DNA from: Marinibacterium anthonyi
GTDB lineage: Bacteria; Pseudomonadota; Alphaproteobacteria; Rhodobacterales; Rhodobacteraceae
Assembly: GCA_003217735.2 (NCBI GenBank)
Contig: CP031585.1
Location: forward strand, 5,225,501-5,289,500
Direction: 5' to 3'
DNA: 64,000 nucleotides
In this document: positions 1 through 64,000 of the stretch, piece after piece
Numbering within the stretch: the first letter of the stretch is position 1
How the letters are laid out: every line of letters begins with the position of its first letter
Notes under the pieces: model-generated
Seen by the model: the letters and a program-made list of their open reading frames with translations, nothing else
Database searches by the model: none
What the model was told of the DNA's origin: nothing
Translations under genes and position numbers: made by a program

Positions 1-325
1 TCACTTCGATTGCATGTTTGCGGCCGAACGCCTGGCGCACCTTGACCAAAGCCGTCTCCTTTCGCGCCAGGATCCGCGCCAGGTCGCGGTTCAGCGCCGC
101 CCGGTTGCGATCGACGTTCTTCTGAAACAGCACATCCGCCCCGATCATCTGCATCGGACCGGGCTCAATGCTTTGGCTCCGCGCCTCCAGTACAAGGGTG
201 TCGAGACGGGCAAGCTGTGCGCGGCAATGCGCCTCGGCCTGCAACAGGGCGCGGATACTGGCGAATTCGGCCTCGTATTTCGCTCGGACGACGGGCAGCA
301 GACGGGTCAGACGTTCGCGTGTCAT
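1..325 (-). CDS. Small flagellar-operon protein of unknown function (3' end cut off)
   Basis: The start ATG overlaps the flhB stop by four bases (ATGA), so it is very likely translated with flhB as the next gene of the leftward flagellar operon. About 108 codons are visible with no stop; the reading frame leaves the window. The visible protein is rich in Arg, Leu, Ala and Glu and looks mostly alpha-helical, possibly coiled-coil, with no signal peptide or membrane segment. It could be a FliJ-like or chaperone-like component, but I recognise no family motif. Confidence 0.6.
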   Translation of the reverse strand, partial: MTRERLTRLLPVVRAKYEAEFASIRALLQAEAHCRAQLARLDTLVLEARSQSIEPGPMQMIGADVLFQKNVDRNRAALNRDLARILARKETALVKVRQAFGRKHAIEV

Positions 326-1410
326 AAGCTGTGCTTCGCCCTCTTGCGCATGCCCTCGGCAAACCGGATGGCCACGGCGACCGCCCGGTACAGGTGTTCC
401 GGGATCTCCTGGTCCAGCTCGACCGTGGCATGCAGCGCCCGCGCGGTCGACGGATCGGAATGGACCGGCACGCGGTTCTCCTCGGCCATGCGACGAATGG
501 TCAGCGCGACTTCGTCCACACCCTTGGCCACGCAGATCGGGGCGGATCCCGGCAGCCTGCTCCATTTCAGGGCGACCGCGTAATGCGTCGGGTTCACGAC
601 GATCACATCCGCTTCGGGCACCTTGGCCAGCATCTGGTTCAGCGCGATATCCTGGCCCTTGCGCCGCCGCGCCATCTTCAGATGCGGATCGCCTTCGGAT
701 TCCTTGTTCTCATCCGTCACCTCCTTGCGGGTCATCCGGTTCTTGCGCTGGAATTCGGCGTGCTGCCACAGCGCATCCACCGCCCCCAATGCGCCCGCAA
801 TCAAGCAGACGAAAAGCATGAATTCGACGAAAAGCCGCCCCATCTGGGCGATGGCGATACCCGGCCCCGATTGCACGACGCCGATCAGCACATCGGACCG
901 GGCCCGCAGGAACAGCCCCACGCAGACCGTGTACAGGCAGAGCTTGGTCGCGCTCTTGAAGAATTCGAACAGGCCGGCGCGGCCGAACTTGTTCTTGGCG
1001 TTGCTGATCGGCGAAATGCGCGAAAGCTTGGGCTTGATCTTTTCCGAGGCAACGACGAACGCCCGTTGCGACAGGATCGCAAGCAGAACAGCCGCCGCGG
1101 GCAACGCGAACCAGACCCAAATCGCGCGGCCCGTTCCCAAAATCAGCATCCCCATCGGTGCCGATGGCGGCCCGTCGAAAAACAGCGCACCCAGGTCGTC
1201 GGGCCGGTCGATGAAGGTCATCAGCCCGCTTGCGAACCTTTCGATCGACCCAGATCCCGCCGCCGTCGCAGCAAGAACCAGACCGATGTAGGACGCCGCG
1301 ACCGACAGGTCCGTCGATCGCGGAACATCGCCTTTCTCGCGCGCCTTCCGGATCTTTTCCGGAGACGCATCGAATGACTTTTCGCCTTCGTCCTGTTGCG
1401 CCTGGCTCAT
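322..1410 (-). CDS. flhB: Flagellar type III export switch protein FlhB
   Basis: FlhB is the inner-membrane export-gate subunit that switches secretion from rod/hook to filament substrates. The 362-residue protein has the family's usual length. It begins with a charged cytoplasmic N-terminus, carries four hydrophobic segments between about residues 35 and 215, and ends in a soluble domain with the autocleavage motif NPTH at residues 273-276. The start overlaps the fliR stop by four bases and its own stop overlaps the next small ORF in the same way, indicating tight translational coupling in a flhA-fliR-flhB order. Confidence 0.97.
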   Translation of the reverse strand: MSQAQQDEGEKSFDASPEKIRKAREKGDVPRSTDLSVAASYIGLVLAATAAGSGSIERFASGLMTFIDRPDDLGALFFDGPPSAPMGMLILGTGRAIWVWFALPAAAVLLAILSQRAFVVASEKIKPKLSRISPISNAKNKFGRAGLFEFFKSATKLCLYTVCVGLFLRARSDVLIGVVQSGPGIAIAQMGRLFVEFMLFVCLIAGALGAVDALWQHAEFQRKNRMTRKEVTDENKESEGDPHLKMARRRKGQDIALNQMLAKVPEADVIVVNPTHYAVALKWSRLPGSAPICVAKGVDEVALTIRRMAEENRVPVHSDPSTARALHATVELDQEIPEHLYRAVAVAIRFAEGMRKRAKHSL

Positions 1411-2180
1411 GGCAGAAGCTGCCCGCCGCTGTCGACAAATCCGTTGAGCCTGTCGACCCAGACGCCCAGCAGCACCGGCGCCGTCACCAGCAACAGCGCC
1501 AGGCCGCCCCAGGTGATCGCGGGCGCGCCGACGAAGGCGACCATGAGCTGTGGCATCGCCCGGTTGATGACGCCAAGCGCCAGGTTGTAGATGAACGACG
1601 CGATCACGAAGGGCGCGGCCAGCAGGAAGGCCAGCGAAAACGCCTCGGCGATCCGGGCAAGCCCCCAGCCGGACATCGCCTGGGCCTCCGGTCGCAAGCC
1701 GATCGGGAAGATGTCATAGGACAGCAGCAGGAATTCGGCGGCCCGCACATGCAGACCCGTCATGACCGCCAACGCCAGCCCGCCCACCACAAGCAGATGC
1801 CCCATGGCCGGCGACGGATCGGCATTGGCGGCGCCCAGGATCTGGGACAGCGATGTGGATTGGGCTGCGATGGTACCGCCGGTCTGCAAGGCCAAGACGA
1901 AAAGCCTGAGGCTGAAGCCCATGGCCGCGCCGATCAGGGTTTCGACCATGGCGAGCCCGGTGAATCCCAGGACATCCGCTGGATAGGCGACCAAATCCAC
2001 GGCCGGCGCGACGATGGCGGTGAAGGCGACTGCCATGGCCAGCCGCACGCGCGCCGGCACCGCCCGTTCACCGAAGGCGGGCAACACCGTGACCAGGGCG
2101 CCGACCCGCAAGAACACGACAACCGCATGCCAGAGCGCCGTGCCGAACAGCGCGGACACCTCTGGCGGCAGCCCGATCAT
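1407..2180 (-). CDS. fliR: Flagellar export gate protein FliR
   Basis: FliR is an integral membrane component of the flagellar export gate together with FliP and FliQ. The 257-residue product is almost entirely hydrophobic, with about six membrane segments and the short polar loops expected for the family. The reading frame is open further upstream, but the ATG at 2180 is preferred because it gives the normal FliR length and overlaps the flhA stop as ATGA. The stop overlaps the flhB start in the same manner. Confidence 0.95.
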   Translation of the reverse strand: MIGLPPEVSALFGTALWHAVVVFLRVGALVTVLPAFGERAVPARVRLAMAVAFTAIVAPAVDLVAYPADVLGFTGLAMVETLIGAAMGFSLRLFVLALQTGGTIAAQSTSLSQILGAANADPSPAMGHLLVVGGLALAVMTGLHVRAAEFLLLSYDIFPIGLRPEAQAMSGWGLARIAEAFSLAFLLAAPFVIASFIYNLALGVINRAMPQLMVAFVGAPAITWGGLALLLVTAPVLLGVWVDRLNGFVDSGGQLLP

Positions 2181-4261
2181 GCGGCGACCACGCCGACAAG
2201 CGCCGGCCGCGCCTCCAGCCCGATTTCCTCGAAGGACAGGACTGGCGCATGCAACCCGTGCGCCTGCATGACGGTGCGCAGAAAACGCCGCCGCCGGACC
2301 GGCGTGACCAGCGCGGCCGTGATTCCGCGGGCCGACACGTCGTTCAGACGCGCGCCCAGATTGCCCGCAAGCCGGCTGAACTGTTCCGGTGGCAGGGCGA
2401 TGTCGACGCCCCCGGCCCCGGTGTCGACCTGGTGGGCAGAGAAGGTATCTTCCCACTCCGGGGCCAGTTGGACCAGGGGAATGGTGCCGTCGGACCGGCG
2501 CAGTTCCGCCACCAGTTGGAAGCCCAGGCGCTGGCGCACCAGTTCGCAGATGCCTTCCGGCTGTGTCACGGTCAGACGCGCTTCGGCGATGGATTCAAGG
2601 ATCAGGGGCATGTTGCGGATCGAGACCTGTTCATCCACGAGCAGCCGCAATACCGCGTGCAGCGTATCCATCGGCACCTTGTCCGGAACCAGCTCGTCGA
2701 TCAGCTTGCGGTTCGCCTCGCTCCGCCCGGCATCGCTGAGCCGGGTCATTTCGGTCAGGATCCGGCGCAGGGCCTTCAGGGTCAGCAACCGGCCGAAGTT
2801 CGTCTTGATGACCTCCAGCAGGTGGGTCGCCAGGATTTCCGGCGGCGTGACGATCGTCGCCCCGCTCATCGCCGCATCATCCTGATTTTTCGGCGAAATC
2901 CAGCGTGCCGGGGCACCATAGACGGGTTCGGTCACGTCATGTCCCGGAGGCAGCGCATCGGGGTTGTCGGGCAGAAGCGCCAGGACCATGTCGGGGTTCA
3001 GCGCGCCGGTCGCCTGTTCGACACCCTGGATTCGAACGCGGTACATGCCGACGTCAAGTTCGGGCTGATCCGTCAAACGGATCTCGGGCAGGATGATACC
3101 GAACGCAGACGCCACATGCCGACGCATGTTGGCGATCCGCGCGTCCAGTCCGATACCCGGGTCCAGCACCATCGCCACGAGGTCGGGCGCGAATTCGACA
3201 TGCACATCGTCCAGATCAAGGATATCGCCCATCGGCTTGCTCTGCGCCGGCGCCTTGCTGGCTTGCGCATCCTGCGCCTCTTCCTCGGCTGCGTTGCGAC
3301 GTGAAATGGCCCGCGCGGCCAGGCCCAGGATGATCCCGCCTGAAATGAACGGGACAAATGGCAGACCTGGAACCAGCGCGAAGATCACCATCAGAACGGC
3401 AACGGTCGCCAACGCGCCCGGGTATTTCCCCAGTTGCGCGAAAAGAGCGATATCGGTCGCCCCCTGGTTCCCGCCACGGGCCAGCAGAAGTGCGGAAGCG
3501 ATCGAGATGATCACGGCCGGGATCTGCGTGACCAGCCCATCGCCCACAGTCAGGATCGCGTAGGTTTCAAAGGCCGCGCCAATCGGCATGTCGTGGACGA
3601 TGATCCCCATCGCCAACCCCATGACAAGATTGAGCAGCGTGATGAGCAGACCGGCGATCGCGTCGCCCTTCACGAATTTCGATGCGCCATCCAATGACCC
3701 GAAAAACGTGGTTTCCCGCTGCTCCATCTCGCGGCGGCGCTTGGCTTCGGCATGGTCGATAGCCCCGGCGGACATGTCGCTGTCGATCGCCAACTGTTTG
3801 CCAGGCATCCCGTCCAAAGCAAAGCGGGCGCCGACCTCGGCCATGCGCGCCGCCCCCTTGGTGATAACCATGAAGTTCACGATCAGCAGCACACCGAACA
3901 CCACGAGCCCGAGAAACACGCTGCCGCCCATGATGAATGCGGCAAATCCCTCGATCACGCCGCCGGCCGCGTCCGGCCCGGTGTGGCCCTGACCGATGAT
4001 CAGCTTGGTTGATGACACGTTAAGCGACAGGCGCAGCATCAGGGAGGCCAGAAGCACGGTCGGGAAGGCCGAGAAATCCAGCGGCCTTTCAATGAAAAGC
4101 GTCACCGTGAAGATGAGGATGGCCAGCGAAAACGAGGCCGCGAGGCCCACGTCCAGCATCCACGCCGGCATCGGCAGGATCATCATGATAATCACCGTCA
4201 TCAGCGCGAGCGCCAGAAGGACGGTCGGGCTGAAGAGAGATTTCAGGGTCAAGCGTGGCAT
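2177..4261 (-). CDS. flhA: Flagellar export gate platform FlhA
   Basis: FlhA is the large export-gate protein whose cytoplasmic ring docks chaperone-substrate complexes. The 694-residue product has about eight hydrophobic segments in residues 1-320 and a long soluble C-terminal domain. The ATG at 4261 is chosen over the longer open frame because it directly precedes the first membrane segment and gives the usual length. The region around residues 75-100 (LLASLMLRLSLNVSST) is typical FHIPEP-family sequence. It lies eleven bases downstream of the transglycosylase gene and overlaps fliR by four bases. Confidence 0.97.
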   Translation of the reverse strand: MPRLTLKSLFSPTVLLALALMTVIIMMILPMPAWMLDVGLAASFSLAILIFTVTLFIERPLDFSAFPTVLLASLMLRLSLNVSSTKLIIGQGHTGPDAAGGVIEGFAAFIMGGSVFLGLVVFGVLLIVNFMVITKGAARMAEVGARFALDGMPGKQLAIDSDMSAGAIDHAEAKRRREMEQRETTFFGSLDGASKFVKGDAIAGLLITLLNLVMGLAMGIIVHDMPIGAAFETYAILTVGDGLVTQIPAVIISIASALLLARGGNQGATDIALFAQLGKYPGALATVAVLMVIFALVPGLPFVPFISGGIILGLAARAISRRNAAEEEAQDAQASKAPAQSKPMGDILDLDDVHVEFAPDLVAMVLDPGIGLDARIANMRRHVASAFGIILPEIRLTDQPELDVGMYRVRIQGVEQATGALNPDMVLALLPDNPDALPPGHDVTEPVYGAPARWISPKNQDDAAMSGATIVTPPEILATHLLEVIKTNFGRLLTLKALRRILTEMTRLSDAGRSEANRKLIDELVPDKVPMDTLHAVLRLLVDEQVSIRNMPLILESIAEARLTVTQPEGICELVRQRLGFQLVAELRRSDGTIPLVQLAPEWEDTFSAHQVDTGAGGVDIALPPEQFSRLAGNLGARLNDVSARGITAALVTPVRRRRFLRTVMQAHGLHAPVLSFEEIGLEARPALVGVVAA

Positions 4262-4272
4262 GGGCGTCCCGA

Positions 4273-4974
4273 TCAGTCGAATGGAATAAAGGCGGCGTGG
4301 GCATCGGGCATCGCAACGACCGATCCGGGCATGCGGCGGCCACCCAACGATGCCCCGATCAGGCTTCCCGCCGATGCGGGGCTGCGTTGCCGACTGCCGA
4401 GATCGGCGACCAGGGGCGGCTCCAGCGCGTTGTGAACCTGCCGGAATCGGACTTTGTAGCGGTCGGCGAATTCCTTGGTCCGCGAATGATATGCGCCGGC
4501 CGCACCCTCCCATTCACCGAATTCATGATGAAGCTCAGCCAGGAACCGCGCGGCGTAAAGCGCGTTCGCCTCGGGGTCGAACATGTCCTCGATCGACACG
4601 AAAGCATCACCGTGCCAGCGATAGTTGATCTGGAAGCAGCCAACATCGAAATTGCGCACGCCGTTCTTGTGCTGGCGAAAAGCGAAGGCCAACGCGGCGT
4701 CTTCGTCGTCAAACCAGTAACCTTCGCCTGAAACATTCACCGCCCAAGGCCAAGGCTGCATTTCACCGCCACGTTTTCGCCCAGTCTCAACACGGGTCAC
4801 GGTGCGCAGCACATCGACGGGGACGCCCGTCGCCGAAGCGGCCCGTTCCGCCGCCTGGTCGCACGGGTTTCGCCCGGCAAGGGTTTCCACCGGCCAAACC
4901 AGAGCCGAAATCGGAGCGCCCGCCAACAGAGCCAACCGGACGCACGCCGCGACCTTGAACAAGAGATGAGGCAT
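4273..4974 (-). CDS. sltF: Lytic transglycosylase of the flagellar cluster (SltF-like)
   Basis: Soluble lytic transglycosylases cleave peptidoglycan; the SltF type in Rhodobacter relatives opens the wall for the flagellar rod. The 233-residue protein has a hydrophobic export-type N-terminus (residues 1-27). An SLT domain follows, with the likely catalytic glutamate at residue 63 in RVETG, and later GCFQINYRWHG and AAGAYHS-type segments characteristic of the fold. The C-terminal 40 residues are low-complexity and polar. Position between flhA and motA supports a flagellar role. The symbol is assigned by context and motif, not by alignment. Confidence 0.82.
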   Translation of the reverse strand: MPHLLFKVAACVRLALLAGAPISALVWPVETLAGRNPCDQAAERAASATGVPVDVLRTVTRVETGRKRGGEMQPWPWAVNVSGEGYWFDDEDAALAFAFRQHKNGVRNFDVGCFQINYRWHGDAFVSIEDMFDPEANALYAARFLAELHHEFGEWEGAAGAYHSRTKEFADRYKVRFRQVHNALEPPLVADLGSRQRSPASAGSLIGASLGGRRMPGSVVAMPDAHAAFIPFD

Positions 4975-5038
4975 TCTGCCAAATCAACCTTTGGATTCCT
5001 TACCCGATCCAGCCTAGTTCGGCCGCTTTTAGAAATGG

Positions 5039-7294
5039 TTACTGTTCCAACGAGGGTGTATCCGCATTCAGAAGAGAAACGTCTTGCCGCAGCGCTTCGA
5101 CCTGGTCCAGCAAGGCACGGGCCCCCGCCAATGTGTTTTCCTGCAGCCGTTCAGGCAAATTCGCCAAGCGCTGAGATGCTTCCTGACGATCCGAAAAGGA
5201 CGTCGTTCTTTCGGCATCCGGCTCTTTCGGTACACCGGCAAGCCATTCCGAACGGGCCGCATCCTCGGGCGCATCCATTGCCGAATAGATCGCGGCCGCC
5301 TCGGCGTGCAGCCCGCTCATCCGCAACGCCTCCGCCCGCATGGCGTCGGGTTCCGGACCGCTTCGACCGACCAATTCCAGCAACGCGCGGCGAGGCAGCC
5401 CCATATCCAAAGCGGCTTGGGCCCGCATGATCGCCTGTTCCTCTTGCAGCTTGCCGGGCATGGTGTGATCCAGCAAGTCGAGGGTTTTCTCGGGGAAACC
5501 TATATCGAGAAATCTCCGTGCAATCAGCAGTTTGGTTTTCGCAGGCAGGGAGCCAGGATTTTCTGCCACCGTCTGAAAGGCGAGTTCCAGGAAGGTGACG
5601 TCGTCGGCATTTTCAGCCAACAGCTCCAGCACTTGCCCGTTGGTCCGTTCCGCACGTTCCGGTTCCAGGCTATTCGCCACATCGAAGGCCGCGTGGAAAT
5701 CGCCGGCAAGGGCCAGTGCAAGCGCGTGTGTCCGGGCAAGATCTTCACCAATCTCTGCCCGGCGCATTTCCATGACATACGTGGCAAGCAACTGGACCGT
5801 GTCAGTTGGCACGGATTTTCGGGACTCGAAATGGCGATCGACCAGTTCGATCAGGGCACTGGGCGATTCTCCGGAACCACTGTGCGCCACCTCTTTGACC
5901 AGCGCGTCGGCCTCCTGTTCCTCGCCGTTGAGGCGTGCGAGCTCGGCCTCGGCCATTTGCATCGGCGCGTCCTCTCGCGGGGCCGCGCGGGTGATGATCC
6001 GTTGGAGGATTTCCGCGGTTTCAGAATCTCCGGCATTGGTGAACCGTCTCATGAGGCCTGGTCCGACGTGCGCACGAAGATGGGGCGGCATTTCCGCGAA
6101 AGCCCGGATGATCGCACCTGAATTGATCGCGTCGCGCGGCGAAATCGGGTTCGCGTAAACGGACCACAGAGCGACCGCGGAATCGCAATGCCTTTGATCG
6201 TCGAAAGGATGCGGCTTCTTCAATTGGCCTTCATCCAGGAGCAGCGCGAAAGCGTCCAACAACCGAATGTCCGGATCTTCCTGATCCGCATCACGCAAAA
6301 GCTGACGCGCTTCCGCGCCGAAGCCGAAGTAGAGATAAGTCTTTGCTAGCCCCCGAATGTCCCTGGTCGAAAGATCGTCGAACTCACCCGCCATTCTTGT
6401 TCTATAAGCACCGACCTGATGGCCGAACGGGCGATCGTCCCCCCAGGTCGTAATGTCGATCCGGTCGGGATTCAGGCAATAGCTGCTGCCACTGGACGCG
6501 GTCAACGAATTCGGAGCCAGAGTCATGTCCCTGTCCACGCTTGTCGTGGCTCGGATATTCGCGAAGGCCTGAATGTCCGGCAAGCCGTCGGGCGACCCGG
6601 ATTGTGTCTCGATCTCCCGAAGTGCCGCGGGATCGACATCGATAAGGCCTTGTGTTGCGGCGCGCGCGATCTGCGCCTGGATGGACTTTTGGGAGCCGGC
6701 AAGATCCTTGGCCTCTTCATCGCTTTCCGGCTGAGAATGATCCGACGGCGAAGAACCATTCGCGCCGGCCTGTCCGGAAATGGTCGGGAGCCCCTGGCGT
6801 CGCATCAGCAATTGCGCCGCCGGATCCGTACCAAGCAAAGGCAACACCATTGCGGCCGCCCTCGAAGGTTTCGGTGCTTCGTTGATGTTCAGATCGTCCG
6901 CTTCCTGAAGACCGAAGCGAACAGGCACATCGCTGACGGGATCGCCGATATCCAGAACAAGATAATTCCCGCGTTCCACAAAACTCGTCACCGGACAATT
7001 ACACGCAAGGTCAAGTCGCAGCGGCTGACCCGGCCCGTTCTGACCGATCGCGGATAATCTGTCGCGGGGAATACGCTGGAACACTCTTGAAGCGTCGAAC
7101 GCCACTTGGTCGCGATCCAGGAACAACTGCGCAACAGGCCCATCCTGTTGCACTCGCCAGTCCGCGCCTTCAGGCAGAGGCATGACCAGACGAGTGAACG
7201 TCGGATGTTCGCCCGACCTCACTGCAAGGACCTGTGCCGGTGCCGACGTCCCCCAAACCAGAAGGAATAGAGCCAATACCACCCCGAATGTCAT
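5039..7294 (-). CDS. Large exported protein of unknown function in the flagellar cluster
   Basis: This 751-residue protein starts with a cleavable-looking signal peptide (about residues 1-21, ending in an AQV-type site). Residues about 22-125 look like a beta-rich domain, reminiscent of AMIN-like periplasmic modules. A polar, probably disordered linker spans about 130-280. The rest is a long alpha-helical region with repeated Ala/Leu/Arg patterns that resemble TPR or Sel1-like solenoids. Its ATG overlaps the motA stop (ATGA), so it is co-translated with the stator gene. I do not recognise a named family; a periplasmic role in motor assembly or stator function is inference from position. Confidence 0.8.
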   Translation of the reverse strand: MTFGVVLALFLLVWGTSAPAQVLAVRSGEHPTFTRLVMPLPEGADWRVQQDGPVAQLFLDRDQVAFDASRVFQRIPRDRLSAIGQNGPGQPLRLDLACNCPVTSFVERGNYLVLDIGDPVSDVPVRFGLQEADDLNINEAPKPSRAAAMVLPLLGTDPAAQLLMRRQGLPTISGQAGANGSSPSDHSQPESDEEAKDLAGSQKSIQAQIARAATQGLIDVDPAALREIETQSGSPDGLPDIQAFANIRATTSVDRDMTLAPNSLTASSGSSYCLNPDRIDITTWGDDRPFGHQVGAYRTRMAGEFDDLSTRDIRGLAKTYLYFGFGAEARQLLRDADQEDPDIRLLDAFALLLDEGQLKKPHPFDDQRHCDSAVALWSVYANPISPRDAINSGAIIRAFAEMPPHLRAHVGPGLMRRFTNAGDSETAEILQRIITRAAPREDAPMQMAEAELARLNGEEQEADALVKEVAHSGSGESPSALIELVDRHFESRKSVPTDTVQLLATYVMEMRRAEIGEDLARTHALALALAGDFHAAFDVANSLEPERAERTNGQVLELLAENADDVTFLELAFQTVAENPGSLPAKTKLLIARRFLDIGFPEKTLDLLDHTMPGKLQEEQAIMRAQAALDMGLPRRALLELVGRSGPEPDAMRAEALRMSGLHAEAAAIYSAMDAPEDAARSEWLAGVPKEPDAERTTSFSDRQEASQRLANLPERLQENTLAGARALLDQVEALRQDVSLLNADTPSLEQ

Positions 7295-8160
7295 GCGGCA
7301 TCCTGTTTGACAGCCTTCAAAGCTTCTTCCAGTTCAGAAAAATTTGGGCGGAACTGGTGTGGCGTATTTTGGCGACCAACCTCGATACAGATCGGCGGCG
7401 CATGGTTGTGCAGGTTGGCGACAAGGACTTCGCGTATCAGTTGATAGAAATGCGCATCTTCCTCGACCACCGTTTTGACCTTCGTCGCAAACGGTCCGAC
7501 AATCCCGTAAGCCAGAAAGACGCCCAGGAACGTGCCGACCAACGCGCCACCAATCAGCTTGCCCAGAACTTCCGGAGGCTGATCGATGGAGCCCATGGTC
7601 TTGATCACACCAAGCACGGCGGCAACGATGCCCAAAGCCGGAAGTCCATCCGCGACGGTCTGAAGCGCGTGGCTGGAGTGCAGCGCGTGATGCAGGGCAT
7701 TTTCGATCCGCTTCTCCAGCACCTCTTCGACCTGGTGTGGGTCGTCGTAGTTCATGGACGCCGAACGCAACGTGTCGGCGATCAGGTCCACCGCCTCGTG
7801 ATCATCGCGTATCTTGGGATATTTCGCGAAAAGGTCGGAATTGTCCGGATCTTCGATATGCGCTTCAAGAGACACCGGATTCTGGCGCGCGATGCGGATC
7901 AGCGAAAACAGCAGGCACAGAAGATCACGATAATCCTCGGGCTTCCACTTCGGACCCTTGAAGACCTTGCCGATATCCTTGGCCGTCTGCTTGACGGCGC
8001 CCATGTCGTTGCTGATCAGGAACGCCCCCAGGGCGGCACCGCCGATCATCATCATCTCGAACGGAAGAGACTTCAGAATGATCGCCAGCTTGCCCCCGGC
8101 CAACAGATAGCCGCCGAAGACCATCACGAAGATCACGACAATGCCGATCAATCCGAACAT
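7291..8160 (-). CDS. motA: Flagellar motor stator protein MotA
   Basis: MotA is the proton-channel stator subunit that pushes on the rotor. The 289-residue product has four hydrophobic segments, two near the N-terminus and two around residues 165-215. Between these pairs lies a large charged cytoplasmic loop, and the conserved GSIDQPPEVLGK-like segment precedes segment three. The start gives the normal family N-terminus. motB is not in this window. The stop overlaps the following gene by four bases; upstream a 73-base gap separates it from motE. Confidence 0.96.
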   Translation of the reverse strand: MFGLIGIVVIFVMVFGGYLLAGGKLAIILKSLPFEMMMIGGAALGAFLISNDMGAVKQTAKDIGKVFKGPKWKPEDYRDLLCLLFSLIRIARQNPVSLEAHIEDPDNSDLFAKYPKIRDDHEAVDLIADTLRSASMNYDDPHQVEEVLEKRIENALHHALHSSHALQTVADGLPALGIVAAVLGVIKTMGSIDQPPEVLGKLIGGALVGTFLGVFLAYGIVGPFATKVKTVVEEDAHFYQLIREVLVANLHNHAPPICIEVGRQNTPHQFRPNFSELEEALKAVKQDAA

Positions 8161-8233
8161 TTTCTGCCTCTTGGTTTCTTGCCCATGGTCCAGACTGGAC
8201 CCACGACCTTAAGAATTCGCTTAGCCGGCCCGC

Positions 8234-8857
8234 TTATTGCCTGGGCGCCTTGGCGTTGCGGCCGGCCATGACGACGCTGATCGTGTAGGCCGCTTCGGAA
8301 CTGAGACCCGTCATGATCTGGGCCGCGGATTCAGGGCGCATCCTGGCAAGGAAACCGGCAGCGAATTCCGGCGCCATTTCCTCGAACAATGCTGCCGCTT
8401 CCTTGGGTTTCATCGTCTCGTAAACCACTGTCAGCCGTTCGATATCCTTCTCGACCGCGCCATCCGCCAGTGACAGCGTCTCGCGCAGGGCCGCCTCGGC
8501 ATCCATCAGTTCCTGAAGCTTCTCACTGACAGCCTTGTCGGCAATTTCCACCGCATGGGCGCGCTCCTCGATCGCACGCTCACGGTCGGCCAGTCTTGCC
8601 TCGCGTTCCCTAAAAGCATCCAGCATTTGCTGAAAACCGGCACGGTCCGGCACGTCACCCGTCGGTTCGGCATGCCCGGACATGTTGGCCTGATCGTGCG
8701 AATCGGCTGTGCCCGCCTTGTCCTCACCGGCCCGCGCCAGCGCCGGTCCGGCCTCGATCGCCAGCCGCAGGATGCCGGACCCCAAAAGCAGCGTCGCGAT
8801 CATCAGCAAAGAGCCGCCGCGCGACCGCAATATCCGGGGTTTGCGCAGCTTTCCCAT
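8234..8857 (-). CDS. motE: MotE family flagellar protein (MgtE_N-like)
   Basis: In alphaproteobacteria MotE is a periplasmic chaperone-like protein needed for motility. This 207-residue product has an N-terminal membrane anchor (about residues 15-35). A polar linker and a long charged coiled-coil (about 75-135) follow, then a C-terminal MgtE-N-like segment with MKPKEAAALFEEM and a RMRPESAAQIM-type repeat. ATG 8857 is chosen because it overlaps the upstream stop by one base (TGATG) and has a GGGGG-type ribosome site; a GTG one codon earlier is possible. MotC, its usual partner, is not seen here. Confidence 0.85.
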   Translation of the reverse strand: MGKLRKPRILRSRGGSLLMIATLLLGSGILRLAIEAGPALARAGEDKAGTADSHDQANMSGHAEPTGDVPDRAGFQQMLDAFREREARLADRERAIEERAHAVEIADKAVSEKLQELMDAEAALRETLSLADGAVEKDIERLTVVYETMKPKEAAALFEEMAPEFAAGFLARMRPESAAQIMTGLSSEAAYTISVVMAGRNAKAPRQ

Positions 8858-9300
8858 CACGCGGCCCCCTTCCGTTCGGCCGAATGGCGCATGAACATCG
8901 GTTCCGCCGGACGCTCCGCCGGACGTTCGATCGGGGCCGGTTCCGCCACGTGGGGCGCGACGGGTTCCTCCGCCATTTCCTCTGCCATCGGTTCTTCGAC
9001 AGGCTGCTTGGGCGAGTCGTTCAGATCGTGCATCGAGGCCATCATCAGCTCCAACCGCTGCGCAACGGCTTCCGCCCGATGGGTAAGGTCGGCCAAGGCC
9101 TCCGTCGATTCGCCCGAGACCGACTGCGCCTGGTTCAGCGCCTTGCTGAGATCATCGACCTGGGCCGACAACACCGCAACCGCGCCGCCCACCCCCTTTT
9201 CCAGATCGTTGAACCGGGTCAGCCGGCGCGCCAGGACAAAACAGTAAAATCCAGCGCCAAGTGCGCCCGCCACAAGCAGAATATCGGCAATCAATTCCAC
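8857..9300 (-). CDS. Single-pass coiled-coil membrane protein of the flagellar cluster
   Basis: The 147-residue protein has one N-terminal membrane helix (about residues 5-23). A heptad-rich region (about 25-90) likely forms a coiled coil, and an acidic Pro/Glu-rich tail (about 95-140) with repeated EEMAEEP and ERPAEP-like units ends it. It sits between fliL and motE and its stop overlaps motE by one base. I do not recognise the family. A motor-associated role is inferred from position. Rhodobacter MotF, a single-pass motor protein, is one possible relative, but this needs alignment. Confidence 0.75.
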   Translation of the reverse strand: MELIADILLVAGALGAGFYCFVLARRLTRFNDLEKGVGGAVAVLSAQVDDLSKALNQAQSVSGESTEALADLTHRAEAVAQRLELMMASMHDLNDSPKQPVEEPMAEEMAEEPVAPHVAEPAPIERPAERPAEPMFMRHSAERKGAA

Positions 9301-9309
9301 CTCGCCCTC

Positions 9310-9807
9310 CTAGTTCAGTACGAATTCCATGATGAGAAGGTCGCGCACCATGTCGCGACCCGTGACGATCTGAATGCGGCGCAGCATCTGTGCCCGCAGG
9401 CGCGTCAGCGCCATCGGATCGTCGATATCCGAGACCTCGAGCGCACGCAGATATCCGTTCAGGACATCGACGATACGCGGCAGCAGAACTTCGACATCGG
9501 CCTTGTAGGCCTTGCTGACCTCAAGTTCGGCCGAGAACCGCAGCAACAGGCGACGGCCACCGCCGGTAAAGGAAATCACCATTCCCGGCACGGCGATGAA
9601 TTCGATGTCCTCGGTCGGGGTGACGTCCAGTTCCTCGTGGTTTTCGACCGCGTGCGTGACGGCCTTGGGCCCGAAGGGCAGCAAGCCGGCGCTCACGGCG
9701 AAATACCCGCCCGCCGCGCCGACGAGCGCCAGGACCAGGCCGATGATCAGCGGGCCCTTGCCCCCCTTGGCTGGTTCTTCCGTCGGTTCTGCGGCGGCGT
9801 CCGTCAT
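9310..9807 (-). CDS. fliL: Flagellar basal body-associated protein FliL
   Basis: FliL supports stator function and is essential for swimming in some Rhodobacter relatives. The 165-residue protein has a short polar N-terminus, one membrane helix (about residues 19-42) and a periplasmic domain. That domain ends in RDLLIMEFVLN, matching the typical FliL C-terminus. It is the first gene of the leftward flagellar group, divergent from fliF across 120 bases. Confidence 0.95.
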   Translation of the reverse strand: MTDAAAEPTEEPAKGGKGPLIIGLVLALVGAAGGYFAVSAGLLPFGPKAVTHAVENHEELDVTPTEDIEFIAVPGMVISFTGGGRRLLLRFSAELEVSKAYKADVEVLLPRIVDVLNGYLRALEVSDIDDPMALTRLRAQMLRRIQIVTGRDMVRDLLIMEFVLN

Positions 9808-9852
9808 CGGTCTTTCCTTGTTGATCTGGCGCTATTCATAGACCGGGAGGGA

Positions 9853-9867
9853 CTAACCGATTGTTAA
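9853..9867. promoter_or_regulatory. Candidate CtrA box between fliL and fliF
   Basis: The sequence reads CTAA-N7-TTAA, one mismatch from the CtrA consensus TTAA-N7-TTAA. It lies in the 120-base divergent region between two flagellar operons, a sensible place because CtrA controls motility in many Rhodobacterales. It is short, so chance is a real alternative. Confidence 0.4.
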
Positions 9868-9894
9868 GCGAGATCGTTCAAACATGACCTCAAT

Positions 9895-9911
9895 CCCGGC
9901 AGAACGCCGGG
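9895..9911 (+). promoter_or_regulatory. Hairpin in the fliF leader
   Basis: A perfect six-base-pair stem (CCCGGC/GCCGGG) with a five-base loop ends seven bases before the GGAGGT ribosome site of fliF (9918-9923). It could modulate translation or mRNA stability; its function is unknown. Confidence 0.35.
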
Positions 9912-9927
9912 CAGGACGGAGGTTGAC

Positions 9928-11544
9928 GTGCAGCAGATCTTGGGCGCCTGGGCCGGGTTGGACCCGCGAAAGCGAATCATGGTTATCGTGACCGCACTTC
10001 TTGTCGCCGCGACGCTATTCGGAATGAGCCGGCTGGCGTCACGGCCGAACATGGCGCTGTTATATGCCGGTCTCGACAACACCTCTGCCGGGGACGTTGT
10101 GCGCGCGCTGGATCAGCAGGGAGTGGACTATCAGGTTCGTGGCGATTCGATTTACGTGCCGATGCGCGATCGGGACGCCTTGCGGATGAAACTTGCCGGT
10201 GACGGGCTGCCCGCGACCGGCGGTCGTGGCTACGAATTGCTGGATGGCCTGTCGGGTTTCGGCACGACGTCGCAGATGTTCGACGCGGCCTATTGGCGCG
10301 CGAAGGAAGGCGAACTTGCCAGGACAATCGTCGGCAGCCAGCATATCGCGCAGGCCCGCGTTCACATCGCCAACGGGTCCAGCAACCCGTTCCAGCGCAG
10401 CGTGAAGCCGACTGCCTCGGTGGCCGTGGTCCCGTCCGGCGGACCGATTTCGGTCGAACAGGCCCAGGCCTTGCGGTACCTCGTGGCCTCGGCCGTGGCG
10501 GGGCTGGATGTCGACGATGTCGCGGTGATCGATTCGAACGGCAAGGTGATCGGTGCAACCGAGGAAACCGCCGCAACCAACGGATCGCAAGACCGTGCCG
10601 AGGCGCTGCGCGAAAAGGTGCTGCGGCTGATCGAGGCCCGCGTCGGGCGCGGCAACGCCGTAGTCGAAGTATCGGTCGACACCGTAAACGAGACGGAATC
10701 CATCCGGGAACGGCGGTTTGACCCGGATGGGCGCGTCGCCGTGAACACCGATACCGAAGAACGGTCCAACACCTCTTCCGAAACCAACAGCGCGGTCACC
10801 GTGGCCTCGAACCTGCCGGACGGCAATGCCGCCAACGGGGGCGGCGGCAAGGCCGAAACCAGCGAAGTGCGCGAGCGAATCAGCTACGAAGTCTCTGAAG
10901 TCGAACGTGAAATCCTGCGCAGCCCGGGCGCTGTACGCCGGTTGACCATCGCCGTTCTGGTAAACAACCTGATCGTCCCGGACGCCAACGGCGCGCCGCA
11001 ATCCATCCCCCGCGAAGCCACAAAGCTTGATGCGCTGCGCGAACTCGTGGCTTCGGCCGTGGGCTTTGACGAGGCCCGCGGCGATGTGATCACACTCAAG
11101 ACCATGGAGCTGCCCAACGTGGCGCCCGAAGGGACGACCGTGGCAGGCGCGTCGATGTTCGATCTGACCGGCGTCGATGTGATGCAGCTGGCACAGGTCG
11201 GCATCCTTGCGCTTGTGGCCCTTGCCCTGGGTCTGTTCGTGGTCCGCCCGATCCTGGCCGCGCCGCCGACCCGGCTGACGGCGGGCGATCCGCCGGCCCT
11301 GCCGCCGGCCGATGGGGACGACTTTGGCGGGGGCGGTGTGCTGGACGGGGAGATCGACGGCGGATCCGATTCCTTCCTGCCGCCTCTCATGGGGGGGGGC
11401 ATGGACGACGGGTTCGGCGGACTGCCCTCTCTTGATGGCGGAGACGACAGCCCGGCCGACCGGCTTCGCAACCTGATCGGCGAACGGCAGGCGGAGACCA
11501 TCGAGATCCTGCGCAACTGGCTTGAAGACGAGGAGAACGCCTGA
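9928..11544 (+). CDS. fliF: Flagellar MS-ring protein FliF
   Basis: FliF forms the membrane ring on which the export gate and rotor assemble. The 538-residue protein starts at GTG behind a strong GGAGGT site. It has an N-terminal membrane helix (about residues 18-34) followed by YscJ/FliF-type ring-building motifs (ALLYAGLDNTSAGDVV and SVKPTASVAVV-like segments). A second membrane helix lies at about 415-440, and the C-terminal cytoplasmic tail (LRNLIGERQAETIEILRNWL) would bind FliG. It heads the fliF-fliH-fliN-fliP group and overlaps fliH by one base. Confidence 0.97.
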   Translation: MQQILGAWAGLDPRKRIMVIVTALLVAATLFGMSRLASRPNMALLYAGLDNTSAGDVVRALDQQGVDYQVRGDSIYVPMRDRDALRMKLAGDGLPATGGRGYELLDGLSGFGTTSQMFDAAYWRAKEGELARTIVGSQHIAQARVHIANGSSNPFQRSVKPTASVAVVPSGGPISVEQAQALRYLVASAVAGLDVDDVAVIDSNGKVIGATEETAATNGSQDRAEALREKVLRLIEARVGRGNAVVEVSVDTVNETESIRERRFDPDGRVAVNTDTEERSNTSSETNSAVTVASNLPDGNAANGGGGKAETSEVRERISYEVSEVEREILRSPGAVRRLTIAVLVNNLIVPDANGAPQSIPREATKLDALRELVASAVGFDEARGDVITLKTMELPNVAPEGTTVAGASMFDLTGVDVMQLAQVGILALVALALGLFVVRPILAAPPTRLTAGDPPALPPADGDDFGGGGVLDGEIDGGSDSFLPPLMGGGMDDGFGGLPSLDGGDDSPADRLRNLIGERQAETIEILRNWLEDEENA

Positions 11545-12152
11545 TGCCGATCTCGCACCTGCTGGAAGATTTCCGAACAACCGATCCGGCTGAAACCGAC
11601 ACCCTGCTGATGAGCGAGCTGGACCTTGAAGAACAGCGCCTGGCCGCGTTCGAAAAGGGCTATGCCGCCGGTTGGGAAGACGCCATCGCCGCGGATAACC
11701 AGGGCAAGGCGCATCTGTCCGCGGCCTTGACCCAGAACCTCGAGGATGCCGCCTTTTCCTATCACGAAGCGCTGACGCAGATGCAGGCTTCGGTCATGCC
11801 GGTGTTCGAGGCGATCGCCGAACAATTGCTCCCGGGGATGATCCGGGCCGGCCTGGCGCCCCAGATCCTGCGCGCGCTCGACGATATCGCCACCCAGGCC
11901 ATGGGCCGGCCGCTTGTGCTGGCCATTCCGCCCGGCACCGAGCAGGTGATCGCCCCGCTGCTTCCCGAAATCGACAATGTCGAGATCATTCTCGACGAGG
12001 ACCCGACACTGACCGACGGCCAGGCCCGGCTGCATCTGGACGACGGTGGGGTCGAAATCGACCTGACCGCGCTCGCCGACGAGATGCGCAAGGCGATCAC
12101 GGCCTTCGTCTTTGAAACCCGCAAGGAGACCTCAAGTGACAGAACTGCCTGA
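11544..12152 (+). CDS. fliH: FliH-like flagellar export regulator
   Basis: FliH-type proteins hold the export ATPase FliI at the gate. The 202-residue product lacks membrane segments. It has an acidic helical N-terminus with EKGYAAGWEDAIAAD (the characteristic Gly-spaced pattern of the family), a central helical region, and a C-terminal domain ending in acidic sequence. The start overlaps the fliF stop as TGATG. The call is by position and pattern; sequence similarity within FliH is generally low, so some uncertainty remains. fliI and fliG are not in the window. Confidence 0.75.
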   Translation: MPISHLLEDFRTTDPAETDTLLMSELDLEEQRLAAFEKGYAAGWEDAIAADNQGKAHLSAALTQNLEDAAFSYHEALTQMQASVMPVFEAIAEQLLPGMIRAGLAPQILRALDDIATQAMGRPLVLAIPPGTEQVIAPLLPEIDNVEIILDEDPTLTDGQARLHLDDGGVEIDLTALADEMRKAITAFVFETRKETSSDRTA

Positions 12153-12429
12153 CGGCGAAACCCGGCATGACGCGTCCAACCCGTTTTCCGCGGTGCCGAT
12201 TGAAATCGTGGTCAGCGTCGGCAAAGCCCGGCCGCTGGTCCGCGACCTGATGCGGCTGGGCGAGAATGCCGTGCTGGCGCTGGATCGCCGGGTCGAGGAC
12301 CCGGTCGAGCTTTATGTCGGCGACAAGCTGGTCGCCCGGGGCGAGCTGGAAGAACTGGAAGGCGACACGCCCGGTCAGCTGGCCGTCCGCCTGACGGAGA
12401 TTGCGAACCTTCGTGACGAACTGGGCTGA
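12136..12429 (+). CDS. fliN: Flagellar motor switch protein FliN
   Basis: FliN is the C-ring protein of the switch complex. The 97-residue product contains one SpoA domain (about residues 20-95) with the pattern VPIEIVVSVGKA, LGENAVLALDR, DPVELYVGDKLVARGEL. I chose GTG at 12136 because AAGGAGA lies seven bases before it; it overlaps the fliH 3' end by 17 bases. The frame is open to a TTG at 12112, which would add eight residues without a ribosome site. Confidence 0.9.
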   Translation: MTELPDGETRHDASNPFSAVPIEIVVSVGKARPLVRDLMRLGENAVLALDRRVEDPVELYVGDKLVARGELEELEGDTPGQLAVRLTEIANLRDELG

Positions 12430-12433
12430 CGCG

Positions 12434-13168
12434 ATGCGCCGGACGGCCTGGATCCTGGGGCTGGTCCTGGTCATCGCCCTGCCGGCGACCGCTCAGGCGC
12501 AGGAGATTTCGGTGTCGCTGGGCGATGGCGGATCGCTGACCGCCCGGTCGATCCAGCTGATCCTGCTGATTACCGTGCTCAGCATCGCGCCGGGCCTGGT
12601 GATCATGATCACCTGCTTCCCGTTCCTGGTAACGGTGCTGTCGATCCTGCGCCAGGCGATCGGGCTGCAGCAGGCGCCGCCGAACATGCTGATCGTCAGC
12701 CTGGCGCTGTTCCTGACCTATTTCGTGATGGAGCCGGTCTTTACCACCGCCTGGCAAAACGGGATCGAACCGCTTTTGTCCGAACAGATCGACACCGAAG
12801 CCGCCTTTGTCAGAACGATGGATCCGTTCCGCGATTTCATGGCCGCGCGCATCGATCCCGATACCTTCACGGCCATGGCCACCCTGCGCCCCGATGCCGA
12901 CCTGGACGCCCCGGCGCGGGATGCGCAACTGTCGCTGCTGGTGCCAAGCTTCCTGCTGTCTGAAATCTCGCGCGCATTCCAGATCGGGTTCGTGATCTTC
13001 CTGCCGTTCCTGGTCATCGACCTGGTTGTCGCCGCCATCCTTATGTCGATGGGCATGATGATGGTCCCGCCAGCGGTCGTGGCACTTCCGTTCAAGTTGG
13101 CCTTCTTTGTCGTGGCAGACGGGTGGAGCCTGATCGCTGGGGCATTGGTGCGAAGTTACTTCGAATGA
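12434..13168 (+). CDS. fliP: Flagellar export gate protein FliP
   Basis: FliP forms the core of the export pore. The 244-residue product begins with a signal peptide ending in ATAQA-type sequence and has four hydrophobic segments, with MITCFPFLVTVLSILRQAIG and PPNMLIVSLALFLTYF as family hallmarks. The ATG at 12434 starts the signal peptide directly and lies four bases after the fliN stop. A GTG at 12413 (overlapping fliN, with GGAGA upstream) and a TTG at 12401 are alternatives. The gene is the last of the rightward flagellar group and converges on the stress island. Confidence 0.95.
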   Translation: MRRTAWILGLVLVIALPATAQAQEISVSLGDGGSLTARSIQLILLITVLSIAPGLVIMITCFPFLVTVLSILRQAIGLQQAPPNMLIVSLALFLTYFVMEPVFTTAWQNGIEPLLSEQIDTEAAFVRTMDPFRDFMAARIDPDTFTAMATLRPDADLDAPARDAQLSLLVPSFLLSEISRAFQIGFVIFLPFLVIDLVVAAILMSMGMMMVPPAVVALPFKLAFFVVADGWSLIAGALVRSYFE

Positions 13169-13261
13169 CCGGTCCCGCCAGCGTGGCGGCCGCCGAAACA
13201 GCAACCGGCCGGCCACGCGAAGGTGACCGGCCGGCGGCTTTCACTGGCAAGGCGGATGCGC

Positions 13262-13777
13262 TCAGGCGGCGAGGTTCAGGTGCAGCACGTGGTGCTGCCC
13301 CACGTCGGGACGGCTTTCGCTGTCCGACATCGCGGCGCGCATCATCTTCAGGCCCACGACGACCGGATTGCCATCCGACACCCAGACCGACGCTTCGCGC
13401 GGCGTGAACCGCAGCAGCGTGACCTTGGGGTCCTCGCGGCCTTCCTCGAACCAGGCGGCGGCGGCGAAGCTCCACAATTCGTCAAGCTTTTCCGCGCTGT
13501 CATAGGTCACCAGGCTTCCTCTCAGGCTGGCGTGAAAGCCATCGCCGGGGGATTGCACCGTGAACCGGGCCTCGGCCCCGTGGCCGATGGCGGCCACGAG
13601 ATCGGTGTCCGAGGAGGTGATGAACCAGAGGCTTTCCGTCTCGGGATCGGTGAAATGCGTCATCGGCTGGGGATGCTGATCCGCATCCGCGACCCACAGC
13701 ATTCCGGTCCGGCTGTCAGACAGCTTGTCCCAGAGTTGCGCCTTGGCTTCCACCGAATCTTCGGTCTTCCAGGCCAT
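13262..13777 (-). CDS. Pyridoxamine 5'-phosphate oxidase-fold general stress protein
   Basis: This 171-residue soluble protein has the split-barrel flavin-binding fold typical of general stress protein 26-like proteins. Recognisable parts are a GMLWVADADQHPQPMTHF beta-strand pair and an ESLWFITSSDTDLVAA segment, followed by a W-rich C-terminal part. It probably binds FMN, F420 or haem rather than acting in vitamin B6 synthesis. It lies three bases downstream of csbD and should share its EcfG-type promoter at 14097-14121. Confidence 0.88.
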   Translation of the reverse strand: MAWKTEDSVEAKAQLWDKLSDSRTGMLWVADADQHPQPMTHFTDPETESLWFITSSDTDLVAAIGHGAEARFTVQSPGDGFHASLRGSLVTYDSAEKLDELWSFAAAAWFEEGREDPKVTLLRFTPREASVWVSDGNPVVVGLKMMRAAMSDSESRPDVGQHHVLHLNLAA

Positions 13778-13780
13778 GGC

Positions 13781-13978
13781 TCACACCGAAGCGAGGATGT
13801 CGTCGACCATCTTGCGCGCTTCTTCCTTGGTCTTGCCATAGCGCTGCTGAAGCTTGCCTTCGATCTGTTCGCGATCGCCCTTGGCCTGTTCCAGTTCGTC
13901 ATCGGTCAGGTCGCCGTAGCTTTCGCGCAGCTTGCCTTTGATTTCGGTCCATTTACCCTGAATCTGATCTTTATTCAT
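13781..13978 (-). CDS. CsbD family stress protein
   Basis: The 65-residue, highly charged protein is a full-length CsbD-type protein: it opens with MNKDQIQGKWTEIKGKL and carries the GDREQIEGKLQQRYGKTKEEA repeat halves. Its biochemical function is unknown; the family is induced in general stress. It is first in a two-gene unit with the PPOX-fold gene. An EcfG-type promoter lies about 120 bases upstream, with an inverted repeat (14015-14040) in the leader. Confidence 0.93.
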   Translation of the reverse strand: MNKDQIQGKWTEIKGKLRESYGDLTDDELEQAKGDREQIEGKLQQRYGKTKEEARKMVDDILASV

Positions 13979-14014
13979 GACGTCACTCCTTTTCGGTTTG
14001 CGTCTTTGAATGAG

Positions 14015-14040
14015 CGTGTCCCGAAGACGTTCAGGACACG
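14015..14040. repeat. Inverted repeat in the csbD leader
   Basis: Seven-base arms CGTGTCC and GGACACG are separated by 12 bases between the csbD start and its EcfG-type promoter. They could form an RNA hairpin in the 5' leader or bind a regulator. Confidence 0.4.
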
Positions 14041-14096
14041 TGGTGATCGGGTGGGAACAGCGGACTGCGCCGCTATCCCCTTGCTTCTGATAAATA

Positions 14097-14121
14097 AACC
14101 CGCAGCCAACCGAGATGTTCC
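14097..14121 (-). promoter_or_regulatory. EcfG-type promoter for csbD
   Basis: On the minus strand the sequence is GGAAC (14121-14117), 16 bases, then GGTT (14100-14097). This matches the EcfG consensus GGAAC-N16/17-CGTT with one -10 mismatch, and has the same form as the phyR promoter. Confidence 0.65.
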
Positions 14122-14155
14122 GACCATTCGCGAAACCTTGCGGAATTTTGCCGCG

Positions 14156-15628
14156 TCAGACGATATCCTCGGTCACGCCGGGCAGATCGGTGTGATATTC
14201 GGCCATCGCGTCAGGGGCATGCGGCACCAGGAAGCCCGAACGATTTTCGGGCCGGCGCAGGCCGTTACGGGCGATCTCGGCATCCCACCAGGGCTGCAGG
14301 GTCTCGATGTGCTGCGCTTCGGGCGGCAGCGGATCCTGCCACCAGTGGCGGAAAATCGCGGCGCGCAGGGCGGCGACGCGGTCGGGTGCTTCAAGACGGA
14401 TCGCGGCTTCGGTATCCCAATGCATCGACCGGCCGTTCAGGTTGGCGGATCCGACCATGGCGAAATCGGTGTCCGTCACCAGCAACTTGTTGTGCACGTA
14501 GATGATGGGCGAACCCGCCAGCACCGAAGCTGTTTCGCGGGCGGCGAAACGCGGCTGAACCGGGCTGGCGAAGGTGGCACGGGGGCCGAACGCCTGCTGG
14601 ACATGCGATATCGCTTCGGACTGGCGGGCCATGCCGAAGCGGGCGTCAAGTTCGCGCGATCCGTCAAAGGCCACGTCATCGGGCAGGGCCGGCAGGACCA
14701 CCATCAGGTGCAGGTCCGGATTGGCCAGCGCGGCATCGGCCAGGGCGCCGGAAATCACCGACGACCGCAGGAACTGCGTTTCGATATAGATCAGGTGGCG
14801 GGCGCGGGCGAAGGCGGCCAGGTGATCCTCTTCGATTTCGTGGCGTACGGTGCGCGGCGACAGAAAGGGGAACTGGACCCGACGCGGCGCCGACAGGGTG
14901 CGGCGCAGGTAGCGGGTGGGGCCGGGGTCGGCCTTGCCGGCGGTCACGTCCAGCATTTCGTCCAGGTGCCGGCGCGCCTCCAGCGCCTCGGGGCCACGGA
15001 TCAGCAGCTGCACGTCGGACCAGGTTTGGTCCGCCGGGCGGTCGTGATCCGGCGTGTCCCAGCGTCGTTCGTTCAGGTCGAGCCCGCCGATATACAGCAC
15101 CTCGTCGTCGATCACGGCGAGCTTCTGGTGATGGCTGACAGGGTAAAGCCCCGGCAGCCGGTCGGGATCCAGCCGCACGGCCTGCAGCTTGCGCCGCAGC
15201 CCGCGGATCTTGCGCAGTTTTTCCTGCCATTTCATCACCACCACCGGCAGCAGGCCCAGCCAGGGCAGCAGCCCGGCTTCGGCGGCGTGCAGATTGGCGA
15301 TGACCTGCAACTGCCCCCGTTCGGGCCGGGCGACTTCCCACAGCGCGCCGGCCTGGCGCTTGGTCTGCCAGGTCAGCTCGTGCAGGTCGGTGGCGATCAC
15401 CGGGTCGAAATCGCTGACGATCAGGTGAATGCGCACGCCACGCTTCAGCGCGTCTTCCAGCAGGTCGAACCAGGTGTCGCCCACGGCCCGACCTTCGGGG
15501 CTGCGCAGTTTCGTGCGCATGTCGAAGATGCGGAACCCGGCGGTGATATCCTTTTTCGCGGCAAGAACGGCGCGTTCGAAGGCCGGCCAGGCTTCTTGCG
15601 CGGTGATCAGGACCTCGAAGTCCGGCAT
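14156..15628 (-). CDS. Phospholipase D family protein
   Basis: The 490-residue protein has two HKD motifs: H167-Q-K169 with D174, and a second one (VHNKLLVTD, then GSANLNGRS) near residue 390. This is the layout of phospholipase D and related phosphatidyltransferases. It has no clear signal peptide; a hydrophobic stretch lies near residues 119-132. It begins 17 bases after the histidine kinase stop and may be the last gene of nepR-ecfG-kinase-PLD. A role in membrane lipid turnover under stress is plausible but inferred from context. Confidence 0.88.
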
Positions 15629-15645
15629 GTCCCTACCCTGTCATG

Positions 15646-17367
15646 TCAGTGGGGTGCGTTGGCGTCGAAATCGGCGCGCTTGAACGTCACTTCATAGCGA
15701 TAAGTCCGCTCGTCCTCGGCTTGTTCCGCACGACCTTCCAACTGGCTGATGAAGGCCCGCATCAGGCGCGTGCCAAGGCCGCCCATCTCCTCGGTATCAA
15801 AGGACGCTTCGGGCATGACCCGCTGGCCCACCGTGTTTTCGATGCAGAACCGCACGGTTCCGTCGTCGCGCGCCTCGAGCCAGACGGTGATCCGCGCCGG
15901 GCCGCCATCGGGCCGGCCGGCATATTTCACCGCGTTGGTCATCGCCTCGGAGAACAGCATCGACAACGGCACCGCCTGGTCGGGGAACAGGTGCACCTCG
16001 TCCAGGTGGGTTTCGATTTCCAGCCGCGCCTCGGGTCCGACCGGGGCAAGGTCCGCCAGCAGGGCGCGGATCATCTCGGATGCATCGATCGTCGTGGTTT
16101 CCGGCCCGGTGTAAAGCGACCGGTGCAGCATGGCGAGCCCGCGCACCCGGCGCTGCAGATCGCCCAGGATGCGCTTGGCCTCCTGGCTGCGGGTCAGGCG
16201 CGACTGCATGTTCATGATCGACGCGATAAGCTGCAGGTTGTTCTTTACCCGGTGGTGCACCTCGCGCAGCAGGACTTCCTTGTCGCGAAGATCCTGCTCC
16301 TGCTTGGCCTCGGCCTGGGCCAGCAGAAGGATCATCCGGTTGAATGCGGTTTCGGCGGATTTCAGTTCGTCGGGCGGGCGGTCCAATTCGATCCGGCCCT
16401 TGGTCAGACGGCCAAGCGCGTGTTGCCGCATGGCCGAGGCCAGCGCATGCACGTGGCGGATCACCAGCCGCTGGACCCCGAAGAAGGCCACGCCCATGCC
16501 CGCCAGCCACATCAGCAGCGGGAAGGCGACGGACAGGCGCGCGCGCCAGATCGCGTGATCGTTGGCGGCCAGTTCGGCCGGCCAGCTGCCGACGATGGCG
16601 GCCGATCCCGGCACGATCTGGGAAATGGCAAAGACCCGGCGTTCGCCGGAATTGGTCCAGGCCTGAAAGGTTTCGCCGATGCGATCGAACAGCGCCGGGG
16701 GCCGGATGCCGGCCGGCATGTAGGCGTCGGCGGTCTCGGACCCGCCGGTGGCCGAAATCACCTGTCCATCCGCATTGATCGCCGACAGGTGCAGGCCGCG
16801 CGCCGTGGCATCGTCGTTCAGCAGCGCATCCGCGATCCGGCTGGGGATCGAGATCATCACGTAACCTTCGACGTCGCCTTCGCGCTGGATCGGTTCGGCC
16901 ACCACGACCACGGGAATGCCGGTGATCCGGCCCTGGGCGACCAGTTCCATGTAGGGGCCGCCGCTGTCCTTGATGCGCTTGAAGGTTTCCGAATCCGCAA
17001 GGCTGATGCCCGACCCGCGCGAAGCACAGGTCACTTCTCCGTCACGGTCGGCAAAGCCGGCATAGGCGAACCGGGGATGGAACCTTACGAATTCGGCCAA
17101 TAGCTGGTCGCATTCGTTCTGAAGGCGTTCCATCCCCACGGCGGACATGCCCTGCGCCGCGCCAAGCGCTTCGCGGATCAGTTCGCGTTCCGCCGCGGCG
17201 GCCGATTCCGTCTCAGCCAGCAGGGCGGCCTGGTTCAGACGCTCGGCCTCGGAAATCACCGCGCGTGTCTGGTACACGGATATCAGGCCCAGCGGCAGGA
17301 TCGCCAGGGTAATAAGGACCACAAGCTGGCCGGTCAGGCCGCGCAAGGGCGCCAGCAATCCTTTCAT
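15646..17367 (-). CDS. Membrane histidine kinase, HWE/HisKA_2 type (PhyK-like)
   Basis: This kinase probably phosphorylates PhyR. The 573-residue protein has an N-terminal membrane helix (about 13-32), a periplasmic Cache-like sensor region (about 35-275), a second helix (about 279-298) and a HAMP-like segment. The dimerisation domain has the phospho-acceptor region at EVHHRVKNN (H371) and is followed by a C-terminal ATPase domain with SEAMTNAVKYA as the N-box and a GGLGTRL glycine box. It follows ecfG by 18 bases, the usual genomic partnership of the general stress response. The signal sensed is unknown. Confidence 0.9.
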   Translation of the reverse strand: MKGLLAPLRGLTGQLVVLITLAILPLGLISVYQTRAVISEAERLNQAALLAETESAAAAERELIREALGAAQGMSAVGMERLQNECDQLLAEFVRFHPRFAYAGFADRDGEVTCASRGSGISLADSETFKRIKDSGGPYMELVAQGRITGIPVVVVAEPIQREGDVEGYVMISIPSRIADALLNDDATARGLHLSAINADGQVISATGGSETADAYMPAGIRPPALFDRIGETFQAWTNSGERRVFAISQIVPGSAAIVGSWPAELAANDHAIWRARLSVAFPLLMWLAGMGVAFFGVQRLVIRHVHALASAMRQHALGRLTKGRIELDRPPDELKSAETAFNRMILLLAQAEAKQEQDLRDKEVLLREVHHRVKNNLQLIASIMNMQSRLTRSQEAKRILGDLQRRVRGLAMLHRSLYTGPETTTIDASEMIRALLADLAPVGPEARLEIETHLDEVHLFPDQAVPLSMLFSEAMTNAVKYAGRPDGGPARITVWLEARDDGTVRFCIENTVGQRVMPEASFDTEEMGGLGTRLMRAFISQLEGRAEQAEDERTYRYEVTFKRADFDANAPH

Positions 17368-17385
17368 TCCCTGGTGCTCCGCAGA

Positions 17386-17937
17386 TCAGGCCGCGCGTGT
17401 GGGAGAAGACACGATCCCCGCAGTCACGGAATCGGTGAGGTCGAGTCCGTTGTCCTCGTCCAGATGCATCAGTTCAGCCAGACGTGCGCGTGCACGGTTG
17501 ACCCGGCTCTTGATGGTCCCGACCTTGACGCCGCACATGTCGGCCGCTTCCTCGTAGGAAAAGCCGCTGGCGCCAACCAGGATCAAGGCTTCGCGGTGCT
17601 CTTCCTTCAGCACGGCAAAGGCGTCGTTGAAATCCCGCATCTGCAGGCGCCCGTCGTGGTCGGGCTTTTGCGACAGGCTCTGGGCGTGTGAGCCATCGGC
17701 ATCCTCGACCTCGCGCTGACGTTTTCGGTGGTGCGAATAGTACGTGTTCCGCAAGATCGTGAACAGCCAGGCACGCATGTTCGTCCCGGCTTCGAAACTG
17801 TCTATGTTGCTCCATGCCTTGACCAGAGCGTCCTGGACCATGTCGTCGGCCAGGGCGGAATTTCGGGTCAGACTGAAGGCAAAGGCGCGGAGCGACTTGA
17901 TGTGCTCCACAATCTCGTCACGCGGATTAGCCGCCAT
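17386..17937 (-). CDS. ecfG: General stress ECF sigma factor EcfG
   Basis: This 183-residue sigma-70-family protein has region 2 (about residues 10-80, with ADDMVQDALVKAW) and region 4 (about 115-165, with SYEEAADMCGVKVGTIKSRVNRAR). It should direct polymerase to GGAAC-N16/17-CGTT promoters, several of which surround it. ATG 17937 is chosen because GGAGG lies eight bases upstream; an earlier in-frame ATG adds five residues. It overlaps the nepR 3' end by 11 bases, so sigma and anti-sigma factor are translationally coupled. Confidence 0.95.
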   Translation of the reverse strand: MAANPRDEIVEHIKSLRAFAFSLTRNSALADDMVQDALVKAWSNIDSFEAGTNMRAWLFTILRNTYYSHHRKRQREVEDADGSHAQSLSQKPDHDGRLQMRDFNDAFAVLKEEHREALILVGASGFSYEEAADMCGVKVGTIKSRVNRARARLAELMHLDEDNGLDLTDSVTAGIVSSPTRAA

Positions 17938-18127
17938 TTCGAGAGCCTCCAACCTTGGATTTGGACGCTTGTTGTTCCGACTGTCCGCCTGTGTCGGCCG
18001 CGCGCAATTCGGCCAGCAGGTTTGTGAACCTGTCGGGTATATCCTCGTTCAGAACATCGTCGAACGCCCGTTTGAGATTGGCGTCGATCATATGCTCCAC
18101 CCTAGATGCGCGATTTTTTTCCGTCAT
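17927..18127 (-). CDS. nepR: Anti-sigma factor NepR
   Basis: NepR binds and inhibits EcfG until phosphorylated PhyR sequesters it. The 66-residue protein has the characteristic core: a basic N-terminal tail, then IDANLKRAFDDVLNEDIPDR and FTNLLAELR helices, and a disordered C-terminus. It is the first gene of the leftward unit, its stop overlaps ecfG, and it is divergent from phyR. Its own promoter (18173-18197) is a perfect EcfG match, giving autoregulation. Confidence 0.93.
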   Translation of the reverse strand: MTEKNRASRVEHMIDANLKRAFDDVLNEDIPDRFTNLLAELRAADTGGQSEQQASKSKVGGSRNGG

Positions 18128-18165
18128 GTCTTTCTGCGCTCAACCATTTATTTTTCTCCGCGACG

Positions 18166-18190
18166 GGAACGAAACGCCGTCTGTCAGGTT
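18166..18190 (+). promoter_or_regulatory. EcfG-type promoter for phyR
   Basis: Plus strand: GGAAC (18166-18170), 16 bases, GGTT (18187-18190), about 40 bases upstream of the phyR ATG. One -10 position differs from consensus. It is interleaved with the nepR promoter on the other strand. Confidence 0.7.
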
Positions 18191-18197
18191 TGGTTCC
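18173..18197 (-). promoter_or_regulatory. EcfG-type promoter for nepR-ecfG
   Basis: Minus strand: GGAAC (18197-18193), 16 bases, CGTT (18176-18173), a perfect consensus match. It overlaps the divergent phyR promoter almost completely. Confidence 0.85.
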
Positions 18198-18229
18198 GTA
18201 GATAGTCCAAAAAAAGTGAGACAAACAGG

Positions 18230-19042
18230 ATGACCACAGCCTCTACCGGAGATCTTGCCGCTCAGGTCGGGAGCAATCTTCCCTATCTGCGCCGCTATGC
18301 GCGTGCTCTGACCGGGGCGCAGGACCGTGGTGACAAGTATGCGATGGCAACGCTGGAAGCGATCCTTGCGGATCCCGAGGTCTACGACAAGGACCTGCCT
18401 GCGAAAGCGGCGCTTTTCCAGGTCTTTCACACGATCTGGTCATCGACCGGCGCCGCATTCAGCGATGGCGAAACCGGCCTGGCCGCCCGCGCGCAGGCGC
18501 ATCTGGCGAACCTGACGAACGACACCCGCGAAGCGCTGCTGCTGCACACGATCGAAGAATTCTCGTTCGAGGACCTCGCGTCGATCCTGAGCGTGAGCGA
18601 AGCGGAAGCCAGGGAGCTTGTCGACATAGCCTATACCGAGATGTCCAAGTCGGTGTCCGGCCGCGTCATGATCATCGAGGACGAGGCGATCATCGCCATC
18701 GACCTGGAAGCGATCGTATCCGAGATGGGTCACCAGATCACCGGCGTGGCGCGCACCGAAGACGCCGCCATCGCCCTGGCCGACCAGGAAAAGCCCGACC
18801 TGATCCTGTCCGACATCCACCTGGCCGACAATTCCAGCGGCATCGACGCGGTGAACAGGATCCTGGCCAAGCATGGCGCCGATTGCCCGGTGATCTTCAT
18901 CACCGCCTATCCCGAACGCCTGCTGACCGGCGAAGGCCCGGAACCGGCGTTCCTGATCTCCAAGCCCTACAGCGAAGACCAGGTCCGGTCCGCCGTCAGC
19001 CAGGCGATGTTCTTCGCCTCGACGGAAACGCTGAAGGCCTGA
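18230..19042 (+). CDS. phyR: General stress response regulator PhyR
   Basis: PhyR is the anti-anti-sigma switch: phosphorylation exposes its sigma-like domain, which binds NepR. The 270-residue protein has an N-terminal EcfG-like domain (about residues 8-138) and a C-terminal receiver (about 143-265). The receiver has acidic residues E150/D151, phospho-acceptor D195, T225 and K245. It is divergent from nepR-ecfG and closed by a strong terminator at 19071. All key receiver residues are present. Confidence 0.97.
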   Translation: MTTASTGDLAAQVGSNLPYLRRYARALTGAQDRGDKYAMATLEAILADPEVYDKDLPAKAALFQVFHTIWSSTGAAFSDGETGLAARAQAHLANLTNDTREALLLHTIEEFSFEDLASILSVSEAEARELVDIAYTEMSKSVSGRVMIIEDEAIIAIDLEAIVSEMGHQITGVARTEDAAIALADQEKPDLILSDIHLADNSSGIDAVNRILAKHGADCPVIFITAYPERLLTGEGPEPAFLISKPYSEDQVRSAVSQAMFFASTETLKA

Positions 19043-19070
19043 ACCGGACATATCATCACCTGTTTGCAGA

Positions 19071-19094
19071 GGGGGCCGCGTGCCCCCTTTTTTT
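19071..19094 (+). terminator. Terminator after phyR
   Basis: A GGGGGC/GCCCCC stem with a five-base loop is followed by seven T residues, 28 bases after the phyR stop. Confidence 0.85.
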
Positions 19095-19178
19095 CTCTGG
19101 CTTTTTGTCCCGCTTCCGACGGACGCACGCCCTGTGATCACACAGGTCACGACGGGATCAAACGCCACCCCCGGCACC

Positions 19179-19204
19179 AAAAAGGCCCCGCTCGAAAGCG
19201 GGGC
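19179..19204 (-). terminator. Terminator after dps
   Basis: An eight-base-pair perfect stem (GCCCCGCT/AGCGGGGC) with a CGAA loop lies at 19185-19204. Read on the minus strand it is followed by five T residues (19183-19179). It is about 50 bases past the dps stop. Confidence 0.8.
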
Positions 19205-19256
19205 GAGGTAGCAGGCAGAAGATGCCTACGGGACAAAGGTGTGCTGCGCGCCCGGC

Positions 19257-19751
19257 TTACTTGGCGATGGCGCGCAGCATCCATGCGGCGGTCTCGTGGA
19301 ACGCGCTGCGGGCGGTGGCCAGGTCGTCGGTGACCGGGTCCTTGCGGCCATCCACCAGGTCGACCAGCGCATGCAAACGATGGGCGACACGTTCGTGATC
19401 CGATGCCAGGTCCTCGACCATGTCGGCGGCGGTCATGTCCACGCCAAGATCCTTGATCTTCGAATGGTCCATGATCTGCGCCATCGTCGACGGGGCCAGT
19501 TCACCCAGCGCGCGGATGCGTTCGGCCAGGACGTCGGCGGCGGCGAACATGTCTTCGTACTGTTCCTCGGTCAGCTTGTGGATCGAATAGAACAGCGGGC
19601 CTTCCACGTTCCAGTGATAGGCGTGGGTCTTGAACACCAGGCGGTAGGTATCCGCCAGAACGCCGGTCAGGGCCTGGGCAATCGCCTTCGTGTCACGCAC
19701 GCCGGTCGAAACCTTGTCGGACGAAGGAACGACTTCCAATGCATCTTTCAT
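19257..19751 (-). CDS. dps: Dps family DNA-protection/iron-storage protein
   Basis: Dps dodecamers oxidise and store iron and protect DNA. The 164-residue protein is a four-helix bundle with the ferroxidase signature region HAYHWNVEGPLFYSIHKLTE (His, then Glu/Asp in EEQYEDMF). The start has an AGGAG site seven bases upstream. Its EcfG-type promoter (19785-19809) is a perfect consensus match reaching into the 3' end of the upstream gene, so dps can be transcribed independently under stress. Confidence 0.93.
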   Translation of the reverse strand: MKDALEVVPSSDKVSTGVRDTKAIAQALTGVLADTYRLVFKTHAYHWNVEGPLFYSIHKLTEEQYEDMFAAADVLAERIRALGELAPSTMAQIMDHSKIKDLGVDMTAADMVEDLASDHERVAHRLHALVDLVDGRKDPVTDDLATARSAFHETAAWMLRAIAK

Positions 19752-19784
19752 GGGTCTTCTCCTTTTAATTCCTATTATATTACA

Positions 19785-19809
19785 AACGCATAGACCCTAT
19801 CCGGGTTCC
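19785..19809 (-). promoter_or_regulatory. EcfG-type promoter for dps
   Basis: Minus strand: GGAAC (19809-19805), 16 bases, CGTT (19788-19785), a perfect match 34 bases before the dps ATG. The -35 element lies inside the last codons of the acetolactate-synthase-like gene. Confidence 0.85.
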
Positions 19810-21458
19810 CCGTTTCCCGGATTTTTCGTTCCCGGCAGCCCGCCACCGGCGTCGTGATCCACCGCGACCGAGATCAGCGTGGGTCCGGCCGCGTCGCGGG
19901 CGGCCTGCAGCAGTTCGGGCAGGTCGTGCAGCCCTTCGGCACGGGCATGCACCCAGCCAAAGGCCCGGGCCAGCGCGTCCCAGCCGGGATTGCCGAAGCG
20001 AAACGCGGGGCCGTCCTGGCCGCCGTGTTCCTCGATCAGACGCAGCGCGCCGTCGTCCCACACCATGACGGTCAGGTTCAGCGACAGCCGCGCGGCGGTT
20101 TCCATTTCCTGCACGTTCATCATCAGGTCGCCGTCGCCGCAGATCGCCAGGGTGCGGCCCCGGGTCTTCAGCCGGGCCGCCGCGATGGCGCCGGGCAGGG
20201 CCAGGCCCATGCCGGCCAGCCCGTTCGGGACAATCACCTGCCCGGCCCGCCGGGGCGAGACATGGCGCGCGATCCACAGCTTGTGCAGACCGACGCCCGA
20301 CAGCACGGTATCCTCGTGATCCAGATCGTCCGAGATCACCCGGCAGATATCCTGCGGCGCAATCGGGCCGGTCCGGTCTTCGCTGCGTTCCCGGCGCAGG
20401 GTGCGGCGCATGGCGTCGCGGGTCGCCATGAAGGTCGGCACATCGGCCCAGCGTTCCCCGTCCAGCCGGTCACGCAGCCCGGAAATCGCCGCGTCGATAT
20501 CGCCGGCGATCTGGTCGGCCAGCCGCCAGCCGGCGTCGGCGGGAATGATCTCCGGCCCCACGGCGACGACGGGGATACGACCGTCACAGGTGAAATCGGC
20601 CGCCGACAGTTCCACCGGGTCGACACCGATGGCGACGATCAGGTCCGACGCCTCGACCGCCAGGTCGATGTAATCGCCATCGGGCTGGCCGATGGTGAAC
20701 AGCGTCTGCGGATGATCGGGGGCCAGGATGCCCTTGGCCATGAAGGTCGTGGCGACCGGCAGGCGGGTGGCTTCGGCGAAATGGCGCAGCGTCTCGCTGG
20801 CGCCGCCGCGCAGGACACCGGCGCCGGCCAGGATCATCGGGCGATCCGCCGCGCGGATCGTGCGGGCCGCTGCGTCCAGCGCATCGGGCGCCGGGCACGG
20901 CGGCAGGGGCTGCGTCATCGCGATGGGCGGGCGTTCGGTCTCGCCCTCGGCCACATCCTCGGGCAGGCACAGGTGCACCGCGCCGGGCCGGCCCGACACC
21001 GCCTGCCGCCAGGCCTCGGCCACGCAGGCGGGCACGGCGTCGGGGTCCAGGATCATCCGGCTGAACTTGGTCACCGGCCGGAACAGGGTTTCCAGGTCCA
21101 GCATCTGGTGACTGTCCCGCCCGATCCGCCGCCGGGCGCCCTGCCCGGTGATGGCGATCAGCGGCACGTGGTCGAGGTTGGCGTCGGCCACCCCCGTCAC
21201 CAGGTTTGTGGCCCCGGGGCCCAGCGTCGCCAGGCAGGCGGCGGGCGCGCCCGTCATCCGGCCCTGGACCGATGCCATGAAAGCGGCGGCCTGTTCGTGG
21301 CGGCACAGGATGAATTCCATGTCCGACGCCGCGATGGCCTGCATCAATGCCGTGGTTTCCTCTCCCGGTACGCCGAAGATGGTTCTGACACCCACCGCCT
21401 GAAGCGATGCGATCAGTGCCTCGGCGCCGGTGCGGGTCTCGGTCATCGTGTCTTTCAT
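19797..21458 (-). CDS. Thiamine-diphosphate enzyme, acetolactate synthase large-subunit-like
   Basis: The 553-residue protein has the three-domain layout of TPP enzymes. An N-terminal pyrimidine-binding domain carries the catalytic Glu (FGVPGEET) and the middle domain is FAD/nucleotide-type. The C-terminal pyrophosphate domain has GDGDLMMNVQEMETA as the TPP-Mg motif. ATG 21458 has GGAAGG upstream; further upstream frame is unlikely coding. No regulatory small subunit is adjacent, so this may be a catabolic or substrate-divergent member rather than the biosynthetic IlvB. I cannot assign the substrate. Confidence 0.85.
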   Translation of the reverse strand: MKDTMTETRTGAEALIASLQAVGVRTIFGVPGEETTALMQAIAASDMEFILCRHEQAAAFMASVQGRMTGAPAACLATLGPGATNLVTGVADANLDHVPLIAITGQGARRRIGRDSHQMLDLETLFRPVTKFSRMILDPDAVPACVAEAWRQAVSGRPGAVHLCLPEDVAEGETERPPIAMTQPLPPCPAPDALDAAARTIRAADRPMILAGAGVLRGGASETLRHFAEATRLPVATTFMAKGILAPDHPQTLFTIGQPDGDYIDLAVEASDLIVAIGVDPVELSAADFTCDGRIPVVAVGPEIIPADAGWRLADQIAGDIDAAISGLRDRLDGERWADVPTFMATRDAMRRTLRRERSEDRTGPIAPQDICRVISDDLDHEDTVLSGVGLHKLWIARHVSPRRAGQVIVPNGLAGMGLALPGAIAAARLKTRGRTLAICGDGDLMMNVQEMETAARLSLNLTVMVWDDGALRLIEEHGGQDGPAFRFGNPGWDALARAFGWVHARAEGLHDLPELLQAARDAAGPTLISVAVDHDAGGGLPGTKNPGNGEPG

Positions 21459-21677
21459 GAAAGTCCTTCCGTCAAAGCCTGCCGCGCGGGATCCCGCCGA
21501 TGTGTTCGGCGCCATATCGCTCGTGATGCCCGAGAAGGGCGAATCAGGCGGGTTCGGCACGCTGGGTGGAACCCGTCGCGATCCGGGCGGCTTTCGTGCG
21601 CAGGGGTCGGGGCGGCCCGCGTCTTTGGACCGCCGGAATGCAAGCGGGCGGCGCCATCCGGCGACCGCCCGTCTTCG

Positions 21678-21845
21678 TTACCAGGATCCGCGCACCAGCC
21701 GGACGACCAGCGTCGCCAGGAACAGGACAAGGAACAGGACGAAAAGAACCTGCGCGATCCCCGAGGACGCCGCCGCGATTCCGCCAAAGCCGAACAGTCC
21801 CGCCACAAGCGCGACAACGAAAAAGATCAGGGCCCAGTACAACAT
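21678..21845 (-). CDS. DUF1328 small membrane protein
   Basis: The 55-residue protein begins MLYWALIFFVVALVAG and has two hydrophobic segments separated by GFGGIAAASSGIAQ, which is the full signature of the DUF1328 (YtjA) family of tiny stress-associated membrane proteins. AAAGGA precedes the ATG. An EcfG-type promoter (21881-21906) lies 36 bases upstream. Biochemical role unknown. Confidence 0.9.
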   Translation of the reverse strand: MLYWALIFFVVALVAGLFGFGGIAAASSGIAQVLFVLFLVLFLATLVVRLVRGSW

Positions 21846-21880
21846 CGTTACATCCTTTCACATTGGTCACCTGAAGGCTC

Positions 21881-21906
21881 AACGTGAAGGCGAACGCAGT
21901 GGTTCC
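21881..21906 (-). promoter_or_regulatory. EcfG-type promoter for the DUF1328 gene
   Basis: Minus strand: GGAAC (21906-21902), 17 bases, CGTT (21884-21881). Both boxes are perfect and the spacer is within the accepted range. Confidence 0.75.
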
Positions 21907-21919
21907 CGATTTTTGCCGT

Positions 21920-21945
21920 GGAACTTTTCGGAGACCCACGACGTT
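21920..21945 (+). promoter_or_regulatory. EcfG-type promoter with no evident gene
   Basis: Plus strand: GGAAC (21920-21924), 17 bases, CGTT (21942-21945), a perfect match pointing right. Downstream there is only a weak 41-codon ORF (21993-22118, no ribosome site) before the convergent receiver gene, so a small RNA or antisense transcript is possible. Confidence 0.6.
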
Positions 21946-22102
21946 ACTGCTCCGAACCGCGCACAGGCGCGTCTCTGCCGGGCACCGCGTAGATGTCTGT
22001 TTTATTACCTCGTAACAGAAGGTTACTCGGTTTGCCCGGCCAATCAACGCAAACGCGGGAGTTCCCTTGCCGACGATCCTGGCCCTTTCGAACCGCCCGC
22101 GC

Positions 22103-22118
22103 TCAGCTCATGAGCTGA
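22103..22118. repeat. 16-base perfect palindrome at the end of the receiver-like gene
   Basis: TCAGCTCATGAGCTGA is its own reverse complement and includes the stop codon of the leftward receiver-like gene. It could form a short hairpin in transcripts from either strand or be a protein-binding site. Confidence 0.5.
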
Positions 22119-22468
22119 CGGATCGCGCGGTTCAGATCGTCTTCGGCATAGGGTCGCGACAGATGCGCGATCCCCAGCGGCTCCACCTCTGGTGGAGGAC
22201 CGTTCAGCACCAGGATCCGCGCGCCTCTCAGGTGTTGTTCCATCAGCAGGTCCTGCGCCGTGTCGGCGTCGGGCGTCACGCCCAGCACCACAAGCTGCGG
22301 CCTGTGACGGGTTTCGGCCAGGATGGCCTGCGCGTGTTCGACCGACCGGATGTGAACCACCGGCCCCAGGTGGAACCGCTCGAACGCGTCCCTGAGGTCA
22401 TCCGCTTCAACGAAATTCTCGACAATGATCAAAGTCCCGATGTCGGCACCAAGGCCTGCATCTTCCAT
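22103..22468 (-). CDS. Receiver-like protein lacking the phospho-acceptor (pseudoreceiver)
   Basis: The 121-residue product has the beta-alpha pattern and spacing of a response-regulator receiver domain, but the signature residues are replaced. E17/N18 stand where the acidic pair should be, G63 replaces the phospho-acceptor Asp, N89 replaces Thr/Ser and R105 replaces the conserved Lys (in HLSRPY). It has no output domain. ATG 22468 is preferred because GGAGAG lies upstream. It probably acts by protein-protein contact without phosphorylation; a partner in the stress pathway is inference. It is divergent from the Crp-type gene across 79 bases. Confidence 0.75.
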   Translation of the reverse strand: MEDAGLGADIGTLIIVENFVEADDLRDAFERFHLGPVVHIRSVEHAQAILAETRHRPQLVVLGVTPDADTAQDLLMEQHLRGARILVLNGPPPEVEPLGIAHLSRPYAEDDLNRAIRQLMS

Positions 22469-22547
22469 GTGACTCTCCGCTGGGTTTTCAGCTTGATGCC
22501 ACACGTCCTGCCCCCAGCGCATTAAACCATGACATAGGACAACTCGT

Positions 22548-23276
22548 TTGACGATTGACTGCGCGAACTGCCCCCTTCGACGACATGACATGTTCTCTCC
22601 GGTGTCCAAGGCCACGCTGGCCTTCATCCAGAAGTTCAAGACCGGCGAACTTGTCGCCCAACCCGGAACCCAAATCCTGACGGAACAGGCGTCGTCTTCA
22701 CAGTTGTTCACGGCATTGGACGGCATGGGCGTCCGCTACAAGACAACCCGCGACGGCCGGCGGCAGGTGGTGGGATTTGTCCTGCCCGGCGATTTCGTCG
22801 GGCTGCAATCGGGCGTCATGGATGTCATGCGCCATTCGGTCGAGGCCACGACCGAGATGCGGCTGTGCGTGTTCAACCGGACGGACCTGTGGTCGCTGTT
22901 CAAGTCGCAGCCCGACCTGGCGTTCGACCTGACCCATATCGCCGCGAACGAGGAACACCTGCTGGGCGAGGCGCTGACCGCCATGGGCCAGATGGACGCC
23001 CAGGCCAAGATCGCGTGGGCGCTGTACCGGTTCGACCAGCGGCTGAGCGCCGTGGGTCTGCGCAAGAACGGCCGGGTGCCCCTGCCCTATCGCCAGCAGG
23101 ACCTGGCCGATGCGCTTGGCCTGTCGCTGGTGCACACCAACAAGACGCTGGCCAAGCTGAAGTCCGGCAACATCCTGACCTGGTCCGACGGCTGGTTGTC
23201 GGTGTCGGACCTGCCCGGCCTGGCCAAGCTGTGCGAAATCGATACCGAAGCCAGCTGCGAACGTCCGCTGATCTGA
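22548..23276 (+). CDS. Crp/Fnr family transcriptional regulator
   Basis: The 242-residue protein has an N-terminal cyclic-nucleotide-binding-type beta-roll (about 20-130), a long dimer helix and a C-terminal winged helix-turn-helix. The recognition helix region reads YRQQDLADALGLSLVHTNKTLAKL. The TTG start is chosen because it retains the CANCPLR N-terminus typical of this subgroup and has AGGAC upstream; the next ATG is residue 15. Only one CxxC pair is present, so a canonical Fnr iron-sulfur cluster is unlikely. Ligand unknown. Confidence 0.88.
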   Translation: MTIDCANCPLRRHDMFSPVSKATLAFIQKFKTGELVAQPGTQILTEQASSSQLFTALDGMGVRYKTTRDGRRQVVGFVLPGDFVGLQSGVMDVMRHSVEATTEMRLCVFNRTDLWSLFKSQPDLAFDLTHIAANEEHLLGEALTAMGQMDAQAKIAWALYRFDQRLSAVGLRKNGRVPLPYRQQDLADALGLSLVHTNKTLAKLKSGNILTWSDGWLSVSDLPGLAKLCEIDTEASCERPLI

Positions 23277-23387
23277 TCCCCTGGTCTGATCAGCCGTCCG
23301 ATCCCCGATCCGATCCGGGTCTGGCGCCGCTTTGGCGCCGGCCCGCAAGCGATCCGCACCTGATCTGGCCCTGATCTGGCCTTTCCC

Positions 23388-23422
23388 CAAAAGCAAACGC
23401 CCGGCACCAATGGCCGGGCGTT
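23388..23422 (-). terminator. Hairpin terminator between crp and the PLDc_N-like gene
   Basis: A perfect ten-base-pair stem (AACGCCCGGC/GCCGGGCGTT, 23396-23422) with a seven-base loop lies between convergent genes. Read on the minus strand it is followed by a T-rich stretch, so it best serves the leftward 64-residue gene; it may act for crp too. Confidence 0.65.
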
Positions 23423-23468
23423 GATCTGTAAATCTGTCGGTCGGGCGCGCCGCAGGGGCGCGACCGGG

Positions 23469-23663
23469 TCACACGTGCGCGGTGCGCGACCGGGGACCAG
23501 CGACAAGCCAGATGATGAAGCCGATCAGCGGCAGGATCAGCACCAGAAGGCACCACAGCACCTTGGAGCCGGTCGATGCACCCGAACTGACGATGGACAC
23601 GATGGCCCAGATGTCGAGGATCAGCAGGATCAGGCCGCCAATGCCGGTAATTTCCAAACCCAT
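23469..23663 (-). CDS. Small PLDc_N-type membrane protein
   Basis: The 64-residue protein consists of two hydrophobic helices (about residues 9-27 and 35-54) with the W-A-I-V-S-I and PLIGFIIWLVAGPR pattern. This is typical of the phospholipase-D-nuclease N-terminal (PLDc_N) family of short membrane proteins. It has a TCTCCT-complement ribosome site close to its ATG. It lies in the stress island, but I did not find a clear EcfG box just upstream. Confidence 0.82.
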   Translation of the reverse strand: MGLEITGIGGLILLILDIWAIVSIVSSGASTGSKVLWCLLVLILPLIGFIIWLVAGPRSRTAHV

Positions 23664-23727
23664 GTCATGTCTCCTTATTAATGGGGTGTGGCGCGGAACG
23701 CCCCGCGCCGGGGTGGTTCGCTTCGGG

Positions 23728-23991
23728 TTACTGATCGCGCAGCGCGTCGATCAATTCGTCCTTGCTCATGGTCGAGCGGCAGTCGATGTCCAGTTCGCGC
23801 GCCCGTTCGTACAGGTCGGCCTTGGTCCAGTCTTCGTAGGGCGACGCCTTGCCACCTTTCACGGACGGGGACATGTCGTCGTTGGCCTGGGCATTCGCGA
23901 TCGCCGCCGCCTTCGACTTGCCGTACCCTTCGTCCAGAAGCGCCTCATATGTATCGTCGTCCTTGATGGACGACCCGTGCCGGTCACCCAT
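23728..23991 (-). CDS. Small Rho_N/SAP-like stress protein (DUF7218-like)
   Basis: The 87-residue soluble protein has a DEGYGKSKAAAIANAQA segment followed by WTKADLYERARELDIDCRS and a MSKDELIDALR helix. The latter resembles the N-terminal helix-extended-loop domain of Rho and SAP-like nucleic-acid-binding modules. ATG 23991 has GGAGG seven bases upstream and overlaps the stop of the preceding 72-residue gene by eight bases, giving coupling. It probably shares the EcfG-type promoter at 24237. Confidence 0.78.
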   Translation of the reverse strand: MGDRHGSSIKDDDTYEALLDEGYGKSKAAAIANAQANDDMSPSVKGGKASPYEDWTKADLYERARELDIDCRSTMSKDELIDALRDQ

Positions 23992-24202
23992 GGCCAACCT
24001 CCAGCAGTGCGCTTTGGACAATGTCCGGCAGAACGTCGACGTCCAGCGCGCAGGCCGAAATCAGGTCGGCATCCGAATTGCCGCATTTCTTCCAGTCCGC
24101 GCCGCTTTCTCCCATGATCCCCGCGACCAGTATCGCGCCGATCAGCACGGCCACGCGGGGTTCGAAACGGATCGCTTTCCCTGTCGATGTCGCAGACGGC
24201 AT
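23984..24202 (-). CDS. Small single-pass membrane protein of unknown function
   Basis: A 72-residue ORF with a basic N-terminus, one hydrophobic segment (about residues 17-31) and a polar C-terminus holding two Cys. AAGGA precedes the ATG by nine bases, a perfect EcfG-type promoter lies 35 bases upstream, and its stop overlaps the next gene. These three features support a real gene although I recognise no family. Confidence 0.62.
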   Translation of the reverse strand: MPSATSTGKAIRFEPRVAVLIGAILVAGIMGESGADWKKCGNSDADLISACALDVDVLPDIVQSALLEVGHG

Positions 24203-24236
24203 CGTTTTTTTCCTTTTTGATTTCCGTTGCTTGAAG

Positions 24237-24261
24237 AACGCCGACCTGTCCGTCAGGTTCC
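24237..24261 (-). promoter_or_regulatory. EcfG-type promoter for the two small genes at 23728-24202
   Basis: Minus strand: GGAAC (24261-24257), 16 bases, CGTT (24240-24237), a perfect consensus match. Confidence 0.8.
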
Positions 24262-24380
24262 CTTGAAACAGGAAATTTTTGCCCAATGGGCCAAAGGATC
24301 CACCGCCAGACGCCGAGGGAACGCTGGCGGCATTACCTCGGTCCGACAACGCCAGTAGACGCGATTGGTTCCAGAAAATC

Positions 24381-24405
24381 GGAACCGATCGCGATCCGGG
24401 GCGTA
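24381..24405 (+). promoter_or_regulatory. Probable EcfG-type promoter for the FNT gene
   Basis: Plus strand: GGAAC (24381-24385), 16 bases, CGTA (24402-24405), one mismatch in the -10, ending 30 bases before the start codon. Confidence 0.55.
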
Positions 24406-24434
24406 TGCCTGTGGCAAGACGCAAGGAGCGACGC

Positions 24435-25307
24435 ATGACGCAGGAACAATCCGACGACCTCATTCGCGAAGAACAGGAAGAGGAAGCCGTCGAAGAGGCG
24501 GCGATGCTGTCGCCGCGGCTGATCTTCGAGGCGATCCGCCGGAACGGCGAAGAGGAGTTGAACCGGCCGGTCCGCGCGCTGTGGAATTCGGGGATCACGG
24601 CGGGGCTGCTGATCTCGTTCTCGGTCCTGGGCGAGGCGATGCTGCGCGCCCATCTGCCCGATGCGCCCTGGTCCCATATCATAGAGAACTTCGGCTATAC
24701 CTTCGGCTTCCTTCTGGTGATCCTGGGACGGATGCAGCTGTTCACCGAAAACACGATCACCACGGTCGTGCCGGTGATGACGTCGCGCGGGATCGGCCCC
24801 TACCTGCGCACCGCGCGGCTGTGGACCGTGGTGCTGGCGGCCAACGTGGTCGGCGCATTCATCGTCGCCACGTTCCTGGCCTATGCGCCCGTGCTGTCGG
24901 ACGACGTGTTCCAGGCGATGACCGAACTCAGCGAACATGCGACATCGCTGCCGCCTCTCGAAGGCCTGGCCCGCGGCATTCCCGCCGGCGTGCTGATCGC
25001 CGCGCTGGTCTGGATGCTGCCTGTGGTCGAAACCAGCGAGGTGGCCGTGATCCTGCTGTTCACCTGGCTGATCGCGCTGGGGGATTTCACCCATATCGTC
25101 GCCGGGTCGGTGGAAATGGCGTTTCTGGTTGTGCAGGGCAAGCTGGCCGCGGGTCCCGCCGTGTTCGGCTTTTTCATACCGGTGCTGGCGGGCAACGTGC
25201 TGGGCGGCACGGTGGTGTTCACCATGCTGGCCTGGGGGCAGATCCGCCCCGAGGTGGCGGAAGAGGTGGCCGAAAAGGAAGACGACAAAACGCATGCCGG
25301 CGCCTGA
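24435..25307 (+). CDS. Formate/nitrite transporter (FNT) family channel, YfdC-like
   Basis: FNT proteins are pentameric anion channels. This 290-residue member has a long acidic N-terminal tail (residues 1-35) typical of the YfdC branch, then six hydrophobic segments with SGITAGLLISFSVLGEAM, a GRMQLFTENTITTVVPV segment and an LAGNVLGGTVVF loop. ATG 24435 is preferred over an earlier in-frame ATG because AAGGAG sits directly upstream. Transported anion unknown; YfdC-type proteins are not proven formate channels. A likely EcfG promoter precedes it. Confidence 0.88.
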   Translation: MTQEQSDDLIREEQEEEAVEEAAMLSPRLIFEAIRRNGEEELNRPVRALWNSGITAGLLISFSVLGEAMLRAHLPDAPWSHIIENFGYTFGFLLVILGRMQLFTENTITTVVPVMTSRGIGPYLRTARLWTVVLAANVVGAFIVATFLAYAPVLSDDVFQAMTELSEHATSLPPLEGLARGIPAGVLIAALVWMLPVVETSEVAVILLFTWLIALGDFTHIVAGSVEMAFLVVQGKLAAGPAVFGFFIPVLAGNVLGGTVVFTMLAWGQIRPEVAEEVAEKEDDKTHAGA

Positions 25308-25326
25308 AGTTCCGACAGAAATTTAC

Positions 25327-25351
25327 GGAACGGATGGGGGTCATGGCGGTT
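25327..25351 (+). promoter_or_regulatory. EcfG-type promoter for the PRC-barrel gene
   Basis: Plus strand: GGAAC (25327-25331), 16 bases, GGTT (25348-25351), the same one-mismatch form seen at phyR and csbD, 61 bases before the ATG. Confidence 0.65.
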
Positions 25352-25412
25352 CTCTCTCCACAAGGCCCGACACGCCGGGTCGCCACAAAGACCAACTGGA
25401 AAGGAGTTTCTC

Positions 25413-25880
25413 ATGCTTCGCCTTCTGACAGCATCGACGCTCGCACTTGCCATCGCCGCACCTTCGTTCGCGGCCTCGACAGCGACCGAAACCACCGCCA
25501 CATCCGACATTCACGACCCCATCATCATGGACGAGAAGTGGGACTTCAGCATCACCAAGCTGGACCTGCTGAAATCGGAACCCGAAGGCTACAAGAAGAT
25601 CGACGCCAGCTCGGTATCGGCCGAGGATCTGGTGGGCCTGCGCGTCTATGACGCCAACAAGGAATGGGTCGGCGAAGTCGACAACCTTATCGTGACCCCC
25701 ACGGGCGACGTCGTTGCCGCGATCCTGGGCGTCGGCGGCTACCTTGGCATCGGCGAAAAGGATGTCGTCGTCGATTTCAGCACCCTGATGCTGACCAGGA
25801 ACATGGATGACGACAGCCTGCGCATCTATGCCGACGTGACCAAGGATCAGCTCAAGGACCTGCCGGCCTACGACTCCTGA
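25413..25880 (+). CDS. Exported PRC-barrel domain protein
   Basis: The 155-residue protein has a signal peptide (about residues 1-20, ending SFAAS) and a single PRC-barrel domain (about 62-140). The domain shows the pattern LVGLRVYDANKEWVGEVDNLIVTP followed by an AAILGVGGYLGIGEKDVVV strand. Periplasmic PRC-barrel proteins of this size are common stress-induced envelope proteins in alphaproteobacteria; function unknown. AAAGGAG precedes the ATG, with an EcfG-type promoter upstream and a terminator downstream. Confidence 0.88.
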   Translation: MLRLLTASTLALAIAAPSFAASTATETTATSDIHDPIIMDEKWDFSITKLDLLKSEPEGYKKIDASSVSAEDLVGLRVYDANKEWVGEVDNLIVTPTGDVVAAILGVGGYLGIGEKDVVVDFSTLMLTRNMDDDSLRIYADVTKDQLKDLPAYDS

Positions 25881-25906
25881 TCAGACCTATTTTTAACGAG
25901 TTTCGA

Positions 25907-25933
25907 GGGGGATCCGCACGGGTCCCCCTTTTT
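25907..25933 (+). terminator. Terminator after the PRC-barrel gene
   Basis: A nine-base-pair stem (GGGGGATCC/GGGTCCCCC, one G-T pair) with a GCAC loop is followed by five T residues. Confidence 0.85.
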
Positions 25934-26002
25934 CCATGGTCCCGGTTGCATTGGCCCCGGTTACCGTGGTCCGTTTCCCCTGGTCCCGGTCCGGACCTGT
26001 GG

Positions 26003-26386
26003 TCAGCAGTACTGGTCGATCAGGGCCATGACCTCGCCCGGGGTCAGCGGCTTGCGGATATGGCCATTGATCCCGTAGCTGCTGAGAACTCCGTCATCGA
26101 GGAAACGTTCATCGGATGTCACCGCGATGATCGGCACCGCCGGGCAGGACTCCTCGGGCAGTCCGCGGATCGCCTGGCTGGCCTCCAGCCCGCTGTCGTC
26201 CTGCATGTGGACATCCATCAGCACGACGCCATATGCGGTCGGATCGTTCTGATATCGGATCAGCCCGTCCTTGGCGCTGGACGTGATGTCGATCGCCACG
26301 CCAAGCGTGTCGCGGATCTCCTGCATCATGAAGCGTGTGAACCCATCGTCTTCGACGAGAAGTATCTTTTTCCTGGTGTCAGTCAC
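26003..26386 (-). CDS. Single-domain response regulator
   Basis: The 127-residue protein is a complete receiver domain with no output domain. The acidic pair is D13/D14, the phospho-acceptor D58 (VVLMDVHMQDDSG), T90 and K112 (IRKPL). It may act as a phosphate sink or regulate by protein contact. It stands alone between the PRC-barrel gene and the acyl-CoA dehydrogenase; no kinase is adjacent. No EcfG box was found upstream. Confidence 0.9.
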   Translation of the reverse strand: MTDTRKKILLVEDDGFTRFMMQEIRDTLGVAIDITSSAKDGLIRYQNDPTAYGVVLMDVHMQDDSGLEASQAIRGLPEESCPAVPIIAVTSDERFLDDGVLSSYGINGHIRKPLTPGEVMALIDQYC

Positions 26387-26540
26387 GGCAGACTCGACTC
26401 AACTTGTGATTGATATGAAGTGTTATGTTTATACTGATGAGTGCGTCCGCGATACCTGAATAGCGGCATGCCCCCCATATTCACCGACACGCGCTGGCGA
26501 ATGCGCAACAGTATTGTGGCGAAAATGGTGCAGAGTCGCG

Positions 26541-28274
26541 TCAGAACCAGCTGTCCTGCATGTCATAGGCTGACGGGTCGTCGGCGCCCAGGATCCGCGC
26601 CCAGCCGTCGGTGCGCGACACTTCCCGCGCAAAGAAATACCGCGCCGCCTGCTGCTTGCCCTTCAGGAAATCGCTGTCGCCGTCGCGCCTGGCCTTCGCC
26701 TGCGCGGCCGACGCAATGCGCAGCCACATCCAGCCCATGACCACGTGGCCCGTGAAATCCAGGTACAGGGTCGCATTGGCCAGCCCGCGTTCGGGATCCG
26801 CCAGCACCGCAGCCGTCAGGCTGCGGGTCACATCCTCAAGGCGCGCGACCGCCTGTTCCAGTTCAGCCCCAAGCGGATGACCGGCGGCGGCGATATCGGC
26901 GCGGATCGCGCCGGTCAGGGCCGCGAAACCGGCGCCGTTCTGCATAAGCACCTTGCGGCCCAGCAGGTCCATGCCCTGGATGCCGTGGGTGCCTTCGTGG
27001 ATCGGGTTCAGACGGTTGTCGCGGTAATAGCGTTCCACCGGGTAGTCGCGGGTATACCCCGCCCCGCCCAGCACCTGGATCGCGTGCTTGTTGGCTTCCA
27101 GGCAGAATTCCGACGGCCAGGATTTCGCCACCGGCGTCAGCACATCCAGCAGGGTCAGAGCGTCGGCATCCCCGGCCCGATGCCTGTCGACCAGCATCGC
27201 GCAGTGCAGCGCCAGCGCCAGCGCCGGTTCCACCGCCGCCTTCTGCGCCAGCAGCAGCCGGCGGACGTCGGCGTGTTCCGTCAGGGACACCTGTGACGAC
27301 GTCGGATCCTTGGCGGCGGGGGACCGCCCCTGAGGGCGCTCGCGTGCATAGGCCAGCGAGGCCTGGAACCCGGCCTGCCCCAGCGCCGTCGCCCCCATGC
27401 CGACGCTGATCCGCGCTTCGTTCATCATCTGGAACATGTAGGCCAGGCCCCGGTGCGGTTCACCCACCAGTTCGCCGATGCAATCGCCCCGTTCCCCGAA
27501 GTTCAGCGCGCAATTGGTAGTGCCGCGATAACCCATCTTGTGGTTCAGCCCGGCCAGCGTCACGTCGTTCCCGGCCCCGTCCAGCCGGACCTTGGGTACG
27601 ATGAACAGCGATATCCCCTTCACGCCCGCAGGCCCGCCGGGGATCTTGGCCAGCACCATGTGGACGATGTTTTCCGACAGATCGTGTTCGCCTGCGGAAA
27701 TCCACATCTTGCGGCCCGTGATCCGGTATCGCCCGTCCGCCATCGGGTCGGCCCGCGTGGTGATGTCCGACAGCGACGACCCCGCCTGCGGTTCGCTCAG
27801 GCACATGGTGCCAAAGAACCGGCCCTGCACCATCGGCTCCAGGTAGCGGGTCTTCTGATCGTCGGTCCCGAAGCTCTGGATCAGGCGCCCGGCGCCGATC
27901 GTCAGCATCGCGTAGCCCTTGATCGCGATGTTGGACGCCGAAAACACGAAGGATGCCGCCTGGTGCACCGTTTCGGGCAGGCCGTAACCGCCATGTTCGG
28001 GCTTGAACGGCGCGGCCAGGAAGCCGCCTTCGATATAGGCGTCGACCGCGGGCTTGATCGCGTCCGGCAGGATCGCCCGGCCATTGTCGAATGTGGGCTC
28101 ACGCTCGTCGATCTCGCGCGCATGGGGCAGGTAGAAATCCGTGGCGATCTGGTCGGCTGTGTCCAGGATTCCCAGCACCGCTTCGCGGTCCAGGTCGGTG
28201 CCGTCGATGATCCGTTCCACACCGGCGACGTCGAACAGCTGAAACAGCAGGTCCTCGCGGTCATATGCGCGCAT
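26541..28274 (-). CDS. Acyl-CoA dehydrogenase (DmdC-like branch)
   Basis: Acyl-CoA dehydrogenases introduce a trans double bond using FAD. The 577-residue protein has the usual N-terminal helical, middle beta (TMCLSEPQAGSSLSDI and KMWISAGEHD) and C-terminal helical domains with QVLGGAGYTRDYPVERYYRD. An extra C-terminal domain of about 130 residues follows, as in methylmercaptopropionyl-CoA dehydrogenase (DmdC) and relatives. That suggests DMSP or short-chain acyl-CoA catabolism, but substrate specificity cannot be read here. ATG 28274 has AGGAGG upstream. Confidence 0.88.
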   Translation of the reverse strand: MRAYDREDLLFQLFDVAGVERIIDGTDLDREAVLGILDTADQIATDFYLPHAREIDEREPTFDNGRAILPDAIKPAVDAYIEGGFLAAPFKPEHGGYGLPETVHQAASFVFSASNIAIKGYAMLTIGAGRLIQSFGTDDQKTRYLEPMVQGRFFGTMCLSEPQAGSSLSDITTRADPMADGRYRITGRKMWISAGEHDLSENIVHMVLAKIPGGPAGVKGISLFIVPKVRLDGAGNDVTLAGLNHKMGYRGTTNCALNFGERGDCIGELVGEPHRGLAYMFQMMNEARISVGMGATALGQAGFQASLAYARERPQGRSPAAKDPTSSQVSLTEHADVRRLLLAQKAAVEPALALALHCAMLVDRHRAGDADALTLLDVLTPVAKSWPSEFCLEANKHAIQVLGGAGYTRDYPVERYYRDNRLNPIHEGTHGIQGMDLLGRKVLMQNGAGFAALTGAIRADIAAAGHPLGAELEQAVARLEDVTRSLTAAVLADPERGLANATLYLDFTGHVVMGWMWLRIASAAQAKARRDGDSDFLKGKQQAARYFFAREVSRTDGWARILGADDPSAYDMQDSWF

Positions 28275-28409
28275 GATGTCCTCCTTCTCCCTGTCCGGCA
28301 TCCTAGCCCGCCCGCGCAACCGCGCCAGACGCGGTGTTGGTGACCTTGCGTCTGTTGAGTTCGCGCCCCAATGGGCCTATCTCGGCTTAAACGCGCGGAG
28401 ACTCCCACC

Positions 28410-29024
28410 TTGGCCAACACCCTCTACAAGAACGACCTGCCCGACGGGCTTGACCTTGGTCCGATGGTGGCCATCGATTGCGAGACGATGGGCCTGCACC
28501 CGCACCGTGACCGGTTGTGCGTGATCCAGATGTCGGGCGGCGACGGCAATGCGCATATCGTGCAGGTCGAAAACGGCCAGACCAGCGCGCCGAACCTGAT
28601 CCGTATGCTGGAAGATCCCAAGGTTCTGAAACTCTTCCACTTTGGCCGGTTCGACATCGCCGCCATGTACAACACCTTCGGCGCGCTGGCCGCCCCGGTC
28701 TATTGCACCAAGATCGCGTCGCGCCTGGTGCGCACTTATACCGACCGCCACGGGCTGAAGAACCTGTGTTCCGAACTGCTGAACGTCGACATCTCCAAAC
28801 AGCAGCAATCCAGCGACTGGGGCGCCGACACGCTGACGCCCGCGCAGCTGGATTACGCCGCCTCGGACGTTCTTTACCTGCACCGCCTGCGCGACAAGCT
28901 GGACGCGATGCTGGCCCGCGAAGGCCGGACCGACATCGCCCAGGCCTGTTTCGACTTCCTGCCGACGCGGGCAAGGCTTGACCTTGCCGGCTGGCCCGAC
29001 ACCGACATCTTTGCGCATTCATGA
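28410..29024 (+). CDS. rnd: Short ribonuclease D-like 3'-5' exonuclease
   Basis: The 204-residue protein is a DEDDy exonuclease domain without the HRDC domains of long RNase D. AIDCETMGLH carries the first Asp/Glu pair, HFGRFDIAAM the second Asp, and YAASDVLYL the Tyr/Asp motif. The TTG start is chosen because it gives the usual LANTLYKNDLPDG N-terminus with GGAG nine bases upstream. It likely trims RNA 3' ends. The stop overlaps kpsF by four bases. Confidence 0.88.
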   Translation: MANTLYKNDLPDGLDLGPMVAIDCETMGLHPHRDRLCVIQMSGGDGNAHIVQVENGQTSAPNLIRMLEDPKVLKLFHFGRFDIAAMYNTFGALAAPVYCTKIASRLVRTYTDRHGLKNLCSELLNVDISKQQQSSDWGADTLTPAQLDYAASDVLYLHRLRDKLDAMLAREGRTDIAQACFDFLPTRARLDLAGWPDTDIFAHS

Positions 29025-29986
29025 CCGACAACGAACGCTTTCTCGCCACCGCCCGCCAGGTCGTCACCGACGAAGCCCGCGCGCTTGATGCCCTGGCCGG
29101 CGTCTTCGACGACCGCTTTGCCGAGGCCGTGCAGATGATCCTGCAGGCCAGGGGGCGCATCATCGTCTCGGGCATCGGCAAATCGGGGCATATCGGGCGC
29201 AAGATCGCGGCGACGCTGGCGTCGACCGGCACGCCCGCCCATTTCGTGCACCCGGCCGAGGCGTCGCATGGCGACCTGGGCATGGTGGCCAAGGGCGACG
29301 TGGTCCTGGCAATCTCGAACTCCGGCGAGGCGCCGGAACTGGCCAACCTGCTCAGCTATACCCGCCGTTTCGGCATTCCGCTGATCGGGCTGTCCAGCCG
29401 GATGGAAAGCACGCTGATGCAGGCCGCCGACGCGCACCTGCTGATCCCCGCGATGGGCGAGGCCTGCGGGTTCGGCATGGTGCCGACCATTTCCACCACG
29501 CTGACGCTGGCGATGGGCGACGCGCTGGCCGTGGCGATCCTGAAGCACCGCGATTTCGGGCCGGAATCCTTCCGCGACTTCCACCCCGGCGGCAAGCTGG
29601 GCGCGCGGCTGTCGACCGTGCGCGACCTGATGCACACCGGCGATGCCCTGCCGCTGGTGGACGAAACCACCCCGATGACCGAGGTACTGATCGAGATGAC
29701 GCAGAAGGGGTTCGGCCTGTCCGGCGTCACCGGTGCCGATGGCCTGCTGACCGGCATCATCACCGACGGCGACCTTCGCCGCCACATGGACGGGCTTTTG
29801 ACCCAGACCGCCCGCGACGTGATGACCAGCGGCCCCCGCACCATCGCCCCCACCGCGCTGGCCGAGGAAGCCGTGGCGCAGATGACCGGGTCGATCACAT
29901 CGCTGTTCGTGGTGCCGGTCGAAGGGCCGCACAAGGCCCAGGGGCTGATCCGTCTGCACGATTGCCTGCGCGCCGGGGTGGGCTGA
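29021..29986 (+). CDS. kpsF: Arabinose-5-phosphate isomerase KpsF/GutQ family
   Basis: The enzyme converts ribulose-5-phosphate to arabinose-5-phosphate, the first step to Kdo for lipopolysaccharide and capsule. The 321-residue protein has a SIS sugar-isomerase domain (about residues 30-180, with IIVSGIGKSGHIGRKIAATL and AISNSGEAPEL) and two CBS domains (about 205-320). It is translationally coupled to rnd and followed by the Lpt genes, so Kdo supply and lipopolysaccharide transport are grouped. Confidence 0.95.
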   Translation: MTDNERFLATARQVVTDEARALDALAGVFDDRFAEAVQMILQARGRIIVSGIGKSGHIGRKIAATLASTGTPAHFVHPAEASHGDLGMVAKGDVVLAISNSGEAPELANLLSYTRRFGIPLIGLSSRMESTLMQAADAHLLIPAMGEACGFGMVPTISTTLTLAMGDALAVAILKHRDFGPESFRDFHPGGKLGARLSTVRDLMHTGDALPLVDETTPMTEVLIEMTQKGFGLSGVTGADGLLTGIITDGDLRRHMDGLLTQTARDVMTSGPRTIAPTALAEEAVAQMTGSITSLFVVPVEGPHKAQGLIRLHDCLRAGVG

Positions 29987-29987
29987 C

Positions 29988-30590
29988 ATGGACAGTTATT
30001 CGCGCCGCGTGGCCTTTCTGAAAGTGGCCCTGCCGCTGGCCGCGCTCGCGATCCTGTCGACCCTGTTCCTGCTGTCGCGCTCGGACGATCCCAACGCCAC
30101 GATCCCGTTTTCCGACGCCGAGATCGCGGAACGCATGCGCGACCAGCAGATCACCGCGCCCCGCTTTGCCGGCACCACCGAACGCGGCGACCAGGTGTTC
30201 ATGTCGGCGGCCAAGGCGGTGCCCGGCAGCGGCGACAACCCCGATGCCGCCCAGGACCTGAAGGGCGAGATCCGGCTGGCCCGGGGCGGTGTGATCACGC
30301 TTGAGGCGGAAACCGGCTGGGTGAACCTGCCCGACGACATCGCCGAATTCCGCGGCAACGTGACGATCACCACCGACACCGGCTATCGGCTGGTGACCGA
30401 CCGGCTTGAAACCGCCGTCAAGCGGATCGACGCCACCGCGCCCAGCCCGGTCAGCGGAGATGGCCCGCTTGGGACGCTCGACGCGGGGGCAATGCGCGTA
30501 ATGGCGCCCGACAATGACGCGGATGCGACGCATTTGGTGTTCATCAACGGCGTTCACCTGCTATACGACCCCCAGTCAAGCAAGAGGTGA
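29988..30590 (+). CDS. lptC: LPS export protein LptC
   Basis: LptC is the bitopic inner-membrane protein that passes lipopolysaccharide from LptBFG to LptA. The 200-residue product has one N-terminal membrane helix (about residues 11-28) and a beta-jellyroll periplasmic domain with ITLEAETGWVNLPDD and FRGNVTITTDTGYRL strands. It starts one base after the kpsF stop and precedes lptA by three bases. Confidence 0.9.
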   Translation: MDSYSRRVAFLKVALPLAALAILSTLFLLSRSDDPNATIPFSDAEIAERMRDQQITAPRFAGTTERGDQVFMSAAKAVPGSGDNPDAAQDLKGEIRLARGGVITLEAETGWVNLPDDIAEFRGNVTITTDTGYRLVTDRLETAVKRIDATAPSPVSGDGPLGTLDAGAMRVMAPDNDADATHLVFINGVHLLYDPQSSKR

Positions 30591-30593
30591 GCC

Positions 30594-31082
30594 GTGCTGC
30601 CGCGATCCCTGTTCCTTGCCCTGACGGCCGTCTGGCTCGCCTCCACGGCCATGGCGCAGGGCACGAACCTCGCTTTCGGGGGGCTCAAGGCCGACCCGAC
30701 GAAGCCTGTCGAGGTCACCTCTGACACGCTGGATGTCGACCAGTCTGACGGCACGGCCGTCTTTACCGGCAACGTTGTCGTCGGTCAGGGCGAAATGCGC
30801 CTGTCCGCCACCAGGGTGCAGGTGGTCTACAAGCAGGACAAGTCCGGCATCGACCGGCTGATCGCCACCGGCGACGTGGTGCTGGTCAACGGGCCGGACG
30901 CCGCCAATGCCGAAAAGGCCGATTATTCTATCGACACCGGCATCGTCGTGATGACCGGCAACGTGCTGCTGACCCAGGGCCAGAACGCGCTGAGCGGTGA
31001 ACAACTGAACGTCGACCTGACCACCGGCACGGCCCGGATGACCGGTCGGGTCAAGACGATCCTTATTCCGGACAGCCAATGA
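30594..31082 (+). CDS. lptA: LPS periplasmic bridge protein LptA
   Basis: LptA oligomers carry lipopolysaccharide across the periplasm. The 162-residue protein starts at GTG (AAGAGG upstream), has a signal peptide (about 1-20, ending AMAQG) and the OstA repeats: [40 protein letters not shown] and [16 protein letters not shown]. Its stop overlaps the lptB start by four bases. Confidence 0.93.
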
Positions 31083-31840
31083 CCGACTCTCCGGAACTGG
31101 ACGTGACCAGGGGATCGGGCGGTCTTCGCGTCGAACACCTGCGGAAATCCTACCGCAAGAAGGTCGTGATCCGCGATTTTTCGATGCACCTGGACCGGGG
31201 CGAGGTCGTGGCGTTGCTGGGCCCCAACGGGTCGGGCAAGACGACGACGTTCTACGCCGTCGCGGGCCTGGTCTATCCCGAGGCCGGCACCGTCACCATC
31301 GACGGCCAGAACGTCACCACCCTGCCGATGTACCGCCGCGCCCGGATGGGCATCGGCTATCTGCCGCAGGAGATGTCGATCTTTCGCGGCCTTTCCGTCG
31401 AAGACAATATCTCGGCCGTGCTGGAGGTGGTCGAAGGCGATCAGCACAGCCGCCGCGAACGGCTGGAAGAACTGCTGTCGGATTTCTCGATCGAACATCT
31501 GCGCCGCGCGCCGGCGCTGGCGCTGTCGGGGGGCGAACGCCGCCGGGTCGAGATCGCGCGCTGCCTTGCCGCGAACCCCAAGTACCTGCTGCTGGATGAA
31601 CCTTTCGCCGGCGTCGACCCGATTTCGGTGGGCGATATCCGCCACCTTGTGTCGGATCTGAAAACTCGCGGCATCGGCGTCTTGATCACCGACCACAATG
31701 TGCGCGAGACTTTGGAAATCGTCGAACGTGCCTATATTCTGCACGATGGCCGGGTTCTGATGTCCGGCACGCCACGCGACGTGGTCGAGAACGAAAATGT
31801 CCGCCGGGTGTACCTTGGCGAAAATTTTCGTATTTCTTAA
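31079..31840 (+). CDS. lptB: LPS export ABC ATPase LptB
   Basis: LptB powers lipopolysaccharide extraction with LptF and LptG, which are not in this window. The 253-residue protein has Walker [10 protein letters not shown], signature [17 protein letters not shown], Walker [15 protein letters not shown] and the switch histidine in LITDHNVRE. No rpoN gene follows, unlike many proteobacteria; 269 bases separate it from hpf. Confidence 0.97.
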
Positions 31841-32109
31841 CCCAATTTAAAGCAATTTTTGAATCACGACATTCAACGGTTTTTTGCCCGGACCGCCGGC
31901 GTGTTTTCATTGACAGGCGGGTCAAGGCAGTTCTCAATGATCCTCATGGCACGACTTAATCGCGACGCAACCCCCGCAAATGCCATCGCAAAGGTGGGTG
32001 CGGCGCATTGCAGCGCGACGGCGGGCCGGCTTTTCACCTTCACCCGATAGATCGAACAGGTGCGCCCAATGCGTGCCGGTTCACGGGTGAGTTGCCACGA
32101 GGAGAGCTC

Positions 32110-32673
32110 ATGCAATACCAGATCAGCGGACACCAGATCGATGTCGGTGCAGCCCTAAGCACCCACGTCGAAGAGGAATTGGGCAGCGTTGTCGCGAAAT
32201 ACGCCCAGCGACCGACGGACGCGAATGTGGTGTTTTCCCGCTCCGCCCATGAGTACGTCTGCGAGAGCACCGTGCACCTGTCGACCGGGCTGACCGCCCA
32301 GGCCAAGGCGCATGCGAACGAGATCTACGCGGCGTTCGATGCCTGCTGCGAAAAGATGGACAAGCAGCTGCGGCGCTACAAACGCCGCCTGAAGGACCAT
32401 CATCGCGACCGTGCGGAACCTGTTGAACTTTTGGGGGTGTCCTCTTATATCCTCGCCTCTGAAGAGCTGGCCGAAGACGCCGAGCCCGATACGCTGCAGC
32501 CGATCATCGTCGCCGAGATGGAGACAAAGATACCGTCTTTGTCGGTCGGCGAAGCCGTGATGCAGATGGAACTGGCCGGGGCCCCCGTGCTGGTGTTCCG
32601 CAACGAGGGCAAGGACGGGCTGAACGTGGTTTACAGGCGGGACGATGGCAACATCGGCTGGATTGACCCGTAA
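32110..32673 (+). CDS. hpf: Long ribosome hibernation promoting factor
   Basis: Long HPF dimerises ribosomes into inactive 100S particles in stationary phase. The 187-residue protein has the N-terminal ribosome-binding domain (about 1-105, basic KQLRRYKRRLKDHH). A linker leads to the C-terminal dimerisation domain (about 130-187) with SLSVGEAVMQMELAGAPVLVFRNE and GLNVVYRRDDGNIGWIDP. ATG 32110 has GAGGAGA upstream; in-frame sequence before it is not conserved in character. Confidence 0.94.
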   Translation: MQYQISGHQIDVGAALSTHVEEELGSVVAKYAQRPTDANVVFSRSAHEYVCESTVHLSTGLTAQAKAHANEIYAAFDACCEKMDKQLRRYKRRLKDHHRDRAEPVELLGVSSYILASEELAEDAEPDTLQPIIVAEMETKIPSLSVGEAVMQMELAGAPVLVFRNEGKDGLNVVYRRDDGNIGWIDP

Positions 32674-32718
32674 CAACAACAAGCCCCGCCGGGCTGAGGG
32701 CGGGCCGGAGCAGTAAGC

Positions 32719-33186
32719 ATGGATCTATCGAAAATCCTCGATCCAGAGGCAGTGAAGGTTCTGGCTTCGGCCTCGAGCAAGAAGCGTCTGTTTCAGGATA
32801 TCGGTGACCTAGCGCATGCAGCTTACGGGCTGCATGCGGGGGCAACCGTCGAAGCGCTGATGGAACGCGAAAGCCTTGGGCCCACCGGTGTCGGGCATGG
32901 CGTGGCATTGCCGCATTGCCGTGTCTCGGGGTTGAATGGCGTCAAGGGCGTGTTCCTTCTGCTTGAAAAACCCATAGATTTCGGCGCCATAGACCGCCAG
33001 GCCGTGGACATCGCCTTTGCGCTGTTTGCCCCCGAAGAGGCCGGCGTCGAACATCTGAAAGCCCTTGCACTGGTCTCGCGCACCCTGCGGGACCAGACGC
33101 TGTGCGCCAAGCTGCGCGCCAACCGCGATGCGCCGACGCTGCACGCGATCCTGACCGAAGGCCGGTCTTCGTCCCAGGCAGCCTGA
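32719..33186 (+). CDS. ptsN: Nitrogen-PTS EIIA component PtsN
   Basis: PtsN is the terminal phosphocarrier of the regulatory PTS-Ntr. The 155-residue protein is a single EIIA domain with the active histidine in GVGHGVALPHCRV and a conserved AIDRQAVDIAFALFAPE strand. It follows hpf by 45 bases, the common hpf-ptsN arrangement. It may tune potassium transport or envelope functions, as in relatives; targets here are unknown. Confidence 0.94.
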   Translation: MDLSKILDPEAVKVLASASSKKRLFQDIGDLAHAAYGLHAGATVEALMERESLGPTGVGHGVALPHCRVSGLNGVKGVFLLLEKPIDFGAIDRQAVDIAFALFAPEEAGVEHLKALALVSRTLRDQTLCAKLRANRDAPTLHAILTEGRSSSQAA

Positions 33187-33218
33187 GTTCCGTCCGAGCC
33201 CCGCCCGAGTGTCAGGGC

Positions 33219-34643
33219 TTACTCGCGCCAGGCCCCCCAGCCAAACATCATGTAATCCCGCTGATAGATCTGGCGCACCGTCGCCTCGATCCCGTCATCG
33301 TAGATGTCGCCCAGCGCATGGGGCCGGTCCGGCACCGACGCGAAGGGCACCGGCGCATTCACCGCGCCCAGCGTTGCCGCAAGCGAAGCCGCCTCGCCCC
33401 GCCATTCGTCTTCGCGAAAGACGTGGTCGGGGGGGACGAATTCGCCGAATCCCTGCAGGGCCTGCGCCTGGCTGCACCAGGTCGCATCGACCCGAATCGC
33501 CGTCTGCCCGGCCAGATTCGCGCGCAGGAATTCCAGGAACTCGATGAATGCGGTGCGATGGGCGGCCCTGCTCCAGCTGTCGTCAGGCCCGTCTTTCGGG
33601 ATCGACACCTTGAAGACGCGACGCAGGGTATCGCGGATCTGCAGATAGCTGCCGGGACCGGCGGGCAGGATCCGACGGCAGAACGCGGAATGCGCCCGCG
33701 CCACCGGGTGGCGGATCACGGTAAAACTGCGGTGCCCCCGGTTATGCCGCTTCCACTTGCGCAGGTCCTTCTGGCTCATCTTCGTGGCCAGGTCGTCCCG
33801 GGTCACCCCGTCAAGCGCGGCAAGCCAGTCGAACACTTCGTCCTCGGGCGCGCCGCGCATCGGCAGGAACAGCAGGGGCGTCTTGGCCGCCCCCACGTAG
33901 GACGGCGTCGCCGCACCCCGGCGCGGTTCGAAATTCGGCGTGCGGGTCAGGTTGAACCGGTCGACCCCGGCCAACGCCTGTTCCATCGCCTCGGCGTTTG
34001 ACACCTTGTCGGTCAGCGGCGCGGGGTTCTGGGGCTTCAGGCTTTGGTCCAGCTGCTCCAGCCGGTCGCCGACCCCCAGCCATTTCGCCAGCCCGTTCAT
34101 GACATCCAGATCGCGCAGGTCTTCATAAGCCAGGTAGAACGCGGTCTGCCCGCTGACCTGCATTTCGCGCAGCAACCGCAACTGGAAATCCTGCAACGCC
34201 TGCACATGGGCATCGAATTCGGCGGCGTCGAACGTGGCCTGCGCGTCCTTGCGCCGGGTGACATTGGTCAGCTTCCATTGCCCCGTCTCCTGCGCGATCT
34301 TCCAGCTGACATAGCTTTCCAGCGGATTGCGCGTCAGCACGATCTTGGCGCAGCGCGGATCCTTCAACGCCTTGGCGATGACCCGTTCGTCATGGTCGTG
34401 AAAACACCGGAACCCGGCCAGCCCGGCATGCGCCTTCACCGCCTTCAGGACCTTCATCGGGTCGGCGTCCCGTGCCTCCTGGCTGAACCCCAGCATCTCG
34501 GTCTTGTTGGGGTAACCAATGAAATGCGGGTTGAACAATTCGCCCAGGCAAGTCACCGACGCAAAGGCGTTCAGGTTCGTTTCCAGAAAGTTCGACCCGG
34601 TGCGCATCTCGGCGAAGACGATGAAACAGTCGAAGTCAGTCAT
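33219..34643 (-). CDS. Large sulfotransferase-family protein with two sulfotransferase-like halves
   Basis: Sulfotransferases move sulfate from PAPS to an acceptor. This 474-residue soluble protein has an N-terminal NodH/Stf0-like part with the phosphosulfate-binding loop EMRTGSNFLETN (about residues 12-23) and IVLTRNPLESYVSWK (about 102). The C-terminal half has a second 3'-phosphate-type motif, FTVIRHPVARAHSAF. The acceptor is probably a surface polysaccharide because glycosyltransferases follow six bases upstream. Both halves keep recognisable motifs; whether both are active is unknown. Confidence 0.82.
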   Translation of the reverse strand: MTDFDCFIVFAEMRTGSNFLETNLNAFASVTCLGELFNPHFIGYPNKTEMLGFSQEARDADPMKVLKAVKAHAGLAGFRCFHDHDERVIAKALKDPRCAKIVLTRNPLESYVSWKIAQETGQWKLTNVTRRKDAQATFDAAEFDAHVQALQDFQLRLLREMQVSGQTAFYLAYEDLRDLDVMNGLAKWLGVGDRLEQLDQSLKPQNPAPLTDKVSNAEAMEQALAGVDRFNLTRTPNFEPRRGAATPSYVGAAKTPLLFLPMRGAPEDEVFDWLAALDGVTRDDLATKMSQKDLRKWKRHNRGHRSFTVIRHPVARAHSAFCRRILPAGPGSYLQIRDTLRRVFKVSIPKDGPDDSWSRAAHRTAFIEFLEFLRANLAGQTAIRVDATWCSQAQALQGFGEFVPPDHVFREDEWRGEAASLAATLGAVNAPVPFASVPDRPHALGDIYDDGIEATVRQIYQRDYMMFGWGAWRE

Positions 34644-34649
34644 CGCGCA

Positions 34650-36350
34650 TCACTGCACAAGGTAGTGTTTGCGAGGCGGCTTTGGCGCATGAATCACGTC
34701 TCTCTCCACCGGGAAATCCCCCATCAGGTAGGGATGCATCCCCTGGTTCTTGAGGTTCTGCAGGAAGCGGCCGAAGCCATCAAGGTCCACCATGCGCGGC
34801 GCCTCGGCCAGGCGGCGGGTGGACACGGTGCCAATCTCGTCGATGATGGTCTGCAACGGCTCCATCGGGCTTTCGATGAATTCGGCCATGGTCCAGATCC
34901 GCACGCGCGCCTTGGTCCAGGTCGACCGCAGCACCTTGAGATGCGCGGCCTCGACCTTTTGCAGCGCCGCGGCCTCGCGCCTGAGGATGGCGAAGTTCTG
35001 GTTGGACCGGAACAGCGGCACCGCCCAGGCGCCCGAAATCACCGAGATCTGGGCATTCGGGTCCTTGGCCAGCGGCCATTCGATCGCCTGGTTGTCGCGC
35101 GGGCCGAACTGGAAACACTGCCGTTCCCCCCGCGTGTTCCAGATAAGCGAGGTAAAGAACGCCTTGGTGTCGTTGTCCCGGCAATGGGCATTGTCGCTGA
35201 GCGCGCCGTTGATCAGCTGCGCGCCACCGGCGAATTCGACCCGCTCCGGCGCAAACAGGTGTCCATGCACGCGGGTGCCGGTCAGCTTGGCGAGCCAGGG
35301 TTCGAAATCCTCGAACAGTTCGGTAAAGCCTTCGAAGACCGAATAGGGCGCCGAGGTCAGGCCGTTTTCCCAATCCTCGTTCGGAAAGCGGCTTTGCATG
35401 TAAAGCCCAGGCCGCCCGCCCGTCCGCCGTTCGACCGCCTTGGCAAAAATGCGGTCGATCTTGCCCGGGTTGGGTTCGGTCCGCTTCATCGCCAGGGAAT
35501 CGTCGTTCAGGAACGCCTTGTACAACCTGTCGGCATGGGGCCAGATCTTGCGCGCGACGAAACAATCGGACCGGCGCAGCAATTGCAGGTGGTCGTCGTA
35601 GAAGATGTGCGGCTTGCCCTGGAAATCGAACTTGGACAGGGTCAGCGACCGGCTTTCGATATGCGCCGAATACAGCCGCACCATCGACTGGAAATAGCTT
35701 TCGTCCGGGATCCAGACGCGTTTGAAATAGCTTTCGAACAGCCCCCGTTCCGGGTCTTCCAGGATCGCCGACAGGGTCTGCCGGGTCAGGCACCACCACT
35801 GGCTGCCCATGTGCGGCACCAGCCCGGCGGGGATCCGGCGCTGCAACTTGAAGCGGCGCTGGAAATTGACATAGGCGTCGAACAGCACCCGCTGGCGCCG
35901 CCAGGAAAACGGGAAGCGCAGGGTGAACCGTTCCTCGTCCAGCCCGCCGACGGTCCAGGGCACGTCCGCGGTCGTGGCGCTTTCGATGAAATCGGTGCGC
36001 GGGCGTGCGGCAAGGTAATCGATCAGCTCCTGCACCGGCCTTAGCGGCAGGCACGACCCCGATGACAGGTAGACGTGGCGCACATCCGGGAAGGCATCCA
36101 GCAGCAGTTCCGATCCGGATTGCGACGCCGCGACGATCCCCCAGGTGCCCCATTCACAGCGGTGCCGCTTGCAGAACCGCACCAGCGGATCATCGGCCAG
36201 CGACGCCTCGAACCGGCGAAACACCTTGCGCGACACGTTGGCATCCACGTGCAGAACCACCGGACAACCCGCCGCCGTCCAGTGCCGCACCACCTGTTCG
36301 GCCCGGTGCAGCGCGGTGTGCACCAGCATGACGATGCCCACCGTGGTCAT
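34650..36350 (-). CDS. Core-2/I-branching-type glycosyltransferase (GT14-like)
   Basis: The 566-residue protein begins with a GT14/Branch-type domain (about residues 1-270). Landmarks are VGIVMLVHTALHRAEQVV, VVLHVDANVS, a HVYLSSGSCLPLRPV segment and HMGSQWWCLTRQTL with VWIPDESYFQSMV. The remaining roughly 290 residues form a bacterial-specific extra domain. Such enzymes add beta-linked sugars, typically GlcNAc-like or xylose. The start overlaps the preceding glycosyltransferase stop by four bases; acceptor unknown. Confidence 0.85.
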   Translation of the reverse strand: MTTVGIVMLVHTALHRAEQVVRHWTAAGCPVVLHVDANVSRKVFRRFEASLADDPLVRFCKRHRCEWGTWGIVAASQSGSELLLDAFPDVRHVYLSSGSCLPLRPVQELIDYLAARPRTDFIESATTADVPWTVGGLDEERFTLRFPFSWRRQRVLFDAYVNFQRRFKLQRRIPAGLVPHMGSQWWCLTRQTLSAILEDPERGLFESYFKRVWIPDESYFQSMVRLYSAHIESRSLTLSKFDFQGKPHIFYDDHLQLLRRSDCFVARKIWPHADRLYKAFLNDDSLAMKRTEPNPGKIDRIFAKAVERRTGGRPGLYMQSRFPNEDWENGLTSAPYSVFEGFTELFEDFEPWLAKLTGTRVHGHLFAPERVEFAGGAQLINGALSDNAHCRDNDTKAFFTSLIWNTRGERQCFQFGPRDNQAIEWPLAKDPNAQISVISGAWAVPLFRSNQNFAILRREAAALQKVEAAHLKVLRSTWTKARVRIWTMAEFIESPMEPLQTIIDEIGTVSTRRLAEAPRMVDLDGFGRFLQNLKNQGMHPYLMGDFPVERDVIHAPKPPRKHYLVQ

Positions 36351-37357
36351 GCCCAGTTCCCCTTGGACATCAGCCCCAGGATCTCAAGCTGGCGCCAGTT
36401 GATGTATTTCTCGGACCAGGTGCACCACAGCTCGGGATCGTCCGTCATCCGTTCGGCATAGGCCTTGTATTCGACCGAGGCCGCATAGTGCTGCTTGCGC
36501 TCCAGCTCTTCGCTGGCCTTGGTGTTGAACGTGTCCAGGAACTTGGCGTGCAGCAGGATGCCGCTGGCCTTTTCGCCGCCCCATTCGTCGTAGACCAGGT
36601 TCAGACCGCGCGGCAGCAGCATGTGGGTGGAACTGACGTAGACGTACTTGCGGTCCCATTTCACCAGCGGGATCTTGTTCAGCGCCGGCGCCCGGTCCGG
36701 CGTATCGGCAAAGAACACCCGGCGGCGCGGCCCGCCCTGGATCCACAGGTTGCCGTATTCGAAATTGCGTTTCAGCGTGTAGTTGCCGGAATCGAACCAC
36801 GACGCGATCTGCATCGGGTCCTGCCCCGCCCGATAGGGTTGTTCGTCCAGCCGGCCCTTGGGGTACATGTCCAGCAGCATCGCCGAAAACGATCGGATGT
36901 TGCTGGCGTCCAGCCAATCGGTCAGCGCACGCAGGGGGCGAGTGTCGCAGAACGGATAGACCAGGAATTCATCCGGATCGACGACCAGGCACCAATGGCC
37001 GTGGCCATGCCGGCTTTGCAGCCAGTTCAGCCAGTCGACGCCAAAGCGCGATTTCTTGTAGCTGGCCCCGGTGTGCCACAGCGACACGTCCGGCTGATCG
37101 GCCAGGTAATCGCGCGAACCGTCGGTGCTGTCGTTGTCGACGATCAGGAAATGGGCGGCGCCCATGGACCGGTAGTAATCCAGAAAATAGGGCAGGCGCA
37201 CGTTTTCGTTGCGCAGGGTCGAAAAGACCAGGATATCGCTGGGCCGGATCCGTGCGGTGCGGTCGACGACGGCGGTCAGTTCGCGATGCTTGCGCCAGGC
37301 ACGACCGCGCCAGCGCTGACGCCTCACACGAAGCTTGTACGACTTCCAGGCGCCCAA
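36347..37357 (-). CDS. Glycosyltransferase family 2/92-like
   Basis: The 336-residue protein has a basic N-terminus. A GT-A-type domain follows with VFSTLRNENVRLPYFLDYY, HFLIVDNDSTDGSRDYL and CLVVDPDEFLVYP (the DxD-like metal site), and an AxRPRRRVFF-type C-terminal region. It overlaps the GT14 gene by four bases. It likely transfers a sugar in assembly of the same surface glycan; donor and acceptor unknown. Confidence 0.85.
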   Translation of the reverse strand: MGAWKSYKLRVRRQRWRGRAWRKHRELTAVVDRTARIRPSDILVFSTLRNENVRLPYFLDYYRSMGAAHFLIVDNDSTDGSRDYLADQPDVSLWHTGASYKKSRFGVDWLNWLQSRHGHGHWCLVVDPDEFLVYPFCDTRPLRALTDWLDASNIRSFSAMLLDMYPKGRLDEQPYRAGQDPMQIASWFDSGNYTLKRNFEYGNLWIQGGPRRRVFFADTPDRAPALNKIPLVKWDRKYVYVSSTHMLLPRGLNLVYDEWGGEKASGILLHAKFLDTFNTKASEELERKQHYAASVEYKAYAERMTDDPELWCTWSEKYINWRQLEILGLMSKGNWA

Positions 37358-37403
37358 AGCCCCGCCTCTTGCTGTCCTGACGGGTCAGGGCGTGCCGGAT
37401 GCC

Positions 37404-38543
37404 TCAGACCCTTGTGCATACGATGTCGAAATGATCCGCCCAGGTCGGGGCCGTGAAGGTCGACCTCGTGACGTTCACATCCTCCTGGTGCCGGGACGTG
37501 ACCTGGCCTTCGACAACGTTCTTCCATAGATAACCTTCGGTTTCATTTACGTAAACGGGAATATCACCCAGTGTCTCGCGATACACGGGCAGGTCCCTGA
37601 GGTAGATTGAAACACCCGATAATGCAGCTTCAAGTGGTGGCAGGCCGTATCCCTCGGCCCGGCTGGGAAACAGCAGGCCCCGGCTGCGGCGCAGCAGGGC
37701 CGCGATGGCCCCGTCGGACAGGCCGGGCAATTCGCGGATCGGGCTGGTGGACGGCAGCGCGTCGAGCCGGGCGAAGACCGCGTCGTTGTTCCAGCCGCGC
37801 GATCCGCAGATCACCAGGCCAGGCAGGTCCTGCGCGGGGTATTCCCTGGCCAGCTCGTCCCAGACGTCCAGCAACAGATCATGCGCCTTGCGCGGCTCGA
37901 TCGTGCCGATGGTCACGAAATAGGGCCGGTCCAGATCCAGATCGGCGGGCAGCGCAGCGGGGTCCGGCGCGGCCCGTGTGACGCCAAGCGGGGCGATCAG
38001 CAGGTCGGGACAATCCGTCAGATGCGCGCGCAGCCGGTCGGCGGTGAACTGCGAATTGCACAGGATCAGGTCCGCCTCGGCCCCGGCCGCGTCAAGCCGG
38101 GACCGGAACAGGTCCACGGTGCCAGGGCGCTGGTATTCCGGGTGATCCAGCGGGATCGTGTCGTGGATCAGAACCGCGATCGGCCCTTTCGTGCCGTCGC
38201 GGATCGCCTGCAGCGCCGGGCGGTCCAGCGCGGTATGGCCGGTGTTCAGGTAAACCGTACCCTCTGGCAGGTGCCGCCGCAGGACGCCGGGCAACCGGCC
38301 GGACAGACAGCGCCCCACCGCGATCCGGCGCAGCGTGCTTTCGGCGCGACGCACCACTTCGGGCCGCTTGCGGAACAGCCACGACAGCGGATCGACAGGC
38401 CCCCAGGGCGCGCGCCCGTGAAACGCATCGCGCACGGCGCCCAACCCCACATGGTCCAGCAACAGGTAGCCGGCGCCGGTGCGGACCAGCCCGAAAAGCG
38501 GCACATCGTCCTGCAGAAGGTGGTCGAGATAGGCCAGTTCCAC
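37404..38543 (-). CDS. GT-B glycosyltransferase (GT4 family), start uncertain
   Basis: The 379-residue product has the GT4 C-terminal pattern YFVTIGTIEPRKAHDLLLDVW, GLVICGSRGWNND, LPGLSDGAIAALLRRSRGLLFPSRAEGYGLPPLEA (the E-x7-E-like motif). The first canonical start is GTG 38543. However, in-frame sequence back to about 38618 encodes RLLDLTRSLTRAGRQPTG, which looks like the conserved N-terminus of this family but has no ATG, GTG or TTG. So the true start may be a rare codon close to the galE stop. Donor and acceptor unknown. Confidence 0.8.
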   Translation of the reverse strand: MELAYLDHLLQDDVPLFGLVRTGAGYLLLDHVGLGAVRDAFHGRAPWGPVDPLSWLFRKRPEVVRRAESTLRRIAVGRCLSGRLPGVLRRHLPEGTVYLNTGHTALDRPALQAIRDGTKGPIAVLIHDTIPLDHPEYQRPGTVDLFRSRLDAAGAEADLILCNSQFTADRLRAHLTDCPDLLIAPLGVTRAAPDPAALPADLDLDRPYFVTIGTIEPRKAHDLLLDVWDELAREYPAQDLPGLVICGSRGWNNDAVFARLDALPSTSPIRELPGLSDGAIAALLRRSRGLLFPSRAEGYGLPPLEAALSGVSIYLRDLPVYRETLGDIPVYVNETEGYLWKNVVEGQVTSRHQEDVNVTRSTFTAPTWADHFDIVCTRV

Positions 38544-38619
38544 CCGGTCGACACCGGTGGGCTGGCGGCCGGCGCGGGTCAGGCTTCGGGTCAGGTCTAG
38601 CAGCCGCGCGGGCGGCGCG

Positions 38620-39603
38620 TTATTCGTCGTAATGGCCAGCTTGATGCCATCTCCAGGCGTCGGCGATCATGGTCTGCATCTTCGACCGAGACGGCGTCCA
38701 GCCCAGCTCCTCCTCGGCCCGGGTGGATCCGGACACCAGCTTGGTCGCATCCCCGGCCCGGCGCGGACCTTCGTTGTAGGGCACTTCGCGGTTGGTGACG
38801 CTGCGCGACTGGTCGATCACCTCGCGCACGGAAAACCCGTCGCCGGTGCCCAGGTTGAAGACCCGGCTGCCCTTGCCGTCCTCAAGCCATTTCAGACCCA
38901 GAACATGGGCATCCACCAGGTCGCAGACATGGACGTAATCGCGGATGCAGGTGCCGTCAGGCGTGTCGTAATCGGTGCCGAAGACCGTCAGCGCGTCGCG
39001 CTTGCCGTCGATGGCGTCCAGCATCAGCGGGATAAGGTGGGTTTCAGGGCGATGGAATTCGCCGACCTCGCCGTCGGGATCGGCGCCCGCCACGTTGAAA
39101 TAGCGAAAGATCACGTGTTCCAGCCCGTCCGAGGCCAGGAAATCGCGCAACACGTCCTCGATCGCGCGCTTGGAGGCGCCATAGGCGTTCAGCGGTTCCT
39201 GCGGGGTGTTTTCGTCCAGAACGACGTTGTCGTGTTCGCCATAGGTCGCGCAGGTCGACGAGAAGACGAAGCGTTTGCAGCCCGCGGCGCAGGCGGCCTC
39301 GATCAGGTTCAGCGATCCCAGGACGTTGTTGCGCCAGTATTTTCCCGGCAGCTTCATCGCCTCGCCCACAAGGCTTAGGGCGGCGAAATGCATCACCGCG
39401 ACAGGCGCGTAGCGGGCAAAGACCTCGTCCAGCCGGTGCCTGTCCAGCAGGTCACCTTCTTCGACGGGACCGAATTTCACCGCCTGTCGCCAGCCGGTGA
39501 CGAAACTGTCGAAAGTGACCGGAATATATCCGGCCGCCTTCAAGGCCTTGCAGGCGTGCGAGCCGATATAGCCCGCACCGCCCGTCACAAGAACATGCTG
39601 CAC
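38620..39603 (-). CDS. galE: UDP-glucose 4-epimerase GalE
   Basis: GalE interconverts UDP-glucose and UDP-galactose using NAD. The 327-residue protein is an extended short-chain dehydrogenase with GGAGYIGSH at residues 8-16, FSSTCATYG for the catalytic Ser/Thr region and YGASK with the catalytic Tyr/Lys, plus a C-terminal RRAGDATKLV substrate segment. It lies 31 bases downstream of galU and should supply UDP-galactose for the polysaccharide locus. Confidence 0.95.
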   Translation of the reverse strand: MQHVLVTGGAGYIGSHACKALKAAGYIPVTFDSFVTGWRQAVKFGPVEEGDLLDRHRLDEVFARYAPVAVMHFAALSLVGEAMKLPGKYWRNNVLGSLNLIEAACAAGCKRFVFSSTCATYGEHDNVVLDENTPQEPLNAYGASKRAIEDVLRDFLASDGLEHVIFRYFNVAGADPDGEVGEFHRPETHLIPLMLDAIDGKRDALTVFGTDYDTPDGTCIRDYVHVCDLVDAHVLGLKWLEDGKGSRVFNLGTGDGFSVREVIDQSRSVTNREVPYNEGPRRAGDATKLVSGSTRAEEELGWTPSRSKMQTMIADAWRWHQAGHYDE

Positions 39604-39634
39604 CCTGTACCGTCGCCCCGCGTCTATTGCCGAC

Positions 39635-40528
39635 TTACTGCGCGGCCTTGTCGACCTGCGTGATCTCCATCAGGAAGCGATGCAGGTCTTCGCGCAGATC
39701 GTCGCGCGCCAGGCCGAAGGCCACGGTGGCCTGCAGGAAGCCCGCCTTGGACCCGCAGTCGAACCGCTGGCCACGGAACCGGTAGCCATAGACGCCGCGT
39801 TCGCTTTCGATATCCGCCGCGATCGCGTCGGTCAGCTGGATCTCGCCGCCGGCGCCGGTGCGCATGTTGTTCAGCGTGCGCAGGACCGACGGTTCAAGGA
39901 TGTAGCGGCCGATCACCGCCAGGTTCGACGGCGCTTCTTCCGGCTTGGGCTTTTCGACCATGCCCTTCACCTTGACCATGTGGCCCATGTCCTCGGACAC
40001 GTCCAGAACGCCGTAGGACTTGGTCGCTTCCGGAGAAACCTCCATCGCCGCGACCATGTTGCCGCCGGTTTCCTCGTAGGCTTCGACCATCTGCTGCAGG
40101 CAGGGGGTTTCGGCCGCGATCACGTCATCGGGCAGCATCACCGCAAAGGGTTCATTGCCGATCAGGCGGCGCGCGCACCAGACCGCGTGGCCCAGGCCCA
40201 AAGCCTTGTGCTGGCGGATATACGCGATGGCGCCGCTGTCCATGTAGGTCGACTTCAGCGTCTCGAGCAGGTCGTCCTTGCCCTTCTGCCGCAGCTCCTG
40301 TTCCAGGATCGGCGAGTAGTCGAAGTAGTCCTCAAGCGCGCTCTTGCCGCGCGAGGTCACGAAGATGAATTCCTTGATGCCGGCGGCACGTGCTTCGTCG
40401 ATGGCGTATTGAACCAGGGGGCGATCGACCAGGGTCATGATTTCCTTGGGCACGGACTTCGTCGCCGGCAGGAAACGCGTTCCCAGTCCTGCAACGGGGA
40501 AGATCGCTTTGGTAACTTTTCTACGCAT
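39635..40528 (-). CDS. galU: UTP-glucose-1-phosphate uridylyltransferase GalU
   Basis: GalU makes UDP-glucose from UTP and glucose-1-phosphate. The 297-residue protein has the N-terminal nucleotide-binding motif FPVAGLGTRFLPATKSVPKE and downstream VMLPDDVI and FRGQRFDCGSKAGF motifs. ATG 40528 gives the standard length; the frame is open further upstream but that part is unlike the family. It feeds galE and the glycosyltransferases around it. Confidence 0.96.
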   Translation of the reverse strand: MRRKVTKAIFPVAGLGTRFLPATKSVPKEIMTLVDRPLVQYAIDEARAAGIKEFIFVTSRGKSALEDYFDYSPILEQELRQKGKDDLLETLKSTYMDSGAIAYIRQHKALGLGHAVWCARRLIGNEPFAVMLPDDVIAAETPCLQQMVEAYEETGGNMVAAMEVSPEATKSYGVLDVSEDMGHMVKVKGMVEKPKPEEAPSNLAVIGRYILEPSVLRTLNNMRTGAGGEIQLTDAIAADIESERGVYGYRFRGQRFDCGSKAGFLQATVAFGLARDDLREDLHRFLMEITQVDKAAQ

Positions 40529-40628
40529 GTTTTGTTCAACCTCAACAGATTGGTAATTCGTCGATAGTGCTCTCTGCATCTGCATAACACAAATGCGCCA
40601 AGCGTGCGGCACGGGTGGGTCAATTACT

Positions 40629-41891
40629 TCAACGTCGGAAACTTTCGTCTGGTTCCATCCCAATTTCGCGAACATTGCGGACACGTTCAGCTTCGCGCGC
40701 CACGCGGCGCCCGAATTTCCAGGCCTTGAAGGCCGAATCACTTCGATCCGACTTGCCGAACAACCCCCCGGTCTGGTGCCAGATGCCGTCCGCCCCGAAT
40801 CGGACTTTGTGGCGCCACGCGGTCGGGGACAGGATGATTTCGGTCACGATGCGCCCTGCCTGCCTTTCCCGCAGCGCCTCGGCGTGCGTGCCGTAACGTT
40901 GCCATGGCCGGCCCGAGAAGACAAGCGACGGCGGATCGGTCCGCACCGGATACAACCGGAACGGGTCGTCCGGCGGCGGCAGCGGCGCCATGCGCCGGTG
41001 CGGCCTTGCCCGCCCGTCACGCACGCCATCGTCGAAGCCGTGCATCAGCCGGACGACATCGCGGGGTTCCAGCCGGCCCGCAACCATGTGGCGCAAGGCT
41101 CTCAGCCGTTGCGCCCGCCGCGCGCGGGCCTGCGCCCGCATCCGCAGGTCGGGCGGGCAATGCTTGTTCAGGAACACCGCCCAGCTGGCCCCGATCTCGT
41201 ACAGGTCGCGCGGCACCCGGTCGGCGCTGCGCGAGGCGTTCGCCTCGAACCCGTGATGCACCAGCGCCCGGGGCACGATGGCGGTCAGCAGCCCGGCTTC
41301 GGCCAGGCGCAGGTTGATGTCGGTCTCGTCCAGGAAGTACCGGAAACCGGGATCGAACCCGCCCTCGTTCACCAGCCAGGACCGGCGCACCGCCATGTTG
41401 GTGCCCTGCGTCTTGATCGCCCGGTCTTCGGAGGGCGACAGGATGGTCGTGCGGTCGGGATCCACGTGGATATCCTCGGCCCGGCCGGTGACATCGACCG
41501 ATTGCGCCTTCCACTGGTAGGAAATGCCGTTGCGCCCGATCACATAGCCCCCCGCCGCCATCACCTGCGACGATTGGAACGGCTCGGCCAGGTACTGCAG
41601 CCACGACGGTTCGGGCACGGCATCGTCGTCGATGAAGGCCACGGCCTCGCCGCCGGCCTCGATGATGCCCAGGTTTCGCGCGTACGAGATATTGGCGTCG
41701 TCGTAGCGGATCAGCTTGGCGTGCATCGCCTCGGGCATCCCCCACAGGCGCGCCATCCCGGCCTTGTCGGCCACGATCACCACTTCGAAATTCGGATATC
41801 TCAGCTGGGACACGCCCAGCAGGCAACGGGCAAGGGCATCGGGCCGGCCCCGACTGACAATGACGACAGTGACGGGCAGCGCCTCGTTCAT
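40629..41891 (-). CDS. Family 2 glycosyltransferase
   Basis: The 420-residue protein has a GT-A domain (about residues 5-240) with VTVVIVSRGRPDALARCL, YARNLGIIEAGGEAVAFIDDDAVPE (the DDD metal site) and GGFDPGFRYFLDETDINLRL. The C-terminal region (about 250-420) is Arg-rich and probably helical. It lies 13 bases downstream of kdsB in the leftward cysQ-kdsB-GT run. Donor unknown. Confidence 0.88.
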   Translation of the reverse strand: MNEALPVTVVIVSRGRPDALARCLLGVSQLRYPNFEVVIVADKAGMARLWGMPEAMHAKLIRYDDANISYARNLGIIEAGGEAVAFIDDDAVPEPSWLQYLAEPFQSSQVMAAGGYVIGRNGISYQWKAQSVDVTGRAEDIHVDPDRTTILSPSEDRAIKTQGTNMAVRRSWLVNEGGFDPGFRYFLDETDINLRLAEAGLLTAIVPRALVHHGFEANASRSADRVPRDLYEIGASWAVFLNKHCPPDLRMRAQARARRAQRLRALRHMVAGRLEPRDVVRLMHGFDDGVRDGRARPHRRMAPLPPPDDPFRLYPVRTDPPSLVFSGRPWQRYGTHAEALRERQAGRIVTEIILSPTAWRHKVRFGADGIWHQTGGLFGKSDRSDSAFKAWKFGRRVAREAERVRNVREIGMEPDESFRR

Positions 41892-41904
41892 GCCGGCCTC
41901 GGTC

Positions 41905-42705
41905 TCATGCCATCCCCATCTCGGCCATCATCGCCTCTATGCGGGGCACGTCCTCGGGGTTGTTCAGCTCCCAGAACTGGCGGTCGCGGGCCTCGACCTC
42001 GACGCACAGGACCTTGTGGCCGTTTTCCAGGAACCGCAGCTGTTCCAGCCCTTCGAGCTTTTCCAGCGGTCCGGTCGGCCAGGTGCCATAGGCGGCCAGG
42101 GCGTCGGGCCGGTAGGCATAGACGCCGACATGGTGGAAGACCGGCGTTTCGGCCTCGGGCGCGTAGGTGTCCGAGGTGAAGGGGATGACTTCCTTGGAGA
42201 AGTAGAGCCCGAGGTTGCCGGCCCCGAAGACCGCCGTCGTGCCGCCCACCCGGCCGGCCTTGCGGTCGGCCAGCAGCGCGTTCAGCGTCGCCCCGTCGCA
42301 GCGCAGGACCGGCGTGGCAACGCCGGCCCCGGGCGCGGCGCGCAGGCCGGCGATCAGGTCCTCGACGAACCAGGGCGGGGTCAGCGGCGCGTCGCCCTGC
42401 AGGTTCACCACGATCTCGGCGCCGCCGCCCAGGTTGGCCAGCGCCTCGGCACAGCGTTCCGTGCCATTGGCGCAGGCGGGGGATGTCATGACGACCTCGG
42501 CCCCGAACGCCGCCGCCGCATCGCGGATCCGGTCGTCATCGGTGGCCACGACCACGCGGTCGACGCCGTTCACTTCGGTCGCCGCCTCCCAGGTGCGCTG
42601 CACCAAGCTTTTGGCGACCCCACCCGCCCCGGTCAGCGTGACAAGCGGCTTGCCGGGATAGCGGGTCGAGGCATAGCGCGCCGGGATGACGACCAGGACG
42701 CTCAT
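41905..42705 (-). CDS. kdsB: CMP-Kdo synthetase KdsB
   Basis: KdsB activates Kdo with CTP for lipopolysaccharide inner core or capsule anchor synthesis. The 266-residue protein begins with the CMP-sugar pyrophosphorylase motif VVIPARYASTRYPGKPL and has VVVATDDDRI and NLQGDAPL motifs. ATG 42705 overlaps the cysQ stop by four bases; the frame is open upstream but that region is cysQ on the same strand. It works with KpsF at 29021. Confidence 0.93.
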   Translation of the reverse strand: MSVLVVIPARYASTRYPGKPLVTLTGAGGVAKSLVQRTWEAATEVNGVDRVVVATDDDRIRDAAAAFGAEVVMTSPACANGTERCAEALANLGGGAEIVVNLQGDAPLTPPWFVEDLIAGLRAAPGAGVATPVLRCDGATLNALLADRKAGRVGGTTAVFGAGNLGLYFSKEVIPFTSDTYAPEAETPVFHHVGVYAYRPDALAAYGTWPTGPLEKLEGLEQLRFLENGHKVLCVEVEARDRQFWELNNPEDVPRIEAMMAEMGMA

Positions 42706-43502
42706 GCGGTGGGTTTCAGGTCCACGCCCGGCGCATAGGCGATGAAGAACGGGTTGGCGTAGCCGTCCTTGCCGTAGGTCAGGGGCGTCAGGTCGTCGAA
42801 CCGCACCACCTGGCCGCCGGCGCCGTTCAGCACGGCGTGGCCGGCTGCGGTGTCCCATTCCATGGTGCGGCCCAGGCGCGGGTAAAGGTCGGCCTCGCCG
42901 GTCGCGATCAGGCAGAACTTGAGGCTCGATCCCGCCGACGTCATGTCCTTGACCTCGTACTTGCCGATGTAATCGTCGGTCGCCTGGTCGCGGTGCGATT
43001 TCGATGCCACGACCATCAGGCCGCCATTGTCCGGCGTCGAAACCTTGATCTCGGACGTCTCGCCAACCGTTTCGGGATCGAAGGCGCCGGATTCCTCGAC
43101 CGACTGGCCGTTGGCCAGGGTAAAGAACATCCGGTTCTTGGCGGGCGCATAGACCACGCCCCGGGTCGGGATGCCGCCTTCGACCAGCGCAATGTTCACG
43201 GTGAAATCACCGCGGCGGTTGATGAATTCCTTGGTGCCGTCCAGCGGGTCGACGATCAGGAAGGTATCGCCCTTGATGGCATGCGACGCGGATTGCTCTT
43301 CGGTGACCAGGTTGACGCCGGAAAACGCCGCCTTCAGGCCGGCGGAAATCAGGGCGTCGGCTTTCTCGTCCGCTTCGGTCACGGGGCTGTCATCCGATTT
43401 GACCTTCACGTCGAAATCGTCGGCGTTGTAGACCTCCATGATCTTGTTGCCGGCTTCGATCGCCAGCTTGCGCATCACGGGGACAAGGGTTTCATAATCC
43501 AC
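42702..43502 (-). CDS. cysQ: 3'(2'),5'-bisphosphate nucleotidase CysQ
   Basis: CysQ hydrolyses PAP, the by-product of PAPS-dependent sulfation and reduction. The 266-residue protein is an inositol-monophosphatase-fold enzyme with metal-site motifs VTEEQ, DPLDGTKEF and WDTAAGHAVL. Its place beside kdsB and near the large sulfotransferase suggests it recycles PAP from glycan sulfation, though sulfate assimilation is also served. It is divergent from the permease across 131 bases. Confidence 0.93.
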   Translation of the reverse strand: MDYETLVPVMRKLAIEAGNKIMEVYNADDFDVKVKSDDSPVTEADEKADALISAGLKAAFSGVNLVTEEQSASHAIKGDTFLIVDPLDGTKEFINRRGDFTVNIALVEGGIPTRGVVYAPAKNRMFFTLANGQSVEESGAFDPETVGETSEIKVSTPDNGGLMVVASKSHRDQATDDYIGKYEVKDMTSAGSSLKFCLIATGEADLYPRLGRTMEWDTAAGHAVLNGAGGQVVRFDDLTPLTYGKDGYANPFFIAYAPGVDLKPTA

Positions 43503-43633
43503 GAATAAGCTCCGTCCTATCGGGTTGATTGAAAAGTCACTCTGCGCACCTTATGGTGACAGGGAAACGGATCGGCAAGAACTCCATGCCATATACCGTC
43601 GACACCCCAGGAACATAGCGAGGCCGCGGGCCA

Positions 43634-44455
43634 GTGTTTCAGCATTCGACACGTCAGTCCAACCTCGCGATCGCGGCCGGGATGGCCGAAGTCGTCTATC
43701 ATTCCATCGTCCGGTCGATCCGCAAGACACACAACAACGCCTTTGTCGCCATCGGCATGAACTTGCTGCAGATGGTCATCTTCGTGATGGCCTTCTACGT
43801 CATGTTCTGGGTGCTGGGCCTCAGGTCGGCCAAGATCCGGGGCGATTTCCTGATCTACATCATGACCGGCATCTTCGTGTTCATGACCCATGTTAAGGCG
43901 CTTGGGGCCGTCGTCGGATCCGAAGGCCCGGCCAGCGCCATCATGAAGCACGCGCCGATGAACACGGCCATCGCGATCAGTTCGGCCGCGCTCGGGGCGC
44001 TGTATATCCAGCTGCTGTCGATGTTCGTGGTGCTCTACATCTACCACGCCGCCTTCAACCCGATCGAGATCTACGATCCCATCGGCTGCATGGCGATGCT
44101 GCTGCTGGCCTGGTTCACCGGCGTCGCGCTGGGGCTGGTGCTGCTGGCGATCAAGCCGTGGTATCCGACCTTCGTGAAGATCTTCAGCCAGATCTACCAG
44201 CGCGCCAACATGATTGCGTCGGGCAAGATGTTCGTCGCCAACACGCTGCCCGGCTTCATGCTGGCCATGTTCGACTGGAACCCGCTGTTCCACATCATCG
44301 ACCAGTCGCGCGGCTTTGCCTTCAAGAACTACTTTCCGCGTTATTCCAACTGGGAATATCCTCTGATCGTCGGCATCATCCTTGTCGTCCTTGGCCTGAT
44401 GGGTGAATTCTACACCCGCAAGAACGCCTCGATGAGCTGGAACGCCCGGAGATGA
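43634..44455 (+). CDS. ABC-2 type polysaccharide export permease (KpsM-like)
   Basis: The 273-residue protein has six hydrophobic segments and starts at GTG. It resembles the KpsM/Wzm permeases that export capsule or O-antigen, with a polar N-terminus, WVLGLR and MLLLAWFTGVALGLVLLAIKPWYP segments and the LFHIIDQSRGFAFKNYFP region near the C-terminus. No adjacent ATP-binding partner (KpsT/Wzt) is present. It likely exports the glycan made by genes 33219-42705; this is inference. Confidence 0.85.
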   Translation: MFQHSTRQSNLAIAAGMAEVVYHSIVRSIRKTHNNAFVAIGMNLLQMVIFVMAFYVMFWVLGLRSAKIRGDFLIYIMTGIFVFMTHVKALGAVVGSEGPASAIMKHAPMNTAIAISSAALGALYIQLLSMFVVLYIYHAAFNPIEIYDPIGCMAMLLLAWFTGVALGLVLLAIKPWYPTFVKIFSQIYQRANMIASGKMFVANTLPGFMLAMFDWNPLFHIIDQSRGFAFKNYFPRYSNWEYPLIVGIILVVLGLMGEFYTRKNASMSWNARR

Positions 44456-44465
44456 AGACAGACAG

Positions 44466-45059
44466 ATGAAATCCCTTGCAGCGCTGCTGGTGGCAGCCCT
44501 GGCAAGCCCGGCGCTTGCCGATCCCCCCTTTCCATGGATCTACGATGTCCAAGGCGTGGGGGAAGGCGACGTGCTGAACATCCGCGCCGATGCGTCTTCG
44601 ACGGCCGAGGTGATCGCTTCGCTGCCGCCCGACGCCACCGGGGTCGAGGCGGTCGCGGTCAACGACAACGGCTACTGGCTGCGGATCGCCCTGCCCGAAA
44701 GCACTGGCTGGGCGGCGGCGGGCTACCTGAAGCCCCGGCCGCGCGACCCGGATTACGCCTTTACCCGCGCCCTGACATGCGGCGGAACGGAACCGTTCTG
44801 GGGCCTGCGCGTCGTCCAGGACGACAGCGCGGTGCTGATCCTGATGGGCGAAGACGACGCGACACTGCCCGCCCACAGGCTGCGCCCCGGCAAGGACCAC
44901 AAGGACCGTTTCACGCTGTCGCTGGGCGACAGCAGCGCCGCGCTGATTTCGGTCCAGCAATGCAGCGACGGGATGTCGGACCGGATTTACGGGCTCAAGA
45001 TCAACCTGACCATCAACAAGCAGAAACCCCTGTCGGGCTGCTGTTCGCTGGTGCCCTGA
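44466..45059 (+). CDS. Exported SH3-domain protein
   Basis: The 197-residue protein has a signal peptide (about 1-18, ending SPALAD) and a bacterial SH3-like domain (about 25-90: DVLNIRADASSTAEVIASLPPDATGVEAV). The C-terminal COG3650-like part has Cys residues (TCGGTEPFWGLRV and QCSDGMSDRIYG) that may form disulfides. It follows the permease by ten bases and converges with alkB. It may bind cell-wall peptides; function not established. Confidence 0.82.
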   Translation: MKSLAALLVAALASPALADPPFPWIYDVQGVGEGDVLNIRADASSTAEVIASLPPDATGVEAVAVNDNGYWLRIALPESTGWAAAGYLKPRPRDPDYAFTRALTCGGTEPFWGLRVVQDDSAVLILMGEDDATLPAHRLRPGKDHKDRFTLSLGDSSAALISVQQCSDGMSDRIYGLKINLTINKQKPLSGCCSLVP

Positions 45060-45064
45060 AGACC

Positions 45065-45673
45065 TTAGGCCGCCACCCGCAGCGTCAGGTTGATCCGCCC
45101 GCCCTTGGGCAGCAGCCGCGAGGACCCGAACCGGATCCGGTCGATGCCGTGATAGGTCAGCCGCGCCTCGCCGCCCATCACCACCACGTCGCCCGAACTC
45201 AGCCAGATGGATTCCGTCTTGCCGCCGCGCGTGGTGTTGCCGATCCTGAACAGCCCGTCATCGCCCAGCGACACCGACACCACCGGCCAGGTGTAATCGG
45301 CCTCGTCCTTGTCCTGGTGCAGGCTCATCCGCGCGTCGGCCCCGTAATAGTTGATCAGGCAGCTGTCGGGATGCCGGTCCAGCCCCGTCACCCCCTGCCA
45401 GATCGCCAGCACCGCCTCGGGGATCCCCGGCCAGGCCACGCCCGAAGGATGCTGCGGCTCGTACCGGTACCCGTTGCGATCGGTGATCCAGCCCAGGTCC
45501 CCGGCCGAGGTCATGCGCACCGACATCGCCTGCCCCCGCGGCGTCACCGGACGGAAAAGCGGCGCGGCCTTCAGGACCGGACGCAGGGCCGCGACCAGCG
45601 CCGCCTGGGCGGGCGCATCCAGATAGCCCTTCCAGATCCGAAATCCGCGCAGAATGACCGGCGCCGTGCTCAT
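45065..45673 (-). CDS. alkB: AlkB-type 2-oxoglutarate/Fe(II) dioxygenase
   Basis: AlkB removes methyl groups from alkylated DNA or RNA bases. The 202-residue protein has the Fe(II) site HQDKDE (HxD), a distal His in YHGIDRIRFG and the 2-oxoglutarate-binding Arg region GGRINLTLR. ATG 45673 is chosen for the AAAGGAGG site upstream; a GTG ten codons earlier is less likely. It ends six bases after the convergent SH3 gene. Confidence 0.9.
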   Translation of the reverse strand: MSTAPVILRGFRIWKGYLDAPAQAALVAALRPVLKAAPLFRPVTPRGQAMSVRMTSAGDLGWITDRNGYRYEPQHPSGVAWPGIPEAVLAIWQGVTGLDRHPDSCLINYYGADARMSLHQDKDEADYTWPVVSVSLGDDGLFRIGNTTRGGKTESIWLSSGDVVVMGGEARLTYHGIDRIRFGSSRLLPKGGRINLTLRVAA

Positions 45674-45749
45674 GAAAGCCTCCTTTACGGGGTAACGTGT
45701 CACCGAAAGGCAAACCGCAGAAGAAAGGCGGAATGCAAGCGGTTCACGC

Positions 45750-45778
45750 GCTTGCAGGCCTTAGTTGCCATCCCTATA
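45750..45778 (+). promoter_or_regulatory. Candidate RpoH heat-shock promoter for dnaK
   Basis: CTTGCAG (45750-45756), 14 bases, CCCTATAT (45771-45778) resemble the alphaproteobacterial RpoH pattern CTTG...C-TATAT. It lies 112 bases before the dnaK start, in a plausible position. Match is by eye. Confidence 0.45.
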
Positions 45779-45889
45779 TACGCCGGGACGCGCCAAGGTC
45801 CTGTGACCGAAGCGCCACACAGTCGGGGCCTAGATGCCGTAACGGGTCCGGGTCTCGTGAAATCGCCTTTGAATTGAGAGGGATCAAAT

Positions 45890-47809
45890 ATGTCGAAAGT
45901 CATCGGTATCGACCTCGGGACGACGAACAGCTGCGTCGCCATCATGGACGGTGCGCAACCTCGCGTGATCGAAAATTCCGAAGGGACGCGTACGACCCCG
46001 TCGATCGTCGCCTTCACGGACGATGAACGCCTGGTCGGCCAGCCGGCCAAGCGGCAGGCGGTCACCAACCCCGAAAACACCGTCTTCGGTGTCAAGCGCC
46101 TGATCGGTCGTCGCGTGGACGACCTGCACCTGGCCAAGGACAAGAAGAACCTGCCCTACAACGTGATCGACGGCGGCAACGGCGACGCGTGGGTGGAAGC
46201 CAAGGGTGACAAATACTCGCCCAGCCAGATTTCCGCCTTCATCCTCGGGAAGATGAAGGAAACCGCCGAAAGCTATCTTGGCGAAGAGGTGACGCAAGCC
46301 GTCATCACCGTTCCCGCCTATTTCAACGACGCCCAGCGTCAGGCCACCAAGGACGCCGGCAAGATCGCCGGCCTGGAAGTGCTGCGGATCATCAACGAAC
46401 CGACAGCCGCCGCCTTGGCCTATGGACTGGACAAGCAGAACAGCCACACCATCGCGGTCTATGACCTTGGTGGCGGTACGTTCGACGTGACCATCCTGGA
46501 AATCGACGACGGCCTGTTCGAAGTGAAATCCACCAACGGGGATACGTTCCTGGGCGGTGAAGATTTCGACATGCGCATCGTCAACTACCTGGCCGGCGAG
46601 TTCCAGAAAGAGAACGGCGTCGACCTGACCAAGGACAAGATGGCCCTGCAGCGTCTGAAGGAAGCTGCCGAAAAGGCCAAGATCGAACTGTCCAGCTCGT
46701 CCCAGACCGAGATCAACCAGCCGTTCATCTCGATGGACCCCAAGGGCGGCCAGCCGCTGCACCTGGTGATGAAGCTGACGCGCGCCAAGCTGGAAAGCCT
46801 GGTGGGTGACCTGATCAAGGCCTCGATGAAGCCCTGCGCCGCCGCGCTGAAGGATGCCGGCATCTCGGCTTCGGAAGTCGACGAGGTTGTTCTGGTCGGT
46901 GGTATGACCCGGATGCCGAAAGTCATCGAAGAGGTGACCAAGTTCTTCGGCAAGGAACCCCACAAGGGTGTGAACCCGGACGAGGTTGTCGCCATGGGCG
47001 CCGCCATCCAGGCCGGTGTTCTGCAGGGTGACGTCAAGGACGTCGTTCTTCTGGACGTGACCCCGCTGTCGCTGGGCATCGAAACGCTTGGCGGTGTCTT
47101 TACCCGGCTGATCGACCGCAACACGACGATCCCGACGAAAAAGTCGCAGATCTTCTCGACCGCGGAAGACAACCAGAACGCCGTGACCATCCGGGTCTTC
47201 CAGGGCGAACGCGAAATGGCGTCCGACAACAAGATGCTTGGCCAGTTCAACCTGGAAAACATCCCGCCGGCGCCGCGCGGCATGCCCCAGATCGAGGTGA
47301 CATTCGACATCGACGCCAACGGCATCGTGTCGGTTTCCGCCAAGGACAAGGGCACCGGCAAGGAACAGAAGATCACCATCCAGGCCTCGGGCGGTCTGTC
47401 GGACGAAGACATCGAAAAGATGGTCCGCGACGCCGAGGAGAACGCCGAAGCCGACAAGGCCCGCAAGGACCTGGTGGAAGCCAAGAACCAGGCCGAAAGC
47501 CTCATCCATTCGACCGAAAAGTCGATGGAAGAACATGCGGACAAGGTCGACCCGTCGACCGTCGAGGCGATCGAACTGGCCATTGCCGCGCTCAAGGACG
47601 AGCTGGAAACCGACAACGCGGACAAGATTCGCGCCGGCATCCAGAACGTGACCGATGCGGCCATGAAACTGGGCGAGGCCATCTACAAGGCCAGCCAGGA
47701 CGAGGCCTCCGGCTCTGACGAACCCGAGCCGGCCGATTCGTCGCGCGGCGACGACGATGACATCGTCGATGCCGAGTTCGAAGATCTGGACGACAACAAG
47801 CGTGGCTGA
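45890..47809 (+). CDS. dnaK: Chaperone Hsp70 DnaK
   Basis: DnaK is the ATP-dependent Hsp70 chaperone. The 639-residue protein has the N-terminal ATPase domain ([13 protein letters not shown] at residues 5-17 and [13 protein letters not shown] near 190), linker and substrate domain from about 390, and an acidic C-terminal tail ([14 protein letters not shown]), all of normal length. It is followed by dnaJ across 85 bases and preceded by a candidate RpoH promoter. Confidence 0.98.
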
Positions 47810-47830
47810 TCGCCAGGCCTGAACACTTTG

Positions 47831-47857
47831 AGGCCGGTCCGCACCACGGGCCGGCCT
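47831..47857 (+). terminator. Hairpin between dnaK and dnaJ
   Basis: A ten-base-pair stem (AGGCCGGTCC/GGGCCGGCCT, one G-T pair) with a seven-base loop lies between dnaK and dnaJ. No T tract follows, so it may attenuate or stabilise mRNA rather than fully terminate. Confidence 0.4.
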
Positions 47858-47894
47858 TGGCTGTTCAGGCAGACTGCCTCAAGAGGACGAACAG

Positions 47895-49046
47895 ATGTCG
47901 AAACGTGATTTCTACGATGTACTCGGGGTGTCCCGCTCCGCGGACGCGGATGAAATCAAGAAGGCCTACCGAAAGAAGGCCAAGGAACTCCATCCCGACC
48001 GAAACTCCGACAATCCCGATGCCGAAGCCCAGTTCAAGGAAGCGAACGAAGCCTACGAGATCCTGAAGGACGCCGAAAAGAAGGCGGCCTATGATCGCTT
48101 TGGCCACGCCGCCTTCGAAGGCGGCATGGGCGGCGGGGCCCGCCAGGGCGCCCAGGGGTTCGGCGGCGGCGATTTCCAAAGCGCCTTTTCGGATGTCTTC
48201 GACGATCTCTTCGGCGACTTCATGGGCGGCCAGCGGGGCGGTGGCGGCGGACGCCGCGCGGCCCGCGGCTCCGACCTGCGCTACAACCTGCGCGTCACCC
48301 TGGAAGAAGCCTACAGCGGCCTGCAAAAGACCATCAACGTGCCCACCGCGGTGGCCTGTTCCACCTGCAGCGGCACCGGCGCCGAAGGCGGCGCCGAGCC
48401 GGTCACCTGCCCGACCTGTTCGGGCATGGGCAAGGTCCGCGCGCAACAGGGCTTCTTCACGGTCGAACGCACCTGCCCGACCTGTTCGGGTCTGGGCCAG
48501 ATCATCAAGAACCCCTGCCGGTCCTGCGGCGGCTCCGGCCGTGTCGAAAAGGACCGTGCCCTGTCGGTGAACATCCCGGCCGGCGTGGAAACCGGTACCC
48601 GCATCCGTCTGGCCGGCGAGGGCGAAGCGGGCCTGCGCGGCGGACCTCCGGGCGACCTGTACATCTTTCTCGACGTGAAGCAGCACGATCTCTTCGACCG
48701 CGACGGCACCAACCTTTACTGCAAGGTGCCGATGAGCATGGCCAAGGCCGCGCTTGGCGGCTCCATCGAAGTACCCACGATCGACGGCGGCCGCGGCCGC
48801 GTGCAGATCCCGGCAGGCAGCCAGTCGGGCCGCCAGATGCGCCTGCGTGGCAAGGGCATGCCGGCCCTGCGCGGCGGCGGACATGGCGACATGTTCATCG
48901 AACTCGCCGTCGAAACGCCGGTCAACCTGACCGGCAAGCAGAAGGACCTGCTGCGCGAGTTCGAAGAGCTGAGCGAGGACAACAATCCCGCCATGAAGAA
49001 CTTCTTCTCGTCGGTTAAATCCTTCTGGGACTCGATGAAGGGCTAA
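47895..49046 (+). CDS. dnaJ: Co-chaperone DnaJ
   Basis: DnaJ stimulates DnaK ATP hydrolysis. The 383-residue protein has the J domain (about 1-70, [11 protein letters not shown] containing HPD) and a Gly-rich region. Four zinc-finger CxxCxG repeats (about 155-220: [32 protein letters not shown]) and the C-terminal substrate domains follow. Normal length and architecture. Confidence 0.98.
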
Positions 49047-49120
49047 GCAAGCTTGCAGGAGTGTTCCGCCGAACCTCTTCACGCGCGAACGGGCGGAGCT
49101 CCGGCTCCTCCCCCCTTCCC

Positions 49121-49184
49121 TCCTTCATCTTTGCCCAAATACTCTCGGGGGAATCCGCCCAGGGCGGATGGGGCAGCGCCCTCC
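49121..49184 (+). repeat. Candidate dispersed repeat downstream of dnaJ
   Basis: The stretch contains TTTGCCCAAATACTC, a G-run, a seven-base-pair hairpin (ATCCGCC/GGCGGAT, 49153-49169) and GGGGCAGCGCCC. It resembles a sequence I recall as repeated in Rhodobacteraceae genomes. Only one copy is visible here. Confidence 0.45.
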
Positions 49185-49192
49185 AAACCCCG

Positions 49193-49207
49193 TTAACTCC
49201 CTGCTAA
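49193..49207. promoter_or_regulatory. Candidate CtrA box upstream of radC
   Basis: TTAA-N7-CTAA, one mismatch from the CtrA consensus, ends 26 bases before the radC start. It has the same degree of match as the box at 9853. Confidence 0.35.
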
Positions 49208-49232
49208 CCACGCCGGGCCTATTGTCGGCGCC

Positions 49233-49988
49233 ATGTCCGCCGATGCCTTCTCAGACCAGCCTCTGCCGCTTTTCGACGGCACTGCCGCGCCCGTCCTGCC
49301 CAAGGGCGCGCGTCTGCCGTCCTATATAGCCGGCCACCGGGACCGCCTGCGCCAGCGTTTTCGCGAAGGCGGCGCGGCGGCGATGCCCGATTACGAACTC
49401 CTGGAACTGGTTCTCTTCCGCGCCCTGCCCCGCCAGGACACCAAGCCCCTGGCGCGGGCGCTTCTGGACCGGTTCGGGGATTTCAACGGCGTGCTCAGCG
49501 CGCGGCCCGAACGGCTGGGCGACATCAAGGGCGTGGGTGACGCCGTGATCACCGAACTGAAACTGGTGGAGGCGGCGGCGCACCGGCTGGCACGGGCCAA
49601 GGTCATGCAACGGCACGCGATTTCGGGCTGGGACGCGCTGCTGGATTATTGCCACACCACCATGGCCCACCGCGAAACGGAACAGTTTCGCGTGCTTTAC
49701 CTCGATCGCAAGAACATCCTGATCGCGGACGAGGAACAGGGCAAGGGCACCGTCGACCATGTGCCGGTCTACCCGCGCGAGGTCGCGCGGCGGGCACTGG
49801 AACTGAACGCCTCGGCGCTGATCCTGGTGCATAACCACCCCTCGGGCGATCCGACACCCAGCCAGGCGGATTTCGACATGACCCGCAAGATCGACGCCGC
49901 CTGCCAGGCCCTGTCCATCGCCCTGCACGATCACCTCGTCATCGGCAAATCGCGCGAGATCAGCTTTCGCTCTGAAGGTTATCTTTGA
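49233..49988 (+). CDS. radC: RadC family JAB-domain protein
   Basis: The 251-residue protein has an N-terminal helix-hairpin-helix-like region (about 25-105) and a C-terminal JAMM/JAB metalloprotease-like domain with VHNHPSGDPTPSQADF. RadC was named for DNA repair, but its real function is unclear; it is often linked to competence or recombination. The 3' end overlaps the convergent arsR gene by ten bases. Confidence 0.92.
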   Translation: MSADAFSDQPLPLFDGTAAPVLPKGARLPSYIAGHRDRLRQRFREGGAAAMPDYELLELVLFRALPRQDTKPLARALLDRFGDFNGVLSARPERLGDIKGVGDAVITELKLVEAAAHRLARAKVMQRHAISGWDALLDYCHTTMAHRETEQFRVLYLDRKNILIADEEQGKGTVDHVPVYPREVARRALELNASALILVHNHPSGDPTPSQADFDMTRKIDAACQALSIALHDHLVIGKSREISFRSEGYL

Positions 49989-50332
49989 TCGTCAGCCATT
50001 TGCGCTGCGCCCAGCACTGAATCCAGCAGCCCCGGGAACCGCGCATCCAGATCCTCGCGCCGCAGCCGCAGCAGCCTGTGCCGGCCATGCGGTTCGCTGC
50101 GGATGACCCCCGCTTCGCGCAGCACCTTGGCAATATGGGATCGCGTCGATTTCGGCATGTCCGTGCGCAACGCGTCGCAGGCCGCCATCTCTTTCGGCCC
50201 TGCCGCGATTTCCCGAACGATTTCAAGCCGGACCGGATCGCTCAACGCGAAAAGCACCTGGGTCAACACCAGCTCCTCCCGGGCCGGGTGCGGCAGGTCA
50301 AGGGCGGCATAAGGCAGATCCGAAGCATCCAT
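49979..50332 (-). CDS. ArsR family transcriptional repressor
   Basis: The 117-residue protein is a winged helix-turn-helix of the ArsR/SmtB type: LFALSDPVRLEIVREIAAGP (helix one region), then KSTRSHIAKVLREAGVIRSEPHGRHRLLRLR as recognition helix and wing. It has only one Cys in the N-terminal half, so a metal site is not evident. It is divergent from an MFS exporter and two palindromes lie between them, so it likely represses both. Effector unknown. Confidence 0.88.
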   Translation of the reverse strand: MDASDLPYAALDLPHPAREELVLTQVLFALSDPVRLEIVREIAAGPKEMAACDALRTDMPKSTRSHIAKVLREAGVIRSEPHGRHRLLRLRREDLDARFPGLLDSVLGAAQMADDQR

Positions 50333-50352
50333 GGTTCGAATATAGTTGAACT
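50333..50352. promoter_or_regulatory. ArsR operator 1
   Basis: Imperfect palindrome GGTTCGA-N6-TTGAACT, abutting the arsR start codon. Same half-site as operator 2, 43 bases away centre to centre (about four helical turns). Confidence 0.6.
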
Positions 50353-50375
50353 GTCCAGTGGATGACAGTACTTAT

Positions 50376-50395
50376 GGTTCGAAAATAATCGAACC
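50376..50395. promoter_or_regulatory. ArsR operator 2
   Basis: Perfect palindrome GGTTCGA-N6-TCGAACC in the arsR/MFS intergenic region. Perfect dyad symmetry with a six-base AT-rich centre is typical of ArsR-family operators. Confidence 0.7.
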
Positions 50396-50446
50396 CATTT
50401 TGCGTCAACCGGCCCGTGCCCTCCCCACCGGGCCAAAGGAAGTGTC

Positions 50447-51652
50447 ATGTCCTCCTCCCCCCTGTCTTCCGACGCCGCGCTGCCCCGCGCGGGCTTCGGG
50501 TTCATCTTTGCCCTGGCCGGCGCCACGCTGATGATGGCCGGCGCCGCCGCGCCGACCCTGTTCTACCCGGTGCTGCAACAGCAGATCGGCTTCTCGCCGG
50601 CGATGATTTCGGCGATCTTCGCGATCTACGCGGTGGCGTTGCTGGCTTCGTTGCTGGTCTTCGGGTCGCTTTCGGACCATGTCGGGCGGCGCATCGCGCT
50701 GACCGTCGGCTTTGGCGGTCTTGCCGTGGCGGTCGTCGCCTTCTGGCACGCCAATTCCGTCGCGACATTGCTGTCGGCCCGCGTCGTGCAGGGCCTGGCC
50801 ACCGGCATCCTGATGCCCGCGCTATCGGCCGTGGCAGTCGATCTGGAACCGCGTTCACGCCCCGGCAGCGCCGCGATCTGGAGCGCGGTTCTGCCGCTTT
50901 GCGGTCTGGCCGGCGGCGCGTTCGGGTCGGGCCTGGCAATGAAATACGGCCTGTCGCCCAAGCCCGAAGTCTTCGGCACGCTCGCCGTGCTTTACGTCGT
51001 GCTGATGATGCTGACCTGGGCCCTGCCCGAAACCTCGCCCCGCCACGAAGGCGTGCTGCGCGCGTTGCGCCCGCGTGTCGGCCTGCCCGAAGCGGCCAAA
51101 CCCACATTCTGGCGCAGCGCCCCGGCCGTCTTTGCCGGCTGGGCCATCGGCGGGCTGTACCTGTCGCTGGGCACCGGGATCGTGTCGCGGGTCTTTCAGA
51201 TCCATGATGCCGTCGCCGAAGCCGGTGTCATCCTGCTGCTGGCCGGCACCGGCGCGCTGTCCATCTTCCTGGCCCGGCGCGCGCACCAGCGGCAGGTGCT
51301 TCTGGTGGGTTCGGCCGCGCTGGCTCTGGGCACGCTGGTGTCGGTGCTGGGCATGCAGATGCCGTCGCTGCCGGTCTACCTGGCGGGGCTCGCGGTCAGC
51401 GGTGTGGGCTTTGGGACCTGTTTCTACGGCACCATCCGCAGTCTGATCCCCCTTGCCCACGCGGACGAACGCGGTGAACTGTTCGCCTCGCTCTACTGCC
51501 TGTCCTACCTGGCCTTCGGGGTCCCGACCGTGGCCGCGGGGCTTCTGGTGCCGCATTTCGGGCTGCTCGAGACGGCGACGGGCTATGGTATTGTCGTCGC
51601 GTTGTCGGCCGCGGCGGCCTGGGCCTGGCGCTACTTCGCGACCACGGATTGA
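50447..51652 (+). CDS. MFS drug/metabolite exporter (Bcr/CflA-like)
   Basis: The 401-residue protein has about 12 hydrophobic segments in two halves. The loop LVFGSLSDHVGRRIALTVG after segment two is the major-facilitator signature. It belongs to the DHA1-type drug-efflux group by general pattern; the substrate is unknown. It is divergent from the ArsR gene, so it is probably induced by the molecule that ArsR senses. Confidence 0.88.
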   Translation: MSSSPLSSDAALPRAGFGFIFALAGATLMMAGAAAPTLFYPVLQQQIGFSPAMISAIFAIYAVALLASLLVFGSLSDHVGRRIALTVGFGGLAVAVVAFWHANSVATLLSARVVQGLATGILMPALSAVAVDLEPRSRPGSAAIWSAVLPLCGLAGGAFGSGLAMKYGLSPKPEVFGTLAVLYVVLMMLTWALPETSPRHEGVLRALRPRVGLPEAAKPTFWRSAPAVFAGWAIGGLYLSLGTGIVSRVFQIHDAVAEAGVILLLAGTGALSIFLARRAHQRQVLLVGSAALALGTLVSVLGMQMPSLPVYLAGLAVSGVGFGTCFYGTIRSLIPLAHADERGELFASLYCLSYLAFGVPTVAAGLLVPHFGLLETATGYGIVVALSAAAAWAWRYFATTD

Positions 51653-51673
51653 CCGAAACCTGTTCCTTGTGCC

Positions 51674-53236
51674 TCAGCGCACCCAGATCTCGACCCGGCG
51701 ATTGACCTGGCGGCCCCAGTCGCTGTCGTCGCAGGCCATGGGCAGCGCCTCGCCATAGGCCGCCACGCCCATGTCGATCCGGTCGGTCACACCCGCTTCG
51801 GTGGCCGCCTGGATCGCCGTCTGCACCGCCTGGGCCCGCGCCATGGCGATGCGCAGGTTGCCCGTTGCCGGGCCGACCCCGTCCGAAAACCCCACGATCA
51901 GCAGACGCCGCGCATCATAGACGCCGGTGTCGATGTCATCGGCCAGCTGCGCGACGTTGGACCGGGATTGGGCGTCCAGCCGGGCCGATCCGGGTTCGAA
52001 CCGGAACGACGTCGTCAACCTGGCCAGCGGCACCAGCGTCTCGGTCATGGTGCGCAGGTCATCCAGGCCGATCTCGGTTCCGGCGGACAGCAGCGCGTTG
52101 GCAAAGCGGTCGCCCTGGTCGTTCACCGGGATCTCTTCGGGCGCCTGGTCGACGAAACCGGACCGGCGGATCACGATCTGGGCCGCGGTGCTGCGGGTAT
52201 AGGCCAGGAATTCGCGCGCCATCTTGGGCAGGCGCCGGGCCGGCAGGTACAGGAACAGCGGCGAGGTCAGGGGATAGTCTTCGGTCTTGACCGTGCGCCG
52301 CGTCGCATTCAGGGAAAACCCGCAGCTGCCGGTCAGCGTCAGCGCGCGGGCCGGTCCGACGTCGGCAAAGCTGGACAGGCCGACGCCGAACGGGTCGTCG
52401 TTGACGCCGATGGCAACGTCGGCCGACCGGTCATGGCGGATGATGTCGCCGCCCAACCCACGGCCCAGCGGCGCGACAAGGCGCACCTCGGCCGCCTGGC
52501 TCAGCCCCGATCCCGCGTCCGGAAGATGCAGCGTGATCGGCGCGTCCGGGCCGCCAAGCAGATCCCAGTTCGCGATCTCGCCGGAAAAGATCCGCGCCAG
52601 GGTCGCTGTCGAAATCTCGTGCACCGGGTTCGACTGGGCCACGACCGGCACCATCGCGTCCAGCGCCACAACCCGGCTGCGGTTGGACGTGGTCAGGTCG
52701 CCCATCCCGACCTCCTGCGCGCGGGCGTTTTCGTCCGGGCGGATCTCGCGGCTGGCGAGGACGATGTCGGCCTCGTTGGCCAGCAGGTCGGCAAAGCCTT
52801 CGTCGGTGGTCGTGACATGGAATTCAAAGCGCGCGGCGGGGCGTTCGCCTTCGGCGCGGGACAGTTCGTACACGAAGTGGCGATCGTCCAGATCCGCGCG
52901 CGTGGCGATCAACTGGCGGCGGCGGGCAAAGCCTTCGATCAGCGCCGGCATCAGCACTTCGGTCATCGAAGACGCGCCGGAAAAGATCACCTCGGCCACG
53001 AATTCCACCAGGTTCGGGCAGGCCGGCCCGGCGCAGGACACGCCGGATCCGTCGACGGTCAGCTCTCCGAATTGTGTATCCACGCGATAGAATTCGCCGT
53101 CGAACCCCAGCAGCGTGCCGCTGATTTCGACCGCACCATCCGGAGACCGCAAAGTGATGTCCTGGGCGCGGGCGGCGGTCGCGCCGGCCAGAGCCAATAA
53201 AAATGCGGCGCAGAACGCCGCACGTCGCCCGATCAT
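51674..53236 (-). CDS. PstS-type substrate-binding protein fused to an OmpA domain
   Basis: The 520-residue exported protein has a signal peptide (about 1-24). A PstS-like phosphate/anion-binding domain follows (about 85-350: FSGASSMTEVLMPALIEGF and SREIRPDENARAQEVG patterns). The C-terminal OmpA peptidoglycan-binding domain (about 390-520) has FRFEPGSARLDAQSR and QVNRRVEIWVR. The fusion may tether a binding domain to the cell wall. No phosphate transporter genes are adjacent. Confidence 0.88.
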   Translation of the reverse strand: MIGRRAAFCAAFLLALAGATAARAQDITLRSPDGAVEISGTLLGFDGEFYRVDTQFGELTVDGSGVSCAGPACPNLVEFVAEVIFSGASSMTEVLMPALIEGFARRRQLIATRADLDDRHFVYELSRAEGERPAARFEFHVTTTDEGFADLLANEADIVLASREIRPDENARAQEVGMGDLTTSNRSRVVALDAMVPVVAQSNPVHEISTATLARIFSGEIANWDLLGGPDAPITLHLPDAGSGLSQAAEVRLVAPLGRGLGGDIIRHDRSADVAIGVNDDPFGVGLSSFADVGPARALTLTGSCGFSLNATRRTVKTEDYPLTSPLFLYLPARRLPKMAREFLAYTRSTAAQIVIRRSGFVDQAPEEIPVNDQGDRFANALLSAGTEIGLDDLRTMTETLVPLARLTTSFRFEPGSARLDAQSRSNVAQLADDIDTGVYDARRLLIVGFSDGVGPATGNLRIAMARAQAVQTAIQAATEAGVTDRIDMGVAAYGEALPMACDDSDWGRQVNRRVEIWVR

Positions 53237-53256
53237 GGATGTTGCCCCGCGCCCAG

Positions 53257-54147
53257 TCAGTTGGACGCGATTTTCAGGTCATCCATGAAATTATTCAACA
53301 CCAGAAAGTCGCCGATCGCGGCGCAATTCGGCATGTCCAGGTCAAGGTCACGGCTGGACATCCAGCCCGTCGCATCGCGTTCCAGCGCTTCGGCGGTCAA
53401 CGGGTGGCCACAGGTATCGGCGGTGACCTCGGCTTCGACGCTGATATCCACCAGCCCCGACAGGCCGGAGCCGGCGGGGAAGGAATAGATCTCGACGATG
53501 CGGGGGGCCGGGCCCTTGCCGTCGCCCAGCCGCGTCAGGGTGCTGCCGGTGGCCGGATTGCCGGGATTACCGGCCCAGACGTGCCCCGGCGTTCCGTAAT
53601 CGGCACCGAATTCGCGGGCCTGGATATGGAAGGCGGCGTCGCCCTGCCATTGCAGCGCGACACGGTGCCAGTCATTGACGCCCTGGACGTCCGCCGAAAC
53701 GACGGTGCCTTCGCCATCGGGCAGCGCGACGATAAAGACCGCCTGCGCGCGCATGGCGGGGACAGAGACATCCACGTGGCCGGCATCATCGGCGGTGGTG
53801 GTGAACATCAGGCCCGAATGGTGGATCGTCACCACCCCGCCCGGGGAACAGGGCGCATCGACGCTGATACCGACAAAGGCGTGCGGGGCCGCGTGTGCGC
53901 TTGCGCGCAGCCCACAGCCGGGCGCCGGGCTGGCGGGGTCGCCGGGGGCCGCCGGCAGGTCCGTGGCGTCGGGGAATTCGGTGTCGTTGCGGCTGACCAC
54001 GTCGGCCTGATCCGCTGTCTGCGACAGGACTTCATCGGCGTGCGGCCGGCGGCTGCCCGGTTCGGGCACAAAGGTCTGCATCGCCCAGCCGACCGCCAGG
54101 GCACACAGGATCGTGCCTGCTGCAAGCATCGGAACTTTGATCGACAT
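53257..54147 (-). CDS. Exported or anchored protein of unknown function near secA
   Basis: The 296-residue protein has an N-terminal membrane anchor or signal peptide (about residues 7-24), a polar linker and a beta-rich domain. That domain contains a possible paired Cys (CGL and CSPGG, and CGHP with MPNCAAIG). I recognise no family. ATG 54147 has GGAAGGAG upstream; the longer open frame is unlikely coding. It follows the secA gene on the same strand across 130 bases. Confidence 0.72.
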   Translation of the reverse strand: MSIKVPMLAAGTILCALAVGWAMQTFVPEPGSRRPHADEVLSQTADQADVVSRNDTEFPDATDLPAAPGDPASPAPGCGLRASAHAAPHAFVGISVDAPCSPGGVVTIHHSGLMFTTTADDAGHVDVSVPAMRAQAVFIVALPDGEGTVVSADVQGVNDWHRVALQWQGDAAFHIQAREFGADYGTPGHVWAGNPGNPATGSTLTRLGDGKGPAPRIVEIYSFPAGSGLSGLVDISVEAEVTADTCGHPLTAEALERDATGWMSSRDLDLDMPNCAAIGDFLVLNNFMDDLKIASN

Positions 54148-54277
54148 GGGCGTTTGGTCTCCTTCCGGATCGGGGTCCGATCGGGAAGATGACGGCAAAA
54201 CGGGGCCAAGTTGTGGCCCCGTCGGGGAGTCATTCAGGCGCCAATGCGGCAGCCCGATCCGTCGCGGCAAGGCCCAA

Positions 54278-57052
54278 TCAGGCCAGGCGACCGTGGCAAT
54301 GCTTGAATTTCTTGCCGCTGCCACAAGGGCATTTCTCGTTCCGGCCGGGGTTGCCCCAGGTGGTCGGGTCATCCTCGACAAAACCCGCGATCGGTTCGCC
54401 CGGCGCATCGTCACCACCGGCCGGGGCCAGTTGCGGTGCGGATTGCGGCGCCAATTGTCCGGCAGCCTGCGGGGCATTTTCCGCCGCCGGAGCCATCCGT
54501 TCCCTGGCCGCGCGCATCATTTCGGGCTGGTCGGCGGCCATCTGGGCACGGATCTGGGCCATTTCCTCTTCGGTCATGGGCCGCACGTGCGACAGCTGGG
54601 TCGTCACCGTTTCGCGCAGGCTGTCAAGCATGCCTTCGAACAGCTGGAAGCTTTCGTTCTTGTATTCGTTCAGCGGATCGCGGTTCGCATATCCACGGAA
54701 GCCGATGACCGATCGCAGGTGTTCCAGCGTCAACAGGTGTTCGCGCCAGTTCTGGTCGATGGTCTGCAGCAGGACCTGCTTTTCGATATTGCGCATGGTC
54801 TCGGGGCCAAAGGCGACCGCCTTCTTCGCCATGTGCTCGTCCGTGGCCTTTTCCAGCCGCTCGCGGATCACCTCGTCATCGACGCCGTCTTCCTCGGCCC
54901 ATTCGATCACCGGCAGGTCCACGCCCAGCTTTTCGATCACCGCCGCGTACAGGCCCTGGGTATCCCACTGGTCTGCATAGCTGCGGGGCGGCATGTGGAT
55001 TTCGACCAGGTCGTCGATCACCTGGTGGCGCATGTCTGTCGTGATCTCGTTCAGATCGTCGGCGGCCATGATTTCATGGCGCTGCGAAAAGATCACCTTG
55101 CGCTGGTCATTCATCACGTCGTCGAACTTCAGCAACTGCTTGCGCATGTCAAAGTTGCGGCCTTCGACCTTGGCCTGCGCGCGTTCCAGCGACTTGTTCA
55201 CCCAGGGGTGAATGATCGCCTCGCCTTCCTGCATGCCCAGCGTCTTCAGCACCTTGTCCAGGCGATCCGATCCGAAGATCCGCATCAGGTCGTCTTCAAG
55301 CGACAGGTAGAACGATGTCCGCCCCGGGTCGCCCTGACGGCCCGACCGGCCGCGCAACTGGTTGTCGATCCGCCGGCTTTCGTGCCGTTCCGAAGCAATG
55401 ACGTAAAGGCCGCCGGCCTCCATCACCTTGCGCTTCTCGTCCGCATGCCGGGCCTCTTCGGCCTCGCGCAGGGCGTGGGGATCGGCTTCGGGGTTCTGGG
55501 CAAGTGCGGCCAGCACCTTCATTTCCACGTTGCCGCCCAGCTGGATGTCGGTGCCGCGGCCGGCCATGTTGGTGGCGATCGTCACGGCGCCCAGGTGTCC
55601 GGCTTCGGCCACGATCTGGGCTTCCTGCTCGTGATGGCGGGCGTTCAGCACGTTGTGCTTGATGCCTTCCTTCGTCAGCATCTGGCTCAGCATTTCCGAC
55701 TTCTCGATCGACGTCGTGCCCACCAGGACCGGCTGGCCCTTGGCGTTGGCAACCTTGATCTCGTCGATCATGGCGGCGTATTTCTCGGCCGCTGTGCGAT
55801 AGACCTTGTCGTCCTCGTCGATCCGCGCGATCGGCCGGTTGGTCGGAACCTCGACCACACCCAGCCCGTAGATCTCGGCGAATTCCTCGGCCTCGGTCGA
55901 CGCGGTGCCGGTCATGCCGGCCAGCTTGTCGTAAAGACGGAAGTAGTTCTGCAGCGTGACACTGGCCAGCGTCACGTTTTCCGGCATGATCCGCACGCCT
56001 TCCTTGGCCTCGATCGCCTGGTGCAGGCCGTCCGACAGGCGCCGGCCGTGCATCATCCGCCCGGTGAATTCGTCGATCAGGACGATCTGGCCGTCGCGGA
56101 CGATGTAATCCTTGTCCTTCTGGAACAGCTTGTGGGCGCGCAGCGCCTGGTTCAGGTGGTGAACCACGGTGGTGCTTTCGGGGTCGTACAGCGTCCGGCC
56201 CTCTTCCAGCAGCCCGCGCATCTGCAGCTGTTCCTCGATGAACTCGTTGCCGTCTTCGGTGAAGGTGACGTTGCGCTGCTTTTCGTCCAGGTCGTAATGC
56301 GCATCGGTCAGCAAGGGCGCCACGGCGTCGATGTTGCGATACATGTCCGACCGGTCCTGCGCCGGGCCCGAGATGATCAGCGGCGTCCGCGCTTCGTCGA
56401 TCAGGATCGAATCGACCTCGTCGACGATGGCGAAGTAATGCTGCTTCTGGAAAATCTGCTTCAGCTCGGACTTCATGTTGTCGCGCAGATAGTCGAAGCC
56501 GAATTCGTTGTTGGTCCCGAAGACCACATCGGCGGCATAGGCGTCGCCCCGCGCATCCGCGCTCATGTCCGACAGGATCACGCCGACGCGCATGCCCAGC
56601 AGCTCATAGACCTTGCCCATCCATTCCGCGTCGCGCTTGGCCAGGTAATCGTTCACCGTGACGACGTGCACGCCCTTGGCGGTCAGCGCGTTCAGGTAGG
56701 CGGCGAAGGTGGCGACCAAGGTCTTGCCCTCGCCGGTCTTCATCTCGGCAATATTGCCCTGGTGCAGGAAGATACCGCCCATCAGCTGCACGTCATAGGC
56801 GCGCAGCCCCAGCGCCCGCTTGGCCGCTTCACGAACGTTTGCGAAGGCTTCCGGCAACAGCGCGTCCAGGCTTTCGCCGGCGGCGAACCGGTCCTTCAGC
56901 TCGGCCGTCTTGGCCTTCAGTCCCGCATCGTCAAGCGGTTCGAAATCCGGTTCCAGGGCGTTGATACTGTCAACGAGCGGGCGCGTCGCCTTGACCTTTC
57001 GGTCATTGTGGGTCCCGAAGACCTTTTTGGCGATTGTTCCGATCCCAAGCAT
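54278..57052 (-). CDS. secA: Preprotein translocase ATPase SecA
   Basis: SecA drives secretory proteins through SecYEG. The 924-residue protein has Walker [12 protein letters not shown], the DEVDSI Walker B region, helicase domains with the conserved [13 protein letters not shown] motif, and a C-terminal zinc site [17 protein letters not shown] 57052 starts the canonical [14 protein letters not shown]-terminus; 14 further upstream codons are unlikely. Divergent from the parvulin gene. Confidence 0.98.
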
Positions 57053-57229
57053 ATGCTCTCCCGCTGATCTGACGTTTTCGTGGCCGGCAGCCACTTGTCG
57101 CCCCGAACCTCAACCCGTAGATACGTCGGAAACCGACCTGACCTGTTACGGGCCACAAGGCGATGTAAGGGGCAGGGATAACAGTGTCAACGCCGCGCCC
57201 CCTTGCGGCCAGAAACGTGGATTTATCTC

Positions 57230-58078
57230 ATGCGAAACGCTCTGAAGCTTCTGCCGGTCGCGGCCATCGCCGCGCTGCCGTTCGGCCCCCTCCACGCCGA
57301 AGACGCGGCTTCGCCCGAAACTGTCGTCGCCACGGTGAACGGACAGGACATCACGCTTGGCAACATGATGATCCTTTACGCCAACCTGCCCCAGCAATAC
57401 CAGCAAATCCCGGTCGAACAATTGTTCGATGGCATCCTGAACCAGCTGATCCAGCAGGAGACGCTGAAGCAGGCCTTTACCGGCACACCGCCCGCCAGCG
57501 TCACGCTGTCCCTGGAAAACGAAAAACGCGCGCTGCTGGCTGCCTCGGAAATCGGCACCATGCTTGAAGGTGTATCGACCGACGAAGCCGTGCAGGCCGC
57601 CTATGACGCGAAATACGCCGACGGGTCGGAAGAACCCGAATGGAACGCATCGCACATCCTGGTCGAGACCGAGGACGAAGCCAAGGCGATCAAGAAGGTG
57701 CTGGAAGACGGCGGCGATTTCGCCGAAGTCGCCAAGACCTCTTCGACCGGTCCGTCGGGCCCGTCGGGCGGATCGCTGGGCTGGTTCAAGGCCGGCCAGA
57801 TGGTCCCCGCCTTCGAAGAAGCCGTGAAGACGATGAAACCCGGCGACATTTCGGACCCGGTCCAGACGCGGTTCGGCTGGCACATCATCAAGCTGAACGA
57901 AACCCGCATCGCCGAAGCGCCCGCCCTGGACGACGTGCGTGGCGAGATCGTCAATGAACTCGAAAGCGCTGCGATCGAAGATTACGTGAACAAGCTGACG
58001 GACGAGGCCGACATCGAACGCCCCGACCTGTCCAACGTGGATCCGTCGATCCTGCAACAGACCGATCTGCTGGACTGA
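57230..58078 (+). CDS. Periplasmic parvulin-type peptidyl-prolyl isomerase
   Basis: The 282-residue protein has a signal peptide (about 1-23, ending LHAED) and an N-terminal helical chaperone part. The rotamase domain (about 140-235: NASHILVETEDEAK, GGSLGWFKAGQMVPAFEEAV, RFGWHIIKLNETR) is followed by an acidic tail. It assists folding of exported proteins. It sits between secA and argJ, a common alphaproteobacterial order. ATG 57230 is the start of the signal peptide. Confidence 0.9.
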   Translation: MRNALKLLPVAAIAALPFGPLHAEDAASPETVVATVNGQDITLGNMMILYANLPQQYQQIPVEQLFDGILNQLIQQETLKQAFTGTPPASVTLSLENEKRALLAASEIGTMLEGVSTDEAVQAAYDAKYADGSEEPEWNASHILVETEDEAKAIKKVLEDGGDFAEVAKTSSTGPSGPSGGSLGWFKAGQMVPAFEEAVKTMKPGDISDPVQTRFGWHIIKLNETRIAEAPALDDVRGEIVNELESAAIEDYVNKLTDEADIERPDLSNVDPSILQQTDLLD

Positions 58079-58083
58079 CACGA

Positions 58084-59310
58084 ATGGTAGGCGCCCTTTC
58101 CGTTTCGCCGCTTGCTCCGGCGGCTTTCCCCGAGCTCCCGCAGATTGATGGCGTGTCCTACGCCGCTGTTGCTGCCGGGGTGCGCTACAAGAACCGGACC
58201 GACGTGATGCTGGCGACGCTCGTCCCCGGCACCGCGATCGCCGGTGTCTTTACCCGGTCGGCCACGCGGTCGGCCCCGGTTCTGGACTGCCAGGCCAAGC
58301 TGGGCGGCGATCCGTCCCAGGGTGCCGCCATTCTTGTAAACTCGGGCAATTCCAATGCCTTCACCGGCAAGCACGGGCTGGCCTCGGTCGCGGAAATCAC
58401 CGCTGCCGTGGCCGAAAAGGCCGGTGTTCCCCAGTCGCGCGTCTTTACCGCGTCGACCGGGGTGATCGGGGAAAAGCTGCCCCACGACCGCATCGTCGCC
58501 AAGCTGGATGAACTGGTGTCGGCACTGTCGCCCGAAGCCGCCGAAAAGGCCGCCCGCGCGATCATGACGACCGATACCTTTCCCAAGGGATCGACGACGT
58601 CGGTCGATATCGACGGCAAGACCGTCAGGATCGCAGGTTTCGCAAAGGGCTCGGGCATGATCGCGCCCGACATGGCGACCATGCTGGTCTACATCTTTAC
58701 CGATGCGCAGATCGGCCAGGCGCCGCTGCAGGCGATGCTGTCGGGGCTGACCGACAAGACCTTCAACTGCATCACTGTCGACAGCGATACGTCGACCTCG
58801 GACAGCCTGATGCTGGCCGCCACAGGCGCGTCCGGCGTGTCGGTCGAAGGCGTCCCCGCCTTTGAAAACGCGCTGCACGGCGTGATGCTGGACCTCGCCA
58901 AGCAGGTCGTGCGCGACGGCGAAGGCGCCACCAAGTTCGTCGAGATCCGCGTGACCGGCGCCCATACGGACGCGGATGCCAAGACCCACGGCCTGGCCAT
59001 CGCCAATTCGCCGCTGGTCAAGACCGCCATCGCCGGCGAGGACCCGAACTGGGGCCGCATCGTCATGGCGATCGGGAAATCCGGCGCCGCCGCCGACAGG
59101 GACCGCCTGAGCATCCGCTTTGGCGACATCCTGGTGGCCGAGGAAGGCTGGGTCAGCCCCGCCTACCAGGAAGCCGACGCCGCCGCCTACATGAAGGGTC
59201 AGGACCTGGTGATCGCCGTCGACCTTGGCCTTGGCCAGGGCGCGTCCACCGTCTGGACCTGCGATCTGACCCACGGCTACATCGACATCAACGCGGACTA
59301 CCGGTCTTGA
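58084..59310 (+). CDS. argJ: Glutamate N-acetyltransferase/amino-acid acetyltransferase ArgJ
   Basis: ArgJ transfers acetyl groups between ornithine and glutamate in arginine synthesis, allowing the cyclic pathway. The 408-residue precursor has the autocleavage region GSGMIAPDMATMLVYIF with nucleophile Thr199 and a conserved DPNWGRIVMA segment. It follows the parvulin stop by five bases and its stop overlaps the mutT start. Confidence 0.95.
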   Translation: MVGALSVSPLAPAAFPELPQIDGVSYAAVAAGVRYKNRTDVMLATLVPGTAIAGVFTRSATRSAPVLDCQAKLGGDPSQGAAILVNSGNSNAFTGKHGLASVAEITAAVAEKAGVPQSRVFTASTGVIGEKLPHDRIVAKLDELVSALSPEAAEKAARAIMTTDTFPKGSTTSVDIDGKTVRIAGFAKGSGMIAPDMATMLVYIFTDAQIGQAPLQAMLSGLTDKTFNCITVDSDTSTSDSLMLAATGASGVSVEGVPAFENALHGVMLDLAKQVVRDGEGATKFVEIRVTGAHTDADAKTHGLAIANSPLVKTAIAGEDPNWGRIVMAIGKSGAAADRDRLSIRFGDILVAEEGWVSPAYQEADAAAYMKGQDLVIAVDLGLGQGASTVWTCDLTHGYIDINADYRS

Positions 59311-59705
59311 AGATCGTCCTGGTTTCGGCCGTTGCACTGATCGATCCCGAGGGCCGCGTGCTTCTGGCACAGCGGCCCAAGGGCAAGTCCATGGCCGGGC
59401 TGTGGGAGTTTCCGGGCGGCAAGGTCGAACCTGGCGAGACGCCCGAAGCCGCGCTGGTGCGCGAGCTGCACGAAGAACTGGGCATCGACACCTGGACGTC
59501 CTGCCTGGCGCCGCTGACCTTCGCCAGCCACGGCTACGACGATTTTCACCTGCTGATGCCGCTGTTTGCGTGCCGCAAATGGAACGGGATCGTCCAGAGC
59601 CGCGAGAATCAGGCTTTGAAATGGGTGCGGGCCGAATCACTTTCGGACTATCCGATGCCCGCCGCGGACGTTCCGCTGGTCCCTATTCTTCGGGATTGGC
59701 TATAG
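59307..59705 (+). CDS. mutT: 8-oxo-dGTP diphosphatase MutT
   Basis: MutT removes oxidised dGTP. The 132-residue Nudix hydrolase has the Nudix box GGKVEPGETPEAALVRELHE followed by ELGI. The start is a TTG overlapping the argJ stop (TTGA), which gives the normal N-terminus. Typical argJ-mutT pairing. Confidence 0.92.
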   Translation: MKIVLVSAVALIDPEGRVLLAQRPKGKSMAGLWEFPGGKVEPGETPEAALVRELHEELGIDTWTSCLAPLTFASHGYDDFHLLMPLFACRKWNGIVQSRENQALKWVRAESLSDYPMPAADVPLVPILRDWL

Positions 59706-59873
59706 TCCGAATTGGGAAGCCCGACTTCCGTCCCATTTTCCCGGGTCCGCAGACCGTATCTGCCGAATTTATTTGCTTATTTCCAAAATTTCTACGCTTT
59801 CTCATGCACTTTGTGAATATGCCGTTAACCCGACCTGGTGTATGAAGGATTTGTAAACACGAGGGGACGAGAC

Positions 59874-60008
59874 ATGCTTCGTACGATCACAGTTGGGACC
59901 TGTGTTTCCGTTCAGGGGACCTTTGTCCGCACCTATCCGGATGGACGTATTGCCGTGAAAGTCGGCCAGACTGTCTATTCCGGACGCCCGGTCGGAACCG
60001 CCGCCTGA
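59874..60008 (+). CDS. Small 44-residue protein of unknown function
   Basis: A 44-codon ORF with a purine-rich leader (GAGGGGACGAG) before its ATG. The basic, beta-prone sequence (MLRTITVGTCVSVQG, YPDGRIAVKVGQTVYSG) is followed by a strong terminator at 60044. It lies after an AT-rich stretch (59760-59860) that may hold its promoter. I recognise no family, but the ORF, ribosome site and terminator fit a real small gene. Confidence 0.6.
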   Translation: MLRTITVGTCVSVQGTFVRTYPDGRIAVKVGQTVYSGRPVGTAA

Positions 60009-60043
60009 CGGCACAGACTCCCAAGTCACAAACACCAGAATAA

Positions 60044-60073
60044 AAAAGAGCACGCTTTTCAGCGTGCTCTTTT
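60044..60073. terminator. Bidirectional terminator between the 44-residue gene and infB
   Basis: A GAGCACGC/GCGTGCTC stem, extended by A and T runs to 12 pairs, has a TTTTCA loop. T runs on both strands allow termination of both convergent genes. Confidence 0.85.
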
Positions 60074-60126
60074 CTTTTGTGCTGAATGGATCTGAACGGC
60101 CCCCGGGCGAACCCGGGGGCAAGGGA

Positions 60127-62634
60127 TCACGCGAGGGTACGCGTGACCTCCTCGCGTTCGAAGATCTCGATGACATCGCCGGGGCGGACATCTTCGTAGT
60201 TCTCGAAGGCCATACCGCATTCCTGGCCCGACTGAACTTCGGCGACTTCGTCCTTGAAGCGCTTCAGCGTCTTCAGCGTGCCTTCGTGGATCACCACGTT
60301 GTCGCGCAGCAGACGGACACCGGCGGACCGGCGTGCGATGCCTTCGGTGACCAGGCAACCGGCAACCTTGCCGACACCGGACACCTTGAAGACTTCCTTG
60401 ATCTCGGCGTAGCCGATGAAGTTCTCGCGGATCTCGTTCGACAACAGGCCGCTGGCCGCCGCCTTCACGTCATCCACCAGGTCGTAGATCACCGAATAAT
60501 ACCGGATCTCGACGCCCTTCTGGTTGGCGCTGTTACGGGCGGGCGCGTTGGCCCGGACGTTGAAGCCCATGATCGGCGCTCCGGACGCTTCGGCCAGACC
60601 CACATCGGTTTCCGTGATGGCGCCGACACCCGAATGCAGCACGCGCACGCGCACCTCGTCGTTGCCGATCTTCTCCATCGCCTGAACAATCGCCTCGGCA
60701 GAACCCTGCACGTCGGCTTTCACCAGGATCGGAAGCTCCGATACGTTTTCGTCTTCCTTGGCCTTGGCCAACAGCTGTTCCAGCGTGGTCGCGGCACCGG
60801 CTGCGGCGCGCTTCTCTTTCGCCTTCTCGCTGCGGTACTCGGCGATCTCGCGGGCCTGCGCTTCGGTTTCGACGACGTTCAGAACGTCACCGGCCTCGGG
60901 CGTGCCGTTCAGACCAAGCACCTCGACAGGAACGGACGGACCGGCTTCCTTGACGCGCGCGCCCTGGTCGTTCTCCATCGCGCGGACCTTGCCGAACTGT
61001 TCGCCGACGACAAAGATGTCGCCCTGACGCAGCGTGCCGTTCTGAACCAGAACGGTGGCAACCGGGCCGCGGCCGACGTCAAGCTTGGCTTCGATCACCG
61101 CGCCCTGGGCCGGACGGTTCGGGTTGGCCTTGAGTTCCAGAACCTCGGCCTGAAGCGCGATGGCTTCCAGCAGTTCGTCCAGACCCTTGCCGGTCAGTGC
61201 CGAAACCTCGACATCCTGCACGTCGCCCGACATCGCTTCGACGACCACTTCGTGCTGCAGCAGGTCGGTCCGCACCTTCTGCGGATTGGCGGCCGGCTTG
61301 TCGCACTTGTTGATCGCCACGATCATCGGAACCCCGGCAGCCTTGGCATGCGCGATGGCTTCGACGGTCTGCGGCATCACCGCGTCGTCGGCGGCAACCA
61401 CCAGGACGACGATGTCCGTGACCTGCGCACCGCGCGACCGCATCGACGTAAAGGCCGCGTGGCCCGGTGTGTCAAGGAAGGTCAGCAGCGCACCGCTTTC
61501 GGTTTTCACCTGATAGGCGCCGATGTGCTGGGTGATTCCCCCGGCTTCACCGGCGACAACCTTGGCGTCGCGAATCGCATCCAGCAGCGATGTCTTGCCG
61601 TGGTCGACGTGACCCATGATCGTGATGACCGGCGGACGGTCCTGCAGATCTTCGTCGCTGTCGGCAACCTGATCGATGACCTGTTCCACGTCGGCATCCG
61701 AGACCCGGACCACCTTGTGGCCGAATTCCTCGATGACCAGCTCGGCGGTATCGGCGTCGATCGACTGGTTCTGCGTGACCATCATGCCCATTTGCATGAA
61801 CGACTTGACCACTTCGCCGACGCGTTCGGCCATCCGGTTCGCCAGTTCCGACACCACGATCGCCTCGGGCAGCTGGACCTCGCGGACCACCTTTTCCCGT
61901 TCGACAGGGCCGCCCATCGCCTTCTGGCGGGCACGTTCCTGCTTGCGCTTCATCGCGGCCATGGACCGCTGGCGGCCACCTTCGCCGCCCGAAAGCGCCT
62001 GGTTCAGGGTCAGCTTGCCGGCGCGACGGTTGTCGTCGCGGCCCTTGCTGCGCGGCTGACGCTGCTCGCGTTCGCGGTCCTGCTTGCGCGGACCGGCGTC
62101 GGCCGCAGGCGCCGATTTCGGCGCCGCGCTGCGGGTATCTGCTTGTTTTTCGGCGGGTTTCGCTGCGACTGCCGCGGCCTCGGCTGCCGCACGCTTGGCG
62201 GCTTCCGCTTCCTCGGCGCGCTTGCGCTCTTCCTCTTCCGCTTTCAGGCGCGCCTTCTCTTCGGCCTCGCGCTGTTCGCGTTCCTTCTGCTCCAATTCGG
62301 CCCGGCGACGTTCGCGGTCTTCCGCGCGCGCCTTGTCCTCGGCCTCGCGCGCGGCGACCTCATCGGCCTCGCGCGCCTTGGCGGCTTGCACGGCCTTCAG
62401 CCGGCGCGCCATTTCCGCATCGGAGATCCCTGCGGGACGGCGCGAAGGATCGCCGGAGGGCGCACCGCCGCCACCGCCCTTGCCCTGCCCGGGCTTCGGG
62501 ACGACGACCCGCTTGCGCTTGGTCTCCACCACGACATTCTTGGTGCGGCCATGGCTGAAACTTTGCTTCACGTTCCCCGGACGGGAACCGCCACCACGTA
62601 CACCCAAGGTCTTCTTGCCGTCAGTATCGCTCAT
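60127..62634 (-). CDS. infB: Translation initiation factor IF-2
   Basis: IF-2 places initiator tRNA on the ribosome. The 835-residue protein has a long, charged Ala/Glu/Arg-rich N-terminal region (about 1-330) and the GTPase domain with [16 protein letters not shown] (G1), DTPGHAAF (G3) and NKCDKP (G4). Domains II-IV follow. ATG 62634 starts the conserved [12 protein letters not shown]-terminus; more upstream frame is unlikely coding. It is eight bases downstream of ylxR. Confidence 0.97.
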
Positions 62635-62642
62635 TAAGCTTC

Positions 62643-63263
62643 TTATCCTTCCCGACGGCGCGTATCGCCGTCCGTCTCGCGCATGCCTTTTAGACGATGC
62701 GCATCCTCTACAACACGTTGGCTGAGTCCACCAGAGGCGACCGCCGCGTGTATTACGGTTTGACGTCCGAACGCCTGTCCCAGCTCGTCCGCCGACAGCC
62801 ACCCGATATAGGTGCCGTAGTGCGGCGTGCTGAGCTTGGTCTTGCCGCGTTCAGAACCGTCGCTTGCCTGGATCAGCACACGGGCCTCTTCCTTGGCGAG
62901 CAAGTCTTTCACTTTCTCGTAGCCGGCAACTGCCGCGCCGGACTTCCGTGCCAGGCTGATCAAATCGATCACCCGGCGCACCAGAAGCGCTTCGACTTGG
63001 TCGGTCAGATCCTCGGGGACCTGGACCTGCGCCTTGAAGGCGCGCGAGAAGAGCTTCTTCTTGACTGCCAGGTCCATGGCCGTGCGGGTCGACGCCACCC
63101 AGGCGCCGCGTCCCGGCAATTTCTCCAACAGGTCCGGGAACACGGTATTGTCCGGTCCCAGAACGAAACGCACGAGGCCACCTTTCGGTTGCACCTCGCC
63201 CGTTGCAATGCACTTGCGTTCGGACTCGCCCGAACGGTCCTTCGAGACGCCGCCGCGGCTCAT
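62643..63263 (-). CDS. YlxR-L7Ae-like RNA-binding protein
   Basis: The 206-residue protein has a YlxR (DUF448) domain (about 10-85, [20 protein letters not shown] and LPGRGAWV) and an L7Ae-like RNA-binding domain (about 95-185). It sits between nusA and infB, the usual place for this family, and likely binds RNA in transcription/translation. ATG 63263 is the start of the YlxR-type N-terminus; the open frame further upstream is unlikely coding. Confidence 0.93.
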
Positions 63264-63288
63264 GTCAGCACCCAAACGGGGCCTGAGA

Positions 63289-64000
63289 TCAGGCCCCGGC
63301 CTCCGTGGCTTTGGAGTCCGGCTCGTCGCCGTCATCCGCTTCGGTTTCAGCGCCGTCTTCCGTGTCTTCCTCTGCCTCGAGGTCGGCGGGGTCAACCCAG
63401 CCCAGCACGATACGCGCCGTCATCACCAGGTGTTGCGCCTCTTCCAGGCTCACATCGAAGGATTCCAGAAGTCCGTCGTCCTTCACCCGTTCACCGTTCT
63501 CGGTGGTCCAGCCGCCGGCCAGTTCCCAATCCGCGCAGGTGGCGAAATCTTCCAGGGTCTTCACCCCATCCTTGGCCAGGGCCTCAATCATCTGGGGGGT
63601 GAGCCCCTCGAATTCAACCAGGCTGTCTTCGACACCCAGCGCGCGGGCATTTTCCAGCGCCGCCTTGGCCTGCGCCTCCAGGTAGTCCCGGGCCCGGGCC
63701 TGCAGCTCCTCGGCGGTGCCTTCGTCGACACCGTCGATCACCAGCAGCTCGTCGAGCTCGACATAAGCGACCTCTTCAAGGTTGGTAAAGCCTTCGGACA
63801 CCAGAAGCTGGGCAAAGAATTCGTCCAGGTCCAGCGCGTCCACGAAGAGCTGGGTGCGCTCTTCGAATTCCTTCTGACGGCGCGCCGATTCCTCGGCTTC
63901 CGTCATGATGTCGATGTCCAGGCCGGTCAGCTGGCTGGCCAGGCGCACGTTCTGCCCGCGACGGCCAATCGCCAGCGACAGCTGCTCCTCGGGCACCACG
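63289..64000 (-). CDS. nusA: Transcription factor NusA (C-terminal part; 5' end outside window)
   Basis: Only the last 237 or so codons are visible. They include the KH2-type RNA-binding sequence [20 protein letters not shown], the helix-hairpin-helix AR repeats ([23 protein letters not shown]) and an acidic tail. NusA modulates pausing, termination and antitermination. The reading frame continues out of the window at 64000. Confidence 0.95.

Follow-up and report, generated by a model that had tools for sequence, protein, structure and literature searches.

A putative interlocked bidirectional EcfG promoter between nepR and phyR in a dense cluster of EcfG-type sites of Rhodobacteraceae

Partner-switch circuits hinge on the ratio between sigma factor, anti-sigma factor and anti-anti-sigma factor, and it is an open question how cells keep to it while all three are autoregulated. 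In Alphaproteobacteria, phyR usually lies divergent to nepR-ecfG, each arm having an EcfG promoter and a HisKA_2 kinase gene adjoining, and co-regulation was suggested to keep the needed stoichiometry (cited section of PMC4814048). Among targets of the system, csbD was reported as a direct EcfG target in Sphingopyxis (cited section of PMC7083833), while a PRC-barrel gene and DNA-binding ferritin-like genes were EcfG-dependent in Sphingomonas (cited section of PMC6599016). For the Rhodobacterales, a 2018 paper calls itself, in the section cited, the first work on PhyR (PMC5830050), and the cited section of a 2025 paper treats Rubellimicrobium (PMC12148442). Two further systems are relevant: the bidirectional sigma70 promoters of E. 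coli described by Warman, Grainger and colleagues, in which, according to the cited sections, one pseudo-symmetric sequence is used by polymerase in either orientation (PMC12825309), and ReC64 of Rhizobium etli, an EcfG1-dependent non-coding RNA that follows an EcfG promoter near phyR, downstream of phyR-tcrY (cited section of PMC3892343). The locus described here shares with the PhyR-NepR-EcfG locus of Alphaproteobacteria its genes, the divergent layout, EcfG-type promoters on both arms and an adjoining HisKA_2 kinase, but it differs in having the two promoters interlocked instead of back to back, and it lies within a dense cluster of EcfG-type sites.

The DNA came from Marinibacterium anthonyi (Rhodobacteraceae; contig CP031585.1), and the window, that is, the whole stretch of DNA analysed, is 64 kb long; the 12.6-kb island in question occupies positions 13262-25880 (Table 1). 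Pfam identified nepR, ecfG and phyR (sigma-like plus receiver domains) together, and the gene identities proposed by the first-pass annotation (CsbD, PhyR, NepR, ECF sigma factor, ferritin-like Dps, DUF1328, FNT and PRC) agreed with Pfam, which further matched DUF7218 and PLDc_N. The top NCBIfam match of the kinase was PhyK, with 186.7 bits against a PhyK cut-off of 750; the kinase gene and the phospholipase D-like gene presumably form one operon. The 72-aa gene, whose product had no match in an NCBIfam search, is possibly the first gene of a DUF7218/PLDc_N operon. For the FNT gene we preferred the start at ATG 24435 over the listed TTG 24279, because the latter would enclose the FNT promoter within the gene. 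Matches to DUF1328 were found in the phyR loci of 55 of 80 named relatives, and the island also holds a Crp-family gene, matched in 41 of these loci.

Table 1. Genes, EcfG-type sites and a candidate RNA in the island (window positions).
Feature	Coordinates	Strand	Remarks
pyridoxamine-phosphate-oxidase-like stress protein	13262..13777	-	Pfam PF16242; 3 bp behind csbD
csbD	13781..13978	-	Pfam CsbD
csbD EcfG site	14097..14121	-	-10 GGTT; leader ~112 nt
phospholipase D-like gene	14156..15628	-	Pfam PLDc_2, PLDc; 17 bp behind kinase gene
HisKA_2 histidine kinase, dCache sensor, PhyK-like	15646..17367	-	Pfam
ecfG, ECF sigma factor	17386..17937	-	Pfam sigma70 r2 and r4_2
nepR, anti-sigma factor	17927..18127	-	Pfam PF18557, E 8.2e-14
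putative interlocked bidirectional EcfG promoter	18166..18197	nepR -, phyR +	GGAAC-N2-AACG-N10-GGTT-N2-GTTCC; 32-bp near-palindrome
predicted phyR promoter	18166..18190	+	-35 GGAAC, spacer 16, -10 GGTT; aligned in both congeners
predicted nepR-ecfG promoter	18173..18197	-	-35 GGAAC, spacer 16, -10 CGTT; aligned in both congeners
phyR, sigma-like domain and receiver	18230..19042	+	Pfam PF22029, PF22233, PF00072
dps	19257..19751	-	Pfam Ferritin (ferritin-like)
dps EcfG site	19785..19809	-	overlaps upstream gene's end by 13 bases
DUF1328 small membrane protein	21678..21845	-	Pfam PF07043
DUF1328 EcfG site	21881..21906	-	scan; congener L031 has TGTT at -10
orphan EcfG site	21920..21945	+	back to back with DUF1328 site; aligned in both congeners
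candidate structured RNA behind orphan site	21952..22045	+	5-bp hairpin, then long hairpin
PLDc_N small membrane protein	23469..23663	-	Pfam
DUF7218 protein	23728..23991	-	Pfam
72-aa membrane-like protein	23984..24202	-	ORF
small-gene operon EcfG site	24237..24261	-	scan; congener L031 has TGTT at -10
further EcfG-like site	24348..24372	-	scan; missing in both congeners; perhaps a chance match
FNT EcfG site	24381..24405	+	-10 CGTA
formate/nitrite-transporter (FNT) family gene	24435..25307	+	Pfam PF01226
EcfG-like site, antisense into FNT 3' end	25289..25313	-	aligned in both congeners
PRC-barrel EcfG site	25327..25351	+	scan; congener counterparts
PRC-barrel gene	25413..25880	+	Pfam PF05239

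The window was scanned with a loose site pattern, GGAAC-N16/17-[CG]GT[TA]; sites called strict below fit GGAAC-N16/17-CGTT. The loose scan returned 14 sites, 11 of them inside the island. All nine sites of the first-pass annotation were recovered with the coordinates and strands given in Table 1, and its count fell short by the two sites 24348- and 25289-, which it had overlooked. All nine have counterparts in both congeners, as have 10 of the 11 island sites; the CGTA site precedes the FNT gene in both, shifted in L162 to 124 bp from the start. The annotation had also described the spacers as always 16 or 17, which holds but is imposed by the pattern in the window; the real selectivity appeared in the 80 named relatives, where 340 CGTT sites had a spacing of 16-17, whereas the nine other classes (10-11, 12-13, 14, 15, 18, 19, 20-21, 22-23 and 24-25) had 6-29 each and the reversed pattern had 25. 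With the loose -10, the corresponding counts were 463, 19-131 and 174. Of 17 island genes checked, 14 can be assigned to sites, but only if operons are allowed to span gaps as long as 64 bp; no site was assignable to the acetolactate-synthase-like, receiver-like and Crp genes.

The interlock between the predicted nepR and phyR promoters, which the first-pass annotation had not described, consists of two antiparallel EcfG-type promoters arranged so that each -10 sits 2 bp inside the other's -35. In the aligned elements, the conservation of the boxes is imposed by the search pattern; the eight central columns carried 0.02-0.18 bits with pairing at chance level (1.02 of 4), indicating that the dyad is made of promoter boxes rather than of one symmetric operator.

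The strict element was present in 63 of 295 family genomes (reversed control, 8 of 295), phyR itself in 140, and 61 of 64 element copies had a phyR match 29-93 bp downstream. Culturable marine examples with the strict element are Phaeobacter italicus, Marivita and Tropicibacter. When the -10 was allowed to be SGTW or NGTT, 61 of the 80 named loci were interlocked, 14 had only a GGAAC-N20-25-GTTCC frame, five, all Rubellimicrobium, had neither, and none was back to back, so that 19 failed even this looser test. The offset between the promoters was 6-8 bp in all 61 interlocked loci, although the script tolerated 0-12, and a strict -10 on both strands still left 40 of 80 interlocked, again at offsets of 6-8. 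A genome search gave 43 family loci, the window's own counted, with 34 interlocked and none back to back, and an order-level draw of 149 genomes, all of the same family, gave the element in 39 (reversed control, 10). These genomes are not independent events, as the element is probably of single origin. Outside the family, by contrast, the strict element was found in one of 380 genomes (control, seven), on a contig other than that of the phyR found in that genome, while phyR was present in 60. Among 27 outside-family loci, 12 were back to back and none truly interlocked, the arrangement being known for part of them only, since one or both promoters went unrecognised in 15; of the 16 with ecfG opposite phyR, 11 were back to back and none interlocked. 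The sampled phyR loci of other alphaproteobacteria were thus back to back wherever both promoters were recognised, and promoter topology probably changed in the Rhodobacteraceae relative to them.

We propose the following mechanism. Under stress, a PhyK-like kinase would lead to phosphorylated PhyR, which would pull NepR off EcfG, and the freed EcfG-RNA polymerase would transcribe the island. At the interlocked element, each start, expected about 6-7 nt past the -10, would fall in or at the other promoter's -35 box. Promoter elements in both orientations are present in one sequence, and from this geometry we infer that the element cannot seat two polymerases together, making initiation mutually exclusive. 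Each initiation would then yield the antagonist (PhyR) or the inhibitor with the sigma factor (NepR-EcfG), never both, and such an either/or output would cap and couple both arms of positive autoregulation and could reduce noise. In the E. coli promoters, binding one way excludes the other and opposed polymerases lower noise by this exclusion, around a shared symmetric -10 with starts mostly 18, 10 or 23 bp apart (PMC12825309, sections cited). In the present element, unlike those, each direction has its own -10 box, 10 bp away from the other, each start would lie at the other's -35 with starts about 30 bp apart, the sigma factor is of the ECF type, and the two products oppose each other within the control loop of that same sigma factor. 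Published mRNA data speak against a strict 1:1 output and suggest further promoters: according to the cited section of PMC5830050, membrane stress in R. sphaeroides raised ecfG (RSP_1272) mRNA in a PhyR-dependent manner with phyR mRNA unchanged, and certain other stresses gave a 2-3-fold rise in phyR but none in ecfG. We saw the element in relatives of R. sphaeroides (L097, L103 and L109), strain 2.4.1 itself being outside this set. Taken jointly, we consider it reasonably probable, from sequence comparison, that the island combines a general-stress-response control locus with clustered EcfG targets of this response and that one 32-bp element serves nepR-ecfG and phyR with mutually exclusive initiation, coupling PhyR output to NepR-EcfG output. 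The fuller picture, in which a palindromic ECF promoter acting as an either/or switch replaced the back-to-back layout in Rhodobacteraceae, sets the ratio and damps feedback noise, while the genus adds an EcfG-driven structured small RNA, is as a whole tentative. An either/or geometry in a family that differs from its relatives would make the ratio question a simple promoter-mutant experiment.

The overlap might instead come from two promoters crowded into a small intergenic space, without regulatory meaning beyond co-activation by EcfG. The divergent spacer of the window is indeed only 102 bp long, the five bidirectional promoters examined in E. coli showed no competition at their basal activities, which were too low for it (PMC12825309, section cited), and the differing responses of the phyR and ecfG mRNAs in R. 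sphaeroides (PMC5830050, section cited) fit this explanation as well. However, the offset stays within 6-8 bp while the distance between element and phyR varies, indicating that the spacer is free to change, and the same promoter pair stands back to back outside the family, so that we regard crowding as rather unlikely. It is also conceivable that the palindrome serves mainly as an operator to which a dimeric regulator binds, such as the neighbouring Crp-family protein with its many matches in relatives, and that its likeness to EcfG promoters is secondary; the dyad is near-perfect in some species, for example in L097. We consider this improbable, because both arms fit the EcfG consensus at 16/17 spacing, symmetry in the centre does not exceed chance, asymmetric variants such as L119, with a -10 of CGTA on one strand only, retain both promoters, and just 3 of the 64 copies lie away from phyR.

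The same weighing applies to the island as a whole, which could be an unremarkable stretch of GC-rich DNA whose GGAAC-N16/17-CGTT matches arose by chance. To assess density, we combined counts over the whole genome with the contexts of 90 listed strict sites and with 11 sampled 20-kb stretches. In the 6.81-Mb genome, the strict motif was barely commoner than its reversed control (113 and 101 sites) and the loose one rarer (318 and 572), as such an explanation would predict, and an isolated site elsewhere in the genome therefore carries little weight. The island, in contrast, held 7 strict sites against 0.197 expected (P 2e-9), about 36-fold over the genome, and 11 loose sites against 0.57 (P 3e-11). 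Its 1763 bases of intergenic DNA contained 6 strict sites against 0.14 predicted from the rate in the chromosome's other intergenic DNA, an excess of about 44-fold, or 36-fold once the unconserved 24348- is removed. The first-pass annotation had named similar density in random intergenic DNA as what would refute it; the density there proved far lower. Local excess and conservation of the sites in congeners and relatives make chance very improbable, and they support its view of most of the island as a physically clustered putative EcfG regulon, denser than elsewhere. Within 10 kb of phyR, the 80 named relatives had 248 CGTT sites, leaving out the nepR/phyR promoter itself, whereas ten wrong-spacing pairs averaged 21.4; at least one CGTT site was present at 67 of the loci and three or more at 48. 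The island thus recurs around phyR in many Rhodobacteraceae with shuffled gene order, and, being dense and recurrent, supplies a set of likely EcfG targets in a family where this response has had little study. Of the other strict sites on the main contig, 41 of 90 were intergenic, compared with 20 of 87 for a wrong-spacing control in the same stretches, suggesting that the regulon reaches beyond the island too.

Behind the orphan site lies a candidate structured RNA that was absent from the first-pass annotation. The stretch 21952-22045 folded with z scores of -4.1, -6.9 and -4.1 in three congeners; for the longer stretch to 22070, z was -2.34 and 3 of 200 shuffles were as good. Both-side pair changes were found at 9 of 26 pairs, a level reached by 0 of 500 shuffles, with only three sequences, from which the structure itself was derived. 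Rfam gave no match to the stretch up to E 1, and over the island only a sub-threshold one to suhB/MmgR (19170-19241, minus strand, E 0.63). In a search of 198 family genomes for the RNA outside the genus, with filters that lose weak matches, the only match was its own genome. Among 82 sources, the three model sequences aside, a single match reached E 0.005 (L103, 261-352), 33 others having E 0.06-9.8, and the equivalent stretches of L032, L053, L054 and L055 folded no better than shuffles. The candidate differs from ReC64 in position, and it was found in one genus only. ORFs are listed in the region, one from TTG 22067, antisense to the receiver-like gene, which counts against an RNA. The hairpin may instead be the terminator of the convergent receiver-like gene, against which speaks that no T-run follows it on either strand. 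Among 45 DUF1328 sites, 30 formed divergent pairs, whose partner preceded an ORF of ~96 aa, all from one cluster, in 16 and PLDc_N in 7. This cluster looks YqjD/ElaB-like, but Pfam gave no match for the one member searched. A remnant of it was not found in the window, L031 or L162 (E <= 0.01), and the idea that the orphan site is left over from a small-protein gene since lost was rejected; an RNA product is now preferred for the orphan site. A fixed back-to-back geometry for all divergent pairs of the island was likewise dropped, because the 30 DUF1328 pairs have gaps of anywhere between 2 and 72 bp and because the congeners lack the 24348- partner of 24381+. A 32-nt DNA match to the structured-RNA stretch was seen in G013.

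A pattern scan of the window recovered, at the positions proposed in the first-pass annotation, all nine EcfG-type sites (loose form, GGAAC-N16/17-[CG]GT[TA]) of the island at 13262-25880, together with two additional sites of the same form, and the identities of the island genes were confirmed with Pfam. Among the eight genes checked, the start codon followed the -10 box after 29-61 bases, except in csbD, where 118 bases intervened. The listed start of the FNT gene, TTG 24279, is probably wrong; ATG 24435 was preferred because it agrees with the promoter position and the coding score.

Positions of EcfG-type sites and other features in the window
Feature	Position	Strand	Remark
csbD site	14097	-	
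phyR site	18166	+	
nepR site	18173	-	
dps site	19785	-	
DUF1328 site	21881	-	
Orphan site	21920	+	
Site of two small genes	24237	-	
Additional site	24348	-	
FNT site	24381	+	
Additional site	25289-25313	-	antisense into the FNT 3' end
PRC-barrel site	25327	+	
Loose match	4542-4566	+	inside or at edge of a called gene; looks like chance
Loose match	40631-40656	-	as above
Loose match	55845-55870	+	as above
Interlocked element	18166-18197	both	
suhB/MmgR Rfam match	19170-19241	-	between phyR and dps; sub-threshold (E 0.63); may be a mere terminator hairpin
TPP enzyme, acetolactate-synthase-like	19797-21458	-	without own EcfG site; NCBIfam NF006187 score 507.1, marginally below cut-off 509
Candidate RNA	21952-22045	+	single copy in genome
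Receiver-like protein, 121 aa	22103-22468	-	assigned by reading the sequence; convergent with orphan transcript; no NCBIfam match, longer ORF likewise without Pfam match

The island had also been claimed to be much denser in such sites than DNA elsewhere, and this was borne out. Across the 6.81-Mb genome, the strict form (GGAAC-N16/17-CGTT) occurred 113 times versus 101 for its reversed control and the loose form 318 versus 572, indicating that the EcfG motif per se is hardly enriched genome-wide. The island held seven strict sites versus 0.197 expected (P 2e-9) and 11 loose sites versus 0.57 expected (P 3e-11). Its 1763 bases of intergenic DNA contained six strict sites versus 0.14 expected from the intergenic rate of contig C1, which carries the window, a 44-fold excess (36-fold when 24348- is omitted). 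Every main-contig strict site outside the window (90 of the 113) was placed in its context, with genes called by codon usage; 49 lay inside genes and 41 in intergenic DNA, whose share of a 220-kb sample was 9.5%, and 31 of the 41 were followed by a gene start at no more than 300 bp. Because wrong-spacing control motifs were also intergenic in 20 of 87 cases (all 100 stretches examined; the eleven sampled 20-kb stretches by themselves gave 3 of 30), the scattered true targets likely number about twenty or more, below the bare 41. Nine proteins downstream of scattered sites were tested: ExoD, DUF3309, an AI-2E transporter, TerB, DJ-1/PfpI, a peptide-chain release factor, a baeRF/host-attachment protein, an amidoligase, and SSB.

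Conservation was examined in two congeners, L162 (from genome G002) and L031, a Rhodobacteraceae MAG that was the closest named relative in the scan, with a PhyR 90% identical to that of the window. Counterparts of all nine sites were found in both, and eight aligned in both. The -10 of the FNT site aligned in L031; the L162 site, also of the CGTA form, lay 124 bp upstream of the FNT start, out of alignment with that of the window. The loose pattern was satisfied by 9/9 sites in L162 and 7/9 in L031, where the DUF1328 and 24237 sites carry TGTT at the -10, as read off the alignment. Of the additional sites, 24348- was absent from both congeners and 25289- was kept in both. A similar site pair lies between FNT and PRC in another relative, L077 (15375-, 15438+).

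The window proteins were compared by tblastn (best matches, E <= 1e-5) with the best 80 PhyR loci of named genomes, including flanks of up to 10 kb. Matches were found for ecfG in 80 loci, a histidine kinase in 67, nepR in 65, DUF1328 in 55, crp in 41, PLDc_N in 36, PLD in 35, csbD in 28, DUF7218 in 19, the receiver-like protein in 17, FNT in 16, dps in 14, the TPP enzyme in 5, PNPOx in 4, and PRC in 4, the kinase and Crp matches denoting similarity rather than established orthology; gene order varied. Excluding the nepR/phyR promoter, these loci contained 248 CGTT sites at spacing 16-17 versus a mean of 21.4 for ten control spacing pairs, with at least one in 67/80 loci and at least three in 48/80. 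The recurrent ORF families downstream of them include DUF1328, PLDc_N, csbD, DUF7218, dps, and FNT. This site excess and these recurrent families suggest that a clustered EcfG regulon recurs across Rhodobacteraceae. Together with the density in the window and the conservation in the congeners, they uphold, at sequence level, the proposal that most of the island is a clustered EcfG regulon; the facts reported for it were right, and the inference mostly so. One locus, L053, is a Rhodobacteraceae-type phyR island in a record titled Enemella evansiae, an actinobacterial name, so that mislabelling or contamination of the record is probable. In Sphingopyxis, csbD is directly targeted by EcfG (PMC7083833), and in Sphingomonas a PRC-barrel gene and DNA-binding proteins of the ferritin-like type depend on EcfG (PMC6599016).

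The nepR and phyR promoters form a single element, GGAAC-GA-AACG-N10-GGTT-TG-GTTCC, read rightward as the phyR promoter and leftward as the nepR promoter, in which the boxes alternate so that only 2 bp separate each -35 from the -10 of the other promoter, which comes next. Transcription would start 6-7 nt past each -10, which places the two starts at the outer ends of the element, within or at the -35 box of the opposing promoter. This layout recurred upstream of phyR among the 80 named loci: with NGTT or SGTW as the -10, 61 were interlocked, 14 retained only the GGAAC-N20-25-GTTCC frame, five had neither, and none was back to back. The offset, permitted to range from 0 to 12, was 7 in 50 of the 61, 8 in 6, and 6 in 5. 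Requiring the strict -10 in both directions left 41/80 loci with both sites, 40 of them interlocked. The five loci lacking pair and frame are all Rubellimicrobium, as are three of the 14 frame-only loci; promoters have been predicted at the loci of R. thermophilum (PMC12148442, in part), and the locus of this species among the 80, L073, keeps only the frame. A strict degenerate pattern of the element was found in 63/295 family genomes versus 8/295 for the reversed control, and PhyR (E <= 1e-30) in 140 of an equal number drawn in the same way. Of 64 element copies, 61 lay 29-93 bp upstream of a phyR match, one 3.8 kb from phyR, one elsewhere, and one on a different contig, in a genome whose phyR match begins at a contig end. 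In the 300 bp preceding phyR, 34 of 43 family loci, that of the window included, were interlocked, five had the phyR site only, three the nepR-side site only, and one none; ecfG or nepR lay opposite phyR in 42. The named and unnamed samples overlap, and their counts are not independent. In Rhodobacteraceae, the nepR-ecfG and phyR units usually have a single 31-33-bp element in common.

Outside the family, back-to-back promoters are the commoner arrangement. A class draw of 385 genomes included five Rhodobacteraceae; among the other 380, phyR was present in 60 and the element in one, versus seven for the reversed control, and it is therefore not above chance there. The single copy and the phyR match of its genome lay on separate contigs. 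In 27 outside loci (300 bp upstream of phyR), 12 were back to back, one of them assigned by hand, six had a site on the phyR side only, five on the other side only, and four none. The gap between -35 boxes was 6-9 bp in nine of the 12 and 28-41 in three. In 16 of the 27, ecfG was located opposite phyR at a distance of no more than 1.5 kb, and 11 of these 16 were back to back.

NepR binds EcfG, phosphorylated PhyR removes NepR, and both units are usually EcfG-dependent (parts of PMC4814048 and PMC12148442). EcfG polymerase bound in one orientation would block the opposite orientation, so that, once EcfG is active, PhyR output would compete with NepR-EcfG output. At E. coli bidirectional promoters, as described in part of PMC12825309, competition was seen only at raised activity, and constrained transcription was less noisy. 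The centre of the element shows neither constraint (0.02-0.18 bits per column) nor symmetry, making it unlikely that the element is the operator of a dimeric regulator. For the shared promoter, the interlocked geometry is near certain and the two directions likely exclude each other; a role in setting ratio or noise is only plausible. Under membrane stress in Rhodobacter sphaeroides, ecfG mRNA rose and phyR mRNA did not, and under some other stresses phyR alone was raised (PMC5830050, in part); these data argue against a strict balance, and biased competition or extra promoters fit better than equal output. Neither an interlocked EcfG promoter nor such an island was described in the titles and abstract openings found by searching open PMC papers, which speaks weakly for novelty. 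Taken as a cluster of EcfG targets, the island belongs to a known kind, and the interlocked autoregulatory promoter appears to be new and is the part that merits experiment.

The orphan site and the DUF1328 promoter lie back to back. Of 45 DUF1328 sites examined, 30 had an opposite site within 150 bp, and in 23 of the 30 this opposite site preceded one of two small-protein families, neither of which follows it in the genus of the window. Behind the EcfG site opposite DUF1328, a small protein of about 96 aa recurs (L037:11133-11420 and relatives); the single member tested had no Pfam match. Downstream of the orphan site, a 5-bp hairpin followed by a long hairpin was predicted, and the same structure, with differing letters, in the two congeners. 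Fold z-scores in the three were -4.11, -6.87, and -4.10 (0/200 shuffles as good); a longer cut of the window sequence, to 22070, gave -2.34, with 3/200 shuffles equally good. Both-side changes occurred in 9/26 pairs (0/500 shuffles as many) in a three-sequence alignment, a count flattered by deriving the structure from the same sequences. The candidate had no Rfam match, and a search of 197 other family genomes, the two congeners not among them, did not recover it. Our best guess is that the orphan site drives a small EcfG-dependent RNA, for which ReC64 of Rhizobium etli, a small EcfG-dependent RNA beside phyR, offers a precedent (PMC3892343, in part).
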